Shown here in pieces: positions 1-64,000 of a DNA stretch of 64,000 nucleotides (positions are counted from its first letter, which is position 1; every line of letters begins with the position of its first letter). The DNA lies in NCBI RefSeq assembly GCF_024138675.1, contig NZ_CP090959.1:868001-932000 (forward strand), read 5' to 3'. The notes beneath the pieces were generated by a model. That model saw only the letters and a program-made list of their open reading frames with translations, was not told where the DNA came from and ran no database searches. This DNA comes from Simiduia sp. 21SJ11W-1 (GTDB lineage: Bacteria > Pseudomonadota > Gammaproteobacteria > Pseudomonadales > Cellvibrionaceae). The position numbers and the translations under genes were made by a program.

Positions 1-406
1 TGCGCCCGCCAAGGCTGAACAGGCCAGATAAAATATTGGAGGCGTGGCGGGCAATGTAATCCACACTGACGCGTTGGCCAGAGGGTTTGATGAAGTCGTT
101 ACCATCGCGGCCCACAATCACCAAAATGCCTTTGCCGCCGCTGCCCTGTACGGGTTTGATAACGAACTGGGTGCGCTCGCCAATTAGGTTGAGCAGGGTT
201 TTTATTTGAAACTGGTGTTCAATCACGCCTACCAATTCCGGCACCGCCACGCCCGCCGCTTGCGCTGCGAGTTTGGTTTTTAATTTGTTGTCTACCAGTG
301 GGTAGAGGCTGCGCTTGTTGTAGCGCAAAATGCACTGCACGTTGCGGCGGTTCATGCCCAGCACGCCCGCCTCACGCAACTTGCCGGGGCTTGCAAACCA
401 GCCCAT
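1..406 (-). CDS. Alpha-L-glutamate ligase-like ATP-grasp protein (partial, N-terminal part)
   Basis: The translation starts MGWFASPGKLREAGVLGMNR and continues through KLAAQAAGVAVPELVGV and FVIKPVQGSGGKGILV, which is the ATP-grasp N-terminal and central fold with the Lys of the ATP site and a Gly-rich loop. The gene runs off the left edge, so only about 135 residues are present. The ATG lies one base after the stop of the upstream 7TM gene (TAA, one base, ATG), so the two are almost certainly cotranscribed. The ATP-grasp/7TM transglutaminase/retropepsin trio recurs in gammaproteobacteria. The ligase resembles RimK, which adds glutamate to proteins or peptides, but its substrate is not known to me. 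Family call is firm; function is not. Confidence 0.85.
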   Translation of the reverse strand, partial: MGWFASPGKLREAGVLGMNRRNVQCILRYNKRSLYPLVDNKLKTKLAAQAAGVAVPELVGVIEHQFQIKTLLNLIGERTQFVIKPVQGSGGKGILVIVGRDGNDFIKPSGQRVSVDYIARHASNILSGLFSLGGR

Positions 407-407
407 G

Positions 408-1970
408 TTATTGGCCCGCCTGTTGGCTTTTAGCCGCCTGCTTTTGCGCGGCAATCATATGGCGGAAGCGATACAGCTCGCTTAAGCGGTAGCCGCTGTA
501 CTGGCCAATCATCAAGATCAGCGCCAACAGCACCAGCGATAACTCGGGGAAGTTAAAGGTGAGGTGCTTGGCAATGCTATTGGTCATCAAGCCGTAGGCG
601 ATGATGGCCACAATCAAACTGCCGCCCCCTTGTTTTACCACATCGCGCGGGCCCTCTTCTTCCCACAGGGTAGACATGCGTTCGATGGTCCAGGCCAGAA
701 TAATGGTGGGGAAGAAGGTCACGCTCATGGCTGAATCGATGCCGAGCTTGTAGCTGGCAATGCTGAAAAATGCCATTAGCCCGAGCACCACAATAATCAC
801 CGCCGAAACCCGTGCCACCAGCAGCAGGTTTAAATGGCTCAGGTAGTAGCGAATCCAGAGGCCCACACCTACCACCAGCAAAAACATGGGCAGGCCCGCC
901 AGCAAGCCGGTTTCAATGAATGCCAGGGCAATCAGAATGGGCATAAAGGTGCCTGAAGTGGGCAGCCCTACAATGATGCGCAAAAACACCACCACCAGCG
1001 CGCCGATGGGAATTAACAGCAGTGTTTTGAATACACCTTGCTGTTCTACGGGCAGCGAGTAAATGCTGAAGTCGATCAATGCCGCCTGGCTGGATAAATC
1101 TTGCATCATGGCCACGGTGCGAGCCGGCACTGTGTTCACTACCATGGAAAATTCCACGTTGGAATTCACACCACCGATGACATCCAGCAGTGAAATGCCG
1201 CCGCGCTGCCACACCAAAAAGTTATCGGGCAAACCGCGTTCGCCGGTTTCCGGGTTGAACTGTATCCACTCGCCCTGGGAGTAGATTTCCAGCAATTGTG
1301 CGTAGTTGGCCCGGCGCCGGCCATCTTGCAGGTACACGCCCTTTACTGTTTGAAAGTGGATGCCACGGTAGGCCAGAAGCTTGGCGGCAACGGCCATGGC
1401 ATCATCGTTGTTGGCCGACAGCAAAAAAGATACGTCCTGGGATTTTTCCCGGGCGTTGAGCTTGCTCAGCATCAGCTGGGTAAAGCTTGCATCAGTGCCG
1501 GATACTTCATTCAGGTGTTCGAAAAAGATGCGCAGCGATTCTCGCTCGCTCGGGTAGGTGCGTGGTTTGGCCACTTCGCCTTCGGGGGCGGCGGGTTCAC
1601 TTAAAATTTTGTTGTCGTGCACCACTTGCATTTTGTAGTGCAGGGTAATGGCCGATTTATTGTTGGCATCGCGCCGGCTCCAGCGCGCGTAGCGGCGCTC
1701 GCGCTCTTCATTGATTAAAAAGCCAAAGCCCGAAGACGAAAAGTTTTCATCAATAATAATGCCGTTGCCGTGCTTTTCAGGCAGCGCCAGGGTGACCTCA
1801 ATGGGGTCGCCCGTGGGTTCAAAGGATATTTTTGATTGCAGCGTCCAGACGTTGCGCGATTCGCCGGGCCACAGCGGGAAATCGAGCGCGAGGTTTTTGT
1901 ACAATGCGCCGGAGGTGCCGATAACGGCAAGTAGGGCGGCCACAATAAATAGCTGAATGCGTGCTTTCAT
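408..1970 (-). CDS. Inactive transglutaminase-like protein with C-terminal 7TM domain
   Basis: This 520-residue inner-membrane protein has an N-terminal membrane anchor (about residues 6-25) and a large periplasmic part of about 290 residues with a transglutaminase-like fold. A cluster of hydrophobic helices fills roughly residues 315-500. I see no obvious Cys-His-Asp catalytic set in the periplasmic part, in keeping with the family name 'inactive transglutaminase'. It is the middle gene of the minus-strand trio, with 28 bases to the retropepsin gene upstream and 1 base to the ATP-grasp gene downstream. By inference the periplasmic domain senses or binds peptide and the membrane part links it to the cytoplasmic ligase. 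No experimental role is known to me. Confidence 0.85.
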   Translation of the reverse strand: MKARIQLFIVAALLAVIGTSGALYKNLALDFPLWPGESRNVWTLQSKISFEPTGDPIEVTLALPEKHGNGIIIDENFSSSGFGFLINEERERRYARWSRRDANNKSAITLHYKMQVVHDNKILSEPAAPEGEVAKPRTYPSERESLRIFFEHLNEVSGTDASFTQLMLSKLNAREKSQDVSFLLSANNDDAMAVAAKLLAYRGIHFQTVKGVYLQDGRRRANYAQLLEIYSQGEWIQFNPETGERGLPDNFLVWQRGGISLLDVIGGVNSNVEFSMVVNTVPARTVAMMQDLSSQAALIDFSIYSLPVEQQGVFKTLLLIPIGALVVVFLRIIVGLPTSGTFMPILIALAFIETGLLAGLPMFLLVVGVGLWIRYYLSHLNLLLVARVSAVIIVVLGLMAFFSIASYKLGIDSAMSVTFFPTIILAWTIERMSTLWEEEGPRDVVKQGGGSLIVAIIAYGLMTNSIAKHLTFNFPELSLVLLALILMIGQYSGYRLSELYRFRHMIAAQKQAAKSQQAGQ

Positions 1971-1998
1971 AGTTGACCTTGAGCAGGGGGCTGAAAAA

Positions 1999-2664
1999 TC
2001 AATCGCGAATGGTGTAGGTTTTCGATACGTCGACCACTGCGTTGTCGGTTAGGAAATTGCGCCCTACCAAAAGTGGGAATTCAGCGCCTGTACCGTTGTG
2101 TAGCACAACGTCAATCTCTTCTTCGATATCGGCCAACTGCAGGTGTAGGGCGATCACAAGGCCTGTATCTGTGCCGTGTTGTTTGGCTTTGTTTTTTTGT
2201 ACCACCGGGCGCTCTAACACTACCTCTTCGGTTTTGTCATTGGCTTTGAAATTGAATCTAACCCAACGTTTGCCTTCGCGCTCGAAAGGGATGATGTTGG
2301 TGGCGCTCAGGCTTGAAACTTCAGCGCCTGTATCTATGCGCGCACGCACCCGTAGATTGGGCGGGTCGAGTTTAATCCACTCGGCGGCACCAATAATCAG
2401 CAGTTGCTTTTCGCCGGCGCGGCCGTTGGCAATGGGTGTTTCCGCGGCCGGGGGGGCGGATACTTCGGGAGCGGCCAAGGATTCCGGCGCAGGGCAATCC
2501 TGGGTGACTTCGATGATTGTGGGCTCAGGGCAGGCAACGGGCTCGGGCGGCGCCGGGCAGGCGGGGGCCTCAACCTCGGCAGGCGTGACTACTTCGGGAG
2601 TTTGAAATAACTGACAGCCCCCCAAAAGCATGGGGAGTAGTACAACTAACAGCCTAAGTGACAC
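1999..2664 (-). CDS. RimB/retropepsin-like 'ATP-dependent zinc protease' lipoprotein
   Basis: This 221-residue protein has a lipoprotein signal (MSLRLLVVLLPMLLGGCQ, lipobox LGGC with Cys17). A Pro/Cys/Glu-rich linker to about residue 80 contains several Cys residues in a repeated CPxPE pattern. The C-terminal domain (about 85-221) is of the PF05618 type, with RIDTGAEVSS, the Asp-Thr-Gly of an aspartic (retropepsin-like) peptidase, despite the historical 'zinc protease' name. It is the first gene of the trio with the 7TM protein and the ATP-grasp ligase. Related RimB trims glutamate tails on S6 in other bacteria, but this copy is exported, so its target should be in the periplasm. The repeated Cys in the linker is unusual for a lipoprotein. 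Confidence 0.82.
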   Translation of the reverse strand: MSLRLLVVLLPMLLGGCQLFQTPEVVTPAEVEAPACPAPPEPVACPEPTIIEVTQDCPAPESLAAPEVSAPPAAETPIANGRAGEKQLLIIGAAEWIKLDPPNLRVRARIDTGAEVSSLSATNIIPFEREGKRWVRFNFKANDKTEEVVLERPVVQKNKAKQHGTDTGLVIALHLQLADIEEEIDVVLHNGTGAEFPLLVGRNFLTDNAVVDVSKTYTIRD

Positions 2665-2757
2665 AGCTACCTCGCGCGGCCAAAAGAGCTAAAGCTCTAT
2701 TAAAGACGCCGAATTATAAGGGTTGCTGAGGTGACTGCAAGCGACCTGTGACGGGCT

Positions 2758-2973
2758 TCACAAACTATTTTGGCGGTGTCCGCGGCTCCAGTGCAACACC
2801 ATTAAACGTTCGCGCAGCTGGTTGGCAAGCGACGCGATGGCTGCGGTGTCGGGCGGGCTGGCCTGCTGTAATTGGTGGATGCGTTGCTCAAGGCGACGCA
2901 CCTCGGTGCCGATGCGGGATTCAGAGAGCTGGTTGTCGAGCGATTGATCCGCCACAAAGCGTGTGTACGCCAT
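2758..2973 (-). CDS. Small hypothetical protein, probable coiled coil
   Basis: I do not recognise this 71-residue protein. It is charged and helical, with heptad-like spacing in RIGTEVRRLEQRIHQLQQA and ASLANQLRERLMVL, so a coiled-coil hairpin is likely. There is no signal or membrane segment. Two ATGs are two codons apart. An AGGA lies 8 bases before the second, which I chose; the first would add two residues. It stands alone upstream of the retropepsin gene. The ORF is short, so a chance reading frame cannot be excluded. Confidence 0.5.
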   Translation of the reverse strand: MAYTRFVADQSLDNQLSESRIGTEVRRLEQRIHQLQQASPPDTAAIASLANQLRERLMVLHWSRGHRQNSL

Positions 2974-3160
2974 ATGCATAGTCCTGATGCGGGCAGTGGC
3001 GTGTACCGCTGCCGGGTAATCCTTAAAACACCAGTGTAGCGAGGCTGCAGATTGCTGCTAGTGGCGAATGAAGGCAATGGTTGTCAGCTTTGGCTGACAG
3101 CCATTGCAACGGGGCTGACATTGGGCAAAACTGTTAACGTGTGATGAGGAGCCGGTGTAG

Positions 3161-3889
3161 ATGAGTGAAGCGTTGTTTGACATTGTTTTTCGCGGTGATA
3201 TTGCCCCGGGGCACAAGCTGCCCGAGGTGAAGCAGCGAATGGCAACCCTGTTCAAGCGTGAGGCCGCCCAAATTGAGGGGTTGTTTACCGGCAGCCCCGT
3301 GCCCCTTAAAAAGTCCATCGATCACGCCAGTGCCGAGAAGTACCAGAAGGTGTTGGCGCAAGCCGGTGCCCTGGTGGAAATTCGCCCGGCCGGCACCTTA
3401 AAAACCGAGGCCGCCCGGGCGCCCGCTGCACGCGCGCGCCCGGCGCGCGCACCAGAGGCTGCCGGGCCCGCCAATGAGCCTGCTGCAAAGCCTGCGGTTG
3501 CCAAGCCCGCTGTAGCGGCGTCAGCTGCCGCAGGCTTAAGCCTTGCGCCGGTTGGAGGCGACATTCTCACGCCCGATGAGCGCAATGCCACGGCTGTGCC
3601 CAAGGCTAATGTGCAGCCGCTAAGCGCAGATCTGCGCCCACTCGATGGCCCGCTGGTAGATGCCCAGGAAATTGACCGGGCCGCGCCCGTTGCTGTGCCG
3701 GAATTGGATTTTGATATCGCAGAGGCCGGTGCCGATTTGATCGAGCCGCAGTATCGGCAAGCGCCTGAAGCCGTGGCGGTGGCAGATTTGGCAGTGGAGT
3801 TGGCACCGCCGGGTGCTGATTTGGGCCAGGTGCCGAAAGAGGTGCCACCGCCGCCGCCCGATACCAGCGGCATCACCCTGGCAGATTAA
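3161..3889 (+). CDS. Hypothetical protein, conserved N-terminal domain and Ala/Pro-rich tail
   Basis: Residues 1-75 form a compact domain (FDIVFRGDIAPGHKLPEVKQ, later VPLKKSIDHASAEKYQ and AGALVEI). I recall this type as the N-terminal part of assorted gammaproteobacterial proteins, often ahead of membrane or zinc-ribbon domains. The final beta-alpha pattern around KYQKVLAQAGALVEI recalls the L7/L12 C-terminal fold. From about residue 80 on the chain is low-complexity, rich in Ala, Pro and Val, and probably disordered, with a Pro-rich end (VPPPPPDTSG). There is no signal peptide. GAGGAG lies before the ATG. The gene is single and ends at a bidirectional terminator shared with ppa. Function unknown. 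Confidence 0.7.
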   Translation: MSEALFDIVFRGDIAPGHKLPEVKQRMATLFKREAAQIEGLFTGSPVPLKKSIDHASAEKYQKVLAQAGALVEIRPAGTLKTEAARAPAARARPARAPEAAGPANEPAAKPAVAKPAVAASAAAGLSLAPVGGDILTPDERNATAVPKANVQPLSADLRPLDGPLVDAQEIDRAAPVAVPELDFDIAEAGADLIEPQYRQAPEAVAVADLAVELAPPGADLGQVPKEVPPPPPDTSGITLAD

Positions 3890-3910
3890 GGGCAGCTGCA
3901 GTCAGACACA

Positions 3911-3937
3911 AAAAAGGCCTCCAGTGGAGGCCTTTTT
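3911..3937. terminator. Bidirectional intrinsic terminator
   Basis: A 7-bp stem GGCCTCC/GGAGGCC with an AGT loop is flanked by five A on the left and five T on the right. It therefore works in both directions. It sits between the convergent ends of the hypothetical gene at 3161 and ppa. Confidence 0.9.
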
Positions 3938-3950
3938 CATTGCGCAAGTT

Positions 3951-4499
3951 TTAGAAACGGGGCTTTTCGGGCTCGTCTTCGTAGCGCTTAACGGAATCGA
4001 TGATTTCCTGGCGGGCGGCTTCAGGGCCTTCCCAGCCTTCAATTTTCACCCACTTGCCAGGCTCCAGATCTTTGTAGTGCTCAAAGAAGTGGGCGATTTG
4101 GTTGAGGGTAATTTCCGGCAAATCGCGCACAGATTCCACGTTTTTATACAGCGGGGTGATTTTGTCGTGGGGTACGGCAACCAGCTTGGCGTCTTCACCG
4201 GATTCGTCGGTCATTTTCAAAACGCCGATAGGGCGGCAGCGCACCACAGAGCCTGGAATCAGCGCCAGGGGCATAATTACCAGCACGTCTACCGGGTCGC
4301 CATCGCCACACAGGGTGTGCGGCACGTAGCCGTAGTTGCAGGGGTAGTGCATGGCGGTACCCAGCATGCGATCTACAAAAATGGCACCGGAGTCTTTATC
4401 GACTTCATATTTGATGGGGTCGCCGTTGAGCGGGATTTCAATAATGACGTTGATATCGTCAGGCAGGTTTTTGCCCGAGGGCACCAGATGCAGGCTCAT
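3951..4499 (-). CDS. ppa: Inorganic pyrophosphatase (soluble, family I)
   Basis: Ppa hydrolyses cytoplasmic pyrophosphate to phosphate and so drives biosynthetic reactions forward. The 182-residue protein follows E. coli Ppa closely. [16 protein letters not shown] is the N terminus; [17 protein letters not shown] and [10 protein letters not shown] contain the metal-binding Asp residues; [16 protein letters not shown] and [16 protein letters not shown] follow. I chose the ATG giving MSLHL, four codons inside the longest frame, because it matches the family start. It is divergent from the membrane pyrophosphatase hppA, an unusual pairing of both pyrophosphatase types at one promoter region. It ends at a bidirectional terminator. 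Confidence 0.97.
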
Positions 4500-4557
4500 A
4501 ACACTATCCACTAGAGAGCTAAAAATTGGGGCGCAGAGTCTATCACAAGGTGTGCTT

Positions 4558-4574
4558 TGTACAAACGTTGTACA
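4558..4574. promoter_or_regulatory. Perfect inverted repeat between ppa and hppA
   Basis: TGTACAAACGTTGTACA is two 7-base arms TGTACAA/TTGTACA separated by three bases. It lies 59 bases upstream of the ppa start and about 195 bases before hppA. This looks like a dimeric repressor site in the divergent promoter region; the regulator is unknown. Confidence 0.5.
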
Positions 4575-4661
4575 GGCGGTTTCTGCAGTATTTGCCGGGG
4601 CGGGCGGGAGGTCCTACTATTGGCTGCAGTGGCCGAGTTACCTGTGAGCAATCCGGTGTAC

Positions 4662-4713
4662 CCCGTCAATCGGCCACTTACATCTGGATGTACAGCAGTC
4701 GCTGATTGACGGG
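4662..4713 (+). promoter_or_regulatory. Nested hairpin followed by T-run in the hppA leader
   Basis: Outer arms CCCGTCAATC (4662-4671) and GATTGACGGG (4704-4713) pair perfectly over 10 bp. The 32-base interior contains a second hairpin, TACATC-TG-GATGTA. The outer stem is followed directly by TTTT. The shape is that of an attenuator or a transcription terminator just upstream of hppA (56 bases before its ATG). If the hppA promoter lies upstream, the hairpin would control read-through. If it lies downstream, it simply ends other transcripts. Confidence 0.5.
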
Positions 4714-4769
4714 TTTTCGATGTAGCAGTACCAGGTTGGCCCAAACGATAACAATTACGAGGGTTTTCT

Positions 4770-6791
<2,022 letters not shown>

Positions 6792-6988
6792 TGCCTTGTT
6801 GTATGAAGTTGTTTGATATTGTTTAAGGCTGATTGATAGCCATTAAGTGCAGCCTCAAGGTTTGCGTGCAGCCCTGGGGCCTTTCCCTTCTTTTGCACGC
6901 CTTTTCAGGTTCACTTCACAAATTTGTGCATAGATGCTTTGCCCAAATTCTTGCTCTACAGGCTGGGGTACATGCAGATCGCCGGTGG

Positions 6989-9900
6989 TTACTTTACATC
7001 TGCGGTGGTATTCACGCCCAGGGTTTTCAGGTTGTTGAGCAGTTGCTCCCAAGCCTTGGTTAGCGAGAAAAATTGGGCGGGAATTTTGGCCAGCTCCGGC
7101 TTGGCTTTGCGCAAGTTGTTGTCGAGCTGGGTGCAGGCCTCATAGACCCGCTGGGCACCCAGGTTGCCGGAAACACCTTTCAGCGAATGGGTTAACTGGT
7201 GCGCCTTATGGTAAAGCTGTGCTTGCAGCAGTTGGTCAAGTGAGGGCAGCAAATCCTGGTAGCTGGCCACAAAATCTTCCAACAGGCGCAGGTACAGTTC
7301 TTCATTGCCGGTGCAATTGGTGAGCCCGCGCCGGGTATCCAGCCCGGGTAGTGTGTTGTCTGTGTGGTTAAACACTGCAGCCGCAGCTGTTTGATCAATG
7401 TGGGGTTCGGTGGTGCCGGTGTGGCTGGTGGCAGGTGCCTCACAACCGTGTTTGGCCAGCCAGTGGCAGACGGTGGCCAGCGCATTTTCAATATTAATGG
7501 GCTTGGTCAGGTAGGCGTTCATGCCGTTGCTCAGGCAGCGCTGCTCGTCGTCACGGAAGGCGTTGGCAGTCATGGCAATAATGGGCAGGGTGTAGCCTTT
7601 GGCGCGCAGTAGTTGGGTGGCCGATTCGCCATCCATCACCGGCATTTGAATATCCATGAGCACCAGATCAAAGGTGTGTTGTGTGACTTTGTTAACCGCA
7701 GCCTGGCCGTCACCGGCAAGGCTTACATCAAAGCCTGCGGTTTCAAAAATTTCGCGGGCGATTTCCTGATTGATATCGTTGTCTTCCACAATCAGAATGC
7801 GGGCGCCGCGAAATTTCTCTGGCACGCTTAAGCTGGTAATGGCTGAGGGGCGGGCGAGTTTGCGATTGTTGGCAGGCAGTGTGAGCTGGGTCAGTGCGTC
7901 CCACAGTTCAGAGCCGCTCACGGGCTTAAACAGCAACGCGTCGGCGCCGGCATCGCGCGCCATATCCGAAGATTGTGCCTGCTGCTCGGCGTTTAGCATT
8001 ACAATAATTGGTGGGCGCTGGCCGTTGCTTGCGGCATCAATTTGGGTAATTAAATCGGTGCCAGCCACACCTGATTGTTGCCAGTCTAATAACACTATGT
8101 CGAATTTTTGGCCGTCGTTGAGCTTTACCAATGCTTGCTCACCGCTTTGGCAAGTCACCAGTTGATGATCTGATTCGCCAAGTAATAACTGCAAAATATC
8201 TGTGGTTTGCGCTTCGGTTTCCACCAGCAATATAGAAAGCCCGCGCAGTTGGTCTGGCCCGCGTGCCTGGGTGCCGTGTTCTTCATCACAGGTAAAGGTC
8301 AGCTGAAAGCTGAAGCGGCTGCCGCGGTTGGGCTGGCTTTCAACCAAAATGCTGCCGCCCATCAGGTTTACCAGCTCCTTGCAAATGCTAAGGCCCAGAC
8401 CCGTGCCGCCGTACTTGCGGGTTACGCTCGCATCGGCCTGGGAAAAGGCCTTGAACAATTGTGCTTGCTGATCCTGCGTAAGGCCGATGCCGGTATCGGC
8501 TACAAAAAATTCCAGCGTCACCTGGGCGCTTTCTGCCCGGACAAATTTGGTGCCCAGGGTAATGTGGCCTCGCTCGGTAAATTTAGTGGCGTTTGAGCAA
8601 AGGTTGGTGAGAATCTGGCTGATGCGCAGTGGGTCGCCGTAGAGGTTGGCGGGTACTCTTGGGTCTATGTCGAGCAAGAAATCTACGCCCTTTTCCTGTG
8701 CGCGCAACGCCGTCATCTGGCTGATGGCTTCAAGCGAACTTTCAAGGTTGAAGGGAATGTTTTCTATTTCCAGTTTGCCCGCCTCAATTTTAGAGAAATC
8801 CAGTACGTCGTTGATAATGCCGAGCAGGGTATGCGATGAATACTCGATGGTTTTCAGGTAGCGCGACTGTTTACCGTCGAGCTTGGTGCGCAGCGCCAGT
8901 TGGTTCATGCCAATAATGGCGTTTAAGGGGGTGCGAATTTCGTGGCTGATGTTGGCCAAGAAGTTCGACTTTGCCTGGTTGGCTTCCTCTGCCACGCGCT
9001 TGGCTGTTTCCAGTGCTTGCTGTTGTTCCAGGCGCACGGTTACATCGCGCAAAATAAAGGTGTAGTTCACAAGCCCGTGGGTGGTGTTGCGGCTGATAGA
9101 AATCTCTGCCCGCACCGTTTGGCCGGATTGATGTATCAAATCAATTTCACGGGCCGCTTGCGGTGGCTCCATGTTATCCAGCAATTCGAGATCTGCGCGC
9201 AGCAGTTTTGCATTGGCGGGGCTGAAGCATTCGAAAATACTGCGGCCTATGGCGTCTTCCTGACTGTAGCCCAAAAGCAATTGGGCCGCGGGGCTATACA
9301 GGGTAATGGTATAGAGGTTGTTGCAGGAAATAATGCCGTCGGCGGCCCCACGGATAATATCATTTAGCCGTTCGCGCTCGCGATCCAGCTCCCGCGTGCG
9401 CTCGGTAACCAGTGAAGACAGTTGACGCCTGTGGGCAGCCAGCTCTTCCTCTACGTTTTTGCGCTCGGTAATGTCCGATAAAAAGCCTTCGGTAATGACT
9501 TCGCCGTTGACTTCAAATATGCGGCCCCTGGCCCAAAGCCATTTGGTGGGCGAGGTGTTTGCCAAGCGAAATTCCAGCTGGTAGGGCAAGCCGCTGGTGA
9601 GCGATGACCGAATGCGTTCGTTGGTGCGGGCGCGATCTTCGCTGAATACGATGTCTTTGAAAAAGGTGGTTTGCTGCTCGATGAGTGTGCTCGAACTCTT
9701 GCCCAGTAATTCTATGCTGCCATGGCTGATGTAGGTGATCTCCCAGCCGGTGGGGCCTAGCTTGCAGCGGTATACCGCGCCTGGAAGGTTGCCCATAAGG
9801 TTGGCTTGAAAGCGGTCGCGTTCGTTGAGCTGTTGCTCGGTTTCAAGGCGCTGGGTGATGTCTATGCCGCTGGTACCAATGGCGTAAATTACTCCCCGGT

Positions 9901-11353
9901 CGTTGCGAATGGGGAATTTGGTGATGATAAACGTACGTTTTTTTGTGTCGTCTTGCAGCATGGCCTCGTAGGTGAAGGCGTCTTTATCGCGCAAGAGCAC
10001 ATCGTCTTCCTGATCAATAAACAACTGGTGGCGTTGGCTCAAGAGTTCACGGTGAAAGGGCAGGTGTTTGCTGGCAGATTGTTCGGCCGCCCACAGCGGG
10101 AGAAGCCTGCGATCAAAACCAAACACGTCGGCGGCTTCGCTGTTGGCAAACAGCACCCGGCCATGTAAATCGCGAATATAAATAAACGCCGGCGTGTTAT
10201 CTAAAATGGACGACTTTTCACGGTAGTACTGCTTGATTTTTTGCTTGCTGAGTTTATCGGTAATGGTGAGGTACAAAATGATGACCACACTGATGCCGGT
10301 AATCAGCAGCAGTACCCACATAAAGAGGTGGTAACTGTGCAGGGCTTCCTCTGCATCCATCTTTACGCCGAAGCCCAGGTTGAGCTCGTCATCCCAAAGC
10401 CAGGCGCCTACTACGGTGATGCCGCGGTAATCGCGGTAGCCCGATAAATTGGCACCGCGGCCATTGGCAATAGCCGATTGCACCGTTTGGGTGAGCGGTA
10501 AATCGGCCGGCTCTATCAACCCTTTGGGCCTTTCGCGCAGGTCGCGCAGAGGGTCTAGCAGTGACAGCTCAAGCACCGAGGTCGATCGCTGCGTTAATCC
10601 CAGCGCCGGCAGATCATTTAAAAAGCGGCTTTCGCTCAGCAGTTTGCCCGCGCGGTTAAACATAATAACTTCGCCGCTTTGCCCGAAGTTCAACTGTGAA
10701 AGCAGTGGTGTAAAGTCGGCCAGCACATCGATGCGCAAGCCCAGCAGGGCGATAATTTCACCCTCTGCATTGGCGATGGGGGCCAGGCCAAATTGGGTGG
10801 GCCAGCCGCTGACGCTGCGCCCGGCGCGATTTTTCAGCGGCAGGTCTGCACGCATGGGGTGGGTAATAACGGCCTCGCCCGCCAGGGCTTGTTGAAAGGC
10901 GTGTGGCTGGCTAACAAGGGGCGAGGGCAGGCCAATCAGCTCTGGGCGATCGGCGCTTAGCAGGGTTTTGTCGGGGCGAATAACAATAAAGCCGCGATTG
11001 GGGCTCACGCGCAAAAAGGGTGTGAACAGTGTTTTGAGAGCGTCGTGTTTTGCAGCTGAATTACCCGGTGGGCTTTGGGTGTCGGCGTCAAGCAGTGCCT
11101 GAACGAGGGCGGCCACCCTTGGGTGTTGTGCCCACGTACTGACCTGGCGCAATTCTGTGTCGCGCCAGCGGTGCATGGCGTTATTGGCAATAAGCAGGCG
11201 GTGCTCCAGCTCGGCCTGCAGCTGCTGGTGAATGGCTGCGCGCAAAAAATAGCTGCCCATCACCGCGGCTGCGGTAAGCACGCAGAGGGTAATAATTGTT
11301 GTTGTTCGCTGCCGGGCCTGCATTCGCTGCCTTAATAAATTTTGGTGGGCCAA
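6989..11353 (-). CDS. Hybrid sensor histidine kinase with Cache, PAS, two receiver domains and HPt
   Basis: This is a 1454-residue inner-membrane signalling protein. Order: first membrane helix (about 16-38); periplasmic Cache-type sensor (about 40-340); second helix (about 345-370); three PAS/PAC domains (about 380-800); HisKA with phospho-His804 in SHEIRTP; HATPase with DTGIGL and GGTGLGLSI; first receiver with Asp1090 in LLDWQ; second receiver with Asp1234 in [12 protein letters not shown]-terminal HPt with His1389 in [12 protein letters not shown]. The first receiver has VETEA where an acidic pair is usual, so it may be weak. The layout is that of BarA/ArcB-like phosphorelay kinases. No response-regulator gene is adjacent, so the output partner must be elsewhere. 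Confidence 0.92.
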
Positions 11354-11512
11354 AAACCTTTGTGGGCATTGCGCGTAAAAATGTGCCTAAGGGCTGCGCT
11401 GCGGTCAATCATTATTGTGCTTTGGGGTGCCTGACCCGCCCTTTTGCGGGTAGCCTTAGTGCGCTTGGGTCACGGGCCTGCTGTTGACTGGTTATTTCCC
11501 CGCGTGTACCCC

Positions 11513-11566
11513 ACGCCTGTTGTACCTACGCCTGTACCTGTACCTACGCCTGTAGCCCACGCCTGT
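11513..11566. repeat. Clustered ACGCCTGT repeats in intergenic region
   Basis: ACGCCTGT occurs four times (starting at 11513, 11528, 11546 and 11559), mostly within the longer phrase TACCTACGCCTGTA, at uneven spacing of 15, 18 and 13 bases. The cluster lies in the 350-base gene-free stretch between the sensor kinase start and msrA. I see nothing else convincing in that stretch. It may be a slipped-strand repeat or a multi-site binding region. Confidence 0.6.
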
Positions 11567-11703
11567 ACCTTAGGTGATTTGAGTGGCCGTGTGAATGTTT
11601 AACGCTGCCCGTAACATCAAGCCACACGCCCACTCTAAGGCAGGCGGCATTAAGATAAGCCGCCATTGGGAATTTTTAACAGGTAATTTAATTGGAGCAG
11701 CGA

Positions 11704-12348
11704 ATGATACAGGCACACCCTGGGCGACCTTTCCCGATAATTCAGCTGTTGATGGCCATGGTGTTGTGGGCGGGATGCGCAGGCGGTGCGCGGGCTGATG
11801 ATGCACCTCTGGCGCGCGAGTTGCCCGCCCGCGCTGAGGCGGTGTTTGCCGGAGGTTGCTTTTGGTGTATGGAAAAGCCCTTCGACGATTTACCGGGCGT
11901 GATCTCTACCACTTCGGGCTACATGGGCGGCCACGTAAAATCGCCCACCTATAAACAGGTAGCCGCCGGGGGCACCGGCCATGCGGAAGTGGTGCAGGTG
12001 ATTTTTGACCCGACCCAGGTGAGCTATGAAGATCTTTTGGCGGTGTTTTGGCGCAATGTGGATCCCTTTGATGCCAATGGCCAGTTTTGCGATAAGGGCA
12101 GCCAATACCGCGTGGCAGTCTTTTTTAAAGATGCCGCCCAGCGCGACGCAGCCCGTGCGAGCATAGAGGCGCTGCAACCCAAGTTTGAGGCACCCATAGT
12201 GACCACCCTAGAGCCCTACGCCACCTTTTACCCCGCCGAGGCCTACCACCAGGATTACTATCTGAAAAACCCTTTGCGCTATCGCTACTACCGCCATGGC
12301 TGCGGGCGCGATCGCAGGCTAGAGGCCATTTGGGGGCAGGCAAAATAA
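11704..12348 (+). CDS. msrA: Peptide-methionine (S)-S-oxide reductase, exported
   Basis: MsrA reduces the S-epimer of methionine sulfoxide in proteins. The catalytic motif GGCFWC (Cys52) is followed by GYMGGH, GTGHAEVVQV and FWRNVDPFDANGQFCDKGSQYR, all diagnostic. This copy has a hydrophobic N-terminal export signal (about residues 10-28, LLMAMVLWAGC), so it should act in the periplasm, possibly as a lipoprotein; the lipobox WAGC is not canonical. GGAG lies 6 bases before the chosen ATG; an upstream in-frame TTG would add four residues and overlaps that GGAG. A single-domain protein without MsrB fusion. It is convergent with the phosphofructokinase gene. Confidence 0.93.
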   Translation: MIQAHPGRPFPIIQLLMAMVLWAGCAGGARADDAPLARELPARAEAVFAGGCFWCMEKPFDDLPGVISTTSGYMGGHVKSPTYKQVAAGGTGHAEVVQVIFDPTQVSYEDLLAVFWRNVDPFDANGQFCDKGSQYRVAVFFKDAAQRDAARASIEALQPKFEAPIVTTLEPYATFYPAEAYHQDYYLKNPLRYRYYRHGCGRDRRLEAIWGQAK

Positions 12349-12361
12349 ACTGCTTGAAACA

Positions 12362-12389
12362 ACACGGCCCCGCCGGGGCGGGGCCGTGT
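12362..12389. terminator. GC-rich hairpin between convergent genes
   Basis: A perfect 12-bp stem ACACGGCCCCGC/GCGGGGCCGTGT with a 4-base loop lies between msrA and the phosphofructokinase gene. The plus side lacks a T-run; the minus side has TGTTGTTT. It probably works as a terminator or an end-stabilising structure. Confidence 0.6.
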
Positions 12390-12422
12390 GGATAGACTTT
12401 GGATTAGCGTGCAAGGCGAGCC

Positions 12423-13685
12423 CTACACCTTGAATTCGGTGGCAAGTTTCTTGGCCACTTTTACCTTTTTCAAGCGCGCGTAAACGGGCATGCCGTTTTT
12501 GTAGGGCGGGTAGTCTTCGCCCTGAATTAACGGGGCTAAATACTCGCGCGCTTTTTCGGTGATGCCAAAGCCGTCTTTGGTGATGAAATCGCGCGGCATC
12601 ATGCGCTCGACATTGGCCACCTTATCTAGCGGGGCATCGCTGATGCTCCAGCTGTAGCGTTTGCCCTTGCCGCGCACAATGGCCGCCATCACGCCGCTTT
12701 TGCCGGCCACGGCCATTTCCACGGCGGCTTTGCCCACGGCATAGGCCTGCTCTACATCGGTACCCGAGGCAATGTGGCGGGCCGCGCGCTGCAGGTAGTC
12801 GGCCAGTGCCCAGTGGTATTTAAGCCCCAGCTCACTGCGCACCATGCTGGCCAGTGTGGGGGCCACGCCGCCCAGCTGCTTGTGGCCGAAGGCATCCACG
12901 GTGCCGGAGTCTGCCAGGAAGCTGCCGTCGGCGTATTGCGCACCCTCCGAGGCCACAATGGCGCAATAGCCGAATTTCTTCACGCACTCATCAACGCGCT
13001 TTAGGAACTTGGCTTTATCGAAGGCGATTTCCGGAAACAGAATAATGTGCGGGGCATCGCCCTCTTCTTGTGCCGCCAAGCCGCCGGCGGCGGCAATCCA
13101 GCCGGCGTGGCGGCCCATCACTTCAAGAATAAAAACTTTGGTGGATGAATCGCACATAGAGGCCACATCAAGCCCCGCCTCTTTAATGGACACCGCCACG
13201 TATTTGGCAACAGAGCCAAAGCCCGGGCAGTTGTCTGTGAGCGGCAGGTCGTTATCCACGGTTTTCGGAATGTGGATGGCCTGAATGGGGTAGCCCATGG
13301 TTTCAGACAGCTGGCTTACTTTCAGGCAGGTATCGGCTGAATCGCCGCCGCCGTTGTAAAAGAAGTAACCGATGTTGTGGGCCTTGAAGACTTCAATCAG
13401 GCGCTCGTATTCGGCGCGGTTTTGCTCAAGGCTTTTAAGTTTGTAGCGGCAGGAGCCAAAGGCGCCCGAGGGAGTGTGCCGCAAGGCGGCGATGGTGCTG
13501 GGCGTTTCTTTGCTGGTGTCGATCAATTCTTCGCGCAGTGCACCAATAATGCCGTTGTGGCCGGCGTAAACTTTGCCGATGGTATCTTTGTGCAGGCGCG
13601 CGGTTTCAATTACGCCGCAGGCACTGGCATTGATGACTGCTGTCACTCCGCCAGATTGTGCGTAAAAGGCATTTTTCTTAGCCAT
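12423..13685 (-). CDS. pfp: Pyrophosphate-dependent 6-phosphofructokinase
   Basis: The enzyme interconverts fructose 6-phosphate and fructose 1,6-bisphosphate using pyrophosphate rather than ATP, and is reversible. In 420 residues it has AQSGGVTAVIN (about 9-19), NGGGDSADT (111-119) where ATP enzymes have GGDGS, and PKTVDNDL (140-147). The Lys in that last motif replaces the Gly of ATP-dependent PGTIDND and marks pyrophosphate use. MGRHAGW (190-196) binds the sugar phosphate. I chose the ATG giving MAKKNAFYAQ; the longer frame adds 73 residues unlike the family. With ppa and hppA within 10 kb, this makes a pyrophosphate-metabolism neighbourhood. Divergent from mpl. Confidence 0.92.
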   Translation of the reverse strand: MAKKNAFYAQSGGVTAVINASACGVIETARLHKDTIGKVYAGHNGIIGALREELIDTSKETPSTIAALRHTPSGAFGSCRYKLKSLEQNRAEYERLIEVFKAHNIGYFFYNGGGDSADTCLKVSQLSETMGYPIQAIHIPKTVDNDLPLTDNCPGFGSVAKYVAVSIKEAGLDVASMCDSSTKVFILEVMGRHAGWIAAAGGLAAQEEGDAPHIILFPEIAFDKAKFLKRVDECVKKFGYCAIVASEGAQYADGSFLADSGTVDAFGHKQLGGVAPTLASMVRSELGLKYHWALADYLQRAARHIASGTDVEQAYAVGKAAVEMAVAGKSGVMAAIVRGKGKRYSWSISDAPLDKVANVERMMPRDFITKDGFGITEKAREYLAPLIQGEDYPPYKNGMPVYARLKKVKVAKKLATEFKV

Positions 13686-13911
13686 GAAGTGGGTTCTCGT
13701 CGTCTCGTGTTGAAGGTGGATCGTCTGTGCGATCTCTATGCGATCTGTGCCGCTTGGTGGGGCCGCATGATACTGGAGTTGCCCCGTGAATGCAGTGAAA
13801 AATCGCGCCCAACGCCGTGGATTCTGCGTTGTGCACACGCCCTCGGCATAGGTTAGTTCATGGGTGCGTGTTAAGCTTCGGCAATTTATTAACAGCACAC
13901 ACAAGGCAGTT

Positions 13912-15285
13912 ATGCACGTTCACATTCTGGGTATTTGCGGCACGTTTATGGGCTCGTTGGCGCAACTGGCAAAAGCCCAGGGCCACCGGGTGAGTGGCTG
14001 CGATGCCAATGTCTACCCGCCCATGAGCGATCAGCTTATGCAGGCCGGCATCGATGTGATTGAAGGCTTTGCCCCCAGCCAGTTAACGCCTGCGCCCGAT
14101 TTGGTGGTGGTGGGTAACGCCATGAGCCGGGGCAACCCGGTGGTGGAAGCGCTTTTGGAAACCACCATTCCCTATACCTCTGGCCCGCAGTTTTTACGCG
14201 ATCACCTGCTCGACGAGCGCTGGGTGCTGGCGGTGGCCGGCACCCACGGCAAAACCACCACCAGCGCCATGCTGGCCTGGGTGCTGGAATACGCCGGCAT
14301 GGCGCCGGGCTTTCTCATTGGCGGGGTGCCGGCCAACTTTGGCGTGTCTGCACGGCTCGGCGATAGCCCGTTTTTTGTGGTGGAGGCCGATGAGTACGAC
14401 AGCGCTTTCTTTGATAAGCGCTCCAAGTTCGTGCACTACCGTGCCCGTACCTGCATCTTGAATAATCTGGAATTCGATCACGCAGATATCTTCCCGGACC
14501 TTGCGGCCATTGAGCGGCAATTCCACCATTTGGTGCGCACGGTGCCGGCCCATGGGCGCATTATTGCGCCGGCAGCCGACGCCAATCTGGCACGGGTGTT
14601 GACCCAGGGGTGTTGGAGTGAACAGCAAAGCACCGGCGCCAGCGGCTCGGCCGCGCACTGGCAGTACACGCTGCTGGATGAGGCCGGTTCGCACTTTCGC
14701 GTAAGCCATCAGGGGGAGGCGGTAGGCGAAGTGCACTGGCCGCACACGGGCTTGCACAATGTGCAAAATGGCCTGGCCGCCGTTGCCGCCGCCCACCACG
14801 TGGGCGTCACGCCCGATGTAGCACTGGCAGCACTGAACGGGTTTGCCGGTGTAAAGCGGCGTATGGAGTTATTAGGCGAGGTAGACGGCTGCCGGGTGTA
14901 CGACGATTTCGCCCATCACCCCACGGCCATAAAAACCACGCTTGCAGGCCTTCGGGCCAAGGTGGGCGAGGCGCCCATTGTGGCCGTGGTTGAACCGCGC
15001 TCGAACACCATGCGCGCGGGCGTGCACAGGGCGAGCCTGGCTGCCGCTGCCAGCGATGCAAGCCGGGTGATCTGGTTCCAGCCGCCAGGGGTAGATTGGG
15101 ATTTGCACACGGTGGCGGGCGAATCTGGCGTGCCGGCTGAGGTGGTGGCCGATCATCAGGCTTTGGTTGAGCGCTTGGTGGCGCTGGCGGCGCCTAACAG
15201 CCATATTGTGATTATGAGCAATGGCGGGTTTGGCGGTGTGCACCAGCGTTTGATGCATGCCTTGCAAAACCGGGAGAGCGGCTAA
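13912..15285 (+). CDS. mpl: UDP-N-acetylmuramate:L-alanyl-gamma-D-glutamyl-meso-diaminopimelate ligase
   Basis: Mpl joins recycled murein tripeptide to UDP-MurNAc in the cytoplasm, saving wall material. The 457-residue protein begins MHVHILGICGTFMGSLA, the Rossmann-like N-terminal domain. It has the ATP loop AGTHGKTTTSAM (about 109-120), EADEYDSAFFDKRSKFVHY, and the C-terminal DDFAHHPTAIKTTL and EPRSNTMRAG typical of Mpl rather than MurC. I chose the ATG at MHVHI, preceded by AAGGCAG; an earlier in-frame start adds 16 residues not found in the family. The stop overlaps the start of the downstream phosphatase by one base. Confidence 0.96.
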   Translation: MHVHILGICGTFMGSLAQLAKAQGHRVSGCDANVYPPMSDQLMQAGIDVIEGFAPSQLTPAPDLVVVGNAMSRGNPVVEALLETTIPYTSGPQFLRDHLLDERWVLAVAGTHGKTTTSAMLAWVLEYAGMAPGFLIGGVPANFGVSARLGDSPFFVVEADEYDSAFFDKRSKFVHYRARTCILNNLEFDHADIFPDLAAIERQFHHLVRTVPAHGRIIAPAADANLARVLTQGCWSEQQSTGASGSAAHWQYTLLDEAGSHFRVSHQGEAVGEVHWPHTGLHNVQNGLAAVAAAHHVGVTPDVALAALNGFAGVKRRMELLGEVDGCRVYDDFAHHPTAIKTTLAGLRAKVGEAPIVAVVEPRSNTMRAGVHRASLAAAASDASRVIWFQPPGVDWDLHTVAGESGVPAEVVADHQALVERLVALAAPNSHIVIMSNGGFGGVHQRLMHALQNRESG

Positions 15286-16031
15286 TGCAGGTGCAGGTGG
15301 GCGGGCATACAGACAGAGGCGGGCGCGATCACAATGAAGACGCCGTAGATTGGCTGCAAGATCCTGCCAAGCAGTGGGCCCTGGGCTTGGTGGCCGATGG
15401 CATGGGTGGTTACACCGGCGGTGAAGTGGCCAGCACGCTTGCCCTGGAGGTATTTCTCTACCGCTTGCAGGGCTGGCTGCCCACCGCACTGAACGCTGAT
15501 AACGACGCCGTGCTAGAGCACTTGTTGCAAGCTGCCCGCGCCGCCAATGCGCGCATTTATTCAGAGCAGGCCGCCCAGCCCCAGCTGGCACGCATGGGCA
15601 CTACGTTATTGTGTGGTTTCGCCTGGGCTGACCATCTTGCCCTGTTACACGCTGGCGATTCACGCTGCTACCGCTGGCGTGAGCAAGTATTGGCACGCCT
15701 GACACGCGATCACACCTACGTAGAGGCCCTGCGTGCCAGTGGCGAAATAAGCGAGCAACAAGCGGCCACGCACCCCAAAAAGCATGTGCTCACCCGCGCG
15801 CTGGGCGCGCCCGATGAGTTTGATTTCAGCGCAGCCCTGCACCGCACGCAACCGGGCGACAGGTATGTGCTGTGCAGCGACGGAGTGTCGAATGCGCTGA
15901 GCTCGGCCGATTGGCGCCGCTGCCTGGCGCAGCCTGCGGCGCCTGCGGTGATTGCCCGCGCGTTAATCGCTGCCGCCAAGCAGCGCGGTGCCGACGACAA
16001 TGTGTCGGCGGTGGTGTTGGCGCTGGGCTGA
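15285..16031 (+). CDS. PP2C-family Ser/Thr protein phosphatase
   Basis: This 248-residue cytoplasmic, metal-dependent phosphatase removes phosphate from Ser/Thr of proteins. The metal-binding Asp residues sit in the classic motifs: RGGRDHNEDA (about 11-20), VADGMGGYTGGE (37-48), LLHAGDSRCYRW, CSDGVSNAL and GADDNVSAVVLA near the end. It overlaps the mpl stop by one base (TAATG), so the two are cotranslated. A twin-FHA protein, which would read phosphothreonine, is encoded 1.3 kb away, but no Ser/Thr kinase is visible in the window. Such phosphatases also occur in type VI secretion loci, but no T6SS genes are seen here. Confidence 0.92.
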   Translation: MQVQVGGHTDRGGRDHNEDAVDWLQDPAKQWALGLVADGMGGYTGGEVASTLALEVFLYRLQGWLPTALNADNDAVLEHLLQAARAANARIYSEQAAQPQLARMGTTLLCGFAWADHLALLHAGDSRCYRWREQVLARLTRDHTYVEALRASGEISEQQAATHPKKHVLTRALGAPDEFDFSAALHRTQPGDRYVLCSDGVSNALSSADWRRCLAQPAAPAVIARALIAAAKQRGADDNVSAVVLALG

Positions 16032-16320
16032 CACAGATCGCGGGCGGGTATTAGGTCTTGCCGGGTTTCTGTGGGCCGGCCGCGATTACAGGTTCGGCGT
16101 GGCTTCCAGTGCCAAAACCTAGCAGTTGCAAAACCCAGCGTTGCGCCAACACCTGGCTAATATTGAACTTCAAACCTGTGGCCCAGCAGTGGCCCTTGTG
16201 CCAGTGCGCCCCAACCTTTCCGTCAACCGCTTTCATCCATTGGCCGCAGCCCGCAACCTGGGCTCGCTTTATGTGTTTATTGGCTCAGTGTGGCCCTATA
16301 GCGGCGGCCCAAGGCGGGCC
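16032..16320. other. Intergenic region between convergent genes, no feature recognised
   Basis: This 289-base stretch separates the PP2C gene from the D-2-hydroxyacid dehydrogenase gene. Reading frames in it have composition unlike the neighbouring proteins (many Cys, Trp and Pro). I see no clear terminator or RNA gene. Confidence 0.4.
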
Positions 16321-17304
16321 TTAGGCCACGCGATTTACTGGCGCTCCGCTTAAATAGCACTGAATGTTGTTGGTCAGAATATCCACCAGATTCTGGCGCG
16401 CCTCGCGGCTTGCCCAGGCGGTGTGAGGGGTGATGATCAGGTTTGGAATATCACCTGCCAGCAGCGGGTGGTCGGCGGGCGGTGGCTCTTGGCTCAGAAC
16501 GTCTAACCCCGCACCACCTAGGGTGCCGGCGCGCAGTGCCGCAGCCAGGGCGGGTTCGTCTACCAGCCCCCCGCGCGCGCAGTTGATGAGCAGCGCACCG
16601 GGTTTCATTTGGGCAAGTGTTGCGGCGTTGATCAGCTTGGCGGTGGCCTCGGTGAGCGGGCAGTGCAGCGAGATGACATCGGCACTGGCCAGCAGTGTGT
16701 GAAATGCCACCCGGCCCTCGGGTACCTCCTTGCTGCCCGGGCGTGCGCTGATGATTACCTCCATGCCGAGTGCCCTGCCCAGTTGGGCGAGCTGTTGGCC
16801 CAATACGCCATAGCCCACAATGCCGAGGGTCTTGCCGGCAAGTTCCATAATGGGGTAGTCGAGCAGGCAGAAAAACGGGCTGCGGCTCCACTGGCCGTTT
16901 ACCGCCGCCTGGCTGTAGGCGGGCATCTTGGTGGCGAGCGTGAGCATCAGCATCAGGGCGTGCTGCGCCACCGAGCGCGGCCCGTAGTTCACCACATTGC
17001 ACACGGTTATACCCTGGCGCTTGGCGGCGTCTAAATCTATGTTGTTGGTGCCGGTTGCGGCCACGCAAACCAGCTGCAACTTGGGCAGCCTGGCCAAAAG
17101 TTCGGCGTTAAGCTCTACCTTGTTGGTGATTACAATCTCTGCGTTCAGCAGGCGTTCGTGCACCTGGTGCGGTGCGCTTGCACCATGGCACTGCCAGTGG
17201 GGCAGGGTGGCGAGCAGGGGCGCCAGGTTGAGGTCTTCGGGGCCGAGGCTGTCGGCATCGAGCAATACGCCACGGGTAGGGGCGGAGCGGGTGGGTGTTG
17301 CCAT
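16321..17304 (-). CDS. D-2-hydroxyacid dehydrogenase (glycerate dehydrogenase/hydroxypyruvate reductase-like)
   Basis: This 327-residue NAD(P)-dependent oxidoreductase interconverts 2-keto and D-2-hydroxy acids. The nucleotide-binding motif is GIVGYGVLGQQLA (about 158-170). Catalytic Arg is in NCARGGLVDE, Glu in LDVLSQEPP, and His in ITPHTAWASREAR, a form common in glycerate dehydrogenase (HprA)-like enzymes. The exact substrate cannot be read from sequence; hydroxypyruvate is the best guess. It lies 36 bases downstream of the FHA gene on the same strand and may share its transcript. Confidence 0.88.
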   Translation of the reverse strand: MATPTRSAPTRGVLLDADSLGPEDLNLAPLLATLPHWQCHGASAPHQVHERLLNAEIVITNKVELNAELLARLPKLQLVCVAATGTNNIDLDAAKRQGITVCNVVNYGPRSVAQHALMLMLTLATKMPAYSQAAVNGQWSRSPFFCLLDYPIMELAGKTLGIVGYGVLGQQLAQLGRALGMEVIISARPGSKEVPEGRVAFHTLLASADVISLHCPLTEATAKLINAATLAQMKPGALLINCARGGLVDEPALAAALRAGTLGGAGLDVLSQEPPPADHPLLAGDIPNLIITPHTAWASREARQNLVDILTNNIQCYLSGAPVNRVA

Positions 17305-17340
17305 TGATTCGCCTTATTTATTCAGGGTAAGGCTCGCGAG

Positions 17341-18180
17341 CTAGCCCCACCATTTCAAAATGGTGCCCAGGTAAAACCCCGCCGCGCCGAGCAGCGCAAT
17401 AATAATCAACCAGGCGAGTACGTGGCCGTGTTTCTTGGGTGCCGGTTCTTCGCGGTTGCCGGGGGAGGTGGGCTTGGTTTTCCAGTGTTTCGGGTCTGTG
17501 GAGACGGTTTTGCGCTCGCGGATGGCGCTTTCCGACAGGCTCTGGCGCAAGCGGGTACTGCCGGTGGTCATGCCTGGGCCCACTACGCGAAAGCTGTACA
17601 CATCAAAGCGCAGGCGGTCGCCCGGTACCAGGCGTATGGGTTGGTTGGCTTCTATGCGGTGGTCGTTTACAAAGCTGCCGTTGGCAGAGCCCAGGTCGCG
17701 GATGCGCAGCTGGTTTTCATGCAGTTCAAACTCGGCGTGTTGGCGCGAAAGGTGGGTGCCGGGAATGACGATTTCACATTGCGCGCCGCGGCCAATGGCC
17801 GACACACCCGGGGCAATGACGAACTCCTGGCCAGACAACCAGCTCGAGTCGCTCACCAGGCACCAGCGTTTGGCCATGTGGGTGTTATCGGTGGCCAGGG
17901 CGTCATCTGGCCCCAGCACCACAAGCTCGGCAGTGCCCAGGCGAATGGTATCGCCGGGGAAGAGTTCACGCTCGGTGACGCGCTGGCCATTCACAAAACT
18001 GCCCGACTGGCTGCGGTTGTCGCGCAATACCAGGTGGTTGTTCTGGGTGATCAGCCGTGCGTGATGGGGCTCGGCCCCGGTGGCCACCAGCGTGCAATCG
18101 GCGGCGCTGCCGAGCACCACGTTTTTTTCTGCGACCCAATGGGAGTCGCCGGATTGACCTTTGAGCTGAATTTTATACAT
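17341..18180 (-). CDS. Twin FHA-domain protein with C-terminal membrane anchor
   Basis: FHA domains bind phosphothreonine peptides. The first FHA (about residues 18-88) has DNRSQSGSFVNGQRV but GS where the binding Arg of 'GR' is expected, so it may not bind phosphate. The second (about 125-200) is canonical, with GR at 130-131, SRQH at 145-148 and GSANGSFVN at 164-172. A basic, Pro-rich linker leads to one C-terminal transmembrane helix (about 257-275), so the FHA domains face the cytoplasm. I chose the ATG at MYKIQL over a TTG three codons earlier. Its natural partners would be a Ser/Thr kinase and the PP2C phosphatase at 15285. Confidence 0.88.
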   Translation of the reverse strand: MYKIQLKGQSGDSHWVAEKNVVLGSAADCTLVATGAEPHHARLITQNNHLVLRDNRSQSGSFVNGQRVTERELFPGDTIRLGTAELVVLGPDDALATDNTHMAKRWCLVSDSSWLSGQEFVIAPGVSAIGRGAQCEIVIPGTHLSRQHAEFELHENQLRIRDLGSANGSFVNDHRIEANQPIRLVPGDRLRFDVYSFRVVGPGMTTGSTRLRQSLSESAIRERKTVSTDPKHWKTKPTSPGNREEPAPKKHGHVLAWLIIIALLGAAGFYLGTILKWWG

Positions 18181-18411
18181 GCCAACCAAGTGCCAGTGCG
18201 CGTGAGTCGTCTATCAAGACGGCGATGAGCGGCGATTATAACCGAAAATTATGAGATAGCTGCCGCTTTGCCCAGGCAATTGCAGGGTGGGCTCATCTAC
18301 AGCAGTGGTAATGCCGTACCAGCTAGTACAAGGCGGCAAGCCGGGCCTTGAAACGCGTGAGGGGCACCACCATATGGGCAGGCACACACCGGCCCGCGCC
18401 ATCTGGGGATA

Positions 18412-18435
18412 AAATTTAAACGCCAGTTTAAATTT
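18412..18435. promoter_or_regulatory. AT-rich perfect inverted repeat in the FHA/MMPL divergent region
   Basis: AAATTTAAAC and GTTTAAATTT are perfect 10-base arms with a GCCA spacer, 58 bases upstream of the exporter start. The block is strikingly AT-rich against its GC-rich surroundings, as in binding sites of TetR- or MarR-type repressors. The rest of the 312-base divergent region (18181-18492) holds no gene that I can see. Confidence 0.55.
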
Positions 18436-18492
18436 GGCCTGCTAGGCACCATAATGTCGGCCTCAAGGACGGCTAACAGCTGCAGACTATTC

Positions 18493-21069
18493 ATGACTGA
18501 TTTCTTATACCGCCTGTATCACAGGCTCGTTATCTTACGCCCGCGCACAGCGCTTGCCCTTGTTGTGCTGATACTGGCGGGCCTGGCTTCTGGTTTGCCC
18601 AATTTTAAGCTGGATGCCTCGGCCGATTCGCTCACCCTGGAGCAAGACGCTGCCGTGGATTACTTTCGCGAAATCAGCAAGCGCTACCAGTCGGGCGATT
18701 TTCTGGTGGTCACCTACAAACCGTCTGCGCCCTTGATGTCTGATGCGGTGTTGGCAGAACTTGAGCAGCTGCAAAATGCGCTCGCCGAAGTGCAGGGCGT
18801 GGTGAGTGTCAACAGTATTTTGAATGTGCCGCTGCTCTATAGCCCGCTTATAGGTATGGGAGAGCTGGCCAACCCGCCCACCCTGGCCGAAGGGGATGTG
18901 GATCGCGAGCTTGCCCGGGCGGAGTTTTTGCAGAGCCCTGTTTACAAAGAGATGCTGCTTGGGCCAGACGGCCAAACCACGGCGCTGCTGTTAAATCTGG
19001 CCGTCGATGAAACCTACATAGCCCTGGTGCGCGAGCGCGACCGGCTGCGCCAGCTGGCGCGCGAGGGCAGCATTACGCCGGCACAAGCGCAACAGCTTCG
19101 GCAGGCAAGTGCAGAGTTTCTGGCCTACCGAACCGCCGAGGCTGAAAAGGCCGCCGCCCGCGTGGCCCAGGTGCGCTCTATAGTGGCAGGCTACAAAGGC
19201 GGCGCGCAGATTTATCTCGGCGGTGTCACCATGATTACCGCCGATATGATCGCCTTCATCAAGAGCGACCTGTTGGTGTTTGGCTCCGCTATTTTGGTTT
19301 TCATTGTGGTGCTGATGACCATCATCTTCCGCAACTGGGTGTTTGTGGTGTTGCCGCTGATGACCGCCGTAGGCGCGGTACTCGCCATGCTGGGTTGGTT
19401 GAGCTGGGTAGACTGGCGCCTGACGGTGATCTCTTCAAACTTTGTGGCATTGCTGCTGATTATTGGCCTTGCCATTACCATTCATTTGGTTGTGCGCTAC
19501 CGCGAGCTGGCCGCCCACCAGCCTGATGCAACCCAGCAACAGCTGGTGGAAGCCACCGTACAGTTGATGTTCAAGCCCATTGTGTACACCGTGCTCACCA
19601 CCATGGTGGCCTTTGCCTCCCTCGTGGTAAGCAACATTCGCCCGGTGATGGATTTCGGCTGGATGATGGTGATTGGCCTCTCTGTGGCTACCTTGCTTGC
19701 GTTTGTGATCATTCCCGCAGGCCTCATGTGGGCTGGCCGGGCGCGCTTGGCGGCGGCAGCCAAAGCCGACGACAACCCCGCCTTTACCCTGATTTTTGCC
19801 CGCTTTACCGAGCGTTACGGCGCCTGGGTGCTCACGCTGGCCCTGCTGTTGGCAGTGGTAGCCGGTGTGGGCATCAGCCAGTTGAAAGTGGAAAACCGCT
19901 TTATTGATTACTTCCGCTCATCCACGGAAATCTATCAGGGCATGACTGTGATCGATCAGAACCTGGGCGGCACCGCCACCTTGGACATTCTGCTTGAAGG
20001 CCCGGCGTCGGAACCGCTGGACGACAATGCCGCGGCAGACCCTTTCAATGAGGTAGACGCCTTCGACACGCCCGATCCCTTCGATGCGCCAGAGCCCGTG
20101 ATTGAGGCAGATCCCTTTGCCGAGGTGGACCCATTCTCCGAGCAAAACCCCAATACCCAGGCCCGTGAAAGCTACTGGTTTACCGGGGCCGGCCTCACCC
20201 AAATTGAACAGCTGCACGACTACCTGGAGACCCTGCCCGAGGTGGGTAAGGTGCAGTCTTTGGCCACGGCCTATAAAGTGGCGCGCGATATCAACGGGGC
20301 ACCGCTCAACGATTTTGAACTGGCCGTGTTGCGCCAATCCTTGCCAGAGAATGTTTACAAATTGTTGGTGGCGCCTTATCTGTCGGCCGAACACAATCAG
20401 GCGCGCATCACCTTAAGGGTAAAAGAAACAGACCCGAACCTGCGCCGGGCTGAGTTGATCGAAAAAATTCGCACTCGCGCCACCGACGGCACCATGGGCT
20501 TCGCGCCCGAGCAGGTGAGTTTCTCGGGCGTACTGGTGCTTTACAACAACATGCTGCAAAGCCTGTTTCACTCGCAAATTGTGACCTTGGGCGCGGTGTT
20601 TCTGGGTATTGCGTTGATGATGAGCCTGCTGTTTAGAAGCCTTTTGTTGGCCTTGGTGGGCATTTTGCCGAACCTCTTGGCCGCAGCTGTAGTGCTGGGC
20701 GCCATGGGCCTTGCAGGCATCGCGCTGGACATGATGACCATCACCATTGCTGCCATTGTGGTGGGCATAGGTGTAGATAACACCATTCACTACATGCACA
20801 GGTTCCGCCACGAGTTTGCCGCCTGCGGTGAGTACCTGCCCGCGATGCATCGCGCCCACGGCTCTATCGGCCGGGCGCTGTTTTACACCTCGGTGATTAT
20901 TATTCAGGGCTTCTCGATTTTGGCGCTGTCTAACTTTATTCCTTCGGTGTACTTCGGCCTGTTGACGGCGCTCGCCATGCTGGCGGCTATCCTTGCGGCC
21001 CTCACACTCTTGCCCAAGCTGATTTTGGTGTTGAAGCCCTTCGGTGCCGAAGCGCCCAGGGCGGCTTAA
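18493..21069 (+). CDS. RND/MMPL-family exporter with acidic DPF-repeat insert
   Basis: This 858-residue inner-membrane protein has an N-terminal helix (about 15-35), a periplasmic domain, a helix cluster (about 255-420), a second periplasmic domain and a second cluster (about 695-855), the two-fold RND plan. VGIGVDNTIHYMHRFRHE near the C terminus and IIGLAITIHLVVRYREL in the first half are the MMPL signature. Residues about 505-555 carry an Asp/Pro/Phe-rich low-complexity insert with several DPF units (ADPFNEVDAFD, PDPFDAPEP, ADPFAEVDPFSE) in the second periplasmic part. The cargo is unknown; sterol- or lipid-exporting homologues exist. The ATG at MTDFLY fits better than the longer frame. Directly abuts the LON-domain gene. 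Confidence 0.9.
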   Translation: MTDFLYRLYHRLVILRPRTALALVVLILAGLASGLPNFKLDASADSLTLEQDAAVDYFREISKRYQSGDFLVVTYKPSAPLMSDAVLAELEQLQNALAEVQGVVSVNSILNVPLLYSPLIGMGELANPPTLAEGDVDRELARAEFLQSPVYKEMLLGPDGQTTALLLNLAVDETYIALVRERDRLRQLAREGSITPAQAQQLRQASAEFLAYRTAEAEKAAARVAQVRSIVAGYKGGAQIYLGGVTMITADMIAFIKSDLLVFGSAILVFIVVLMTIIFRNWVFVVLPLMTAVGAVLAMLGWLSWVDWRLTVISSNFVALLLIIGLAITIHLVVRYRELAAHQPDATQQQLVEATVQLMFKPIVYTVLTTMVAFASLVVSNIRPVMDFGWMMVIGLSVATLLAFVIIPAGLMWAGRARLAAAAKADDNPAFTLIFARFTERYGAWVLTLALLLAVVAGVGISQLKVENRFIDYFRSSTEIYQGMTVIDQNLGGTATLDILLEGPASEPLDDNAAADPFNEVDAFDTPDPFDAPEPVIEADPFAEVDPFSEQNPNTQARESYWFTGAGLTQIEQLHDYLETLPEVGKVQSLATAYKVARDINGAPLNDFELAVLRQSLPENVYKLLVAPYLSAEHNQARITLRVKETDPNLRRAELIEKIRTRATDGTMGFAPEQVSFSGVLVLYNNMLQSLFHSQIVTLGAVFLGIALMMSLLFRSLLLALVGILPNLLAAAVVLGAMGLAGIALDMMTITIAAIVVGIGVDNTIHYMHRFRHEFAACGEYLPAMHRAHGSIGRALFYTSVIIIQGFSILALSNFIPSVYFGLLTALAMLAAILAALTLLPKLILVLKPFGAEAPRAA

Positions 21070-21645
21070 ATGACCGAGCTGTTGCCGATATTTCCGCTCT
21101 CGCAAATGCCGCTGCCCGGTGTGCGTTTGCCCTTGCGGATTTTCGAGCAGCGCTATCTCTCGATGATCAGCCGCCAGCTGCGCGCAGGCGCGGGCTTTGT
21201 GGTGGCACAAATCTACGAGGGTGCCGAAGTGGGCCAGGCCAGTTTCTTCCCGCTGGCGGTAGAGGTGGCCATAGTGGATTGGGATCCATTGCCCGATGGC
21301 CTTTTGGGCCTGACCATTGAAGGCCGCCAGGTGGTGCGCATTCACGCCCATCAATCCGAGCCGGATGGCTTGGTGCAAGGCCAGTGTGAGCGTTTGGGCG
21401 AGCAGCGCTCAGAGGAGCCGCTGGACGATTGGGATGGCCTGCTGGATGTGCTGTCGCAGCTTAAATCCCACCCCAGTGTGGCAAGCCTCGCGCTGCCCGA
21501 GGTGACCGATGCCAACGCCCTTGGTTGGCAGCTGCTGCAACTGCTGCCCCTTGAGGCCAGCGCCCGCCAGAAGGCACTGCCACTGTCGCCAGCCGATCGC
21601 CTTGTGTGGCTCTCTACCGTGATAGATAGCCTCAGTTCAGAGTAG
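21070..21645 (+). CDS. LON peptidase substrate-binding domain protein
   Basis: This 191-residue stand-alone version of the Lon N-terminal domain (PF02190) opens with LLPIFPLSQMPLPGVRLPL and FEQRYLSMI, both typical. It has no ATPase or protease domain, so it is not itself a protease. Proteins of this kind are thought to bind unfolded or specific substrates; the role here is unknown. The start codon follows the exporter stop with no gap, so the pair is translationally coupled. The gene lies just upstream of proA. Confidence 0.9.
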   Translation: MTELLPIFPLSQMPLPGVRLPLRIFEQRYLSMISRQLRAGAGFVVAQIYEGAEVGQASFFPLAVEVAIVDWDPLPDGLLGLTIEGRQVVRIHAHQSEPDGLVQGQCERLGEQRSEEPLDDWDGLLDVLSQLKSHPSVASLALPEVTDANALGWQLLQLLPLEASARQKALPLSPADRLVWLSTVIDSLSSE

Positions 21646-21701
21646 TTTTGCCGAAGTTGGCACCACAATCCCCTCGGTTTTCGTCCAAACCCTAAAATCG
21701 G

Positions 21702-21707
21702 TATAAT
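21702..21707 (+). promoter_or_regulatory. Probable -10 element of the proA promoter
   Basis: A consensus TATAAT lies 32 bases before the proA ATG. A weak T-rich -35 (around 21678-21683) stands about 18 bases upstream. It would start the proA-nadD-rsfS-rlmH transcript. Confidence 0.55.
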
Positions 21708-21738
21708 GCGCGTCCCGCAATAAAAGGTTTTTAAGTTA

Positions 21739-22992
21739 ATGGATATACAAAGCTACATGCACACCCTGGGTAAACAAGCCCGGGCCGCCAGCCGCATCTT
21801 GGCCGGTGCCGACACCGCCCTGAAGAATTCGGCCCTGCTGGCCATCGCCGATGAACTGGCGAACGCCCGCGAGCAGTTAGCTATTGAAAATACCAAAGAC
21901 ATGGATGCCGGGCGCGCCAACGGCCTGGAGGCCGCCATGCTCGATCGCCTGGCGCTAACCCCGCAGGTGATTGACGGCATGATGGAGGGTCTGCGCCAAG
22001 TGGCCGCGCTGCCGGACCCCTGCGGTGAAATCAGCGATATGAGTTATCGCCCCTCGGGCATTCAGCTCGGCAAGATGCGCGTGCCGTTGGGCGTGATTGG
22101 CATCATTTACGAGAGCCGCCCGAACGTGACCATCGATGCCGCAAGCCTGTGCCTGAAATCCGGCAACGCCACTATCTTGCGTGGCGGCAGTGAGGCCATT
22201 CATTCCAACCGCGCCATCGCCGCCTGTATTGCGCGCGGGCTTGAAAAGGTGGGCCTGCCGGCGCACTGCGTGCAGGTGGTAGAAACCACCGACCGCGCAG
22301 CCGTTGGCGAGCTGATTACCCAAAAAGACTATGTGGATGTGATTGTGCCCCGTGGCGGCAAGGGCTTGATTGAGCGCATCAGCGCCGATGCCCGCGTGCC
22401 CGTTATCAAACACCTGGACGGCATTTGCCACGTGTACATTGATGATCGCGCCGATCTCGACATGGCGTTCAACATTGCAGTGAATGCGAAAACCCACCGC
22501 TACGGCGTGTGTAACGCCATGGAAACCCTGCTGGTACACGAGGGTGTGGCCTTTGAAATTCTGCCGCGCCTGGCTGAGGCCTATGGCGCCAAAGGTGTTG
22601 AGTTACGCGGTTGCGAGAAAACCCGCGCGGTAATTGATGCCCAGGCGGCCACCGATGAAGATTGGGCCACCGAGTATTTGGCACCTGTGTTGTCTATTAA
22701 AGTGGTGGCCGACATGGCCGATGCCATGGCCCACATTGATCAATACTCCTCAGGCCACACCGAGGTGATTGTGACCGAAGACTATGGCCGCGCTCACACC
22801 TTTGTGCGCCAGGTAGATTCCAGCTCGGTGATGGTGAACGCCTCCAGCCGCTTTGCCGATGGTTTTGAATATGGCTTGGGCGCCGAGATCGGTATTTCTA
22901 CCGATAAGTTGCACGCCCGGGGCCCGGTGGGCCTTGAAGGTTTGACCTCACAGAAATGGATTGTGTTCGGCACAGGCCAGGTGCGCCAGTAA
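21739..22992 (+). CDS. proA: Gamma-glutamyl phosphate reductase
   Basis: ProA reduces gamma-glutamyl phosphate with NADPH to glutamate semialdehyde, the second step of proline synthesis. The 417-residue protein shows [42 protein letters not shown], the catalytic Cys in [12 protein letters not shown], and [21 protein letters not shown]. Length and order are standard. nadD follows with no gap. proB is not adjacent, as in Pseudomonas. Confidence 0.98.
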
Positions 22993-23640
22993 GTGCAGCG
23001 CCTGGGGGTGCTTGGCGGCACCTTTGATCCGATTCATCTCGGTCACCTGGCCCATGCCGAGGCGGTGCGCCAGCAGCTGGCACTCGATGAGATGCGGCTG
23101 ATGCCCGCGCACATTCCGCCGCACCGGGCGAGCCCCCAAGTGGACGCCCGGGTGCGTGCAGAACTGGTGCGTTTGGCGCTGGCTGACTACCCTGAGTTAA
23201 CACTCGATACTCGAGAACTCGATCGCGCTACTCCCTCTTACACTGTGGATAGCCTGGCGGCGCTGCGTGAAGAGCTCGGGCCGGATGCCGGCCTCTACTT
23301 TGTGATGGGTATGGATTCGCTCTGTGCGCTGAATCGCTGGCACCAATGGCGGCGTTTAACGACGCTTGCCAACCTGGTGGTGGTGGCGCGCCCCGGTGCC
23401 TGCGCGCCGGGGCCCGGCACGGCGGTGGGCGATTGGCTGCTACAGGTGCAGTGCGATCAGCAGGCAATACTGGCACGGCATGCCGGCGGTGTATGGCTGA
23501 TGGCCGAGGCCCTGGTGCCGATTTCGGCCACCCAGGTGCGCGCAGCCCTACAGGCGGGTAAGCCTGTGGATCAATGGCTAAGTGCACCGGTAGTAGATTA
23601 CATTCGCGCCCATAACCTGTACGCTGCGCGCCCCGAATAA
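22993..23640 (+). CDS. nadD: Nicotinate-nucleotide adenylyltransferase
   Basis: NadD joins nicotinate mononucleotide and ATP to make deamido-NAD and pyrophosphate. In 215 residues it has GGTFDPIHLGHLAHAE (8-23), the nucleotidyltransferase motif with HxGH, then LMPAHIPPH, GMDSLCALNRWHQWRRL and the C-terminal ISATQVRAAL. The start is GTG directly after the proA stop, giving VQRLGVLGG; no in-frame ATG lies before the motif. Coupled to proA. Confidence 0.96.
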   Translation: MQRLGVLGGTFDPIHLGHLAHAEAVRQQLALDEMRLMPAHIPPHRASPQVDARVRAELVRLALADYPELTLDTRELDRATPSYTVDSLAALREELGPDAGLYFVMGMDSLCALNRWHQWRRLTTLANLVVVARPGACAPGPGTAVGDWLLQVQCDQQAILARHAGGVWLMAEALVPISATQVRAALQAGKPVDQWLSAPVVDYIRAHNLYAARPE

Positions 23641-23697
23641 CCCAGGCACTGCCCGCCTGCGATGACAATAGCTTTTACAACACTGGAACCGTAGCCC

Positions 23698-24036
23698 ATG
23701 GCTGACAACCTGAACGACATTATTATTAGCGCCCTGGAAGACACCAAGGCCCGCGATATCGTAACCCTGGACGTGCGCGAGCTGTCAGACGTGATGGACA
23801 CCCTGATTATTGCCAGCGGTACTTCGTCGCGGCATGTGAAATCACTTGCCGATCACGCCATTGAAGAAACCAAAAAGCACGACATCCGCCCCATTGGTGT
23901 GGAGGGCATGGATGCACCCGAGTGGGTGCTGGTGGATTTCGGCGATACGGTATTGCACCTGATGATGCCCGCCACCCGCGAGCTGTATGATCTGGAAAAA
24001 CTCTGGTCGATGAAGCCGAGCGATCGCCAGCAATAA
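23698..24036 (+). CDS. rsfS: Ribosomal silencing factor RsfS
   Basis: RsfS binds L14 on the large subunit and blocks subunit joining when nutrients are scarce. The 112-residue protein has [35 protein letters not shown] and the C-terminal [20 protein letters not shown], all hallmark segments. Its stop overlaps the rlmH start (TAATG). Confidence 0.97.
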
Positions 24037-24503
24037 TGCGCATCCGATTGATCGCCGTGGGCACCCGCATGCCCGATTGGGTGCAAAGTGCCTACGGTGA
24101 ATACGCCAAGCGCTTGCCGCGCGAGCTGTCTTTGGAGTTGGTTGAAATTCCCTTGGGCCCGCGCAATAAATCCAGCTCAACTGCAAATGCCATTGCCAAA
24201 GAGTCGGCGGCCATTTTGGCGGCCATTGGCGAGGGCGATAGGGTGATTGCCCTGGAGGTCAAAGGCAAAGACTGGTCTACCGAGCAGCTGGCCCAGCAAC
24301 TGGCCAAGTGGCAAATGGATGGCGGCAATGTGTCGTTATTGGTGGGCGGGCCAGATGGCTTATCCGATGAGTGCCGCGCGCGCGCCGATGTGCACTGGTC
24401 GCTTTCGCGCTTAACACTGCCGCACCCGTTGGTGCGGGTGTTGTTGTCTGAACAGATTTACCGCGCCTGGACAATTCTCGCCAATCATCCCTACCACAAG
24501 TAG
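24036..24503 (+). CDS. rlmH: 23S rRNA (pseudouridine1915-N3)-methyltransferase
   Basis: RlmH is a small SPOUT-class enzyme that methylates pseudouridine 1915 in helix 69 of 23S rRNA, using S-adenosylmethionine. The 155-residue protein starts [17 protein letters not shown]. It carries [12 protein letters not shown], the knot-forming AdoMet loop, and [20 protein letters not shown] near the end. It follows rsfS with a one-base overlap, the usual arrangement. Confidence 0.97.
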
Positions 24504-24595
24504 CGGAATTTTTTCTTTACGCTGCGGTCTCAAACCCAGAAGTGGCGTGAATTGTGGTAACGTTGCGCGGGTTTCACCATAAAAACAGCGACTGA

Positions 24596-26482
24596 ATGTC
24601 AGACCATCTGCAAATAAAAGATCACCACCGCGAGGCAAGAATTTTTGCCCGTCGGGTTGGGGTCGCTGCCGTTCTGGTGTTGGGTTTGCTCACGGTGGTG
24701 TTTCTGCGCTATTACCGCCTGCAAATTATCGAACACGACGATTACGTTACCCGCTCAGACCGCAACCGCGTGCAGGTGCAGGCCATCCCGCCCACGCGCG
24801 GCCTTATCTACGATCGCCACGGCCGCCTGCTGGCCGATAACCGCCCCAGTTACACCCTTTCCGTTGTGCGCGAGCAAACCGATGATCTTGAGCAAACCCT
24901 CGCGCGCATTCAGCAAATGGTGGCCATTGACGACGAAGACCTGGCCACTTTCCGCGAACGGGTAAAACAGCGCCGCCGCCCCTACGAGGCCATTCCGCTG
25001 CGCTACCGTTTGACCGAGGATGAAATTGCGCGCCTGGCGGTGAATGAATACCAGCTTGACGGTGTAGAGGTAAGTGCCGAACTGGTGCGCCATTACCCGC
25101 TGGGCGAGTTGTTTGCCCACAGTATCGGTTATGTAGGGCGCATTAACGAGCGCGAGCTCGCTGGGTTTGACGAAGAACAATACGCCCGCTATTCCGGCAC
25201 CCACACCATCGGCAAGCTGGGGCTTGAGAAGTTTTACGAATCGCAGTTGCTCGGCCAGGTAGGCAGCCAGCACGTAGAAATTAACGCCCGTGGGCGCATC
25301 TTGCGCGTGCTTGATTACAACCCGCCCGAAGCCGGCGAAAACCTGACCCTGCACATTGATGCCGATTTACAGCTGGTGGCGCACCAGGCGCTGGGCGATA
25401 TGCGCGGCTCGGTGGTGGCCATTGAAGTGGCCACAGGCGGGGTGGTGGCGATGGTGTCTACGCCTGCCTTTGACCCCAATTTATTTGTGACCGGCATCAG
25501 CTTTGCCGATTACAAGGCGCTCAATGAAAGCCGCGATTTGCCGCTGTTTAACCGCACCTTGCAAGGCCAGTATCCGCCGGGCTCTACCTTGAAACCCATG
25601 TTGGCCCTGGCCGGGCTGCACTACAAGGTGGTTGATGCCAACTACAGCGTGCGCGACCCGGGTTTCTACCAGCTTGAAAACGACGAGCGTTTCTACCGTG
25701 ATTGGAAGAAGGGCGGTCACGGCGCGCGAGTAGCCTTGCACACGGCCATCGAACAATCGTGCGATGTGTATTTTTATGATTTGTCGTTTCGCATGGGCAT
25801 AGATCGCATGCACGAATTCGGCAGCCACTATGGTCTGGGCCAATCATCCGGCATAGATGTGCCCCACGAACGCACCGGCATTTGGCCCTCCAGAGCCTGG
25901 AAGCGCAAGGCCCGGGGCCTGCCGTGGTTTCCTGGCGACAGCTTGAACGTGGGCTTGGGGCAGGGCGCCGTATTGGCCACGCCCATGCAGCTGGCCGTAA
26001 TGACTGCCACGCTGGCCGATAAAGGCATCAGGCGCAGGCCCCAGTTGGTGCAGCGCGTGGGCAACGAGGTACACGAGCCAGAAGTATTGAGCCATCAGCA
26101 AGTGGATACCAAAGACTGGTTGATTATCGACAAGGCCATGGAGGCCGTGGTGCACGGTGTGCGCGGCACGGCCCAGGGCATTCGCAAGGGCGGCCTGGAT
26201 TACCGCATTGCCGGTAAAACCGGTACCGCCCAGGTGATTGGCATTGCCCAGGATGAAGAGTACGACGCATCAAAAATTGACGAGCGGCTGCGCGATCACG
26301 CGCTGTTTGTGGCCTTTGCCCCGGCCGAGGCGCCAAAGCTTGCGGTTGCAGTGGTGGTGGAAAACGGTGAGCACGGTTCATCTACCGCAGCACCCATTGC
26401 GCGCAAGGTATTTGATGCCTACCTCAAAGGCGCGCCCCAGGCGTCTGGTTCCGTATGGCTTGGCAATGGAGGGCAGCCGTGA
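24596..26482 (+). CDS. mrdA: Penicillin-binding protein 2 (elongasome transpeptidase)
   Basis: PBP2 cross-links new peptidoglycan during rod elongation, working with RodA. The 628-residue bitopic protein has one N-terminal membrane helix (about 18-40), the pedestal domain with TRGLIYDRHGRLLADNRPSY, and the transpeptidase domain. Catalytic Ser330 lies in GSTLKPM (SxxK), SCD serves as the SxN-type motif, and AGKTGTAQ is the KTG motif near residue 541. Its stop overlaps the rodA start by GTGA. Confidence 0.98.
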   Translation: MSDHLQIKDHHREARIFARRVGVAAVLVLGLLTVVFLRYYRLQIIEHDDYVTRSDRNRVQVQAIPPTRGLIYDRHGRLLADNRPSYTLSVVREQTDDLEQTLARIQQMVAIDDEDLATFRERVKQRRRPYEAIPLRYRLTEDEIARLAVNEYQLDGVEVSAELVRHYPLGELFAHSIGYVGRINERELAGFDEEQYARYSGTHTIGKLGLEKFYESQLLGQVGSQHVEINARGRILRVLDYNPPEAGENLTLHIDADLQLVAHQALGDMRGSVVAIEVATGGVVAMVSTPAFDPNLFVTGISFADYKALNESRDLPLFNRTLQGQYPPGSTLKPMLALAGLHYKVVDANYSVRDPGFYQLENDERFYRDWKKGGHGARVALHTAIEQSCDVYFYDLSFRMGIDRMHEFGSHYGLGQSSGIDVPHERTGIWPSRAWKRKARGLPWFPGDSLNVGLGQGAVLATPMQLAVMTATLADKGIRRRPQLVQRVGNEVHEPEVLSHQQVDTKDWLIIDKAMEAVVHGVRGTAQGIRKGGLDYRIAGKTGTAQVIGIAQDEEYDASKIDERLRDHALFVAFAPAEAPKLAVAVVVENGEHGSSTAAPIARKVFDAYLKGAPQASGSVWLGNGGQP

Positions 26483-27624
26483 ACAGTGGTGATTTCAGGC
26501 GGCGCATGCCCGAGGCGCACGCCGATTTGCGCCGTAAAACCGGTGTGCTGCAATCGCTGCACATAGATTTGCCCTTGCTGGTGTTGCTGCTCACGCTCAG
26601 CTGTATCGGCCTGGTGGTGCTCTACAGCGCCGCCGGTTCCGAGCTGCACTATGTGAAACGCCAGGCGGTGTTTTTTGTGCTGGGCTACATCGGCATGTTC
26701 ATTGTGGCGCAAATTCCTCTGGCCATGATGCAGCGCTGGTCGCCCTGGGTGTACGCCGGCGGTTTGATTTTATTGGTGCTGGTTTTGGCCGTGGGCACCG
26801 GTGCCAAGGGGGCCCAGCGCTGGCTGGGCATTGGCGGTTTTCGCTTTCAACCGTCGGAGATTCTGAAGCTTGCTGTGCCTGTGTTGCTGGCAGCCTATCT
26901 TGCCCGCCGCGTGCTGCCACCCACCTTCAAACACATCGCCTGGGCGCTGGTGTTAATTGCCTTGCCCACGGTGCTGATTTTAAAACAGCCCGATCTCGGC
27001 ACGTCGCTGTTAATTGCGCAGTCGGGCTTGATTGTGTTGTTTTTTGCGGGCCTCGGTTGGCGCTACATCCTGGGTGCCATGGTGTTGGTGGCCTCGGCGC
27101 TCTACCCCATGTGGCAGTATGTGATGCACCCCTACCAAAAGCAGCGGGTACTGACGTTGCTGAACCCGGAAGACGACAAGCTCGGCGCCGGTTGGAACAT
27201 TATTCAATCCAAAACCGCCATTGGCTCTGGCGGTTTGGAGGGCAAGGGCTGGTTGTCCGGCACCCAATCGCACTTGAACTTTCTGCCTGAAAGTCACACG
27301 GATTTCATTATTGCGGTACTGGCCGAAGAATTCGGCTTGTTGGGCGTCATATTATTGATGTTGCTCTATGTCTTTATTATTGCGCGTGGCTTTATGATAG
27401 CCGTCAAAGCGCAGGATTCGTTTGGCCGGCTGCTGGCCGGCGCGCTCACTTTTACGTTATTTGTGTATGTGTTTGTAAACATGGGTATGGTGGCGGGCCT
27501 GTTGCCCATTGTGGGCGTGCCGCTGCCGCTGGTCAGCCACGGTGGCACCTCGCTGCTTACGCTCATGGCGGGTTTTGGTGTGCTCATGGCCATCAGTACC
27601 GAGCGGCGGCGCGTGACCCTTTAG
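26479..27624 (+). CDS. rodA: Rod shape-determining glycosyltransferase RodA
   Basis: RodA is a SEDS-family polytopic membrane enzyme that polymerises lipid II into glycan strands, in complex with PBP2. The 381-residue chain has about ten hydrophobic helices and the family segments VLYSAAGSELHYVKRQ, KGAQRWLGIGGFRFQPSEILK, LKQPDLGTSLL and PLPLVSHGGTSLL. I chose the GTG (VNSGDFRRR) that overlaps the mrdA stop as GTGA. A longer frame starting 24 bases earlier lies inside mrdA. Confidence 0.97.
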   Translation: MNSGDFRRRMPEAHADLRRKTGVLQSLHIDLPLLVLLLTLSCIGLVVLYSAAGSELHYVKRQAVFFVLGYIGMFIVAQIPLAMMQRWSPWVYAGGLILLVLVLAVGTGAKGAQRWLGIGGFRFQPSEILKLAVPVLLAAYLARRVLPPTFKHIAWALVLIALPTVLILKQPDLGTSLLIAQSGLIVLFFAGLGWRYILGAMVLVASALYPMWQYVMHPYQKQRVLTLLNPEDDKLGAGWNIIQSKTAIGSGGLEGKGWLSGTQSHLNFLPESHTDFIIAVLAEEFGLLGVILLMLLYVFIIARGFMIAVKAQDSFGRLLAGALTFTLFVYVFVNMGMVAGLLPIVGVPLPLVSHGGTSLLTLMAGFGVLMAISTERRRVTL

Positions 27625-27689
27625 CCCGCAAAAATTCAACCTGGCACTTTTGGGTGCGGGTCCATTCAGAGGTAGTAAACGAGGGACAA

Positions 27690-28664
27690 ATGGTTAAACA
27701 GTTGTTAAGTGCAGCCCTGCTGGCTGCAGCGTTTCAGCCAAGCTTTGCAGATTACCGCGGCAACAGTGAGGCGCAGGCATTTATTAAAGAAATGCAGGCT
27801 GAAAAAATTGCCACGCAGGCAGACCTCGATACCTGGTTTGCGAGCGCTAAGAAACAGCAATCTATTCTGGATGCCATAGCGCGGCCGGCAGAAAAGGCAC
27901 TCACCTGGGCCGAATACGCCAAGATATTTCTCACCGCAGATCGCATTAATCGCGGCGTGGATTTCTGGGCCGAGCACAGTGAAACGCTGGCCCGTGCCGA
28001 GCAGCAGTTTGGCGTGCCGGCGTCGATGATTGTGGCCATCATCGGCGTGGAAACCCGCTATGGGCGCAACATGGGCAGCTACCGCGTGCTGGATGCACTC
28101 TCGACACTGGCCTTCGATTACCCGCCGCGGGCGGAATTTTTTCGCAAAGAGCTGGTGCACTTTCTGCAGCTGACCAAAGAGCAAAAGCAAGACCCGCTGG
28201 CGCTGAAGGGCTCTTACGCCGGCGCCATGGGTTACGGGCAGTTCATGCCCTCAAGTTTTCGCAACTACGCCGTGGATTTTGATGACGACAACATTGCAGA
28301 TATTTGGGCCAACCCGGTAGATGCCATCGGCAGTGTGGCCAATTACCTGGCCAAGCACGGTTGGCAAGCGGGTAAGCCTGTCACCCTGCGCGTGCGCGTG
28401 AGCGATAACTTCAATGAAAGCCTGCTTAACACCACGCTCAAACCCGATACCACAACCAAAGCTGCCAAACAGGCCGGTTTTACCCCCATTGAGCCGCTGC
28501 CAGCCGATGAGCCGCTTACGCTGTACAAGCTTGACGGTGAACATGGCGCCGAATTTTGGGCTGGCACGCAAAACTACTATGTTATTACCCGGTATAATCG
28601 CAGCCGTATGTATGCCCTGGCGGCCTACCAACTGTCGCAAGCGATTGAGCGCAAGTACAAGTAA
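27690..28664 (+). CDS. mltB: Membrane-bound or periplasmic lytic murein transglycosylase B
   Basis: MltB cleaves glycan strands of murein, leaving 1,6-anhydro-MurNAc ends. The 324-residue protein has a signal peptide (MVKQLLSAALLAAAFQPSFA) without a Cys, so it is probably soluble in the periplasm. The catalytic Glu is in VAIIGVETRYGRNMGS, followed by GSYAGAMGYGQFMPSS, FDDDNIADIW and the C-terminal YNRSRMYALAAYQLSQ. The chosen ATG has AGGGACA upstream; the longer frame does not look like a signal peptide. rlpA overlaps the stop by one base. Confidence 0.96.
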   Translation: MVKQLLSAALLAAAFQPSFADYRGNSEAQAFIKEMQAEKIATQADLDTWFASAKKQQSILDAIARPAEKALTWAEYAKIFLTADRINRGVDFWAEHSETLARAEQQFGVPASMIVAIIGVETRYGRNMGSYRVLDALSTLAFDYPPRAEFFRKELVHFLQLTKEQKQDPLALKGSYAGAMGYGQFMPSSFRNYAVDFDDDNIADIWANPVDAIGSVANYLAKHGWQAGKPVTLRVRVSDNFNESLLNTTLKPDTTTKAAKQAGFTPIEPLPADEPLTLYKLDGEHGAEFWAGTQNYYVITRYNRSRMYALAAYQLSQAIERKYK

Positions 28665-29602
28665 TGAATCGATTCCTCAATATTTCCCGCCCATGCCTTA
28701 GGGCTTTCATGGCTAGTGTGCTGTGCTTGGGTCTGGCTGCCTGTAACAACCAGCCCACGCAGAGCGAATCTGACCGGTATCAGGCTTCGCGCTACCAGGT
28801 GCAGCAAGATTACGGCCCGGGCGCGCCGCTCGATGTTTCGCATGTGCCCGATGCCGTGCCAAAAATAGAGCCGCGCACCAGCGCCGGAAATAAATCGCCC
28901 TACACGGTGCTGGGTAACACCTACACCCTCTTGCCTGAAGATGCGCCCTATGTGGAAGAGGGCATGGCCTCCTGGTACGGCAACAAGTTCCATGGCCATC
29001 AAACCTCCAATGGCGAGATTTACAACATGTACGGGATGACCGCAGCCCATAAAACCCTGCGCATTCCCACCTACGTGAAAGTCACCAATCTCGACAACAA
29101 CCTCAGTGTGATTGTGCGGGTTAACGATCGCGGCCCCTTCCACGGTGATCGCATTATTGATTTGTCTTATGCCGCGGCGCGCAAGCTCGATTACGCCGAG
29201 CGCGGCACGGCGCGGGTGCGGGTGGAAGCTATAGACCCGGTGGCCTGGGCCAATAGTCGCGATGGCTCAACCGAGGTGATGGCCCAGGCGGCCAGTGAGC
29301 CGCCGAAATTGCGCGGCCAAACCCTTGAAAACAAAGCGCCGCTTCCGGAAAGCGTGGAGGGCTACCAGCTACCGGCCAACACCTTTTTGCAGGCCGGTGC
29401 CTTTTCCTCTAAAGATTCGGCCAACAGTTTGCGGGAAAAGCTGGGCGGTTTAACCCACTACCCGGTATTTGTGGCGCAGGCCACCAAGAACAGCCTGTAC
29501 CGGGTACGCATCGGCCCGATTACCGATAACTACGATTTAATGCAAATTCGCGAGCTGGTATTTCGCAAGGGTGGCGTGCGCCCCCACGTGGTTTACCAGT
29601 AA
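28664..29602 (+). CDS. rlpA: Septal-ring lytic transglycosylase RlpA, lipoprotein with SPOR domain
   Basis: RlpA cuts denuded glycan strands at the division site. The 312-residue lipoprotein has lipobox LAAC with Cys27. Its double-psi barrel (about 95-195) includes EEGMASWYGNKFHGHQTSNGE, KVTNLDNNLSVIVRVNDRGP and the catalytic Asp region HGDRIIDLS. A SPOR domain (about 240-312, FLQAGAFSSKDSANSLREKL) targets denuded septal murein. The gene follows mltB with TAATG overlap. Confidence 0.97.
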   Translation: MNRFLNISRPCLRAFMASVLCLGLAACNNQPTQSESDRYQASRYQVQQDYGPGAPLDVSHVPDAVPKIEPRTSAGNKSPYTVLGNTYTLLPEDAPYVEEGMASWYGNKFHGHQTSNGEIYNMYGMTAAHKTLRIPTYVKVTNLDNNLSVIVRVNDRGPFHGDRIIDLSYAAARKLDYAERGTARVRVEAIDPVAWANSRDGSTEVMAQAASEPPKLRGQTLENKAPLPESVEGYQLPANTFLQAGAFSSKDSANSLREKLGGLTHYPVFVAQATKNSLYRVRIGPITDNYDLMQIRELVFRKGGVRPHVVYQ

Positions 29603-29633
29603 CTCATTGACTAAAAAGGGAACGAAAAATTTC

Positions 29634-30806
29634 ATGAAGGTTTGGATGTCTAACACCCTCAACCGTACATTCGCGGTGGCAGCCTTGGCGGCCACGGTTT
29701 GCCTGCCGGCGTTAGCTGCCCCGGTCATTATTCCCTCGCCGCCGCAAATTTCATCTACCGGCTACATTCTGATGGATGCCGACACCGGCAAGGTGCTGGT
29801 AGAGCACAATGCCGATGAACAGCTGCCACCGGCCAGCCTCACCAAAATGATGACCAGCTACATCGTCTCCGGTGATATCGAGAGCGGCAAGATCGGCGAG
29901 CAAGACCTGGTAGACATCAGCGTAAAAGCCTGGCGCATGGGCGGCTCTAAAATGTTTATCCGCGAGGGCACCCAAGTGCCGGTGATCGACCTGCTGCGCG
30001 GGGTGATCATCCAATCGGGTAACGATGCAAGTGTGGCACTGGCCGAGCATGTGGCCGGCAGCGAAGGCGCCTTTGTAGATATCATGAACCAGCAGGCAGC
30101 GCTGTTGGGCATGACCAGCACCCACTATGAAAACAGCACCGGCTGGCCGGCCGAGGGCCACCTCACCACCGCGCGGGATTTGTCGCTGCTGGCACAGGCG
30201 CTGATCAACCATCACCCGGAGCACTACGCGCTCTATTCGGAAAAGTACTTCGCCTACAACGGCATTAACCAGCCCAACCGCAATAAATTGCTGTTTACCG
30301 ACGACAGCATAGATGGCATCAAAACCGGCCACACAGATGAAGCGGGCTATTGCCTGGTGGCCTCGGGCCAGCGCGATGGCATGCGCCTGATTTCCGTGGT
30401 GATGGGCACCAAGAGCGAGAAAGCGCGCGCCAGCGAGTCCCAGAAGCTACTGGCCTATGGCTTTCGCTACTACCAAACCCATCAGGTGTATGCCGCAGGC
30501 GACGTACTCTCTACCGCGCGCGTTTGGGGCGGCAAGCTGGATGAAGTGGCCCTGGGCGTAGCGCAACGGGTGGCGTTAACCATCCCCCGCGGCGCTGAAG
30601 ACAAGCTCAAGGCCGAGCTGCAAATACCCGAGGTGATCAAGGCGCCGCTTGCCGCCGGCGAGCAGATGGGCAAACTCACCATTACCCTTGATGGCGAAAC
30701 CCTCTATGAAGAGCCGCTGGTGGTAAAAGACGACATCGCCAAGGCCGGCTTCTTCGCCCGCCTGTGGGATGGCATCAAGCTGTTTTTCTTCCAGCTGTTT
30801 AACTGA
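29634..30806 (+). CDS. dacA: D-alanyl-D-alanine carboxypeptidase (PBP5/6 type)
   Basis: The enzyme removes the terminal D-Ala from murein pentapeptides in the periplasm, limiting cross-links. In 390 residues it has a signal peptide ending near ALAAP (about 26-30), Ser68 in PASLTKMM (SxxK), SGN in IQSGNDASVAL and KTG in GIKTGHTDEAGYCLV. The C-terminal beta-domain is followed by the amphipathic membrane-binding helix GFFARLWDGIKLFFFQLF. I chose the ATG at MKVWM, preceded by AAAAAGGGA; a second ATG four codons on is possible. In Pseudomonas the orthologue is called dacC. Confidence 0.96.
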   Translation: MKVWMSNTLNRTFAVAALAATVCLPALAAPVIIPSPPQISSTGYILMDADTGKVLVEHNADEQLPPASLTKMMTSYIVSGDIESGKIGEQDLVDISVKAWRMGGSKMFIREGTQVPVIDLLRGVIIQSGNDASVALAEHVAGSEGAFVDIMNQQAALLGMTSTHYENSTGWPAEGHLTTARDLSLLAQALINHHPEHYALYSEKYFAYNGINQPNRNKLLFTDDSIDGIKTGHTDEAGYCLVASGQRDGMRLISVVMGTKSEKARASESQKLLAYGFRYYQTHQVYAAGDVLSTARVWGGKLDEVALGVAQRVALTIPRGAEDKLKAELQIPEVIKAPLAAGEQMGKLTITLDGETLYEEPLVVKDDIAKAGFFARLWDGIKLFFFQLFN

Positions 30807-30820
30807 CCCCCACCCATTGC

Positions 30821-30852
30821 CTGCCCCTGCTGACGCGGGGGCGGGGCAGTTT
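30821..30852 (+). terminator. Probable terminator after dacA
   Basis: CTGCCCC (30821-30827) pairs with GGGGCAG (30843-30849) and is followed by TTT. The loop is GC-rich and can add pairs. The T-run is short, so strength is uncertain. Confidence 0.5.
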
Positions 30853-30886
30853 GGCCACAGTGGTAGAGGGCGCACGGCCAAAGCGC

Positions 30887-30892
30887 TATAAT
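30887..30892 (+). promoter_or_regulatory. Probable -10 element for ybeD-lipB-lipA
   Basis: A consensus TATAAT lies 36 bases before the ybeD ATG and after the dacA terminator hairpin. No strong -35 is seen. Confidence 0.5.
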
Positions 30893-30928
30893 CTTTGCCC
30901 ATTTTTATGCGCTTAGGTACCGGTGCTG

Positions 30929-31201
30929 ATGTCCCAGCAAGAACCCCCAAAAATCGAATTTCCCTGCGAAAACTACCCCGTTAAAGTAATGGGCGATGCC
31001 GGCGAGGCGTTGCACCTGCTGGTTAACGAAGTGATGGCGCGCCATGTGGAAGGCTTTCATCCGGGGCTTGTGACCGCTCGGGATTCCAGCAAAGGCCGCT
31101 TTCAGTCGCTCACGGTAATGATTACCGCCACCGGCGAAGATCAACTGCAGGCCATTTTCCAGGATCTTAAAAAGAACCCCATTGTGCGCATGGTACTGTA
31201 A
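30929..31201 (+). CDS. ybeD: YbeD/DUF493 family protein
   Basis: This 90-residue member of the DUF493 family, a small alpha/beta fold resembling the regulatory ACT-like domain, commonly precedes lipB. IEFPCENYPVKVMGDAG and the C-terminal EDQLQAIFQDLKKNPIVRMVL are typical. I chose the ATG, two codons after a possible GTG. lipB begins on the base after its stop. Function is not established; linkage to lipoate synthesis is by position. Confidence 0.95.
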   Translation: MSQQEPPKIEFPCENYPVKVMGDAGEALHLLVNEVMARHVEGFHPGLVTARDSSKGRFQSLTVMITATGEDQLQAIFQDLKKNPIVRMVL

Positions 31202-31936
31202 TTGAGCCAGGCGCCTGAGTTGATTGTGCGCTGGCTGGGCTCTGTGCCCTACGAGCCTGTGTGGCGCACTATGTCTGAGTTAACCACCGAGCGCGACGAC
31301 AGCACGGTAGACGAGCTGTGGTTGCTTGAGCACCCGCCGGTATTTACCCAGGGCCAGGCCGGCAAGGCCGAGCACCTACTGATGCCCGGCGATATTCCGG
31401 TGGTAAAGGTAGACCGCGGTGGCCAGGTAACCTACCACGGCCCCGGGCAGCTGGTGGGTTACCCCTTGATAGACATCAAACGCCGCGGCCTAGGCGTGCG
31501 CGACCTGGTAACGGCCATAGAGCAGCTGGTGGTAGATACAGTGGCCAGCTACGGTGTGAGCGCCTACCCCAAGGCCGATGCACCCGGTGTGTACGTAGAT
31601 TTGCCCGGTTACACCGGCGCCAAAATTGCCTCGCTGGGGTTAAGAGTGCGTAAGCACCGCAGTTATCATGGCCTGGCGTTGAATGTGGATATGGATTTAG
31701 CCCCCTTCGGGCGCATTAACCCCTGCGGCTACCAGGGCCTGCAGATGACCCAGCTGGCCGATCTAAGCAGCCAGCGCCCCAGTGTAGAGGCCGTGGCCCA
31801 ACAAATGGCCACATTATTTACCCGGCAGTTAGGCTATACCCGCGTTACCCACACCCGCGAGATGCACCCCAATTTACAGGCGGCGCTCAATGCCGGCCAC
31901 ACTCACGCCGACGCACGGCCAGAGGATCAATCATGA
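31202..31936 (+). CDS. lipB: Octanoyl-(acyl carrier protein):protein octanoyltransferase
   Basis: LipB moves octanoyl from ACP to lipoyl domains of dehydrogenase complexes. The 244-residue protein has [39 protein letters not shown], the catalytic Lys141 in [12 protein letters not shown] and the catalytic Cys175 in [10 protein letters not shown]. The start is TTG directly after the ybeD stop; the reading matches the family N terminus ([13 protein letters not shown]). The stop overlaps lipA as ATGA. Confidence 0.97.
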
Positions 31937-32943
31937 CCGATTCAAACACCCCATCAGAGCTAGCTGTAGAACTACCCGTTAAGCGCAGTCAGCGGCTCAA
32001 ACAGGGCGAAAAGCTGCGCGATGCCGACAAGTTAGAGAAAATTCCCGTTAAGGTGATTGCCACAGATGGCCCCCAGCGCAAGCCCGACTGGATTCGTGTG
32101 CGCCTGGAGGTTAACCCCGAGGTGGATCGCATTAAAAAGATCCTGCGCAAAAACAAGCTGGCCTCTGTGTGCGAAGAAGCCAACTGCCCCAACCTGGGCG
32201 AGTGCTTCAGCGGCGGTACGGCAACCTTCATGATCATGGGTGAAATATGCACCCGTCGCTGCCCCTTCTGCGATGTGGGCCACGGCAAGCCCAACCCGCT
32301 GGATGCCGATGAGCCCTTAAAGCTTGCCGAGGCCATTGCCGAAATGCGCCTTAAATATGTGGTGATCACCTCGGTAGACCGCGACGACCTGCGCGATGGC
32401 GGCGCCCAGCACTTTGCCGATTGCATCCGCGAGGCGCGGGCGCTGTCGCAAAACCTACAGGTGGAAGTACTGGTGCCGGATTTCCGCGGGCGTATGGATA
32501 TCGCCCTGGATATTCTGGAAGCCGAAGCGCCCGATGTGTTTAACCACAACCTCGAAACCGTGCCGCGCCTGTACCGCCAGGCACGCCCGGGCGCCAACTA
32601 CGCCTGGTCGCTGAAGCTCTTGAAGCAATACAAGGCGCGCAGGCCCGATGTGCTCACCAAATCCGGCCTGATGGTGGGGCTGGGTGAGTCCAAAGAAGAG
32701 ATATTTAAGGTGATGCAGAACCTGCGTGAGCACGATGTGGATATGCTCACTATCGGCCAGTACCTGCAGCCCTCCAAAGACCACCTGCCGGTAGACCGCT
32801 ACGTACACCCGGACGAGTTTGCCGAATACACCCGCGTGGCCCACGAAATGGGCTTTAAACACGCAGCCTGCGGCCCGCTGGTGCGCTCGTCTTACCATGC
32901 CGACAAGCAGGCCCACGGTGAAGCGCTGCCAAGTGTAGGCTGA
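31933..32943 (+). CDS. lipA: Lipoyl synthase (radical SAM)
   Basis: LipA inserts two sulfur atoms into the octanoyl chain on lipoyl domains. The auxiliary cluster ligands are Cys80, Cys85 and Cys91 ([12 protein letters not shown]). The radical-SAM cluster ligands are Cys106, Cys110 and Cys113 (CTRRCPFC). [10 protein letters not shown] at the C-terminal end provides the conserved Ser ligand. 336 residues, standard length. Translationally coupled to lipB. Confidence 0.98.
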
Positions 32944-32945
32944 GG

Positions 32946-33485
32946 ATGCTATGGCCTGCCGGCGTTGAGTGTATGCCGTTGCGCGCAGCACCCCAATGGC
33001 TGCCTGAACTGGCCCGGCTGCGCGCCCACGAGCGCGCCCGCGAAGGCTTAAGCGCCAATCTGGCGGCCGGGCAGGCTGCGCTTGAAGCAGAGCTTGAGGT
33101 CGAGCTTAAAGTCGAGCTTGAAGTCGAGCTTGAAGGCACTGCATCCACACCATTCACCCTGGTGGCCCACAGGGCCCAAAGCCTTGTGGGGGCTGCCACC
33201 TTAAGGCGTCAGCAGGGCTTGCTGGCCTGCGCCAAAAGCCTTTGGCTGTCCGAGCTTTGGGTGCACCCCCGCACGCGCGGCCAGGGATTGGGTGCCGCGC
33301 TCATTGCCAGCCTGCTCAAGCAAGCTGCGCAGTCAGGCGCGCCCGAAGTCTTGCTCTACACCCGCAGCCACCGTGACTACTACCGCCGCTTGGGCTGGCA
33401 ACTGGTGCGCGAGGCAATGCTTGCGGGGCAGCCGGTTGCGTTGCTGTCATACCCCTTGGCCCGCCTGCGTACAGCGCCCTCATAA
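32946..33485 (+). CDS. GNAT-family N-acetyltransferase with internal 12-bp repeat
   Basis: This 179-residue protein has the GNAT core in its second half: SLWLSELWVHPRTRGQGLGAALI is the acetyl-CoA-binding beta4-alpha3 region with the RxxGxG loop, and YTRSHRDYYRRLGWQLV is the usual C-terminal segment. It probably acetylates a small molecule or a peptide amine. Between about residues 45 and 63 the chain is a repeat of Leu-Glu-x-Glu units coded by tandem 12-bp DNA repeats. The ATG lies two bases after lipA, so it may be cotranscribed; a second Met ten codons on is an alternative start. Confidence 0.85.
   Translation: MLWPAGVECMPLRAAPQWLPELARLRAHERAREGLSANLAAGQAALEAELEVELKVELEVELEGTASTPFTLVAHRAQSLVGAATLRRQQGLLACAKSLWLSELWVHPRTRGQGLGAALIASLLKQAAQSGAPEVLLYTRSHRDYYRRLGWQLVREAMLAGQPVALLSYPLARLRTAPS
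33081..33137 (+). repeat. 12-bp tandem repeat inside the GNAT gene
   Basis: Four units of consensus CTTGAAGTCGAG (33081-33092, 33093-33104, 33105-33116, 33117-33128) plus a partial fifth encode LEAE-LEVE-LKVE-LEVE-LEG. Unit length is a multiple of three, so copy-number change would keep the frame. Confidence 0.9.
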
Positions 33486-33628
33486 CCATTCATCGGCTAT
33501 TTTGCATTTTGAGCTAAGGTATTGATTGGGAACCGCTTTCTATTGGCCCCCAAGTGCTATGCTCTAGACTTCCGGCGCACAATAAATCGCCTTACCTATA
33601 AGCTGGACGAGAGGGAAGACAGCGCTCA

Positions 33629-35692
33629 ATGAGCTTGCGCAACGAATTAAAAGACCAGGAAAACCGCTACCTGCAGCAGCACGCCCAAGACCCGGTGGCT
33701 TGGCAAGTCTGGTCGCCAGAAACCCTCGAGGCCGCCCGTCGTCTCGATAAACCCATATTGCTTTCAATAGGCTATTCGGCCTGCCATTGGTGCCAGGTCA
33801 TGCAGCGGGAATCCTTTTCCGATGCCCAGATTGCCGCCCAAATGAACGAGCACTTTGTCAGCATAAAAGTTGATAAAGAAGAGCGCCCAGATTTAGACGA
33901 TATCTTTCAAACCGCGCACCAGCTGCTCAACGGCCAGCCTGGCGGCTGGCCGCTCACGGTATTTTTGTGCCCCAAAACATTTTTACCTTTTGTGGTGGGC
34001 ACCTATTTCCCGCGCGAGCCTGCGCACGGGCGCATTCCCATTCAGGATTTGTTGTACCGGGTGAATCACTTTTACCGCGAGCAACATAAAGATTTCCAGA
34101 ACTTGCGCGACCAAATGGGTAAAAGCTTCAAGGCCTTAAACGATTTGCCCAAATCCGATGCGCCGGAAATTGCCGATTTGTACCTGCTGCACGAGGCCAC
34201 GCGCAGGCTGCTGGAACAGGCAGACACCAAACACGGCGGCTTTAACGGCGCGCCAAAATTTATTTTGCCCTTCAGTTTGTTCCGGTTACTTGAAACCGTG
34301 TCCGAGGCCTCGGAGTTGGCTCTGCCCGCCGAGGCGCACTTGCGCCTGAGTTTAAACCACATTGGCGCCTCGGCTATTCACGATGCCATAGATGGCGGCT
34401 TTTTCCGCTACACCACCGATGCCGAGTGGGAGCAACCGCATTTCGAAAAAATGCTGTTTGATAACGCCATTGTATTGGGCCTGTTCGCTGCTGCGGGCGC
34501 GCGCCTTAAGGCACCGCTGTACGGTTATGTGGCACGCCAAACGTTGATGTGGATGCGCCGCGTGCTGGCTTTGCCAGAGGGATACAGCGCAAGCCTTGAT
34601 AGCAGCACCGGCGATGGTGACGGCACCGCCTACAGCTACACCCGCGCGGAAATCAAAACGGCGGTAACCGACGCCGAATACACCTTCTTAAATGAGCTCT
34701 ACGGTTTAGAGCGCAAGCTCAACGAGGACTTTTTGCTGCATTGCATTCGCCCGCCTGAAGACGCCGCCGAGCGCGCCGGCATCGACATGGCCCAAGCAAC
34801 GCAATTGTTTGAAAGTGCCCGCGACAAACTGCGTGTGCTGCGCTACCAAAAGCCCTTGGCGGCGCGCGATGAAAAGGTCATTTGCAGTTGGAATGCCTTG
34901 TTGTGTAAATCCATGGCGCAGGTGGCTCGCCATCTGGGTGATGGGCAAGCCATCGCGCAGGCGCAGGAATTGATGGATGCGCTGGTAAAACGCCACTGGT
35001 ACAACAAGCGCCTGTTCAGCATTGTGAAGCGCAGTGGCGAGCGGCTGCCGGCATTTTTGGATGATTACGCGTTCATGTTGCTGGCCCTGTTAGACATGCT
35101 GCAAGTGCAGTGGCGCGATAGCGACTACCACATGGCGCGCAACATGGCAGAGGGGCTGCTAAACCATTTTTACGATGATGTGTTGGGCGGCTTCTTTTTT
35201 GTGGCGCACGATCACGAACCCTTACCCTTTAAACCCAAACCCTTTGCCGACACCATGACACCGGCAGGCAATGGCGCAGCCGCGCTTGCACTCATCCGCT
35301 TTGGCCATCTCACCGCCGAGCCGCGCTATGTGGATGCCGCCAATGCCACTGTGAGCCACGCCATGCCCTTGCTGCGCCGCCAGCCGGAAACCCACTACAC
35401 CTTATTGCAGGCCATGCGTGAAGGCTTGCTGCCAAAGCCTGTGATTCTTTTGCTGGGCGATGAGGCAATGAGTGACTGGCAGGCAAAACTGCACGCCAAA
35501 TATCAGGATCAGGTGTACGTTTACCGCGTACCCACAAGCTCGGAATTTCATCCGCCAGAGGTGATGGTGATGGATGAAAACACCGGGGTGATTTGCCAGG
35601 CAGACCTGTGCCAGGATGGCCACGAAAGCCTTGAAAGTTTAATGCACGCCCTTGATGACGCATTGATGCCAACACCCATAGAGGAGGTGTGA
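33629..35692 (+). CDS. Thioredoxin-domain protein of the YyaL/DsbH (SPATA20-like) family
   Basis: The 687-residue protein starts with a thioredoxin-like domain (about 1-165) containing SIGYSACHWCQVMQRESF, so Cys52 and Cys55 form a CxxC. KVDKEERPDLD and GGWPLTVFLCP follow. The rest (about 180-687) is an alpha/alpha-barrel resembling glycoside hydrolase or N-acylglucosamine epimerase folds (GGFFRYTTDAEWEQPHFEKMLFDN is the family signature, given here in part). No signal peptide, so cytoplasmic. The family is universal but its function is poorly defined; redox or sugar-related roles are guesses. The next gene begins one base later. Confidence 0.92.
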   Translation: MSLRNELKDQENRYLQQHAQDPVAWQVWSPETLEAARRLDKPILLSIGYSACHWCQVMQRESFSDAQIAAQMNEHFVSIKVDKEERPDLDDIFQTAHQLLNGQPGGWPLTVFLCPKTFLPFVVGTYFPREPAHGRIPIQDLLYRVNHFYREQHKDFQNLRDQMGKSFKALNDLPKSDAPEIADLYLLHEATRRLLEQADTKHGGFNGAPKFILPFSLFRLLETVSEASELALPAEAHLRLSLNHIGASAIHDAIDGGFFRYTTDAEWEQPHFEKMLFDNAIVLGLFAAAGARLKAPLYGYVARQTLMWMRRVLALPEGYSASLDSSTGDGDGTAYSYTRAEIKTAVTDAEYTFLNELYGLERKLNEDFLLHCIRPPEDAAERAGIDMAQATQLFESARDKLRVLRYQKPLAARDEKVICSWNALLCKSMAQVARHLGDGQAIAQAQELMDALVKRHWYNKRLFSIVKRSGERLPAFLDDYAFMLLALLDMLQVQWRDSDYHMARNMAEGLLNHFYDDVLGGFFFVAHDHEPLPFKPKPFADTMTPAGNGAAALALIRFGHLTAEPRYVDAANATVSHAMPLLRRQPETHYTLLQAMREGLLPKPVILLLGDEAMSDWQAKLHAKYQDQVYVYRVPTSSEFHPPEVMVMDENTGVICQADLCQDGHESLESLMHALDDALMPTPIEEV

Positions 35693-35693
35693 T

Positions 35694-36017
35694 ATGGCCA
35701 TACCCACTAACCGCCTGTTAATGGAATTTGAGCGCTTGCTGCGCGAGGCAAACCGCGCGGCTATTAATCCGATTCTGGATGAGCTTACCCTTGAGCAGTT
35801 AAAGCCCATGGCAGAATTGGTGGCCCGTGCGCGCGCCACTTACCTCAAGCATTTGCACGATTTGGCATCGCAGTATGCCGGCACCGATAACCTGCCCACC
35901 GATGATGAAATGCAGGCGCTCGCCCAATTGCGGAGTCGCTTTCTGGATTTGGTGGAGGGCTCAAAGTCCTTTGAAACCGCCATTCAACGCGGGTATCTGG
36001 ATGTTAAGGACCGCTAG
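35694..36017 (+). CDS. Conserved hypothetical protein, helical
   Basis: I do not recognise this 107-residue protein. It is predicted to be mostly alpha-helical and charged, with MEFERLLREANRAAINPILDE, a central ELVARARATYLKHLHDLA and a short C-terminal helix. No signal, membrane segment or Cys. The ATG follows the YyaL-family gene after one base, with GGAGG before it inside that gene, so it is translationally coupled and may act with it. Its 3' end overlaps the convergent glycerophosphodiesterase gene by 14 bases. Confidence 0.8.
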   Translation: MAIPTNRLLMEFERLLREANRAAINPILDELTLEQLKPMAELVARARATYLKHLHDLASQYAGTDNLPTDDEMQALAQLRSRFLDLVEGSKSFETAIQRGYLDVKDR

Positions 36018-36711
36018 GCACCCAGGTTTTTAATTGCTCGGGTACATCGGTAAACACCCCGTCTACGCCTAAGTCGTAGAGCCATTGCCAATCTTCCGGG
36101 TGATTAACCGTATACACCAGGGTTTTCATGCCTGCCCTGTGTGCTTCGCGCACCAGTTCCCGGTTAATGAAGTTAATTGATGGGTTAAAACTGTAGGCCT
36201 GCAATTGCGTGCACAGCTCGGCCGCGCGCAGTGGAATACCCTCTACCAAAAGTGCTCGGCGAATGTCGGGCAGCCGCTGCATGCAATAAAGCAGCTGCAC
36301 CTGATCAAAACTTGAGATCAGAAAATCTTCTGCCCGCGCCTCACAGCCCAGCTGCCGGGCAATCCACTCGCACAGCAAAGGCGCGGTATCCGGGCCTTTG
36401 ATTTCAATGTTCAGCAAGCAGCGGCCACGGGTGAGGTTGTACACCTCGTGCAGTTGGGGCAGGGGCTCGCCATTGGGCAACCTGAGTGCTGCCAGCTGCT
36501 CGGCTTGGAGTGTTTGCAGCAGCCCCTGGCCCGGCAGGGCCCGCCCAAGGCGCCTGTCGTGGGTTACCCAGAGCTTGCCCGCCAGTGCCCAGAGATCTAT
36601 CTCTACGGCGTCTACCCCCAGTGCAACCGCTGCCTCAATGGCTTGCAGGCTGTTCTCCGGCCCCAGCGAGTTGCCGCCGCGGTGTGCAATATTCAGTAAC
36701 CGATGAGTCAT
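36004..36711 (-). CDS. ugpQ: Glycerophosphodiester phosphodiesterase
   Basis: This cytoplasmic enzyme splits glycerophosphodiesters into glycerol 3-phosphate and an alcohol. In 235 residues the motif set is complete: IAHRGGNSLGPENSLQAIEAA (catalytic His and Glu), DAVEIDLW, WVTHDRRLGR with the second His, NIEIKGP and the C-terminal YTVNHPEDWQWLYDLGVDGV. There is no signal peptide, in keeping with UgpQ rather than GlpQ. GGAGGG lies 4 bases before the chosen ATG; the earlier in-frame ATG overlaps this site. Convergent overlap with the helical protein gene. Confidence 0.92.
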   Translation of the reverse strand: MTHRLLNIAHRGGNSLGPENSLQAIEAAVALGVDAVEIDLWALAGKLWVTHDRRLGRALPGQGLLQTLQAEQLAALRLPNGEPLPQLHEVYNLTRGRCLLNIEIKGPDTAPLLCEWIARQLGCEARAEDFLISSFDQVQLLYCMQRLPDIRRALLVEGIPLRAAELCTQLQAYSFNPSINFINRELVREAHRAGMKTLVYTVNHPEDWQWLYDLGVDGVFTDVPEQLKTWVPSGP

Positions 36712-36864
36712 GCGCCCTCCCATGCAGTGCTTGCCAGTATGGCATTAGCCCCGGGGCTTGCACAGATGCGAAATTGTTTAAAATATGGCCAGTTTGGGGC
36801 TGCAATCGGCAGGTCAAGCCAGTAGAATGTGCGCCCTTTCTGCTCCTACCCCCTGAGGTTTTTC

Positions 36865-38190
36865 ATGACGTCCAAGCAACCCACTGTCGGCTTTGTATCA
36901 CTCGGCTGCCCCAAGGCGCTGGTGGATTCCGAGCGCATCATTACCAAGCTCAAGCTCGACGGCTATGCAGTGGCGCCAGAGTACGATAACGCCGATGTGG
37001 TGGTGGTGAATACCTGTGGCTTCATTGATTCCGCCAAGCAGGAATCCATGGATGCCATTCGCGAGGCCATGGCAGAAAACGGCAAGGTTATTGTGACCGG
37101 CTGCATGGGCAAGGGCGTAGATGCCGAGGCCATCAAGGCGGCCAACCCCGGAGTATTGAGCGTGAGCGGCCCGGCAGATTACGACACAGTGATGAACGCT
37201 GTGCATGAATATGTGCCCAACGAGGCCATGAATCCACACCGGCACGATATTGTGCCGCCTGCGGGCATAAAATTAACACCCGGCCATTACGCCTATTTAA
37301 AAATTTCAGAAGGCTGTAATCACCGTTGCAGTTTTTGCATCATTCCCGCCATGCGCGGCGATTTGGCCAGCCGCCCGATTGCCGATGTAGTGCAAGAGGC
37401 GCACGACCTGGTAAGCCAGGGCACCAAAGAGTTGCTGGTAATTTCACAAGACACCAGCGCCTACGGGGTAGATGTAAAATTCAAACTGGATTTGGCCAGC
37501 GGCTCTGAAACCCGCATGCAGGATTTGGCGGTGGCACTGGGTGAGATGGGCGTGTGGGTGCGCCTGCACTATGTGTACCCATACCCTCACGTTGATAAAT
37601 TGATTCCGCTTATGGCCGAAGGCAAAATTCTGCCGTACCTGGATATTCCGTTCCAGCATGCAAGCCCGCGCATTTTGAAATTAATGAAGCGCCCGGCGCA
37701 TTCGGAAAAGGTGCTGAACCGCATCAAGCAGTGGCGTGAAATCTGCCCGGATCTCACTATCCGCTCTACATTTATTGTGGGCTTCCCCGGGGAAACCGAG
37801 GCAGACTTCCAGGAGTTGCTGGAGTTCCTGGAAGAGGCGCAACTCGATCGCGTTGGATGTTTTAAATACTCCCCCGTTGATGGCGCAACGGCCAATGATC
37901 TGCCAGACCATGTGCCCGAAGACGTACAGCAAGAGCGCTGGGAGCGCTTTATGGAAACCCAGCAAAAAATCAGCACTGCCCGCTTGGCGAAAAAAGTAGG
38001 CCGCACTTTGCCCGTGCTTATTGATGAGGTAGATGAAGAAGGCGCCATTGGCCGCACACAAGGCGACGCCCCGGAAATTGACGGCGTGGTTTACCTTAAT
38101 GATGAGTTCGATGTGGCGCCTGGCGATATTGTGAATGTTGCCATTGAACACTCGGATGAATACGACCTGTGGGGCAGTGTTGTTCGCTAG
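36865..38190 (+). CDS. rimO: Ribosomal protein S12 methylthiotransferase
   Basis: RimO adds a methylthio group to Asp89 of ribosomal protein S12. The 441-residue protein has the UPF0004 domain with Cys15, Cys51 and Cys80 ([22 protein letters not shown]). The radical-SAM triad is Cys151, Cys155 and Cys158 (CNHRCSFC). A C-terminal TRAM domain (about 375-441, [19 protein letters not shown]) follows. I chose the ATG at [10 protein letters not shown]; the longer frame starts 36 bases earlier with no family similarity. Confidence 0.97.
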
Positions 38191-38303
38191 GGCCATTGCC
38201 GGTTAAACACGCTTTTTGCCCTTTGGTACAGCGAACAGTGTTATTAACGAAAAGTTATATATCGGTTATAGATCGAACGTTACATAGCAAAAGTTAAATT
38301 CAC

Positions 38304-38333
38304 AGCCAAGCACTCAAGCACTATTGCTTGGCT
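38304..38333. other. Hairpin in the rimO/speC intergenic region
   Basis: AGCCAAGCA and TGCTTGGCT are perfect 9-base arms with a 12-base loop. No T-run follows on either strand. It lies in a 356-base gene-free stretch (38191-38546) that also holds AAAGCCGGC (38406) and its complement GCCGGCTTT (38534) 119 bases apart. A terminator, or a small RNA, is possible but unproven. Confidence 0.4.
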
Positions 38334-38546
38334 CCGTTACAAATCAAATACTTTTGTTTCAGAGGCAATGTAAAAAGCCTTTGGTGTACTGCAAGCCAGA
38401 TATAAAAAGCCGGCTAATCGCCAATGTTGTCCCATAGTTTAAGTCTCCATGGAAGGCGTCCATGCGGGTGACGGTCACAAACTCCGCCCCATATTCCATG
38501 CCTGTAGATTTGTTGGACAGCAGTGGGGTAATCGCCGGCTTTACCG

Positions 38547-39716
38547 CTAAACGTAAAAATCTTTAAGCGGTGGGAAGCCATTAAACTCAACGGCTGAATA
38601 GCTTGTGGTATAGGCACCGGTTGAAAGCCAGTACATGCGATCCCCAATGGCCAGGTTGAGGGGCAGGCCGTAGAGGTAGTTTTCGTACATGATGTCGGCG
38701 CTGTCGCAGGTTGGGCCTGCAATAACCGCTTCTTCCAGCTCGCCCGTCTTTTCTACATAAATCGGGTACTTGATGGATTCATCCATCGTTTCGATCAGGC
38801 CAGAGAATTTACCCACATCGGTAAAAATCCAACGGTTTAACGCAGTGTGCGATTTTTTGGAAATCAGCACCACTTCACTGACCAAAATGCCCGCATTGGC
38901 TACCAGCGAGCGGCCGGGCTCTAGAATAATTTCAGGCATGTCATCGCCAAAATCTTCTTCCAAAAAGCGCGTAATTTCTTCAGCGTAGGTTGTCAGGCTG
39001 TTGGCCTTGGTTACATAGTTTGCCGGAAAGCCGCCGCCCATGTTGATCATCTTCAATTCAATGCCATCTTCTTCTTTCAGGCGTTCGAAAATAACCTTGG
39101 CCTTGCCAATGGCTGCATCCCACACGCCGATGTCGCGCTGCTGAGAGCCCACATGGAATGAAATGCCGTAGGGCGTGAGGCCCAGATCGCGAGCCATTAC
39201 CAGCAAATCCATTGCCATGTCGGTTTGGCAGCCGAATTTGCGTGAAAGCGGCCAGTCTGCGGTTTGTGAGCCTTCCGTTAAAATGCGAACGTACACTTTG
39301 GAGCCGGGTGCTGCTTTGGCGATGTTGCGCAGGTCTGCCTCTGAATCTGTGGCAAACAGGCGAATGCCTTTATCGTAAAAGTAGCGGATGTCTTTGCTCT
39401 TTTTAATGGTGTTGCCAAAGCTGATGCGCTCGGGGCCTACGCCGTGCTTCATGACTTTGTCTAATTCATAAATAGAGGCAATGTCGAAGTTTGAGCCTTT
39501 GTTGTTTAGCAGGGCAATTAATTCATCGGCGGGGTTGGCTTTTACGGCGTAGTAAATTTTGGCAACGGGAAAGCCTGCAACCAAATCGTCGTAGTGCGTT
39601 TCAACGGTGGCTTTATCGATCACAACAAACGGGGTTTCCTGTGTGTCGGCCAGGGTTTTTATGCGTTGGAAGGCTTCGGGTGAAAAGTAATCGTTGACGT
39701 CGATTCGCTGTTGCAT
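38547..39716 (-). CDS. speC: Ornithine (lysine/ornithine) decarboxylase, alanine-racemase fold
   Basis: This PLP enzyme decarboxylates ornithine to putrescine in polyamine synthesis. It follows Pseudomonas SpeC closely: FVVID, Lys59 (PLP Schiff base) in KIYYAVKANP, SNFDIASIYELDKVMKHGVG, GISFHVGSQQRD, MINMGGGFPANY, EPGRSLVANAG and GPTCDSADIMYENYLYGLPL, then STGAYTTSYSAVEFNGFPPL. 389 residues. The ATG at MQQRIDVNDY matches the family start; the longer frame adds 19 residues. Transcribed alone. The upstream 338 bases (39717-40054) hold its promoter and no gene that I accept. Confidence 0.95.
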   Translation of the reverse strand: MQQRIDVNDYFSPEAFQRIKTLADTQETPFVVIDKATVETHYDDLVAGFPVAKIYYAVKANPADELIALLNNKGSNFDIASIYELDKVMKHGVGPERISFGNTIKKSKDIRYFYDKGIRLFATDSEADLRNIAKAAPGSKVYVRILTEGSQTADWPLSRKFGCQTDMAMDLLVMARDLGLTPYGISFHVGSQQRDIGVWDAAIGKAKVIFERLKEEDGIELKMINMGGGFPANYVTKANSLTTYAEEITRFLEEDFGDDMPEIILEPGRSLVANAGILVSEVVLISKKSHTALNRWIFTDVGKFSGLIETMDESIKYPIYVEKTGELEEAVIAGPTCDSADIMYENYLYGLPLNLAIGDRMYWLSTGAYTTSYSAVEFNGFPPLKDFYV

Positions 39717-39983
39717 GCTGGTAGTCGCTCCAATTTTGGTGAACTTTGAGACACTGTGTAATGGTTGCGGCAAGCCGAAACCAGTAAACGCCCGAGAATG
39801 GTGCAGGGGGCCTGCTAACTCTCTATCCGTATCCTCACTTGGGCTGCTGAAAAATCAGCGTATCAGCTGTGGGTGGAGCGTGCCAGCATGGACGTTTGAG
39901 GTGGCGAAAGTTAAGACCAATTTTTTACCCGGTCAAGAAAAAACATGCAAGTGGAACCAAATAAAATAATCCTTCGGTTTTGC

Positions 39984-40006
39984 GCGCTGCCCCGCAGCGC
40001 TACAAT
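39984..40006 (+). promoter_or_regulatory. Hairpin and possible -10 element upstream of the MgtC-family gene
   Basis: GCGCTGC-CCC-GCAGCGC is a perfect 7-bp hairpin (39984-40000), directly followed by TACAAT (40001-40006), a good -10 match 48 bases before the ATG. A TTGCGC at 39980 is a possible but closely spaced -35. The hairpin over the promoter spacer could be an operator. Confidence 0.4.
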
Positions 40007-40054
40007 AGGTATTGCGGCCTGTGTACCGGGCTTTAAACAATAATAGGAGGTGGC

Positions 40055-40552
40055 ATGGATTGGCAGCTAATACTGGGTATAGCGCCATTTGATTGGGCAG
40101 CCGTAGGTACGGCATTGGCCAGTGGTGGGGTGATTGGCTTGGAGCGCCAGCTGAGGGGCAAGCCTGTGGGTATTCGCACCTCTATTTTAATAGTGTTGGG
40201 CACCTATATTTTTATCACCGCGTCTATGAGTGTGTCGTCGCATATGACGGATCCGTCGCGGATTATTGGCCAGGTGATTACCGGTGTGGGCTTTTTGGGG
40301 GCGGGTGTGATGCTTGCGCGCAAGGGTGTGGTGTTGGGGGTTACATCGGCCGCAGCCATTTGGGTGCTTTCTGCCATTGGCGTGTGCATTGCCATTGGTA
40401 AATTATTTGTGGCGTTCAAGTTCAGTGTGCTGGTGGTGTTTATTCTTTCCGGTGTGGACTTCCTGGAAAGCTATTCGCAGGCGTTTTCACGGGGCGTATA
40501 CCAGCATGTGCGCAATTTAATTGGCAAAGAACGCAAGTACGACGACGATTAG
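40055..40552 (+). CDS. MgtC/SapB-family membrane protein
   Basis: This 165-residue inner-membrane protein has four to five hydrophobic helices. Signature segments are ASGGVIGLERQLRGKPVGIRT, the family motif with Glu and Arg, and GVGFLGAGVMLARKGVVLGVT. The C-terminal soluble tail after residue 140 is short and charged, so it is a minimal MgtC without the extra ACT-like domain. Relatives aid growth at low Mg2+ or modulate the F1Fo ATPase; the role here is inferred. AGGAGGT precedes the ATG by 5 bases, a strong ribosome-binding site. Confidence 0.9.
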   Translation: MDWQLILGIAPFDWAAVGTALASGGVIGLERQLRGKPVGIRTSILIVLGTYIFITASMSVSSHMTDPSRIIGQVITGVGFLGAGVMLARKGVVLGVTSAAAIWVLSAIGVCIAIGKLFVAFKFSVLVVFILSGVDFLESYSQAFSRGVYQHVRNLIGKERKYDDD

Positions 40553-40600
40553 CGCGTGATTCAAGGTGGCGCTTGCAGGTGCGGCTAGAGGTACTTCGGC

Positions 40601-41326
40601 TTAAGCCGGTGCGTGGGTGCCAATGGGCGCGCGGGTGGCGGCAAGCGTTGGCCCGATGGCGCTGAACTTGTGGCCCACCCATTGGAAACCTTCGGGTTTG
40701 ACCGGGTAGGGTGTGGCAAGGCTCAAGTGCAGCGGTGGTTGCTCTTGCAGCCGGGTGTGGTACAGCCACAAACCTTCATTGCATTCGCTGGTGGCTGCAA
40801 AGCGCTGCTGGCGCAGCAGTTTGGTGCCCAATGGCAGGTGGCTGGCTTTCACCACTGCCTCGCATTGGGTCCAGCGTTCAAAAAAAGCCGGCTGTAATTG
40901 ATCTTGATGGCGGTTGAGCCAGTCTGCCCCGAAGCTGTGCTCGGCCAAGCGCGCAAGGTTTGGCCTGTCTCTTTCGGTTTCGATATCAATGCCTACTTTT
41001 AAGGTGGGCGTGTGTTCGTTTTGCAGCACCAAAAGCGCCAGCCAGCCTTTGCAGTGCGACAGGCTGGTAATCAAGCCCGGCACGTCTGCAAAAATGGGCG
41101 GAGATTTTTCCGGTTGACGAATTTCAAAGCTGACCGGCGCCCGGCCGGTTAAATAACCTACCGCTAAGCGTATCAGCCAGTGGCCGCGCAAAAATTCAGT
41201 GCGCCTGGCCTCTGAACCCATGGCAACATAGCGGGCTATTTCATCTTCACCGAGCCAGGTGTTGGGTGCCGGCCAATTGTCGAGCGTTGCCTGTTGGGCA
41301 ATGAAGAATTGAATGTCCGCTGGCAA
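40601..41326 (-). CDS. 4'-phosphopantetheinyl transferase superfamily protein
   Basis: PPTases move phosphopantetheine from CoA to the Ser of carrier proteins. The 241-residue Sfp-like protein shows LSHCKGWLALLV, the Mg-binding GIDIE (in KVGIDIETERD) and FFERWTQCEAVVKAS, matching W(S/T)xxEAxxK. A TTG start at 41326 with AGGGAG 6 bases upstream seems best; a TTG 87 bases earlier would add 29 residues, and no ATG is available near the 5' end. It lies about 1 kb upstream of the aryl polyene cluster and is the likely activator of its two ACPs, although on the other strand. Confidence 0.87.
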   Translation of the reverse strand: MPADIQFFIAQQATLDNWPAPNTWLGEDEIARYVAMGSEARRTEFLRGHWLIRLAVGYLTGRAPVSFEIRQPEKSPPIFADVPGLITSLSHCKGWLALLVLQNEHTPTLKVGIDIETERDRPNLARLAEHSFGADWLNRHQDQLQPAFFERWTQCEAVVKASHLPLGTKLLRQQRFAATSECNEGLWLYHTRLQEQPPLHLSLATPYPVKPEGFQWVGHKFSAIGPTLAATRAPIGTHAPA

Positions 41327-41495
41327 TGGGGGCTCCCTGTGGTATAACGCTGTGGGCGGCGGTGTGTGGTTGGCGCGTAAATTTGTAACGCGGCGCTGCC
41401 TGTCATTTGGCAAATTATAGCGTCTTTTTCCCCGGGGTTTGCTAGGTCAATGCGTACGGGCGAGCGCTGGTTAACATGCATACAAGGAGATTTTT

Positions 41496-42071
41496 ATGAA
41501 GCGATTGATGTGGGTGGTTTTGGGCTGTATGGCGTCGCAGTGGGCGTGGGCCGATTGGGCGCTGGATGCCAAGGCGTCATCTGTGCAATTTGTGTCTGTC
41601 AAAAATGCAGCCGTGACTGAAGTTCACCACTTCACCCAGCTCACAGGCGCGATGAATGACGCCGGTGAGGCAACGCTGAATATTGATCTCGCCTCAGTGG
41701 AAACAGGCATTGCCATTCGCAATGAGCGCATGCAGAAAATGCTGTTTAACACTGCCAAGTTTGCCTCGGCCCAAGTGGCGGCAAAGGTGGATTTAAAAGC
41801 TTTGGCGCTAAAGCCCGGTGAATTTCTGGATATCGACCAGCCGCTCACCCTCACGCTGCACGGCACCAGTAAAACCCTGAGTGCGCGCTGCCGGGTAACG
41901 GCTTTGGCAGGTGGCGGCTACAGCGTAGTGAGCCTGGCGCCGGTGCTGGTACAGGCTGCGGATTTTGGCCTGGCGGCCGGTGTGCAGGCGCTGCAGGCTG
42001 TGGCCAAGCTGAGCTCCATTGCCACCCAGGTGCCTGTACAAGTGGCGTTGGTGTACCGCCCGAACGCCTGA
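41496..42071 (+). CDS. YceI-family periplasmic lipid-binding protein
   Basis: The 191-residue protein has a signal peptide (MKRLMWVVLGCMASQWAWA) followed by a lipocalin-like YceI fold: DWALDAKASSVQFVSVKN, TLNIDLASVETGIAIRNERM and LTLTLHGTSKT. YceI proteins bind polyisoprenoid or other lipids in the periplasm. AAGGAGA lies before the ATG. It stands between the PPTase and the aryl polyene cluster; a link to pigment transport is possible but unproven. The 258 bases after it (42072-42329) appear gene-free and probably hold the cluster promoter. Confidence 0.88.
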   Translation: MKRLMWVVLGCMASQWAWADWALDAKASSVQFVSVKNAAVTEVHHFTQLTGAMNDAGEATLNIDLASVETGIAIRNERMQKMLFNTAKFASAQVAAKVDLKALALKPGEFLDIDQPLTLTLHGTSKTLSARCRVTALAGGGYSVVSLAPVLVQAADFGLAAGVQALQAVAKLSSIATQVPVQVALVYRPNA

Positions 42072-42329
42072 TTTATAGCCTTTGCCAAGCTGTGTGCCAA
42101 AGTCTGCTAAATTGCAGGCTTTGGCACTTTTCCTGCCCACTTATACCCCCTCGATCCAGCTGTTTTTCTCCCCGAAATGCCCTGTGTCGCCGCTTTTAAT
42201 TCTCCCGCCCTAAAATAATCTGCCTGACTTGACGTTCACGGGTTCACATCGCTTTCCGCACGGCCGTTCAACTTGTAAAATGGCGGGTTTTGTATCGCCC
42301 TAAATGTGAGGGTGTTTTCGGGGAATTGC

Positions 42330-43070
42330 GTGGCGGAATCAGCGGCAGAGCAGGCACAGGGTATTGCGGTGGCGGTAAGCCAGTGGAATGCGTGGCTGCC
42401 TGGCATTCAAGGCGTAGAGGCCTGTCGCCAGTGGGCTGCCGGGCAACTGGCCCCGAATAATGCCGAACAACCCGATGTGACTGCGGTGCCCGCCATGATG
42501 CGCCGGCGCTTGAATGGGGTGGGTCGCCAAGTGGCCGCCGTCAGCTGGGATATGATTGCCGAGGGGTCTACAGAGCCCATGGTGTTTGCCTCCCGCCACG
42601 GTGATCAGGGCCGCACCCTGCAGCTTATGGGAGAGCTTAATGCTGGTGAACCCTTGTCGCCTGCGGCTTTCAGCATGTCGGTACACAATGCCGTAGCCGG
42701 CGTGCTCTCCATCGCCAAGAAAGCCCGCGGGCCCATGACCGCCCTTGCCGCCCATGATCAGCTGGTTTCATCGGCGGTGCTTGAGGCCTGGGGCCAGTTG
42801 ATGGCTGGCGCGGCCTCGGTTTTGGTGGTGATTTACGATCAGCCCCTGCCGGAGGCCTATGGCGCAAGCGAGCCCCTGCCTGCCTATGCACTGACGATGC
42901 GGCTTAGGCGGGCTGCCCATAATGAAGCTATGTGCTTGCAAGGGAATTGGGAGCAGGCGAGTTGCGCGCCCGGGTTAGACGATGGATTGGCGTGGCTGCG
43001 TTGGTTGGCGAGCGATCAGCCTGCGCTTACGCTCGAAGGTGAGTTGCAGAGATGGCACTGGAAAAAGTAG
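42330..43070 (+). CDS. apeC: Beta-ketoacyl synthase chain-length-factor-like protein (ApeC)
   Basis: This is a half-length thiolase-fold protein (PF13723 type) of 246 residues that in aryl polyene systems pairs with the ketosynthase ApeO. SQWNAWLPGI is the usual N-terminal feature and AFSMSVHNAVAGVLSIAKKA the conserved core. It lacks the active-site Cys of a true ketosynthase, as expected for a chain-length factor. I chose GTG with GGGGA five bases upstream; an earlier GTG would add eight residues. First gene of the pigment operon; the next gene overlaps it by 19 bases. Confidence 0.88.
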   Translation: MAESAAEQAQGIAVAVSQWNAWLPGIQGVEACRQWAAGQLAPNNAEQPDVTAVPAMMRRRLNGVGRQVAAVSWDMIAEGSTEPMVFASRHGDQGRTLQLMGELNAGEPLSPAAFSMSVHNAVAGVLSIAKKARGPMTALAAHDQLVSSAVLEAWGQLMAGAASVLVVIYDQPLPEAYGASEPLPAYALTMRLRRAAHNEAMCLQGNWEQASCAPGLDDGLAWLRWLASDQPALTLEGELQRWHWKK

Positions 43071-43861
43071 GCCAAAAAATCAACTGGTGCTGGCGGTTAG
43101 TGGCTACCGGGTTTAGTTTCACCCTGTTCGGCGTGGGCGGGCTCATTGTGCCCTTGTACGCCGTACCTTGGCTGCTGATGACCCGCGCAGGCGAGGTCCG
43201 CGAGCGCCGGGCGCGCTGGCTTGTGCACATTCACTTCCGCTTTTTTATCAACATGATGCGCGCATTGGGCATCATGACCTATTCACTGCAAGGCTTAGAG
43301 CGGCTGAAGGCGCCCGGGCAGTTGATTCTGGCTAATCACCCGTCGCTTGTGGACGTGGTGTTGTTGATTGGCCTGTTGCCACGGGCCGATTGTGTGGTGA
43401 AGGGGGGCTTGTTGCGCAACCCGTTTATGCGCACGGTCATTAAGCTTGCCGGCTACATTGCCAATGACAATCCCGAGCAAGTGCTGCAAGATGCTCGGGC
43501 GTCGCTCGCGCGGGGTAATAGCCTGATTATTTTCCCCGAGGGTACGCGCACAGTGCCAGGCCAGCGGCTGAAACTGCAGCGCGGCGCCGCCAACGTGGCC
43601 TTGCGGTTGAATTTACCCATTCGCCCGGTGGTGATAGTGGTAACGCCGCCCACGCTAACCAAGTATGTGCCCTGGTATAAGATCCCGCCCACTGGGCCGT
43701 TTCACATGGCGCTGGCGGTAAAGCCTCAGCTTGCGCCGGGCGAATTAGAAATGCAGGCAGACATACCCGCCAGTTTGGCTGCCAGGCAATTAACCAAGCG
43801 ATTAGAACAATATTTTACCGAGGAATTGACCCACTATGCGGGCGCTAGAGCAAGAACTTAA
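43052..43861 (+). CDS. apeD: Lysophospholipid-type acyltransferase (ApeD)
   Basis: This 269-residue PlsC-family acyltransferase has N-terminal hydrophobic helices (about 15-45), the catalytic HX4D in LANHPSLVDVV and the substrate-binding FPEGTR in LIIFPEGTRTVPG. In APE clusters it is thought to help attach the polyene to a membrane lipid. Its start lies inside apeC and its end overlaps the first ACP gene by 26 bases, so the three are translationally coupled. Confidence 0.9.
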   Translation: MALEKVGQKINWCWRLVATGFSFTLFGVGGLIVPLYAVPWLLMTRAGEVRERRARWLVHIHFRFFINMMRALGIMTYSLQGLERLKAPGQLILANHPSLVDVVLLIGLLPRADCVVKGGLLRNPFMRTVIKLAGYIANDNPEQVLQDARASLARGNSLIIFPEGTRTVPGQRLKLQRGAANVALRLNLPIRPVVIVVTPPTLTKYVPWYKIPPTGPFHMALAVKPQLAPGELEMQADIPASLAARQLTKRLEQYFTEELTHYAGARART

Positions 43862-44096
43862 GCAGCTGATTATCGACACCCTGGATCTGGAAGATATTAC
43901 AGCCGATGACATAGTGTCAGACGAGCCGTTATTTCTGGAGGGCCTGGGGCTGGATTCCATCGACGCCCTGGAGCTGGGTTTGGCGTTGCAAAAAACCTAC
44001 GGTGTAAAGCTCGATTCAGATTCAGAAGAAACCCGCCAGCATTTTGCCTCGGTCACGGCGTTGGCCAAATTCGTAGAATCTGCGAGGGCCAATTAA
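43836..44096 (+). CDS. apeE: Acyl carrier protein 1 (ApeE)
   Basis: This 86-residue acidic four-helix protein carries the phosphopantetheine Ser41 in GLGLDSIDALELG. It would hold the starter or growing polyene chain. The start lies within the acyltransferase gene. The second ACP follows with a one-base overlap. Likely activated by the PPTase at 40601. Confidence 0.96.
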   Translation: MRALEQELKQLIIDTLDLEDITADDIVSDEPLFLEGLGLDSIDALELGLALQKTYGVKLDSDSEETRQHFASVTALAKFVESARAN

Positions 44097-44341
44097 TGGA
44101 AACCCGTGAAGAAATTTTTGCAACCATCCAAAATATTATGGTTGATATGTTTGAACTTGATGCCGCCGAGGTTACCCTGGAGGCACACCTCTACGATGAT
44201 CTGGATATTGATTCCATCGATGCCGTAGACATGGTGGTTGAGCTTAAAAACCTCACCGGTAAAAAAATCAAACCCGACGATTTTAAAGCCGTGCGCACTG
44301 TGTCAGATGTTGTGGATGTTGTTGAAACTCTTGTGAAGTAA
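44096..44341 (+). CDS. apeF: Acyl carrier protein 2 (ApeF)
   Basis: This 81-residue ACP has the phosphopantetheine Ser40 in DLDIDSIDAVDMV. It differs enough from ApeE to suggest a division of labour. In the studied Xenorhabdus system one ACP takes the aryl starter and the other the elongating chain, as I recall. TAATG overlap with ApeE. Confidence 0.96.
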   Translation: METREEIFATIQNIMVDMFELDAAEVTLEAHLYDDLDIDSIDAVDMVVELKNLTGKKIKPDDFKAVRTVSDVVDVVETLVK

Positions 44342-44345
44342 ATCC

Positions 44346-44963
44346 ATGAGCAGCCTCGGAAAAGGGATCTTTGCGGGCTTGAGCTTGCTATACCCTTTTG
44401 CCATCTATTTTGGTGCGCAAACCTTCTCTCCCCGTTACCTGGTATTGGTGCTGTTATGCCTGGCGTTACTGCGCTGGTTTGGCAGTACGCCCTTTCCCGG
44501 CTGGTTGCAGGCCGTGTGGCTGGGCCTGGTGGCGTTGCTGGCGGCATTCTCACTCTGGGCCGATAGCCTTCTTGGGTTGCTGGTATACCCGGTGGCCATC
44601 AACCTGAGTTTGTTGCTGTTATTTGGCGCAAGCCTGTTGCAGGAGCAAACATTGGTGGAGCGCCTAGCGCGCCTGCAAGACCCAAATTTGCCCGTGGCCG
44701 CCATTGCCTATACCCGCAAGGTAACCTGGGTGTGGTGCGGATTTTTTCTGTTCAATGGTTCCATGGCGGCACTTACCGTGTGGTGGGGCGATCAAGAGCT
44801 GTGGCTTTTGTACAACGGCTTTGTTGCCTATGTACTCATGGGGCTGTTGGCTCTGGTGGAATACCTGGTGCGTTTGCGCCACCAGCGTCGTCACGCGCGC
44901 GGTGTGACCGATGTGGCCACACAGCCTGCACCCACCGGTGACACCGGGAGGCCCAAACCGTGA
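44346..44963 (+). CDS. apeG: COG4648-type membrane protein (ApeG)
   Basis: This 205-residue polytopic inner-membrane protein has about five to six hydrophobic helices (GLSLLYPFAIYFGAQTF, then YLVLVLLCLALLRWFG and others) and a charged C-terminal tail rich in Arg and His. This family is found in APE and related pigment clusters; its function is unknown. Four bases separate it from apeF, and it overlaps apeH by GTGA. Confidence 0.85.
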   Translation: MSSLGKGIFAGLSLLYPFAIYFGAQTFSPRYLVLVLLCLALLRWFGSTPFPGWLQAVWLGLVALLAAFSLWADSLLGLLVYPVAINLSLLLLFGASLLQEQTLVERLARLQDPNLPVAAIAYTRKVTWVWCGFFLFNGSMAALTVWWGDQELWLLYNGFVAYVLMGLLALVEYLVRLRHQRRHARGVTDVATQPAPTGDTGRPKP

Positions 44964-46333
44964 AGCTCTATCAAACCCTGGCTGCGCTGCAGGCGGCACC
45001 TAATGCCACGGTGGCGCACGGTGGCAGTGGTGTGCTTCGCGCAGAGGATTGGCTTGCGCAAGTGGCACGCTGGCGCGCTGCGATAAGCGCGCGCCCGGCA
45101 AGTATAAAGGTGGCTGTATTTCTGGCCGATAGCGCCGAGTTCGCCGCGGCAGTGTTTGCGCTTTGGTCGTGCGGGCGCGAAGTGTGGCTGGCCCCCAATA
45201 ACCTGCCCGCCACCACTGGCCAGTTGCAGGATCGCGTGGATGATTTTGTTGGTGAATTTCCAGCACTCACGCCAGATGTGGCGCCCTTCGCACCGGCGGC
45301 TGATGCATTGCCATTGCCTGCAGGCTGGTGCCTGCCCGCTGCGGCGCGTTTGGTGCTGTTTACCTCAGGCAGTAGCGGTGAGCCCAAGCAGGTAGCCAAG
45401 CAGCTGTGCCAGCTGGCTTTTGAAGTCGAGCAATTAGAGCGCCAGTTCGGTGGGGCGCTTGGGTGTGCGCCGGTGCTGGCCACGGTAAGCCATCAACACA
45501 TATACGGTTTGTTGTTTCGGGTGCTGTGGCCGCTGGCGGCTGGGCGCCCCTTCGCCCGCCAAACTCTGGAGTTTCTGGAAGACCTGCTGCACGTGGATTT
45601 GCAGGCCTTTGTACTGGTATCCAGCCCCACACATCTCGCCCGTTTGCCGCAGCCACTGGCTATTCCCGCTGGCCGCACCAAAATTGTATTCAGCTCGGGC
45701 GCGCCCTTAAGCGCCCGCGCCAGTTACGCGGCCAACAGTTGTTTTGGCAGCGATATCCTGGAGGTGCTGGGGAGCACCGAAACCGGCGGCATTGGTTGGC
45801 GTATCCAGCATGCGCAAGGAGCCTGTTGGCAGCCCTTCGAGGTTGTACAGGTTAAACCTGATGCGGAGTCTGTAATGTTGATTCGCTCGCCGTTTCTGGC
45901 CGCAGATGACTGGTATCGCAGCGCCGATGTAATCCGCCTGCAGGGCACAGGGTTTGAATTGCTGGGGCGTGCCGATCGCATTGTAAAAATTGAAGGCAAG
46001 CGCGTGGCACTAGAACAGCTTGAGCGCACCCTGCTGGCCTCGCCTTGGGTGCAGGATGTGCGCGTGCAGCCGGTTTCTCGCAGCTCACAGGTGGCCGAGC
46101 GCGATGAACTGGTGGTGTTACTGGTGCTGTCGCCAACTGGCGCCAGAGAGCTTGCCACCGAAGGCCGCAAGCAGCTAGTAGCGGCGCTTTCGCAATTGCT
46201 CGCCCAGGTGTTAGAGCGGCCATTGCGCCCCCGGCGCTGGCGCTTTTTAGGGCAGCTGCCGCGCAATAGTCAGGGTAAAATGCGCCTCGCCGATCTGGAT
46301 GCCCTGATCGCCGGGCAACCCCAGGCGGAATAA
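44960..46333 (+). CDS. apeH: AMP-dependent acyl-CoA/ACP ligase (ApeH)
   Basis: ApeH activates the aryl acid with ATP and loads it on an ACP. The 457-residue ANL enzyme has LFTSGSSGEPKQVAKQ (P-loop), EVLGSTETGGIGWR (A5-like), YRSADVIRLQGTGFELLGRADR (A7/A8-like) and the hinge VKIEGKRVALEQLE. The C-terminal Lys is in RNSQGKMRLADL. It starts with GTG overlapping apeG. With the ammonia-lyase downstream, the likely substrate is a cinnamate- or coumarate-type acid. Confidence 0.9.
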   Translation: MKLYQTLAALQAAPNATVAHGGSGVLRAEDWLAQVARWRAAISARPASIKVAVFLADSAEFAAAVFALWSCGREVWLAPNNLPATTGQLQDRVDDFVGEFPALTPDVAPFAPAADALPLPAGWCLPAAARLVLFTSGSSGEPKQVAKQLCQLAFEVEQLERQFGGALGCAPVLATVSHQHIYGLLFRVLWPLAAGRPFARQTLEFLEDLLHVDLQAFVLVSSPTHLARLPQPLAIPAGRTKIVFSSGAPLSARASYAANSCFGSDILEVLGSTETGGIGWRIQHAQGACWQPFEVVQVKPDAESVMLIRSPFLAADDWYRSADVIRLQGTGFELLGRADRIVKIEGKRVALEQLERTLLASPWVQDVRVQPVSRSSQVAERDELVVLLVLSPTGARELATEGRKQLVAALSQLLAQVLERPLRPRRWRFLGQLPRNSQGKMRLADLDALIAGQPQAE

Positions 46334-46378
46334 CAAAAACCACGCATTAGAAAAAGCGCCCAGGCGCCGGAAATCACC

Positions 46379-46750
46379 ATGCAGTCACGCAAGCCCAACA
46401 TTATCAGCGCCCAGGCCCTTGCGCCCAACGAGTGGCAGCTGGTGCTCGATATTCAGCCCACCTTGTTCTGGTTTCAGGGCCACTTTCCCGAGGCGCCCAT
46501 TTTGCCGGGCGTGGTGCAGCTTACCTGGGCACGCGAGCAGGCGCTCAGCCTGTGGCCAGAATCCCGTAACTGGTTGAGCCGGCTTGCGGGCATGGAGGCG
46601 GTTAAATTCCAGCAGGTGATTCGCCCGGGTGATACCGTGCGGCTAACCCTTACCCTTGATGAGGCGCGCAAGCGGCTGGGCTTCAGCTACGTTTGCGCCC
46701 AAAATAACGCCAAAAAATTTGCCTCCGGGCGCATGGTGCCAGCGCAGTGA
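46379..46750 (+). CDS. apeI: Hotdog-fold dehydratase subunit (ApeI)
   Basis: This 123-residue FabA/FabZ-like single hotdog has FQGHFPEAPILPGVVQLTWA, with the conserved His in GHFP. The acidic catalytic residue usual in the following helix (Glu in FabZ, Asp in FabA) appears to be replaced by Thr or Trp, so the subunit may depend on ApeP. It dehydrates beta-hydroxy intermediates of the polyene. Overlaps the next gene by GTGA. Confidence 0.88.
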   Translation: MQSRKPNIISAQALAPNEWQLVLDIQPTLFWFQGHFPEAPILPGVVQLTWAREQALSLWPESRNWLSRLAGMEAVKFQQVIRPGDTVRLTLTLDEARKRLGFSYVCAQNNAKKFASGRMVPAQ

Positions 46751-47493
46751 AGCCCTGTATTGTTATTCCGGTTTTCAATCACGAAACCTTGCTGCCCGCC
46801 ACGCTCGCCAAGGTGCTCACCTATGAGCTGCCGGTTATTCTGGTGAACGATGGCAGCGGGCCTGCGTGCTCACAAGTGATGCAGGCGCTGGCAGATGAAC
46901 ATGCACAGGTGCATTTGGTTTGCCTGGCACAAAACCGCGGCAAGGGTGGGGCGGTGAAAGCTGGCCTGCAAGCTGCCTTGGCGATGGGTTACAGCCACGG
47001 CTTGCAGGTGGATGCCGATGGCCAGCACAACCTGGAAGATATTCCGCGCTTTTTAGCGGCAGCTGCACGTACACCTGCTGCACTGATTTGTGGTGTGCCC
47101 GAATACGATACCAGTGTGCCCACCTTGCGCCACTATGCGCGCTACCTTACCCACGTGTGGGTGTGGATCAACACCCTCTCGCTTGGCATTAAAGATTCCA
47201 TGTGCGGCTTTCGCGTCTACCCGCTGGCACCAGTGTGTGCACTGCTCGCCAATGCCTACACCGGCAATCGCATGGATTTTGATCCCGAGGTGCTGGTGCG
47301 CTGGTTTTGGGCCGGCGGCGATCTCGTTAATCTGCCTACAGCGGTACACTACCCTGAGCAGGGGGTGTCGCATTTTTTGCCGGGGCTGGATAACTGGCTG
47401 ATCAGCTGCATGCACACGCGGCTGTTTTTTGGCATGCTGTGGCGCGCGCCACTGTGGTTACTGGGCTTAGCCCGCCGGGGGCGCTGCCTGTGA
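46747..47493 (+). CDS. apeJ: Family 2 glycosyltransferase (ApeJ, glycosyltransferase half)
   Basis: This 248-residue GT-A enzyme has VIPVFNHE (N-terminal strand), LVNDGSG, KGGAVKAGL and the metal-binding DAD in QVDADGQHN, ending in a hydrophobic amphipathic segment. It probably transfers a sugar to the polyene or its lipid anchor. In E. coli-type clusters this domain is fused to an acyltransferase; here the acyltransferase is a separate gene overlapping by GTGA. Starts with GTG. Confidence 0.9.
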   Translation: MKPCIVIPVFNHETLLPATLAKVLTYELPVILVNDGSGPACSQVMQALADEHAQVHLVCLAQNRGKGGAVKAGLQAALAMGYSHGLQVDADGQHNLEDIPRFLAAAARTPAALICGVPEYDTSVPTLRHYARYLTHVWVWINTLSLGIKDSMCGFRVYPLAPVCALLANAYTGNRMDFDPEVLVRWFWAGGDLVNLPTAVHYPEQGVSHFLPGLDNWLISCMHTRLFFGMLWRAPLWLLGLARRGRCL

Positions 47494-48431
47494 GTGCGAA
47501 GGCGCATTGGTCTGAAATGGCAGAGGCAGGGGCTGTTTGGGGCATTCGCCTGCTGCTTGCGTGCTTCCGGTTGTTTGGACGGCGGGTGTTCCGGGTATTT
47601 TTATGGCCGGTGATTGTGTACTTTTTTGTGCGCAGGCGGGCTGCGCGCCGGGCCTCGCTGGATTTCTTACAGCGCGCAGACACCTTTGCCGGGCGCACAC
47701 CCAAAAGGGGCTTGCATGCCCTTTGGCAAAGTTTGCGGCACTTTCTCACCTTTGGTGATATGGCGCTCGATAAACTGGCCGTGTGGCAAAACGCTTTTGA
47801 AGGCGAGGTGGTGATGCACGGGCGCCAGCTGCTACTCGATAACATTGCCGCGCGCACCGGTGCCGTGTTGTTGGTGTCGCACCTGGGCAATACCGAAGTG
47901 TGCCAATCTCTGGCAGAGCAACTGGGTGTGGCGCGGGTAAATGTACTGGTGCACACCGAGCATGCGCAAAAATTTAACAGCCTGTTGAGCGCCAAAGAGC
48001 AGGCCGAGCGTGTAAATTTGGTGCCGGTTACCGCCGTCACTCCGGCCACGGCCATGGCCCTTGAAGAAAAACTTGCCGCGGGTGAATTTGTGGCCATTGC
48101 CGCAGATCGCACGCCAGTCAGGGGCTCTGATACCGCGCGCAAACGCGAAATGCCCGCGCAATTTTTGGGCGCCGAGGCGGAGTTCCCCCAGGGCGCGTTT
48201 GTATTGGCGGCACTGCTTCGGCGGCCGGTGTTTTTTTTGTGTGCGGTAAAAACCGGCCAGCGCTACGACATTTATGTAGAGCCGTTGGCCGAGCGCTTTA
48301 AAATGAAGCGCAGCGATCGCTTGGGCTCACTGGCCGGTTACGTGCAAACCTATGCCGATAAGCTTGCCCATTACGCCGTGCGCTACCCTCTGCAGTGGGG
48401 CAATTTTTACGATTTTTGGCGCCGCGATTAA
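47490..48431 (+). CDS. LpxL/HtrB-type acyltransferase (ApeJ, acyltransferase half)
   Basis: This 313-residue protein has an N-terminal hydrophobic helix (about 20-45) and a lysophospholipid acyltransferase-like domain: LLVSHLGNTEVCQSLAEQLG supplies the HX4E-type His-Glu pair, and FVAIAADRTPVRGSDTARKRE the second block. It resembles lipid A late acyltransferases. I chose the GTG that overlaps the upstream stop; the longer frame starts inside the glycosyltransferase gene. The next gene follows 54 bases later. Confidence 0.87.
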   Translation: MSAKAHWSEMAEAGAVWGIRLLLACFRLFGRRVFRVFLWPVIVYFFVRRRAARRASLDFLQRADTFAGRTPKRGLHALWQSLRHFLTFGDMALDKLAVWQNAFEGEVVMHGRQLLLDNIAARTGAVLLVSHLGNTEVCQSLAEQLGVARVNVLVHTEHAQKFNSLLSAKEQAERVNLVPVTAVTPATAMALEEKLAAGEFVAIAADRTPVRGSDTARKREMPAQFLGAEAEFPQGAFVLAALLRRPVFFLCAVKTGQRYDIYVEPLAERFKMKRSDRLGSLAGYVQTYADKLAHYAVRYPLQWGNFYDFWRRD

Positions 48432-48485
48432 CGGCCCGCTTTACTTGGCGTGGTAAACGCCAAGTGCAATTAACTGGAAACTTTC

Positions 48486-50018
48486 ATGATCACGTTCGAC
48501 CACAACGCCAAAACCATTGAAGACATCGTAGCCGTTGCCCAAGGTGAGGCAGTGGCGCTTTCAGAGGCGCCGGAATTTTTACAAAAAATAAAAGCCGGCA
48601 GCGATTTTCTGGATCGCCTGCTCGCAGAAGAAGGCAATATTTACGGCGTGACTACAGGCTACGGCGACTCTTGCACGGTGACCATTCCCACGGAGCTTGT
48701 GAAAGATTTACCGCAACACCTCTACACCTTTCATGGCTGTGGTTTAGGTGAATTATTGCCGGTGCCCGCAGCGCGCGCGGTACTGGCGGTGCGCCTGCAG
48801 TCTTTGTGTCAGGGGGTGTCGGGCGTGAGTGTGCAATTGCTTGAGCAGCTCACCCGGCTCATCACCCACGACATAGTGCCGCTCATACCGCAAGAGGGCT
48901 CTGTGGGTGCCAGTGGTGATTTAACGCCGCTTTCTTATGTGGCTGCCGTATTGTGTGGCGAGCGTGAAGTTTTCCACCGTGGCCAGCGGCGCCCAACGGC
49001 TGAGGTGTTTGATGAGCTTAACATCACGCCCCTAACACTGCGCCCGAAAGAGGGCCTGGCCATCATGAATGGCACCGCGGTGATGACCGCCATCGCCTCG
49101 CTTGCCTACAAGCGCGCCGAGTATCTGGCACAATTGGCCACCCGCATTACCGCGCTGGCCACACTGGCCAGCAAAGGCAACGCGCACCACTTCGACGAAA
49201 TTTTATTCAGCGTAAAACCGCACCCGGGTCAGCAGCAAATTGCCAGCTGGCTGCGTGAGGATTTACATGCAGGCGAGCCGCCGCGCAACCCGCAACGTCT
49301 GCAAGATCGCTACTCCCTGCGCTGTGCCCCCCACGTAATCGGCGTGCTACAAGATGCGCTGCCGTTTATGCGCCAGCTCATTGAAAACGAAATTAACTCC
49401 GCCAACGATAACCCCATTATCGACGGCCCCGGCGAGCACGTACTGCACGGCGGCCACTTCTATGGCGGTCACATCGCCTTCGCCATGGACAGCCTTAAAA
49501 ACGCCGTAGCCAATGTGGCAGATTTGCTCGACCGGCAGATGGCCATGGTGGTAGATCCAAAATTTAACCACGGTTTGCCCGCAAATCTATCGGGCGCCAA
49601 AGGCGAGCGCCGGGCCATTAACCACGGTTTGAAAGCCGTGCAAATTGGTGCCAGCGCCTGGACTGCCGAAGCGCTCAAGCTCACCATGCCCGCCAGTGTG
49701 TTTTCACGCTCAACCGAATGCCACAATCAAGACAAAGTCAGTATGGGCACCATTGCCGCGCGCGATTGCCTGCGGGTGATTACCCTAACAGAACAAGTGG
49801 CAGCCGGTGCACTGCTGGCCATGTGCCAAGGCTTGGAGTTGCGTTTTGCCCAGGGCGATATTGCACCCGAAGGCGTGTCTGGCTCGCTGCATCAATTGGT
49901 GGCCGATGTGCGCGAGTACAGCGCTTTTATTGAAGAAGACCGCGCACTGGAGTATGAATTGCGCGCGCTTTGCCATGCCATCGAAACGCGGAAGTTTACC
50001 TGCTATGGCCAAGCGTAA
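48486..50018 (+). CDS. Aromatic amino acid ammonia-lyase (HAL/TAL family, MIO enzyme)
   Basis: This 510-residue enzyme uses the self-formed MIO cofactor from Ala142-Ser143-Gly144 (GSVGASGDLTPLSY). VTTGYGD (about 55-61) carries the catalytic Tyr, and NSANDNPI and QDKVSMGTIAARD are family blocks. The selectivity pair after Q-x-L (HLYTFHGCG) is Phe82-His83, not the Ser-His I recall for histidine lyases, His-Leu for tyrosine or Phe-Leu for phenylalanine lyases. Location in a pigment operon argues for an aromatic substrate, giving coumarate or cinnamate as APE starter. Histidine degradation genes are absent. Confidence 0.92.
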   Translation: MITFDHNAKTIEDIVAVAQGEAVALSEAPEFLQKIKAGSDFLDRLLAEEGNIYGVTTGYGDSCTVTIPTELVKDLPQHLYTFHGCGLGELLPVPAARAVLAVRLQSLCQGVSGVSVQLLEQLTRLITHDIVPLIPQEGSVGASGDLTPLSYVAAVLCGEREVFHRGQRRPTAEVFDELNITPLTLRPKEGLAIMNGTAVMTAIASLAYKRAEYLAQLATRITALATLASKGNAHHFDEILFSVKPHPGQQQIASWLREDLHAGEPPRNPQRLQDRYSLRCAPHVIGVLQDALPFMRQLIENEINSANDNPIIDGPGEHVLHGGHFYGGHIAFAMDSLKNAVANVADLLDRQMAMVVDPKFNHGLPANLSGAKGERRAINHGLKAVQIGASAWTAEALKLTMPASVFSRSTECHNQDKVSMGTIAARDCLRVITLTEQVAAGALLAMCQGLELRFAQGDIAPEGVSGSLHQLVADVREYSAFIEEDRALEYELRALCHAIETRKFTCYGQA

Positions 50019-50463
50019 AGCGCCCGCACTCGTGACTGCCAGCGCCGAAGTGAAGGTGCCTTTTCACGATGTGGATATCATGGATGTGGCCTGGCATGGC
50101 CACTATGTAAAGTATTTTGAAATTGCGCGCTGTGCGCTGTTGGATAAGCTTGCCTACAACTACCGCGAAATGCGCGACAGCGGCTATGCCTGGCCTGTGA
50201 TCGATCTGGCTGTGCGCTACCCGGCGCCGGCGAAATTTGCCGAGTGCCTTACGGTGAGCGCCGCGTTGGTGGAGTGGGAAAACCGTTTGCGCATTGAATA
50301 TGCGGTGCATAACGCGCAAGGCTTGCGCACAACCTATGGCCACACAGTGCAGGTGGCCGTGGCCATTGCCACCGGTGAAATGCAATTTGTCTCACCGCCT
50401 GTGCTGGCCGAAAAACTGGCGCCCTGGTTGCCGCCTGCAACATCGCAAGGGCAGCCGCAATGA
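50005..50463 (+). CDS. apeK: Acyl-CoA/ACP thioesterase, 4-hydroxybenzoyl-CoA type (ApeK)
   Basis: This 152-residue hotdog thioesterase carries the family signature VPFHDVDIMDVAWHGHYVKY, with the active-site Asp and a YbgC-like layout, followed by GYAWPVIDLAVRYPAPAKF. It may release polyene or clear stalled chains. The ATG lies 14 bases before the end of the lyase gene, so the two are coupled. The longer frame runs inside that gene and is not used. Confidence 0.9.
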   Translation: MAKRKAPALVTASAEVKVPFHDVDIMDVAWHGHYVKYFEIARCALLDKLAYNYREMRDSGYAWPVIDLAVRYPAPAKFAECLTVSAALVEWENRLRIEYAVHNAQGLRTTYGHTVQVAVAIATGEMQFVSPPVLAEKLAPWLPPATSQGQPQ

Positions 50464-51047
50464 CTCCACGCGCGCAATTGACGGGCCTGTTAACGCGGGT
50501 TTGCGTTGTGCTGTGCTGCCTGCTTTGCAGCCCGCTCGCGCAAGCCGATGCCTGGGCGCGCGTGGCGGGCCACCTGGCGCAGCCGTTGACCGAGGGCGAA
50601 TTTACACAGGTTAAGCACATTGCCGGCTTGCCACTGCCATTACATTCCGAAGGCCGTTTTGCCATTGTGCAATCAGTGCTGCGCTGGCAAACCCGCACGC
50701 CTTTTGCAAGTGAGCTGCGCATTACACCCACCGAAGTGTCCCATTGGGAAGAGGGTATACAAGTGTGGCAGGCAGACGCCCAGGCCCAGCCCATGGTGGC
50801 AACCTTGGCTCAGGTTATGTTGAGCCTGGTGGCAGGTGATGTTGATGCCATGGCGCATTTGTTTCGCGTAAAAAATGTTTCAGAGCCCGCGCCCGGTTGC
50901 TGGCAACTGGCGTTGCAGCCGGTTGATGCGCTACTGGCCGCCCACATCACTCAGGTTCACGTTAACGGGTGTGCAACGGTCACGGGCCTCGCGTTTACTG
51001 AGGCTTCGGGTGATCGTACCGAGATAAGCTTGAGCCCTGCACAGTGA
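50460..51047 (+). CDS. apeL: LolA-like outer-membrane lipoprotein carrier homologue (ApeL)
   Basis: This 195-residue periplasmic protein has a signal peptide (about 1-29, ending near LAQA) and a LolA-type half-barrel: GEFTQVKHIAGLPLPLHSEGRF and LRWQTRTPFASELRITP. It is thought to ferry the lipid-linked polyene from the MMPL exporter (ApeM) to the outer membrane. Overlaps apeK by ATGA and apeM by GTGA. Confidence 0.88.
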   Translation: MTPRAQLTGLLTRVCVVLCCLLCSPLAQADAWARVAGHLAQPLTEGEFTQVKHIAGLPLPLHSEGRFAIVQSVLRWQTRTPFASELRITPTEVSHWEEGIQVWQADAQAQPMVATLAQVMLSLVAGDVDAMAHLFRVKNVSEPAPGCWQLALQPVDALLAAHITQVHVNGCATVTGLAFTEASGDRTEISLSPAQ

Positions 51048-53308
51048 AACCAAAGGCGCGATTAATTATGGCTGCAAGCTGGGCGCTGCTGTTGGTCGCA
51101 GCCGCAGTGTTGCTGTGCGTGCGCCTTGCAGATTATCGCTTCGATGCATCGCTGTTAAGCTTGCTGCCCGTTGAACAGCAGCAGGATATCGCCCATCAGC
51201 GTGCAGCACAGGCCAACGCCCATTTAACACAGCTGGTAGATCGCGAGTTGCTGGTGTTGGTGGGTGCAGAAACCGAAGCCCAAAGCGCCCATTGGGCGGG
51301 GCAGGTGCAAGCAAGGCTTGCCTCGAACGAACGCCAGGTGCAAGCCTTTGAACAAGGCCAGGCCAAGGCATTGGCAGAGGCTTACTTTCCCTACCGCTAT
51401 TTTTTATTGGCCCCTGAAGATCGCGCGCGACTTGCAAGTTCTCCCGAGCAGCTTGTGCAAGCTGCCCGCCGTCAGCTCTATTCACCCATGGGGGCGGGCT
51501 TTCAGGCGGTAGACGATCCGTTTTGGTTGTTCCAGCGCTATTTGCAATCACTGGCCGCCCAGTCGCCGGTGCAGTGGGTAGGCGGTTGGCCTACTTTATA
51601 TGGCGATACACGGGTATACCGGCTGCTGCGTTTTCGCATTGTTGGCAGTGCCTTTGATGCGCGCGCACAGGGTGATTTGGCCGATCAACTGGATGCGTTG
51701 CACGCAGAATTGCCCGCGGGTGTGCACTTGCTAAGCTCGGGCCTGGTGGTGCATGCGGCATACGGCGCGCGCATGGCCAAGCAAGAAATTTCAACCGTGG
51801 GTGTCGGGTCGCTCGTTGGTGTGTTATTGCTTTTGGGTGCGAGTTTGGGCGTGCGCTCGGTACTTGCGCTTTTGACCTGCGTGGGTGCCGGTGTGCTGGC
51901 CGCGATGGCCGCGAGTGTGTGGTGGTTTGAATCGCTGCATTTGATTACGCTGGCCTTTGGTGCATCGCTTATTGGTGTTGCCATTGATTACGGCATACAC
52001 GCGCGCATGGCGCTCAACAATGGCGAGCCCATGGGTAAACTCATGCCTGCGCTTGTATTGGGTTTGGTTACCAGCTTGCTGGCCTACGGTATTCAAGGCG
52101 CGTTGCCGTTTCCGGGCTTGCAGCAAATGGCGTTATTTTCCTGCGTGGGGTTACTGGGCGCCTGGCTAAGCACCTGTGTGTGGTTGCCGCTGCTGCCTAA
52201 GCATAAGGTACAGCCGCGCGCGTTGTTACATTGGGTTTTATTGTTTTGGCGCAGGTGCCCGCCGCTTGCCTTGCCGCGGGCATTGGTTCTGGGCGTGCTT
52301 GTGGGGGCGTTACTCGTGTTTTGGCAACTGCCTGGTGACGACCGGTTAACCAGCTTGCAAACCTCACCGCAGGCATTGATAAAACAAGAGCAGACATTCC
52401 AGCAATTATTTGAGCGCACAGGCCAAGGCCGGTTTTTTTTGGTAGTCGCGCAAACCGAAGCCGCACTTGATGAACAATTACTCGGCCTTAGCTCAGCACT
52501 GCAAAACTTGGTGGATGCGGGGGTAATCGGCGGTTTTCAATCGCTGCACGATTGGCGCCCGGCCCTTGGCGAACAAGCTGCCAACCGCGCGCACTATGAA
52601 AAATTACTCACCGAATTTGGCCCGGCGTTTTATGCATCGCTTGGGGCGCCCTCACTTTTTGGCGAGGCCTTAGCAGCATTTAAAGACGCCAGTGCACCAC
52701 TGGATTTGGCAACATGGCGTGCCACCATGGCGCAACCCCAGTGGTATTTTGAGCGCGATGGCCATCACTTTGCCATTGTGGCTTTGCAGCAGGTAAACGA
52801 TGTGGCGCCGCTTGCGGCGTTACATAACGCGCAGGTGCACTATGTGGATCGCCCGGCCATGATTGGCGAGCTTTTGGGGCATTACCGGTTGCAACTGCAA
52901 CTCTGGACGGCGGCCGCCATAGTGCTGGTTTTGGGCTTGCTAGTGTGGCGCTTGGGCGTTGCTGCGTTGCCGCTATTGGCGGTGCCGGTGGTTGCTGTGG
53001 TGCTGGTGGCTATGGGCTTGGCCTATGGCCAGTCGCTCACCTTATTTCATTGCCTGGCGCTGTTGTTGGTGCTGGGTATTGGTTTTGACAGCTGTATTTT
53101 TTTGTGGCGGGCAAGTGATGTGGCACAGGTGTGGCAGGCCACCAGTTTGTCGGTAGTAACCAGCGGCATTTCCTTTGGCTTATTGGCGCTTAGCAATACG
53201 CCGGTGCTGCACTTTTTTGGCGTAACGGTGTTGTGCGGCTTGGCGTTGGTGTGGCTTGGTATCCCCTGTGTGTACAAAGGCGTGCGTGCTATGGGCGAGC
53301 AGCATTAA
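51044..53308 (+). CDS. apeM: MMPL-family exporter (ApeM)
   Basis: This 754-residue RND-like membrane protein has an N-terminal helix, a periplasmic domain to about residue 240, a helix cluster (about 245-385), a second periplasmic domain and a second cluster (about 615-745). ASLIGVAIDYGIHARMALNN and LLVLGIGFDSCIFLWRASD are the paired MMPL motifs. It should export the polyene lipid from the inner membrane. Starts with GTG. A 77-base AT-rich gap follows before the flavoprotein gene. Confidence 0.9.
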   Translation: MKPKARLIMAASWALLLVAAAVLLCVRLADYRFDASLLSLLPVEQQQDIAHQRAAQANAHLTQLVDRELLVLVGAETEAQSAHWAGQVQARLASNERQVQAFEQGQAKALAEAYFPYRYFLLAPEDRARLASSPEQLVQAARRQLYSPMGAGFQAVDDPFWLFQRYLQSLAAQSPVQWVGGWPTLYGDTRVYRLLRFRIVGSAFDARAQGDLADQLDALHAELPAGVHLLSSGLVVHAAYGARMAKQEISTVGVGSLVGVLLLLGASLGVRSVLALLTCVGAGVLAAMAASVWWFESLHLITLAFGASLIGVAIDYGIHARMALNNGEPMGKLMPALVLGLVTSLLAYGIQGALPFPGLQQMALFSCVGLLGAWLSTCVWLPLLPKHKVQPRALLHWVLLFWRRCPPLALPRALVLGVLVGALLVFWQLPGDDRLTSLQTSPQALIKQEQTFQQLFERTGQGRFFLVVAQTEAALDEQLLGLSSALQNLVDAGVIGGFQSLHDWRPALGEQAANRAHYEKLLTEFGPAFYASLGAPSLFGEALAAFKDASAPLDLATWRATMAQPQWYFERDGHHFAIVALQQVNDVAPLAALHNAQVHYVDRPAMIGELLGHYRLQLQLWTAAAIVLVLGLLVWRLGVAALPLLAVPVVAVVLVAMGLAYGQSLTLFHCLALLLVLGIGFDSCIFLWRASDVAQVWQATSLSVVTSGISFGLLALSNTPVLHFFGVTVLCGLALVWLGIPCVYKGVRAMGEQH

Positions 53309-53385
53309 CAGGCATTCGGCCGGGTTATTAACTTTACAATATTTTATATGAACGATCTTAAGGCGCGCGGCCAAGGGCAATTGCA

Positions 53386-54621
53386 ATGACGAATGTGGAT
53401 GTGGCGATTATTGGTGCCGGGCCCTCGGGCAGTGTGGCGGCGGCAATGTTGTTAGACAGGGGCTATAAAGTGGCCGTGGTTGAGCGCGCAGAGTTTCCGC
53501 GCTTTTCCATTGGTGAAAGCCTGTTGCCCCAATGCATGGCATTTTTGCAGGAGGCGGGCCTTGCCGAGGTGATCGAGCAGGCCGGTTTCCAGTTTAAAAA
53601 TGGCGCGGCTTTTCATCGGCAGGGCGCAGATACCGCCTTCGATTTTCAGGATAAATTCAGCAAAGGCCCCGGTACCACCTTTCAGGTAGAGCGAGCACGC
53701 TTTGACCACCTGTTAATTGAAGCAGCCGCCCGCCGCGGTGCGCTGGTAAAGTACCGCCACGAAGTGCTGGCTTTCCAGCGCAAAGGCCAGGTGAGCGAGC
53801 TTGAACTTCGCGACAGTGCCGGCAATCACTCGGTGCTGTCTGCGCGCTTTGTGTTAGATGCCAGCGGCTTCGCCCGCGTATTGCCAAGGCTGCTCAAGCT
53901 CGATAAACCCAGCAGCTTTCCTGTGCGCGCCTCCTTGTTTTGCCATATTGAAGACGGCATAGAAGATGGCGAATTTGATCGCAATAAAATTTTGATCACC
54001 GTGCACCCAGAATTTTGCGATGTGTGGTACTGGCTTATTCCCTTTGCTGGCGGGCGCTGCTCGCTGGGGGTAGTGGCAGAGGAATCGGTGTTGGCGGCAA
54101 TGCCTGGCGATCACACTGAAAAGCTGAAAGCCCTGGTGGCGGCCGCGCCCAATTTGCGCCAACTGTTAGCGCGCGCAAAATACACCATGGAGGCGCGCCA
54201 GATTGTGGGCTACGCCGCCGATGTATCGCAGTTATCCGGTGCGGGTTTTGCGCTGTTGGGCAACGCGGGTGAATTTTTAGACCCGGTTTTCTCAAGCGGT
54301 GTCACCATTGCAATGAAATCGGCACAGTTGGCGGTGGCCGCGGTTGATCGGGAGCTTTCCGGTGCCGGGGTAGATTGGCAAGCTGAATATGAAAAGCCCC
54401 TGCGCGCAGGGGTTGATTGCTTTCGCGCCTACGTAAACGCCTGGTACGACGGCCGCTTCCAGGACATTATTTTTGCCCGCGATCAAAACGAAAAAATTCG
54501 CCGCATGATCTGTTCGATTTTGGCAGGCTACGCTTGGGACATGAGCAATCCCTTTGTGGCAGAAAGTGAGCGCCGCCTGGATGTGTTGGCCCAAATGGTG
54601 CGCCTGCAGGAGCAAGGCTAG
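53386..54621 (+). CDS. FAD-dependent oxidoreductase, flavin-dependent halogenase-like
   Basis: This 411-residue flavoprotein has the FAD-binding motif GAGPSGSVAAAMLLDRGYKV (about 10-29) and FSIGESLLPQ. It carries both halogenase signatures: WYWLIP at 214-219 (WxWxIP) and FLDPVFSSG at 297-305 (FxxPxxSxG). It therefore belongs with tryptophan-halogenase-like enzymes, although related geranylgeranyl-reductase-like or hydroxylating members exist. In xanthomonadin and flexirubin loci similar genes are found, and some of those pigments are halogenated. It may halogenate or hydroxylate the aryl ring. No flavin reductase is nearby. Coupled to the next gene by TAGTG. Confidence 0.85.
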   Translation: MTNVDVAIIGAGPSGSVAAAMLLDRGYKVAVVERAEFPRFSIGESLLPQCMAFLQEAGLAEVIEQAGFQFKNGAAFHRQGADTAFDFQDKFSKGPGTTFQVERARFDHLLIEAAARRGALVKYRHEVLAFQRKGQVSELELRDSAGNHSVLSARFVLDASGFARVLPRLLKLDKPSSFPVRASLFCHIEDGIEDGEFDRNKILITVHPEFCDVWYWLIPFAGGRCSLGVVAEESVLAAMPGDHTEKLKALVAAAPNLRQLLARAKYTMEARQIVGYAADVSQLSGAGFALLGNAGEFLDPVFSSGVTIAMKSAQLAVAAVDRELSGAGVDWQAEYEKPLRAGVDCFRAYVNAWYDGRFQDIIFARDQNEKIRRMICSILAGYAWDMSNPFVAESERRLDVLAQMVRLQEQG

Positions 54622-55196
54622 TGCGCAAGGCCCGGCTGATATTGTGCGCGTTGATACTCGTGGCCAGTGGCTGCCAGCTTACGCGTGCACCTGCTGAACC
54701 TGTGCCCGCGCTCTTGGCCCCCTCGGCGCTGGGGCACACGTTGCAGGTGAGCCAGCAGCTCGCCATTGATAGCCAGGCTGGGCGGCGCAATCTATTGGTG
54801 GTGTGGTCTGTGGATGCACAGGCGTTGCAGGTGGTGGGCCTAACGGCCCAAGGGCGCAAGCTCTTTAGCCTGCGCTACGATGGCCAGCAATTGCACAGCG
54901 AACACCAGGTGCCCTTGCCCGGTGGTTTTTCGGGCGAGCGCTTTGTGCGCGAGCTGCAGTGGGCCTATTGGCCGGAAACCGACGTTCGCCAAGCGCTGCA
55001 GGCCGCAGGCTGGGGCTTGCAAACCACCGCCAACACGCGGGTGATCACCAACCCCGAAGGCCTGCAGATTAAGTACCATTTTGTGCAGGGCGCCTGGCCT
55101 GCCAGTGTGCGGCTGTCGCACTTTGAGCATTACCAAATGAAAATTGATACGCTGTCGGCGTCTGAAGTGAGCGCGCCCGCTGCGGGTGCAGATTGA
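54621..55196 (+). CDS. apeN: DUF3261 lipoprotein (ApeN)
   Basis: This 191-residue lipoprotein (MRKARLILCALILVASGCQ, lipobox ASGC with Cys18) is probably outer-membrane. The DUF3261 domain has LLVVWSVDAQALQVVGLTAQG and ELQWAYWPETDVRQALQAAGW. It recurs in APE clusters and may help the LolA-like protein insert the product, as LolB does, though this is inference. GTG start overlapping the previous stop. Confidence 0.87.
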   Translation: MRKARLILCALILVASGCQLTRAPAEPVPALLAPSALGHTLQVSQQLAIDSQAGRRNLLVVWSVDAQALQVVGLTAQGRKLFSLRYDGQQLHSEHQVPLPGGFSGERFVRELQWAYWPETDVRQALQAAGWGLQTTANTRVITNPEGLQIKYHFVQGAWPASVRLSHFEHYQMKIDTLSASEVSAPAAGAD

Positions 55197-55198
55197 GT

Positions 55199-56347
55199 AT
55201 GAGTCAAACGGTTTACATTCACGCACTGGGTTTAACCTCAGCCATGGGCACAGGCCTGGAAGCCCACCGCCAGGCGCTTGCCCGTGCGCCAAAGCTGAGC
55301 GAAACCCGGGCCTACAGCCCTGCGCAAGTGCGCCCGCTGGGCGTGGTTAACTGCGCGCTGCCGGATTTATCGCACAGCCCCAAGGCCGCCCAAAGCCGCA
55401 ACAACCAGCTGCTGTGGTCTGCCTGGTTGCAGCTGGCCGGGCACTGGGCGCGCCTTGCTGTTGATCCGGCGCGGGTGGCGGTGATCATTGGCACCTCCAC
55501 CTCGGGTATTGGCGACAACGAGGCAGATTTCGCCCCCGGTGCCGATACGGTGCCCCTGTATGAGCGCCAGCAAATCGCCGCACCGGCGCGCTTTTTGGCC
55601 AGTGAGCTTGGTATCAGTGGGCCGGCCTATACACTTTCTACAGCCTGTACTTCTGGCGCCAAGGCCATTGCCGCTGGCCGCCGATTGCTGCAGGCAGGCG
55701 TGGTGGATTGGGTGATCGCGGGCGGGGCAGATGCCTTGTGCGGGCTTACGGTGCAGGGCTTTTCGGCGCTCGATGCCATATCTGATGCGCCTTGCAACCC
55801 CATGAGTGCTAACCGCGCAGGCATTAATATCGGCGAGGCGGCGGCGCTGTTTTTGTTATCGCGCACGCCCGCCGAGATTGCCGTCACAGGCGTGGGCGAA
55901 AGCTCCGATGCCCACCACATCTCCGCGCCAGACCCACAAGGCGCAGGCGCCGAGCAAGCCCTGCGTGCAGCGCTGGCCGATGCGAGGCTCGCCCCGGGCG
56001 ATGTGGGCTACCTGAATTTGCATGGAACGGCCACGGAGCTCAATGATAAAATGGAGGCCCACGCCGTCGCCCGGGTGTTCCCCGAGGCATTGCCCTGCAG
56101 TTCCACCAAGCCTTTTACGGGCCATACACTGGGGGCCGCCGGTGCCCTTGAGGCGGGCCTGTGCGTGCTGGCGCTGCAAACCGGTGAGCTGCCGCCACAT
56201 CATTGGGATGGCCAGGCAGACAGCGCCTTGCCCGCCTTGAATTTGGTGCGCCCGGGCACGCACGCAGCCTGCGTGCATGCCATGAGCACATCCTTCGCTT
56301 TTGGCGGCAACAACATTGCGTTGTTATTGTCGCGGGTTTCGAACTAA
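55199..56347 (+). CDS. apeO: Beta-ketoacyl-ACP synthase (ApeO)
   Basis: This 382-residue ketosynthase has a full Cys-His-His set: Cys150 in STACTSGAKAI, His275 in NLHGTATELND and His309 in FTGHTLGAAGA. It elongates the polyene, presumably as a heterodimer with ApeC. The ATG two bases after the apeN stop is used; a TTG six bases earlier is possible. apeP follows after 8 bases with AAGGG. Confidence 0.95.
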   Translation: MSQTVYIHALGLTSAMGTGLEAHRQALARAPKLSETRAYSPAQVRPLGVVNCALPDLSHSPKAAQSRNNQLLWSAWLQLAGHWARLAVDPARVAVIIGTSTSGIGDNEADFAPGADTVPLYERQQIAAPARFLASELGISGPAYTLSTACTSGAKAIAAGRRLLQAGVVDWVIAGGADALCGLTVQGFSALDAISDAPCNPMSANRAGINIGEAAALFLLSRTPAEIAVTGVGESSDAHHISAPDPQGAGAEQALRAALADARLAPGDVGYLNLHGTATELNDKMEAHAVARVFPEALPCSSTKPFTGHTLGAAGALEAGLCVLALQTGELPPHHWDGQADSALPALNLVRPGTHAACVHAMSTSFAFGGNNIALLLSRVSN

Positions 56348-56355
56348 GGGTTGAT

Positions 56356-56841
56356 ATGGATAATTTGGCCACATTTATTGAGGGCGTGGCAGGCGAGCCG
56401 CCACGCTGGCCGCTGCCGGATCTGGTGCCCCACGCCAAGCCCATGAGCTTGTTGGATGAGGTGGTGCGCATTGGCGAGGGCGAGTTACTGGCCAAGGTGA
56501 CGCTCAACCCAGACAGCGTATTTGCCGGGCCCGAGGGTGTGCCAGCCCACGTGGGCATTGAGTATATGGCCCAGTCCATTGCCGCCTTTGCAGGCCACGC
56601 AGCGCTTGCCCGGGGTGAAAGGGTGCAATTGGGTTTTCTGGTGGGCACGCGCCGCTACCAAAGCAATGTGGCGCACTTTGCGCCGGGTGAAACCCTCTGG
56701 GTGCACGTGCAAGAGCTGGTGCAGGGCGACAACGGCCTGAGCGTATTTGAATGCCAGATCCGCTCGCACACGGCAAAGCTTGAGGCAAATTTAAATGTAT
56801 TTCAGCCAGAGGATGCGGCGCAATTTTTAGCGCAGGCCTAG
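56356..56841 (+). CDS. apeP: Hotdog-fold 3-hydroxyacyl-ACP dehydratase (ApeP)
   Basis: This 161-residue FabZ-like dehydratase has VPHAKPMSLLDEV with the catalytic His and HVGIEYMAQSIAAFAGH with the catalytic Glu. It thus carries the pair that ApeI lacks in part. It converts beta-hydroxyacyl-ACP to the trans-2-enoyl form. The ATG with AAGGG upstream is used; the longer frame lies within apeO. Confidence 0.92.
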   Translation: MDNLATFIEGVAGEPPRWPLPDLVPHAKPMSLLDEVVRIGEGELLAKVTLNPDSVFAGPEGVPAHVGIEYMAQSIAAFAGHAALARGERVQLGFLVGTRRYQSNVAHFAPGETLWVHVQELVQGDNGLSVFECQIRSHTAKLEANLNVFQPEDAAQFLAQA

Positions 56842-56868
56842 GCTAAGGTTTAACGGGTACAAGAGTTT

Positions 56869-57594
56869 ATGTCCAACACGGTATTAGTTACGGGCGCAAG
56901 CCGGGGCATTGGCGCGGCCATTGCCAAGCGTCTGGCGCAATCGGGTTTTGATTTGGTGCTGCACTGCCGCTCCGGGCGCGCCGAGTGCGAGCAGGTAAAA
57001 GCCCATGTTGAATCTTTAGGCCAGCGTGCACGCATTGTGCAATTTGATATCGCCGATCGCGCCCGGGTGCGCGAAATTTTATTGGCCGATGTAGAGGCCC
57101 ACGGTGCCTACTACGGCGTGGTGTGCAATGCAGGCGTCAATCGCGATACCGCCTTTCCGGCCATGACCGAAGAAGATTGGGACGCCGTGGTGCACACCAA
57201 CCTCGATGGTTTTTACAATGTCTTGCAGCCGCTTACCATGCCCATGGTGCGCCGTCGCAAGCCCGGGCGCATTGTGGTGATGTCGTCGGTGTCTGGCGTG
57301 ATGGGCAATCGCGGGCAGGTAAATTATTCGGCCGCCAAGGCGGGCCTGATTGGTGCCACTAAGGCGCTGGCGCTGGAGCTTGCCAAGCGCAAAATCACCG
57401 TAAATTGTGTGGCGCCGGGTTTGATTGAAACGGAAATGGTAAATGAAGAAGTGGCCGAGCACGCCCTGAAAATGATTCCGGCCCAGCGCCTGGGTCAGGT
57501 GCAGGAAGTGGCTGCGGCGGTGGATTTTTTAATGTCTGAAGATGCAGGTTACATCACCCGTCAGGTGATCTCGGTCAACGGCGGGTTGTGTTAA
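56869..57594 (+). CDS. apeQ: 3-oxoacyl-ACP reductase (FabG-like, ApeQ)
   Basis: This 241-residue short-chain dehydrogenase has TGASRGIGAAIAKRL (NADPH loop), CNAGVNRD, the catalytic Ser region MSSVSGVMGNRGQ with Tyr and Lys in NYSAAKAG, and ETEMVNEEV. It reduces each 3-oxo intermediate of the polyene. No enoyl reductase is present, which keeps the double bonds. Overlaps apeR by TAATG. Confidence 0.96.
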   Translation: MSNTVLVTGASRGIGAAIAKRLAQSGFDLVLHCRSGRAECEQVKAHVESLGQRARIVQFDIADRARVREILLADVEAHGAYYGVVCNAGVNRDTAFPAMTEEDWDAVVHTNLDGFYNVLQPLTMPMVRRRKPGRIVVMSSVSGVMGNRGQVNYSAAKAGLIGATKALALELAKRKITVNCVAPGLIETEMVNEEVAEHALKMIPAQRLGQVQEVAAAVDFLMSEDAGYITRQVISVNGGLC

Positions 57595-58817
57595 TGAAGC
57601 GGGTTGTAGTTACAGGTTTACAGGCAATCTCGCCCATCGGTAGCGATTGGCAAAGCGTGCACGCGCGTCTGGCCGAGGGGCGCTCGGGCATTCGCTATAT
57701 GCACGAGTGGGATAAGTACCAAGGCCTGAACACCCGCTTGGGTGGGCCGGCAGATTTTGACAAGCCCGCCCATTACAACCGCAAAGCCATTCGCAGTATG
57801 GGCCGGGTGGCGGTGATGGCCACCCGCGTCACCGAGCTTGCCCTAGAGCAGGCGGGCCTATTGGGCGACCCTTGCATTACCCAGGGCGATATGGGCGTGG
57901 CCTATGGCTCTTCCAGCGGCAGCACCAGCGCCTTTGTGGACTTTGGCCGCATGCTCATAGAAGAAGATACCGGCGGGCTGAATGCCAACTCCTACATTAA
58001 AATGATGGCCCACACAGCGCCTGTGAATGTGGGCGTGTTTTTTGGTTTAAAAGGCCGGGTGTACACCACATCCAGCGCCTGTACCTCCGGCAGCCAAGGT
58101 ATTGGCTACGCCTATGAAGCCGTGCGCAATGGCCAACAGCGATTTATGGTGGCCGGCGGTGCTGAAGAGTTGTGCGCAACCCAGGCGGCGGTGTTCGATA
58201 CCCTGTTTGCCACCAGCGTGAAAAACGACACCCCCGGGCTTTCCCCTCGCCCTTTTGATCGCGACCGCGATGGCCTGGTGATCGGTGAGGGTGCCGGTAC
58301 CTTGATTCTCGAAGAGCTGGAATCTGCGCGCGCGCGCGGCGCGAAAATTTACGCCGAGGTGGTGGGCTTTGGCACCAACGCCGACGGCTCACACGTTACC
58401 CAACCCAATTCAGACACCATGGAAGTGGCCATGCGTCTGGCCTTGCAAGATGCGGGGCTCGCGCCCGAGGCCGTGGGCTATGTATCTGCCCACGGCACCG
58501 CCACCGATCGCGGTGACGTGGCTGAATCTGCCGCCACACACCGGGTGTTTGGTGCGCGCATACCTATTAGTTCTATGAAAAGCTACACCGGCCACACCTT
58601 GGGCGCTTGTGGTGCCATTGAGGCCTGGGCGGCAATTCATCAAATGAACCAGGGGGAATTTCACCCCACGGTGAATTTACTGAACAAAGATCCGGAATGT
58701 GCCGAGCTCGATTATATTCAGAACCAGATGCGCGCCATTGATACCGAGTATGTGATGTCTAATAACTTTGCCTTTGGCGGCATTAATACCAGTTTGATTT
58801 TCAAGCGGTGGGCATAA
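57594..58817 (+). CDS. apeR: Beta-ketoacyl-ACP synthase (ApeR)
   Basis: This 407-residue FabF/FabB-like ketosynthase has Cys163 in SSACTSGSQGI, His300 in SAHGTATDRGD and His334 in YTGHTLGACGAIEAW. It is more complete and conventional than ApeO and may perform the first condensation on the aryl starter. Last gene of the operon, followed by a strong terminator. Confidence 0.95.
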   Translation: MKRVVVTGLQAISPIGSDWQSVHARLAEGRSGIRYMHEWDKYQGLNTRLGGPADFDKPAHYNRKAIRSMGRVAVMATRVTELALEQAGLLGDPCITQGDMGVAYGSSSGSTSAFVDFGRMLIEEDTGGLNANSYIKMMAHTAPVNVGVFFGLKGRVYTTSSACTSGSQGIGYAYEAVRNGQQRFMVAGGAEELCATQAAVFDTLFATSVKNDTPGLSPRPFDRDRDGLVIGEGAGTLILEELESARARGAKIYAEVVGFGTNADGSHVTQPNSDTMEVAMRLALQDAGLAPEAVGYVSAHGTATDRGDVAESAATHRVFGARIPISSMKSYTGHTLGACGAIEAWAAIHQMNQGEFHPTVNLLNKDPECAELDYIQNQMRAIDTEYVMSNNFAFGGINTSLIFKRWA

Positions 58818-58830
58818 GCGGTAACGAAAA

Positions 58831-58857
58831 ACGCCTCACAAAGTGAGGCGTTTTTTT
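58831..58857. terminator. Strong bidirectional terminator at the end of the pigment cluster
   Basis: ACGCCTCAC-AAA-GTGAGGCGT is a perfect 9-bp stem followed by TTTTTT and preceded by AAAA. It ends apeR on the plus strand and the DAHP synthase operon on the minus strand. Confidence 0.93.
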
Positions 58858-58870
58858 AACCGCTAAATAT

Positions 58871-60211
58871 TTATATGCGCAGTTTTTCTGCAATGCAAAA
58901 CGCCATTTCCAACACCTGATCGCCATTCAGGCGCGGGTCACACTGGGTGCGGTAGCAGTTGGCCAAATCGGCCTCGCTGATTTGATAAGCGCCGCCGGTA
59001 CACTCGGTGACGTGTTGGCCGGTCATCTCCAGGTGAATGCCGCCGGGCTCTTGGCCCTCTGCGCGCAACACATCAAAGAAACAGTTTATCTCTGTGAGAA
59101 TGTCGTCGAAGGAGCGGGTTTTATAGCCACTGCTGGCTTTCACGGTGTTGCCGTGCATTGGATCTGACGACCACACCACCTGGCGCCCGTGGGCCTTAAC
59201 CGCTTGGGCAAGTTGCGGCAGTTTATCGGCCAGCGTACTGGCACCCATGCGGGTAATGAGTGTAAGGCGCCCGGCAATGTTGTTGGGGTTGAGTGCATCA
59301 ATGAGCGCAATGAGTTCATCGGGCTGCATGCCCGGGCCCACTTTTACGCCAATGGGGTTGTGAATACCGCGGAAGAATTCAATGTGCGCTGCATCCAGCT
59401 GGCGGGTGCGTTCGCCAATCCACAGCATGTGCGCAGAGCAGTTGTACCAGTTGCCGGTGAGGCTGTCTTGGCGGGTGAGCGCCTGTTCGTAATTAAGCAG
59501 CAACGCCTCGTGCGAAGTGTAAAGCGCGGTGGCGTGCAGCGGTGGCGTGTTGTCTGAATTCACACCGCACACTTCCATAAACGCCAGTGCATCCTGAATG
59601 CGCTCGGCCACTTCCAGGTAGCGCTCGCGCAGCGGATTGGCCTCGGCAAAATCCAGGTTCCACTGGTTTACCTTGTGTAAATCTGCAAGCCCGCCCGTGG
59701 CAAAAGCGCGCACCAGGTTCAAGGTGGCCGTGGATTGGTGGTAGGCCTGCAACATGCGCTTTGGATCTGGCATGCGCGCAGCTTCGGTAAATTCAAGCTC
59801 GTTGACGATGTCGCCCCGGTAGGCAGGCAGGGTGATGCCCGCTTGGGTTTCGGTATCCGACGAGCGCGGCTTGGCAAACTGGCCCGCCATGCGCGCCACT
59901 TTAACCACGGGCTTGCGGCCCGAGTAGGTGAGCACCACGGCCATCTGCAGCAGCACTTTGAAGGTGTCGCGAATGCTGTTGGCGGAAAAATCCGAAAAAC
60001 TTTCAGCGCAGTCGCCGCCCTGGAGCAAAAACGCCTCGCCATGGGCGGCGCGCGCCAGCTGATCTTGCAGATCGCGCGCTTCCTGGGCAAATACCAGTGG
60101 TGGCATTTTGGCGAGTTGTTGTTCAACGGCCGCCAGCGCGGCCGCGTCGGGGTAGGTGGGCTGCTGGTGAATGGGTTTTGAACGCCAGCTGTCCGGGCTC
60201 CAGGGTTTCAT
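58871..60211 (-). CDS. 3-deoxy-7-phosphoheptulonate (DAHP) synthase, class II
   Basis: This enzyme joins phosphoenolpyruvate and erythrose 4-phosphate, the entry step of the shikimate pathway. The 446-residue type II (plant/mycobacterial-like) enzyme has [16 protein letters not shown] (metal-binding Cys), [61 protein letters not shown] and [15 protein letters not shown]. The N-terminal oligomer extension of Mycobacterium enzymes is short. It is third in an operon with MarR and aminotransferase genes, next to the pigment cluster, so it may supply tyrosine for the pigment. Eight bases separate it from the aminotransferase. Confidence 0.94.
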
Positions 60212-60219
60212 CTAAATCC

Positions 60220-61416
60220 TTATTTTTTCAACACGGCGACAATAGATTGCGCCAGGTAATCCACGTTGGCCAGGCTAATGCCGGCAATATTGATGCGGCT
60301 GGAGTCTACCAAATAAATGCTGTAGTCGTTCACCAGACTGTGCACTTGCGCTTGGTTAATGCCCAAAAATGAAAACATGCCCGATTGGCGCTCAATAAAA
60401 CTGAAATCGCCTTCGGCACCTTTTTCCTGCAGTTTCTGGTTAAGCAGGGCGCGCAGGGATTTAATGCGCTCGCGCATTTCGGCCAGCTCTTTGTGCCAGG
60501 TGGCGGTAAGGTTCGGGCTGCCCAAAATGGTTTCAACAATGGCGCTGCCGTGATTGGGTGGCATGGAGTAGATACCGCGCACCAGGGCAAACAGGTTGCT
60601 TTGGCCTTTGTTGGCGTCTGCGGGGCTGGCATACACAATCGAGAGGGCACCGGCGCGCTCGCGGTACAGGCCGAAATTTTTAGAACACGAGCTGGAAACC
60701 AGCAGCTCCGGCACTGTGTTGGCCATCAGGCGAATGCCGTAGGCATCTTGATCCAGGCCTTCGCCAAAGCCCTGATAGGCCATGTCGATAAAGGGCGTGA
60801 AACCGTTTTGAACAGCGAGCTCGGCAATGGCCTGCCATTGATCCTGGCTTAAATCGGCGCCGCAAGGGTTGTGGCAGCAGCCGTGCAGTAACACCAAATC
60901 GCCCTTGGGCACGGTTTTTAAGGTGTCCATCATGGCGGCGAAGTTCACGCGCTTGGTGGTGTGATCGTAGTAGGGGTAGGTTTTGATCGAAAGGCCCGCA
61001 CCGCCCAGCAATGGAATGTGGTTGGCCCAGGTTGGGTCTGATACCCAAATGGTGGCGGCGGGGTTGGCCTTTTTAATCAGCTCGGCGGCGCTGCGCAGTG
61101 AGCCGCAACCGCCCGGTGTTTGAATGGTGCGCACGCGATCGGCGGCCACGGCCGGGTGATCTGCCCCAAAAATCAGTGCCTGCAGCAGGGTGTTGGCCTC
61201 GGCTGAACCCGGCGGGCCAATATAGGCCTTGGTGGTTTCGCGATTGTGATACTCCACCTCTGCCTGTTTCACGGCCTTAAGCACCGGCGTATTGCCTTGC
61301 TCGTCTTTGTAAACGCCTACGCCCAGGTCAACTTTGTTGGGGTTGGTATCTGCCTTGTAGGCGGCCGAAAGGCCCAAAATGGGGTCGGCGGGGAGCGCGG
61401 TCAATACTTCAAACAT
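60220..61416 (-). CDS. Aromatic/aspartate aminotransferase (TyrB/AspC family)
   Basis: This 398-residue PLP enzyme swaps amino groups between aromatic or dicarboxylic amino acids and 2-keto acids. Family blocks are DPILGLSAAYKAD, KVDLGVGVYKDEQGNTPVL, AYIGPPG, the PLP Lys in SSSCSKNFGLYRERAGAL, and GIYSMPPNHGSAIV. In that class both aspartate and aromatic specificity occur; its operon with DAHP synthase favours an aromatic role (last step of tyrosine or phenylalanine synthesis). It overlaps the MarR gene by 8 bases. Confidence 0.92.
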   Translation of the reverse strand: MFEVLTALPADPILGLSAAYKADTNPNKVDLGVGVYKDEQGNTPVLKAVKQAEVEYHNRETTKAYIGPPGSAEANTLLQALIFGADHPAVAADRVRTIQTPGGCGSLRSAAELIKKANPAATIWVSDPTWANHIPLLGGAGLSIKTYPYYDHTTKRVNFAAMMDTLKTVPKGDLVLLHGCCHNPCGADLSQDQWQAIAELAVQNGFTPFIDMAYQGFGEGLDQDAYGIRLMANTVPELLVSSSCSKNFGLYRERAGALSIVYASPADANKGQSNLFALVRGIYSMPPNHGSAIVETILGSPNLTATWHKELAEMRERIKSLRALLNQKLQEKGAEGDFSFIERQSGMFSFLGINQAQVHSLVNDYSIYLVDSSRINIAGISLANVDYLAQSIVAVLKK

Positions 61417-61915
61417 CTTGGGTCTCCTGGAGGCTTGCGGGGTTCACGTTGTGCTTTTCCCACTGGTTTACGCGTTTCATAAGTTTGTTGGTAATCTGCT
61501 TGAGCGCGCGCTGGTCTTCTTCGCTGAGCTGGTTGAGCAGATCTTGCTCGTAGCAGCGTGCCAGCGGAATGATGCGCTGGTAGATGTCGCGCCCTTTGGG
61601 GGTAAGGGTTAACAGCGAGCGGCGGCGATCGTCTGGGTCTAGCTCGCGGTGAATACAGGCCATATCCAAAAGGCTTGCCACCGCACGGCTTATGGCCACT
61701 TTATCCATGGCGGTGCGGGTTACCAGATCGGCCGCGGTGAGGTTATCCTCAAGCCCCAATACCGCCATAACCCGCCATGCGGGAATGGTCAGGTGGAAGC
61801 GGCTGGAATAGGCCTCGGCAATGGCATAGGAAATGCGGTTTGCCAGTATGGAGAGCTTGTAGGGCAGAAAGTCTGCCAGCTGCAGCTGGGTTGCGTCGTC
61901 TTTTTCTGTGGTCAT
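61409..61915 (-). CDS. MarR-family transcriptional regulator
   Basis: This 168-residue winged-helix dimeric regulator has PYKLSILANRISYAI, FHLTIPAWRVMAVLGLEDNL (helix-turn-helix entry), DLVTRTAMDKVAISRAVASL (recognition helix) and the wing RELDPDDRRRSLLTLT. It heads the operon with the aminotransferase and DAHP synthase. I chose ATG 61915; a TTG 24 codons earlier is possible but would run through the palindrome at 61961. It may sense an aromatic compound and control both the operon and the divergent nitroreductase gene. Confidence 0.9.
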   Translation of the reverse strand: MTTEKDDATQLQLADFLPYKLSILANRISYAIAEAYSSRFHLTIPAWRVMAVLGLEDNLTAADLVTRTAMDKVAISRAVASLLDMACIHRELDPDDRRRSLLTLTPKGRDIYQRIIPLARCYEQDLLNQLSEEDQRALKQITNKLMKRVNQWEKHNVNPASLQETQDV

Positions 61916-61960
61916 GTTATAAAGCAGCCGTGATTGTGGTTGCCAATCGGGGAGCACAAT

Positions 61961-61976
61961 GGTTTCATATGTAACC
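61961..61976. promoter_or_regulatory. Candidate MarR operator
   Basis: GGTTTCATATGTAACC is a near-perfect 16-bp palindrome (GGTTxCATATGxAACC) located 45 bases before the MarR-gene ATG and about 150 bases before the divergent nitroreductase start. Length and symmetry fit MarR-family sites. Confidence 0.6.
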
Positions 61977-62124
61977 TTATCATGCAATCATCGTCGGGCA
62001 GCGGCCGGGCCGGTGATCGGCTTGGCGCCTATGGGCCCGGGCCTGCACCACACACCTACAATAATGAAAACCCGTGAGTGCGGGTGAATTACGCGTTAGT
62101 GCCGCCAGCGCACAGGAGCCTCCA

Positions 62125-62790
62125 ATGAATGCAGAAGCTTTTATTCCACTGGAATTTGAACGCTTGCCCGAAGATGCCATGTGCCAAGAGGCCCGCGCAT
62201 TCTATCAGAGGATGAGGCGCCGGCGCAGTGTGCGTGATTTTGCGCCAGACCCGGTACCCATGGAGGTGATTCACGAGGCGCTCCGCACCGCCGGTACGGC
62301 CCCCAGTGGCGCCAACAAGCAGCCCTGGCACTTTGCTGTGGTAACCAGCCCCGCCGTCAAACGCGAAATTCGCATTGCCGCCGAGGCCGAGGAGCGCGAG
62401 TTTTACGAGCGCCGGGCAAGTGAGGAGTGGCTGGCGGATTTGGCGCCCCTGGGTACCGATGATCAAAAGCCGTTTTTGGAAACCGCGCCTGTGTTGATTG
62501 GTATTTTTCTGCAAAAATTTAACTCAGGCCATGATGGCGGCAAACACAAAAATTACTACACCAGTGAATCAGTTGGTATTGCCACGGGCATGCTGATAAG
62601 CGCCCTGCACATGGCGGGCCTGGCCACGCTCACCCATACCCCAAGCCCCATGAAATTTCTGAATACCATTTTAAAGCGCCCAACTGACGAGCGGCCCTAT
62701 ATTTTACTGGTGGTGGGCTACCCCAAGGCAGGCACCAAAGTGCCTAACATCGAAAAATTACCGCTGGATCAAACCAGCAGCTTTTTTTAA
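62125..62790 (+). CDS. Nitroreductase-family flavoprotein, iodotyrosine-deiodinase-like
   Basis: This 221-residue FMN enzyme has the nitroreductase start [19 protein letters not shown] (FMN phosphate-binding Arg) and [19 protein letters not shown]. It resembles iodotyrosine deiodinase more than NfsB: Glu90, Tyr94 and Lys115 line up, by spacing from WLADL, with the Glu-Tyr-Lys trio that grips halotyrosine in that family. [10 protein letters not shown] and VVGYPKAG follow. CAGGAG precedes the chosen ATG; the longer frame adds 17 residues. It is the first gene of the divergent unit with the tryptophan dioxygenase. Confidence 0.85.
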
Positions 62791-62813
62791 ACCAGACACC
62801 AAGCGAGTTTTCC

Positions 62814-63596
62814 ATGGCGTTAACCTACGGCGACTATTTAAAGGTCAACGAATTAATCAGCCTGCAAGAGCCAAAATCCACAGGCCCCGAGCACGATGAA
62901 TTGCTGTTTATTACCATTCACCAGGCCTATGAGCTGTGGTTCAAGCAACTCTTGCACGAACTGGATCACCTGGTGGTATTGTTTGCCGAAGACGAGCGCT
63001 ACCGCTGCCTGCATACTTTAAAGCGAGTGCGCACCATATTTAAAACCCTGGTGCAGCAGGTGGATATTCTTGAAACCCTTTCACCTTTAGAGTTTTCATC
63101 GTTTCGCGAGTTTTTGGATACCGCCTCGGGTTTTCAATCTTTCCAGTTCCGCGAGCTTGAATTTCTATTGGGCATGAAAAACCCGGCCAAACTGTCGCCC
63201 TACCCGCAAGGCAGTAAAGAGCGCGAGCGCCTTTTGGCGCGGTTGGCGGCGCCCACCTTGTGGGATGCATTTCTGGCGTTTTTATCGCGCCGCGGTTTCG
63301 CCGTGCCTATGGATGTTATGCAGCGCGATGTCACTGAATCCGTGCGACCCGATTCAGACCTGCAAGAGCTGCTGATCCAGATTTATCGCAACGAACCGCT
63401 GCTTTCGGAAATTATGGAAGCCTTGGTAGACATAGATGAAGGTTTGCAAGAGTGGCGCTACCGGCACGTAAAAATGGTAGAGCGCACCATTGGCATGAAG
63501 CCCGGCACCGGTGGCTCAAGCGGCGCGGAATATTTGCGCTCAACCTTGTTCGCGCCTTTATACCCAGACCTCTGGAACATTCGCTACCGCCTGTGA
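62814..63596 (+). CDS. kynA: Tryptophan 2,3-dioxygenase
   Basis: This heme enzyme oxidises L-tryptophan to N-formylkynurenine, the first step of the kynurenine pathway. In 260 residues it has LTYGDYLKVNELISLQ, FITIHQAYELWFKQLLHELD, FSSFREFLDTASGFQSFQFRE, the proximal heme His in YRHVKMVERTIGMKPGTGGS and the C-terminal LRSTLFAPLYPDLWNIR. Start matches the family. It lies 23 bases after the nitroreductase gene and 10 before the kynureninase-like gene. Confidence 0.97.
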   Translation: MALTYGDYLKVNELISLQEPKSTGPEHDELLFITIHQAYELWFKQLLHELDHLVVLFAEDERYRCLHTLKRVRTIFKTLVQQVDILETLSPLEFSSFREFLDTASGFQSFQFRELEFLLGMKNPAKLSPYPQGSKERERLLARLAAPTLWDAFLAFLSRRGFAVPMDVMQRDVTESVRPDSDLQELLIQIYRNEPLLSEIMEALVDIDEGLQEWRYRHVKMVERTIGMKPGTGGSSGAEYLRSTLFAPLYPDLWNIRYRL

Positions 63597-63606
63597 GAAT
63601 GCTTGT

Positions 63607-64000
63607 ATGACTATTACTATTGCAGATCTGAAAGCCGCCAATAACCCTTTGGCTGCGCACTATTCCCAGTTTCGGGTGGGCGAGCGCCTGCTGCTCACCG
63701 GCCACTCCCACCAGGCCTGGCCTGACTGCTCGCTCGGCGCACACACCCAGGCCTGGCAGGATGCAGCCTTGCATGTGGATCACAAGTGGGCCCGGGCCAT
63801 GGAACAGGCCGAGGCCGTGCGCAAGGGCTTTCGGCGTTTGCTGGGCGAGCCAGATGCGGAGCTTGCACTGGCGCAAAACACCCATGAGTTGGTGATGCGC
63901 TTTATTTCCGCGCTCGATTTATCCGCGCGCCCGCGCATTGTTACAAGCGATGGCGAGTTTCACACCTTGCGCCGCCAGCTTACCCGGTTAAAAGAAGAGG
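63607..64000 (+). CDS. Kynureninase-like class V PLP enzyme (partial, N-terminal part)
   Basis: The reading frame from ATG 63607 gives MTITIADLKAANNPLAAHYS, then LLTGHSHQAWPD, VDHKWARAMEQAEAV, ALAQNTHELVMRF and RPRIVTSDGEFHTLRRQLT, and runs off the right edge (131 residues seen). This is the N-terminal region of class V aminotransferase-fold enzymes related to kynureninase. Following kynA by 10 bases, it most likely cleaves kynurenine to anthranilate and alanine. The PLP Lys lies beyond the window, so the exact subfamily is open. The early Gly-His-Ser-His motif is unlike the DGNSLG motif of E. coli-type KynU. Confidence 0.75.
   Translation, partial: MTITIADLKAANNPLAAHYSQFRVGERLLLTGHSHQAWPDCSLGAHTQAWQDAALHVDHKWARAMEQAEAVRKGFRRLLGEPDAELALAQNTHELVMRFISALDLSARPRIVTSDGEFHTLRRQLTRLKEE

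Follow-up and report, generated by a model that had tools for sequence, protein, structure and literature searches.

An aryl polyene gene cluster with an ammonia-lyase and a halogenase-like flavoprotein in Simiduia sp. 21SJ11W-1

Pigments of the aryl polyene (APE) type occur widely in Gram-negative bacteria; the structural studies surveyed here draw on a small number of compounds, either methylated or plain 4-hydroxyphenyl. A described relative of the present locus, the Escherichia coli CFT073 cluster (APE_Ec), has the same core apeC to apeR genes in the same order; it differs in carrying apeA, the methyltransferase gene apeB and a one-gene apeJ, and in lacking the lyase and flavoprotein genes described below. 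The xanthomonadin-type clusters of Xanthomonas, Lysobacter and Azoarcus also have KS-CLF type polyene machinery, but their head comes from a XanB2-type chorismate enzyme, and none was found here among the nine flanking genes scanned. A halogenase gene is reported to be present in the Xanthomonas and Azoarcus clusters and absent in Lysobacter (PMC3691225, PMC3949708).

The window (the whole stretch of 64,000 nucleotides analysed) contains a 19-gene APE cluster at 42330-58817, with all genes on the + strand and a widest intergenic gap of 77 bp. The cluster begins with a GTG at 42330, and the open frame of this first gene extends upstream to 42306. Its genes are the following.

42330..43070, + strand: apeC, chain-length factor (Pfam Ketoacyl-synt_2, 211 bits; C-x-S-G active-site cysteine motif absent)
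43052..43861, + strand: apeD, lysophospholipid-type acyltransferase (PF01553)
43836..44096, + strand: apeE, acyl carrier protein 1 (PP-binding; LDSID)
44096..44341, + strand: apeF, acyl carrier protein 2 (PP-binding; IDSID)
44346..44963, + strand: apeG, membrane protein (CFT073-like position; tblastn relatives in 63/80 loci)
44960..46333, + strand: apeH, AMP-binding aryl-ACP ligase (PF00501)
46379..46750, + strand: apeI, hotdog dehydratase (PF22818, ApeI-like)
46747..47493, + strand: family-2 glycosyltransferase, equivalent to the N-terminal half of E. coli ApeJ (PF00535)
47517..48431, + strand: acyltransferase, equivalent to the C-terminal half of E. coli ApeJ (coordinates approximate; weak NCBIfam acyltransferase matches below cut-off; tblastn 38% to CFT073)
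48486..50018, + strand: insert 1, a PAL/TAL-type MIO ammonia-lyase that probably supplies coumarate (PF00221, 543 bits; ASG; Gln415; F82-H83)
50005..50463, + strand: apeK, hotdog thioesterase (4HBT_2; ATG at 50005)
50460..51047, + strand: apeL, LolA-like carrier (PF03548)
51044..53308, + strand: apeM, MMPL-type exporter (tblastn relatives in 66/80 loci; 29% to the CFT073 MMPL gene)
53386..54621, + strand: halogenase-like FAD enzyme, insert 2 (Trp_halogenase, 84.8 bits; K71, WYWLIP, GNAGEFLDPVFSSG; model Z 57.5 to 3nix and 46.5 to ChlB4)
54621..55196, + strand: apeN, DUF3261 lipoprotein-like (PF11659)
55193..56347, + strand: apeO, ketosynthase (STACTSG)
56356..56841, + strand: apeP, hotdog dehydratase (PF22817, ApeP-like; start ATG 56356 in a frame open since 56203)
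56869..57594, + strand: apeQ, ketoacyl-ACP reductase (FabG2 equivalog, above cut-off)
57588..58817, + strand: apeR, ketosynthase (PRK09116.1 equivalog, above cut-off)

The order from apeC to apeR is that of CFT073, barring the two inserts (the lyase between apeJ and apeK, the flavoprotein between apeM and apeN) and a split apeJ. Pfam matches above cut-off were obtained for the chain-length factor, an acyltransferase, the two carriers, the ligase, the ApeI and ApeP dehydratases, the glycosyltransferase, the aromatic amino acid lyase, the 4HBT thioesterase, LolA, DUF3261, the FabG-like reductase and the two ketosynthases. No Pfam family matched ApeG, the MMPL-like exporter or the second of the acyltransferases at E<=0.001; these three were assigned through their position, their tblastn relatives and the CFT073 cluster. 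The APE hallmark genes are present, namely the cysteine-bearing ketosynthase apeO with the chain-length factor apeC, two ACPs, an aryl-ACP ligase, ApeI-type and ApeP-type dehydratases and a ketoreductase. The best NCBIfam model for apeH is 4-coumarate--CoA ligase, at 99 bits against a cut-off of 334.7. These families and the CFT073 order bear out the APE cluster called by an earlier, sequence-only reading, and both genes that it counted as additions to the E. coli-type set are absent from the CFT073 cluster; the residues of the lyase and of the flavoprotein likewise fit its descriptions of them as an MIO ammonia-lyase and a halogenase-like enzyme. Its ApeJ acyltransferase needs amending: the ApeJ slot is there, but it is occupied by two genes, where CFT073 has one.

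Comparison with other genomes revealed that the cluster is an ordinary member of a widespread 'lyase plus flavoprotein' APE layout. Of 80 named loci, 53 carry both inserts at these positions, so the layout is not unusual, and the idea that the gene content is notable is not supported. The sequence-only reading had named close, characterised clusters of identical content as evidence against itself; such content is seen in these loci, and annotated records of Pseudoalteromonas and Acinetobacter baumannii match almost gene for gene, though no chemically characterised cluster of this kind was found. In Pseudoalteromonas sp. THAF3 and A. baumannii VB31459, the order and both insert slots are alike, the inserts are 55-65% identical in protein sequence to the two here, and no methyltransferase is annotated in the stretch. 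A. baumannii VB31459 differs in having no separately annotated ApeI gene and a longer ligase gene. Both strains have an 'excinuclease' gene downstream, joined in Pseudoalteromonas by a MipA/OmpV gene.

On balance, we lean towards the reading that this APE cluster uses a coumarate head made by the lyase, or a 4-hydroxybenzoate head made by UbiC, and that its flavoprotein performs a tailoring step, most likely halogenation in place of ApeB methylation. The MIO lyase would deaminate tyrosine to 4-coumarate, and ApeH would place this acid (or UbiC-made 4-hydroxybenzoate) onto an ACP. The polyene would be assembled by ApeO-C, Q, I and P, with release, lipidation and export by K, J, D, L, M and N. 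The flavoprotein would act on the phenol ring, most likely halogenating the carrier-bound substrate beside the hydroxyl. Judged from its genes, the cluster's product is probably a yellow membrane pigment whose aromatic end is supplied and halogenated by the two extra genes.

The halogenase lysine (77 sequences by the strict pattern and four with Tyr for Phe), WxWxIP and DPxFSSG are kept in all 81 flavoprotein sequences, and the lysine, WxWxIP and DPxFSxG motifs are invariant among 42 aligned members. The top solved relative of the predicted structure (pLDDT 94.5) is 3nix, a Cytophaga hutchinsonii flavoprotein with no assigned role, which shares the motifs and 42% identity over 405 residues. 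After 3nix, the model is nearest to carrier-protein halogenases: ChlB4, PltA, Mpy16 and Bmp2, flavin halogenases of carrier-bound substrates, have a similar fold (Z 44.9-46.5; 24-29% identity), and ChlB4 and Mpy16 also have the lysine, WxWxIP and DPxFSSG. Both the retained motifs and the Z scores, which in the model exceed those of the listed phenol hydroxylases (Z <=36.8) by 8-10 units, argue against the alternative that the enzyme hydroxylates or otherwise oxidises the ring (giving a catechol head) or the polyene without halogenation, its halogenase-like motifs being inherited. We consider this alternative unlikely, yet several observations favour it. The aspartate of GD in the FAD-binding GDAxxFxDP loop is replaced by Asn (GNA) in 81/81 sequences, which sets them apart from ChlB4, PltA, Mpy16 and Bmp2; 3nix, itself named a flavoprotein/dehydrogenase, also carries GNA. 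The fold is common to phenol hydroxylases (Z about 36), and the halogenase CmlS scores no higher than these (Z 36.8). The enzyme also occurs in methanotrophs, such as Methylobacter and Crenothrix, for which we know of no halogenated pigment. It also counts against halogenation that no flavin reductase was found among the families in the cluster by the Pfam/NCBIfam scan. The portions of the aryl polyene and halogenase literature available to us (PMC3691225, PMC11573776, PMC7551054) contain no characterisation of this flavoprotein, and an earlier description is possible.

The other insert bears on the starter. All 63 lyases of its group have the MIO triad ASG, and the position of the histidase glutamate is Gln in 62 and a gap in one. 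A histidase assignment was rejected because the genome has a separate HutH-like enzyme that keeps the Glu (with an S-H pair), as opposed to F-H and Gln in the cluster group. The cluster lyase falls below every NCBIfam cut-off, its F-H pair is ambiguous as to substrate, and the solved structure that it matches best by profile is a tyrosine aminomutase, with the His common to both. It looks PAL/TAL-like and lacks the histidase glutamate, which makes coumarate the likely starter; tyrosine would be the lyase substrate. The genome also encodes UbiC, so coumarate is not required, and the starter could be 4-hydroxybenzoate, the one used by E. coli and Xenorhabdus, with the lyase product having another fate or a minor role. 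This option is consistent with the 29 of 78 APE-positive genomes that have no lyase of this group near ApeP and with the reported use of 4-hydroxybenzoate as starter for enzymes of A. baumannii (PMC8041823), a species of which one cluster also has the lyase; the presence of the lyase between apeJ and apeK in 57/80 named loci speaks against it, and we hold it to be unlikely. Far less likely still is the unusual APE/flexirubin/xanthomonadin hybrid or intermediate proposed earlier. A flexirubin tyrosine ammonia-lyase is named in NCBIfam, a halogenase gene has been reported in Xanthomonas xanthomonadin clusters (PMC3691225), and the genome has one long DarB-like ketosynthase. Against this, the genes follow the E. 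coli APE order and the layout is common in gammaproteobacteria; matches to the equivalogs FlxA (tyrosine ammonia-lyase) and FlxB (reductase) reach 337 and 273 bits against cut-offs of 700 and 340; and, judged by sequence identity alone, the flavoprotein is only about 32% identical to the halogenase-like proteins encoded next to certain other APE clusters. The DarB-like gene, although full-length, is below both cut-offs (376 bits against 450 for NF005293, 338 against 550 for NF053539) and is located at 3.05 Mb, about 2 Mb from the cluster, beside unrelated genes that include haem-oxygenase-like and DUF6999 genes; no resorcinol cluster was seen there when six frames of the stretch, ketosynthase included, were scanned.

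The absence of a SAM methyltransferase, as claimed earlier, was upheld: none lies within the cluster, and an E. coli ApeB query against the genome gave at best a 23-bit, 24%-identical partial match outside it. The in-cluster ApeB methyltransferase of the APE_Ec subtype is therefore missing. Across 78 APE-positive genomes, one cluster has both flavoprotein and methyltransferase, 51 the flavoprotein only, nine the methyltransferase only and 17 neither (p=1.3e-4), and the 49 lyase-linked clusters gave 1/35/8/5 (p=2.3e-5); these genomes are not independent, and counting each state once per family weakened the association (p=0.017). Lyase and flavoprotein showed no clear association (36/16/13/13, p=0.14). 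Strict exclusion at the genome level was ruled out, as five of the 78 genomes have both enzymes (association p=0.016). For four of them, the odd enzyme stands isolated, its surroundings free of APE genes save for one 30% reductase-like match, and in the fifth both are inside the APE cluster; among 32 chosen named genomes, four have both, one pair within one cluster. In two genomes, the flavoprotein slot is occupied by a sulfotransferase and a methyltransferase, and the additional sulfotransferase makes a clean swap too simple a description of them. The rarity of both enzymes in one cluster and this slot content suggest that head-group tailoring is exchangeable between APE clusters, and both the flavoprotein versus methyltransferase pattern and the slot shared with a sulfotransferase are new here. 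It is possible, though doubtful as a whole, that head-group modules are exchanged partly in one slot (halogenase, methyltransferase, or sulfotransferase plus methyltransferase) and that GNAxEFLDP flavoproteins mark a large unrecorded class of halogenated, coumarate-started aryl polyenes made by Acinetobacter and by gammaproteobacteria of marine origin. Should the flavoprotein prove to be a halogenase, halogenated APEs would occur in many marine bacteria and Acinetobacter, for which no report was found in the literature searched.

A block encoding a class-II DAHP synthase, an aminotransferase and a MarR regulator lies at 58871-61987, convergent to the cluster. It was rejected as a precursor supply and excluded from the cluster because it was found next to the APE genes only in the congener, in 1/80 loci, of which 76 extend more than 1.5 kb past apeR. 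On the other side, a 4'-phosphopantetheinyl transferase-like gene (40601..41413, - strand; ACPS, 31 bits) possibly activates the carriers.

The genome carrying the window is a single contig of 3.96 Mb, and its closest named relative by flavoprotein in the genome scan is Simiduia aestuariiviva (82% identity). The features discussed here are:

42330-58817, + strand: aryl polyene (APE) cluster
48486-50018, + strand: MIO ammonia-lyase (the lyase)
53386-54621, + strand: halogenase-like FAD enzyme (the flavoprotein)

The cluster comprises 19 genes on the same strand, never more than 77 bp apart and in several places overlapping slightly, in the order apeC-D-E-F-G-H-I-(GT)-(AT)-[lyase]-K-L-M-[flavoprotein]-N-O-P-Q-R. 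This order is identical to that of the APE cluster of E. coli CFT073, whose gene functions are described by Johnston et al. (2021, PMC8253772). The E. coli cluster, however, starts with apeA and the methyltransferase apeB, has a single apeJ gene in place of the GT and AT genes, and lacks both the lyase and the flavoprotein. A phosphopantetheinyl transferase-like gene lies upstream (40601-41413), and one likewise adjoins the APE cluster in an Acinetobacter baumannii record (L112:19905-20561).

The genome scan matched 145 flavoprotein relatives, and the best 80 of these were retained as loci. At least 62 of these best 80 also encode the lyase, a lower bound because some contigs or loci stop inside the cluster. 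In the same set, the lyase occupies the apeJ/apeK slot at 57 loci, the flavoprotein lies between apeM and apeN or apeO at 61, and both inserts hold these slots at 53. Among the genera with this layout are Shewanella, Pseudoalteromonas, Microbulbifer and Pseudomaricurvus. In methanotrophs, the clusters are rearranged at several loci. Nearly the same gene list appears in the annotated records for Pseudoalteromonas THAF3 and A. baumannii VB31459, where the inserts are called 'aromatic amino acid (ammonia-)lyase' and 'NAD(P)/FAD-dependent oxidoreductase'. Halogenase genes adjoining the KS-CLF pair were noted for several genomes by Wang et al. (2013, PMC3691225), and PMC3949708 gives Azoarcus arcA as a halogenase. 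The slot counts, matching records and reported halogenase genes thus identify the Simiduia cluster as an ordinary case of an APE layout that is widespread rather than new. A class-II DAHP synthase, aminotransferase and MarR regulator set, convergent to the cluster (58871-61987), adjoins it elsewhere among the 80 loci only in S. aestuariiviva.

Residues were surveyed in 63 lyases (62 loci plus the window, three odd-length sequences included). The ASG triad is present in all 63, and the selectivity pair is F-H, with Phe in 62 and Tyr in one, versus S-H in the histidase of the same genome. At the position of the histidase glutamate (Glu414 of Pseudomonas HutH), 62 of the 63 have Gln and one a gap, versus Glu in the own-genome histidase. 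Among solved structures, a four-sequence profile scored highest against tyrosine aminomutase (289 bits), followed by 2o78 (284), 3czo (282) and 2o6y (280); 2o78 and 2o6y are the Rhodobacter tyrosine ammonia-lyase and 3czo a PAL. The window lyase used alone ranked 2o78 first. The selectivity-pair His, which binds the tyrosine hydroxyl, is also present in the aligned aminomutase. No NCBIfam model reached its cut-off with the lyase; the best was the bagremycin/ferroverdin tyrosine ammonia-lyase (416 bits, cut-off 1000). Because of the triad, the F-H pair, the Gln substitution and the structure-profile matches, the predicted activity is that of an aromatic ammonia-lyase, probably acting on tyrosine. 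The genome also encodes UbiC, and 4-hydroxybenzoate would therefore be on hand too.

The halogenase motifs are conserved across all 81 flavoproteins: the lysine motif (strict pattern in 77, Tyr in place of Phe in the other 4), WxWxIP and DPxFSSG. GNA replaces GDA in all 81. An alignment of 42 sequences combined 38 of the 80 loci, the window and, out of other APE genomes, three distant halogenase-like proteins; its invariant residues include K71, W214, W216, I218, P219, D299, P300, S303, S304 and G305. Sequence searches favored the Cytophaga hutchinsonii flavoprotein 3nix (350 bits) over CndH (146) and ChlB4 (135), and 3nix was also the top match of the AlphaFold model (mean pLDDT 94.5).

Structural matches of the flavoprotein model (Z; rmsd; aligned residues)
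3nix: 57.5; 1.4; 405
ChlB4: 46.5; 2.6; 399
PltA: 46.2; 2.4; 401
Mpy16: 45.8; 2.6; 394
Bmp2 triple mutant: 45.5; 2.8; 384
FasV: 45.0; 2.5; 378
Bmp2 wild type: 44.9; 2.8; 387
RadH: 40.6; 2.6; 391
CndH: 40.5; 2.6; 356
Best hydroxylase: 36.8; 2.7; 365
Halogenase CmlS: 36.8 (same Z as best hydroxylase); 2.8; 373

The substrates of ChlB4, PltA, Mpy16 and Bmp2 are carrier-bound. In two Neisseria gonorrhoeae records (H19, H22) the match to a flavoprotein relative falls into three segments, so the gene may be broken.

The new element is an alternation, near APE genes, between the flavoprotein and a methyltransferase resembling ApeB, the E. coli head-group enzyme. Searches for the ApeP-like dehydratase family PF22817 covered 274 genomes from the class and 293 from the order; at ≥40 bits, 25 of 36 and 56 of 88 matches were retained (11 and 32 weaker ones dropped), giving 78 genomes, with three, including the own genome, common to both sets. 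Within 25 kb of ApeP, with distant halogenase-like matches excluded and draft contig ends possibly concealing neighbors, 52 genomes have the flavoprotein, 10 the methyltransferase, one both (G444) and 17 neither (Fisher p=1.3e-4, a significance inflated by kinship; p=0.017 with each state counted once per family). For the 49 lyase-linked clusters, the counts for both, flavoprotein only, methyltransferase only and neither are 1/35/8/5 (p=2.3e-5, likewise inflated).

Head-group methylation is named for E. coli and flexirubin, and halogenation for xanthomonadin, by Johnston et al. (2021, PMC8253772). The alternation would fit two putative routes of capping the same ring positions. Two results speak against a functional exclusion: both genes occur together in 5 of the 78 genomes (p=0.016), and an ApeB search of 32 of the 80 named genomes gave matches in 7 at E≤0.001, including 4 clear relatives (47-54% identity), these four located away from APE genes. 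Two related genomes with a methyltransferase beside their APE cluster carry an isolated flavoprotein gene (L103 ~9903-11129, L104 ~9738-10961) that has no APE gene near it.

In genomes G476 and G347, neither of which yielded a flavoprotein when searched, a Sulfotransfer_3 gene and an ApeB-like methyltransferase occupy the apeM-apeN slot (L097:8372-10687 and L100:5691-8019, respectively), which suggests a sulfated APE. Distant halogenase-like proteins (31-33% identity to the flavoprotein; FAD-loop motif GDAFAFLDP or GDAAGFIDP) adjoin APE genes at four loci (L106, L107, L109, L110). Another, at L108 (27% identity, GDALGFVDPMLSPG), has exporter-like and reductase-like neighbors, and the 9 kb of L111 contain no APE gene. 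One distant protein is closest to FasV and CndH, not 3nix. Elsewhere in the Simiduia genome, at ~3.05 Mb (L120:6674-9374), a DarB-like ketosynthase adjoins a haem-oxygenase-like gene and one of the DUF6999 family; together they may form a further small natural-product locus.
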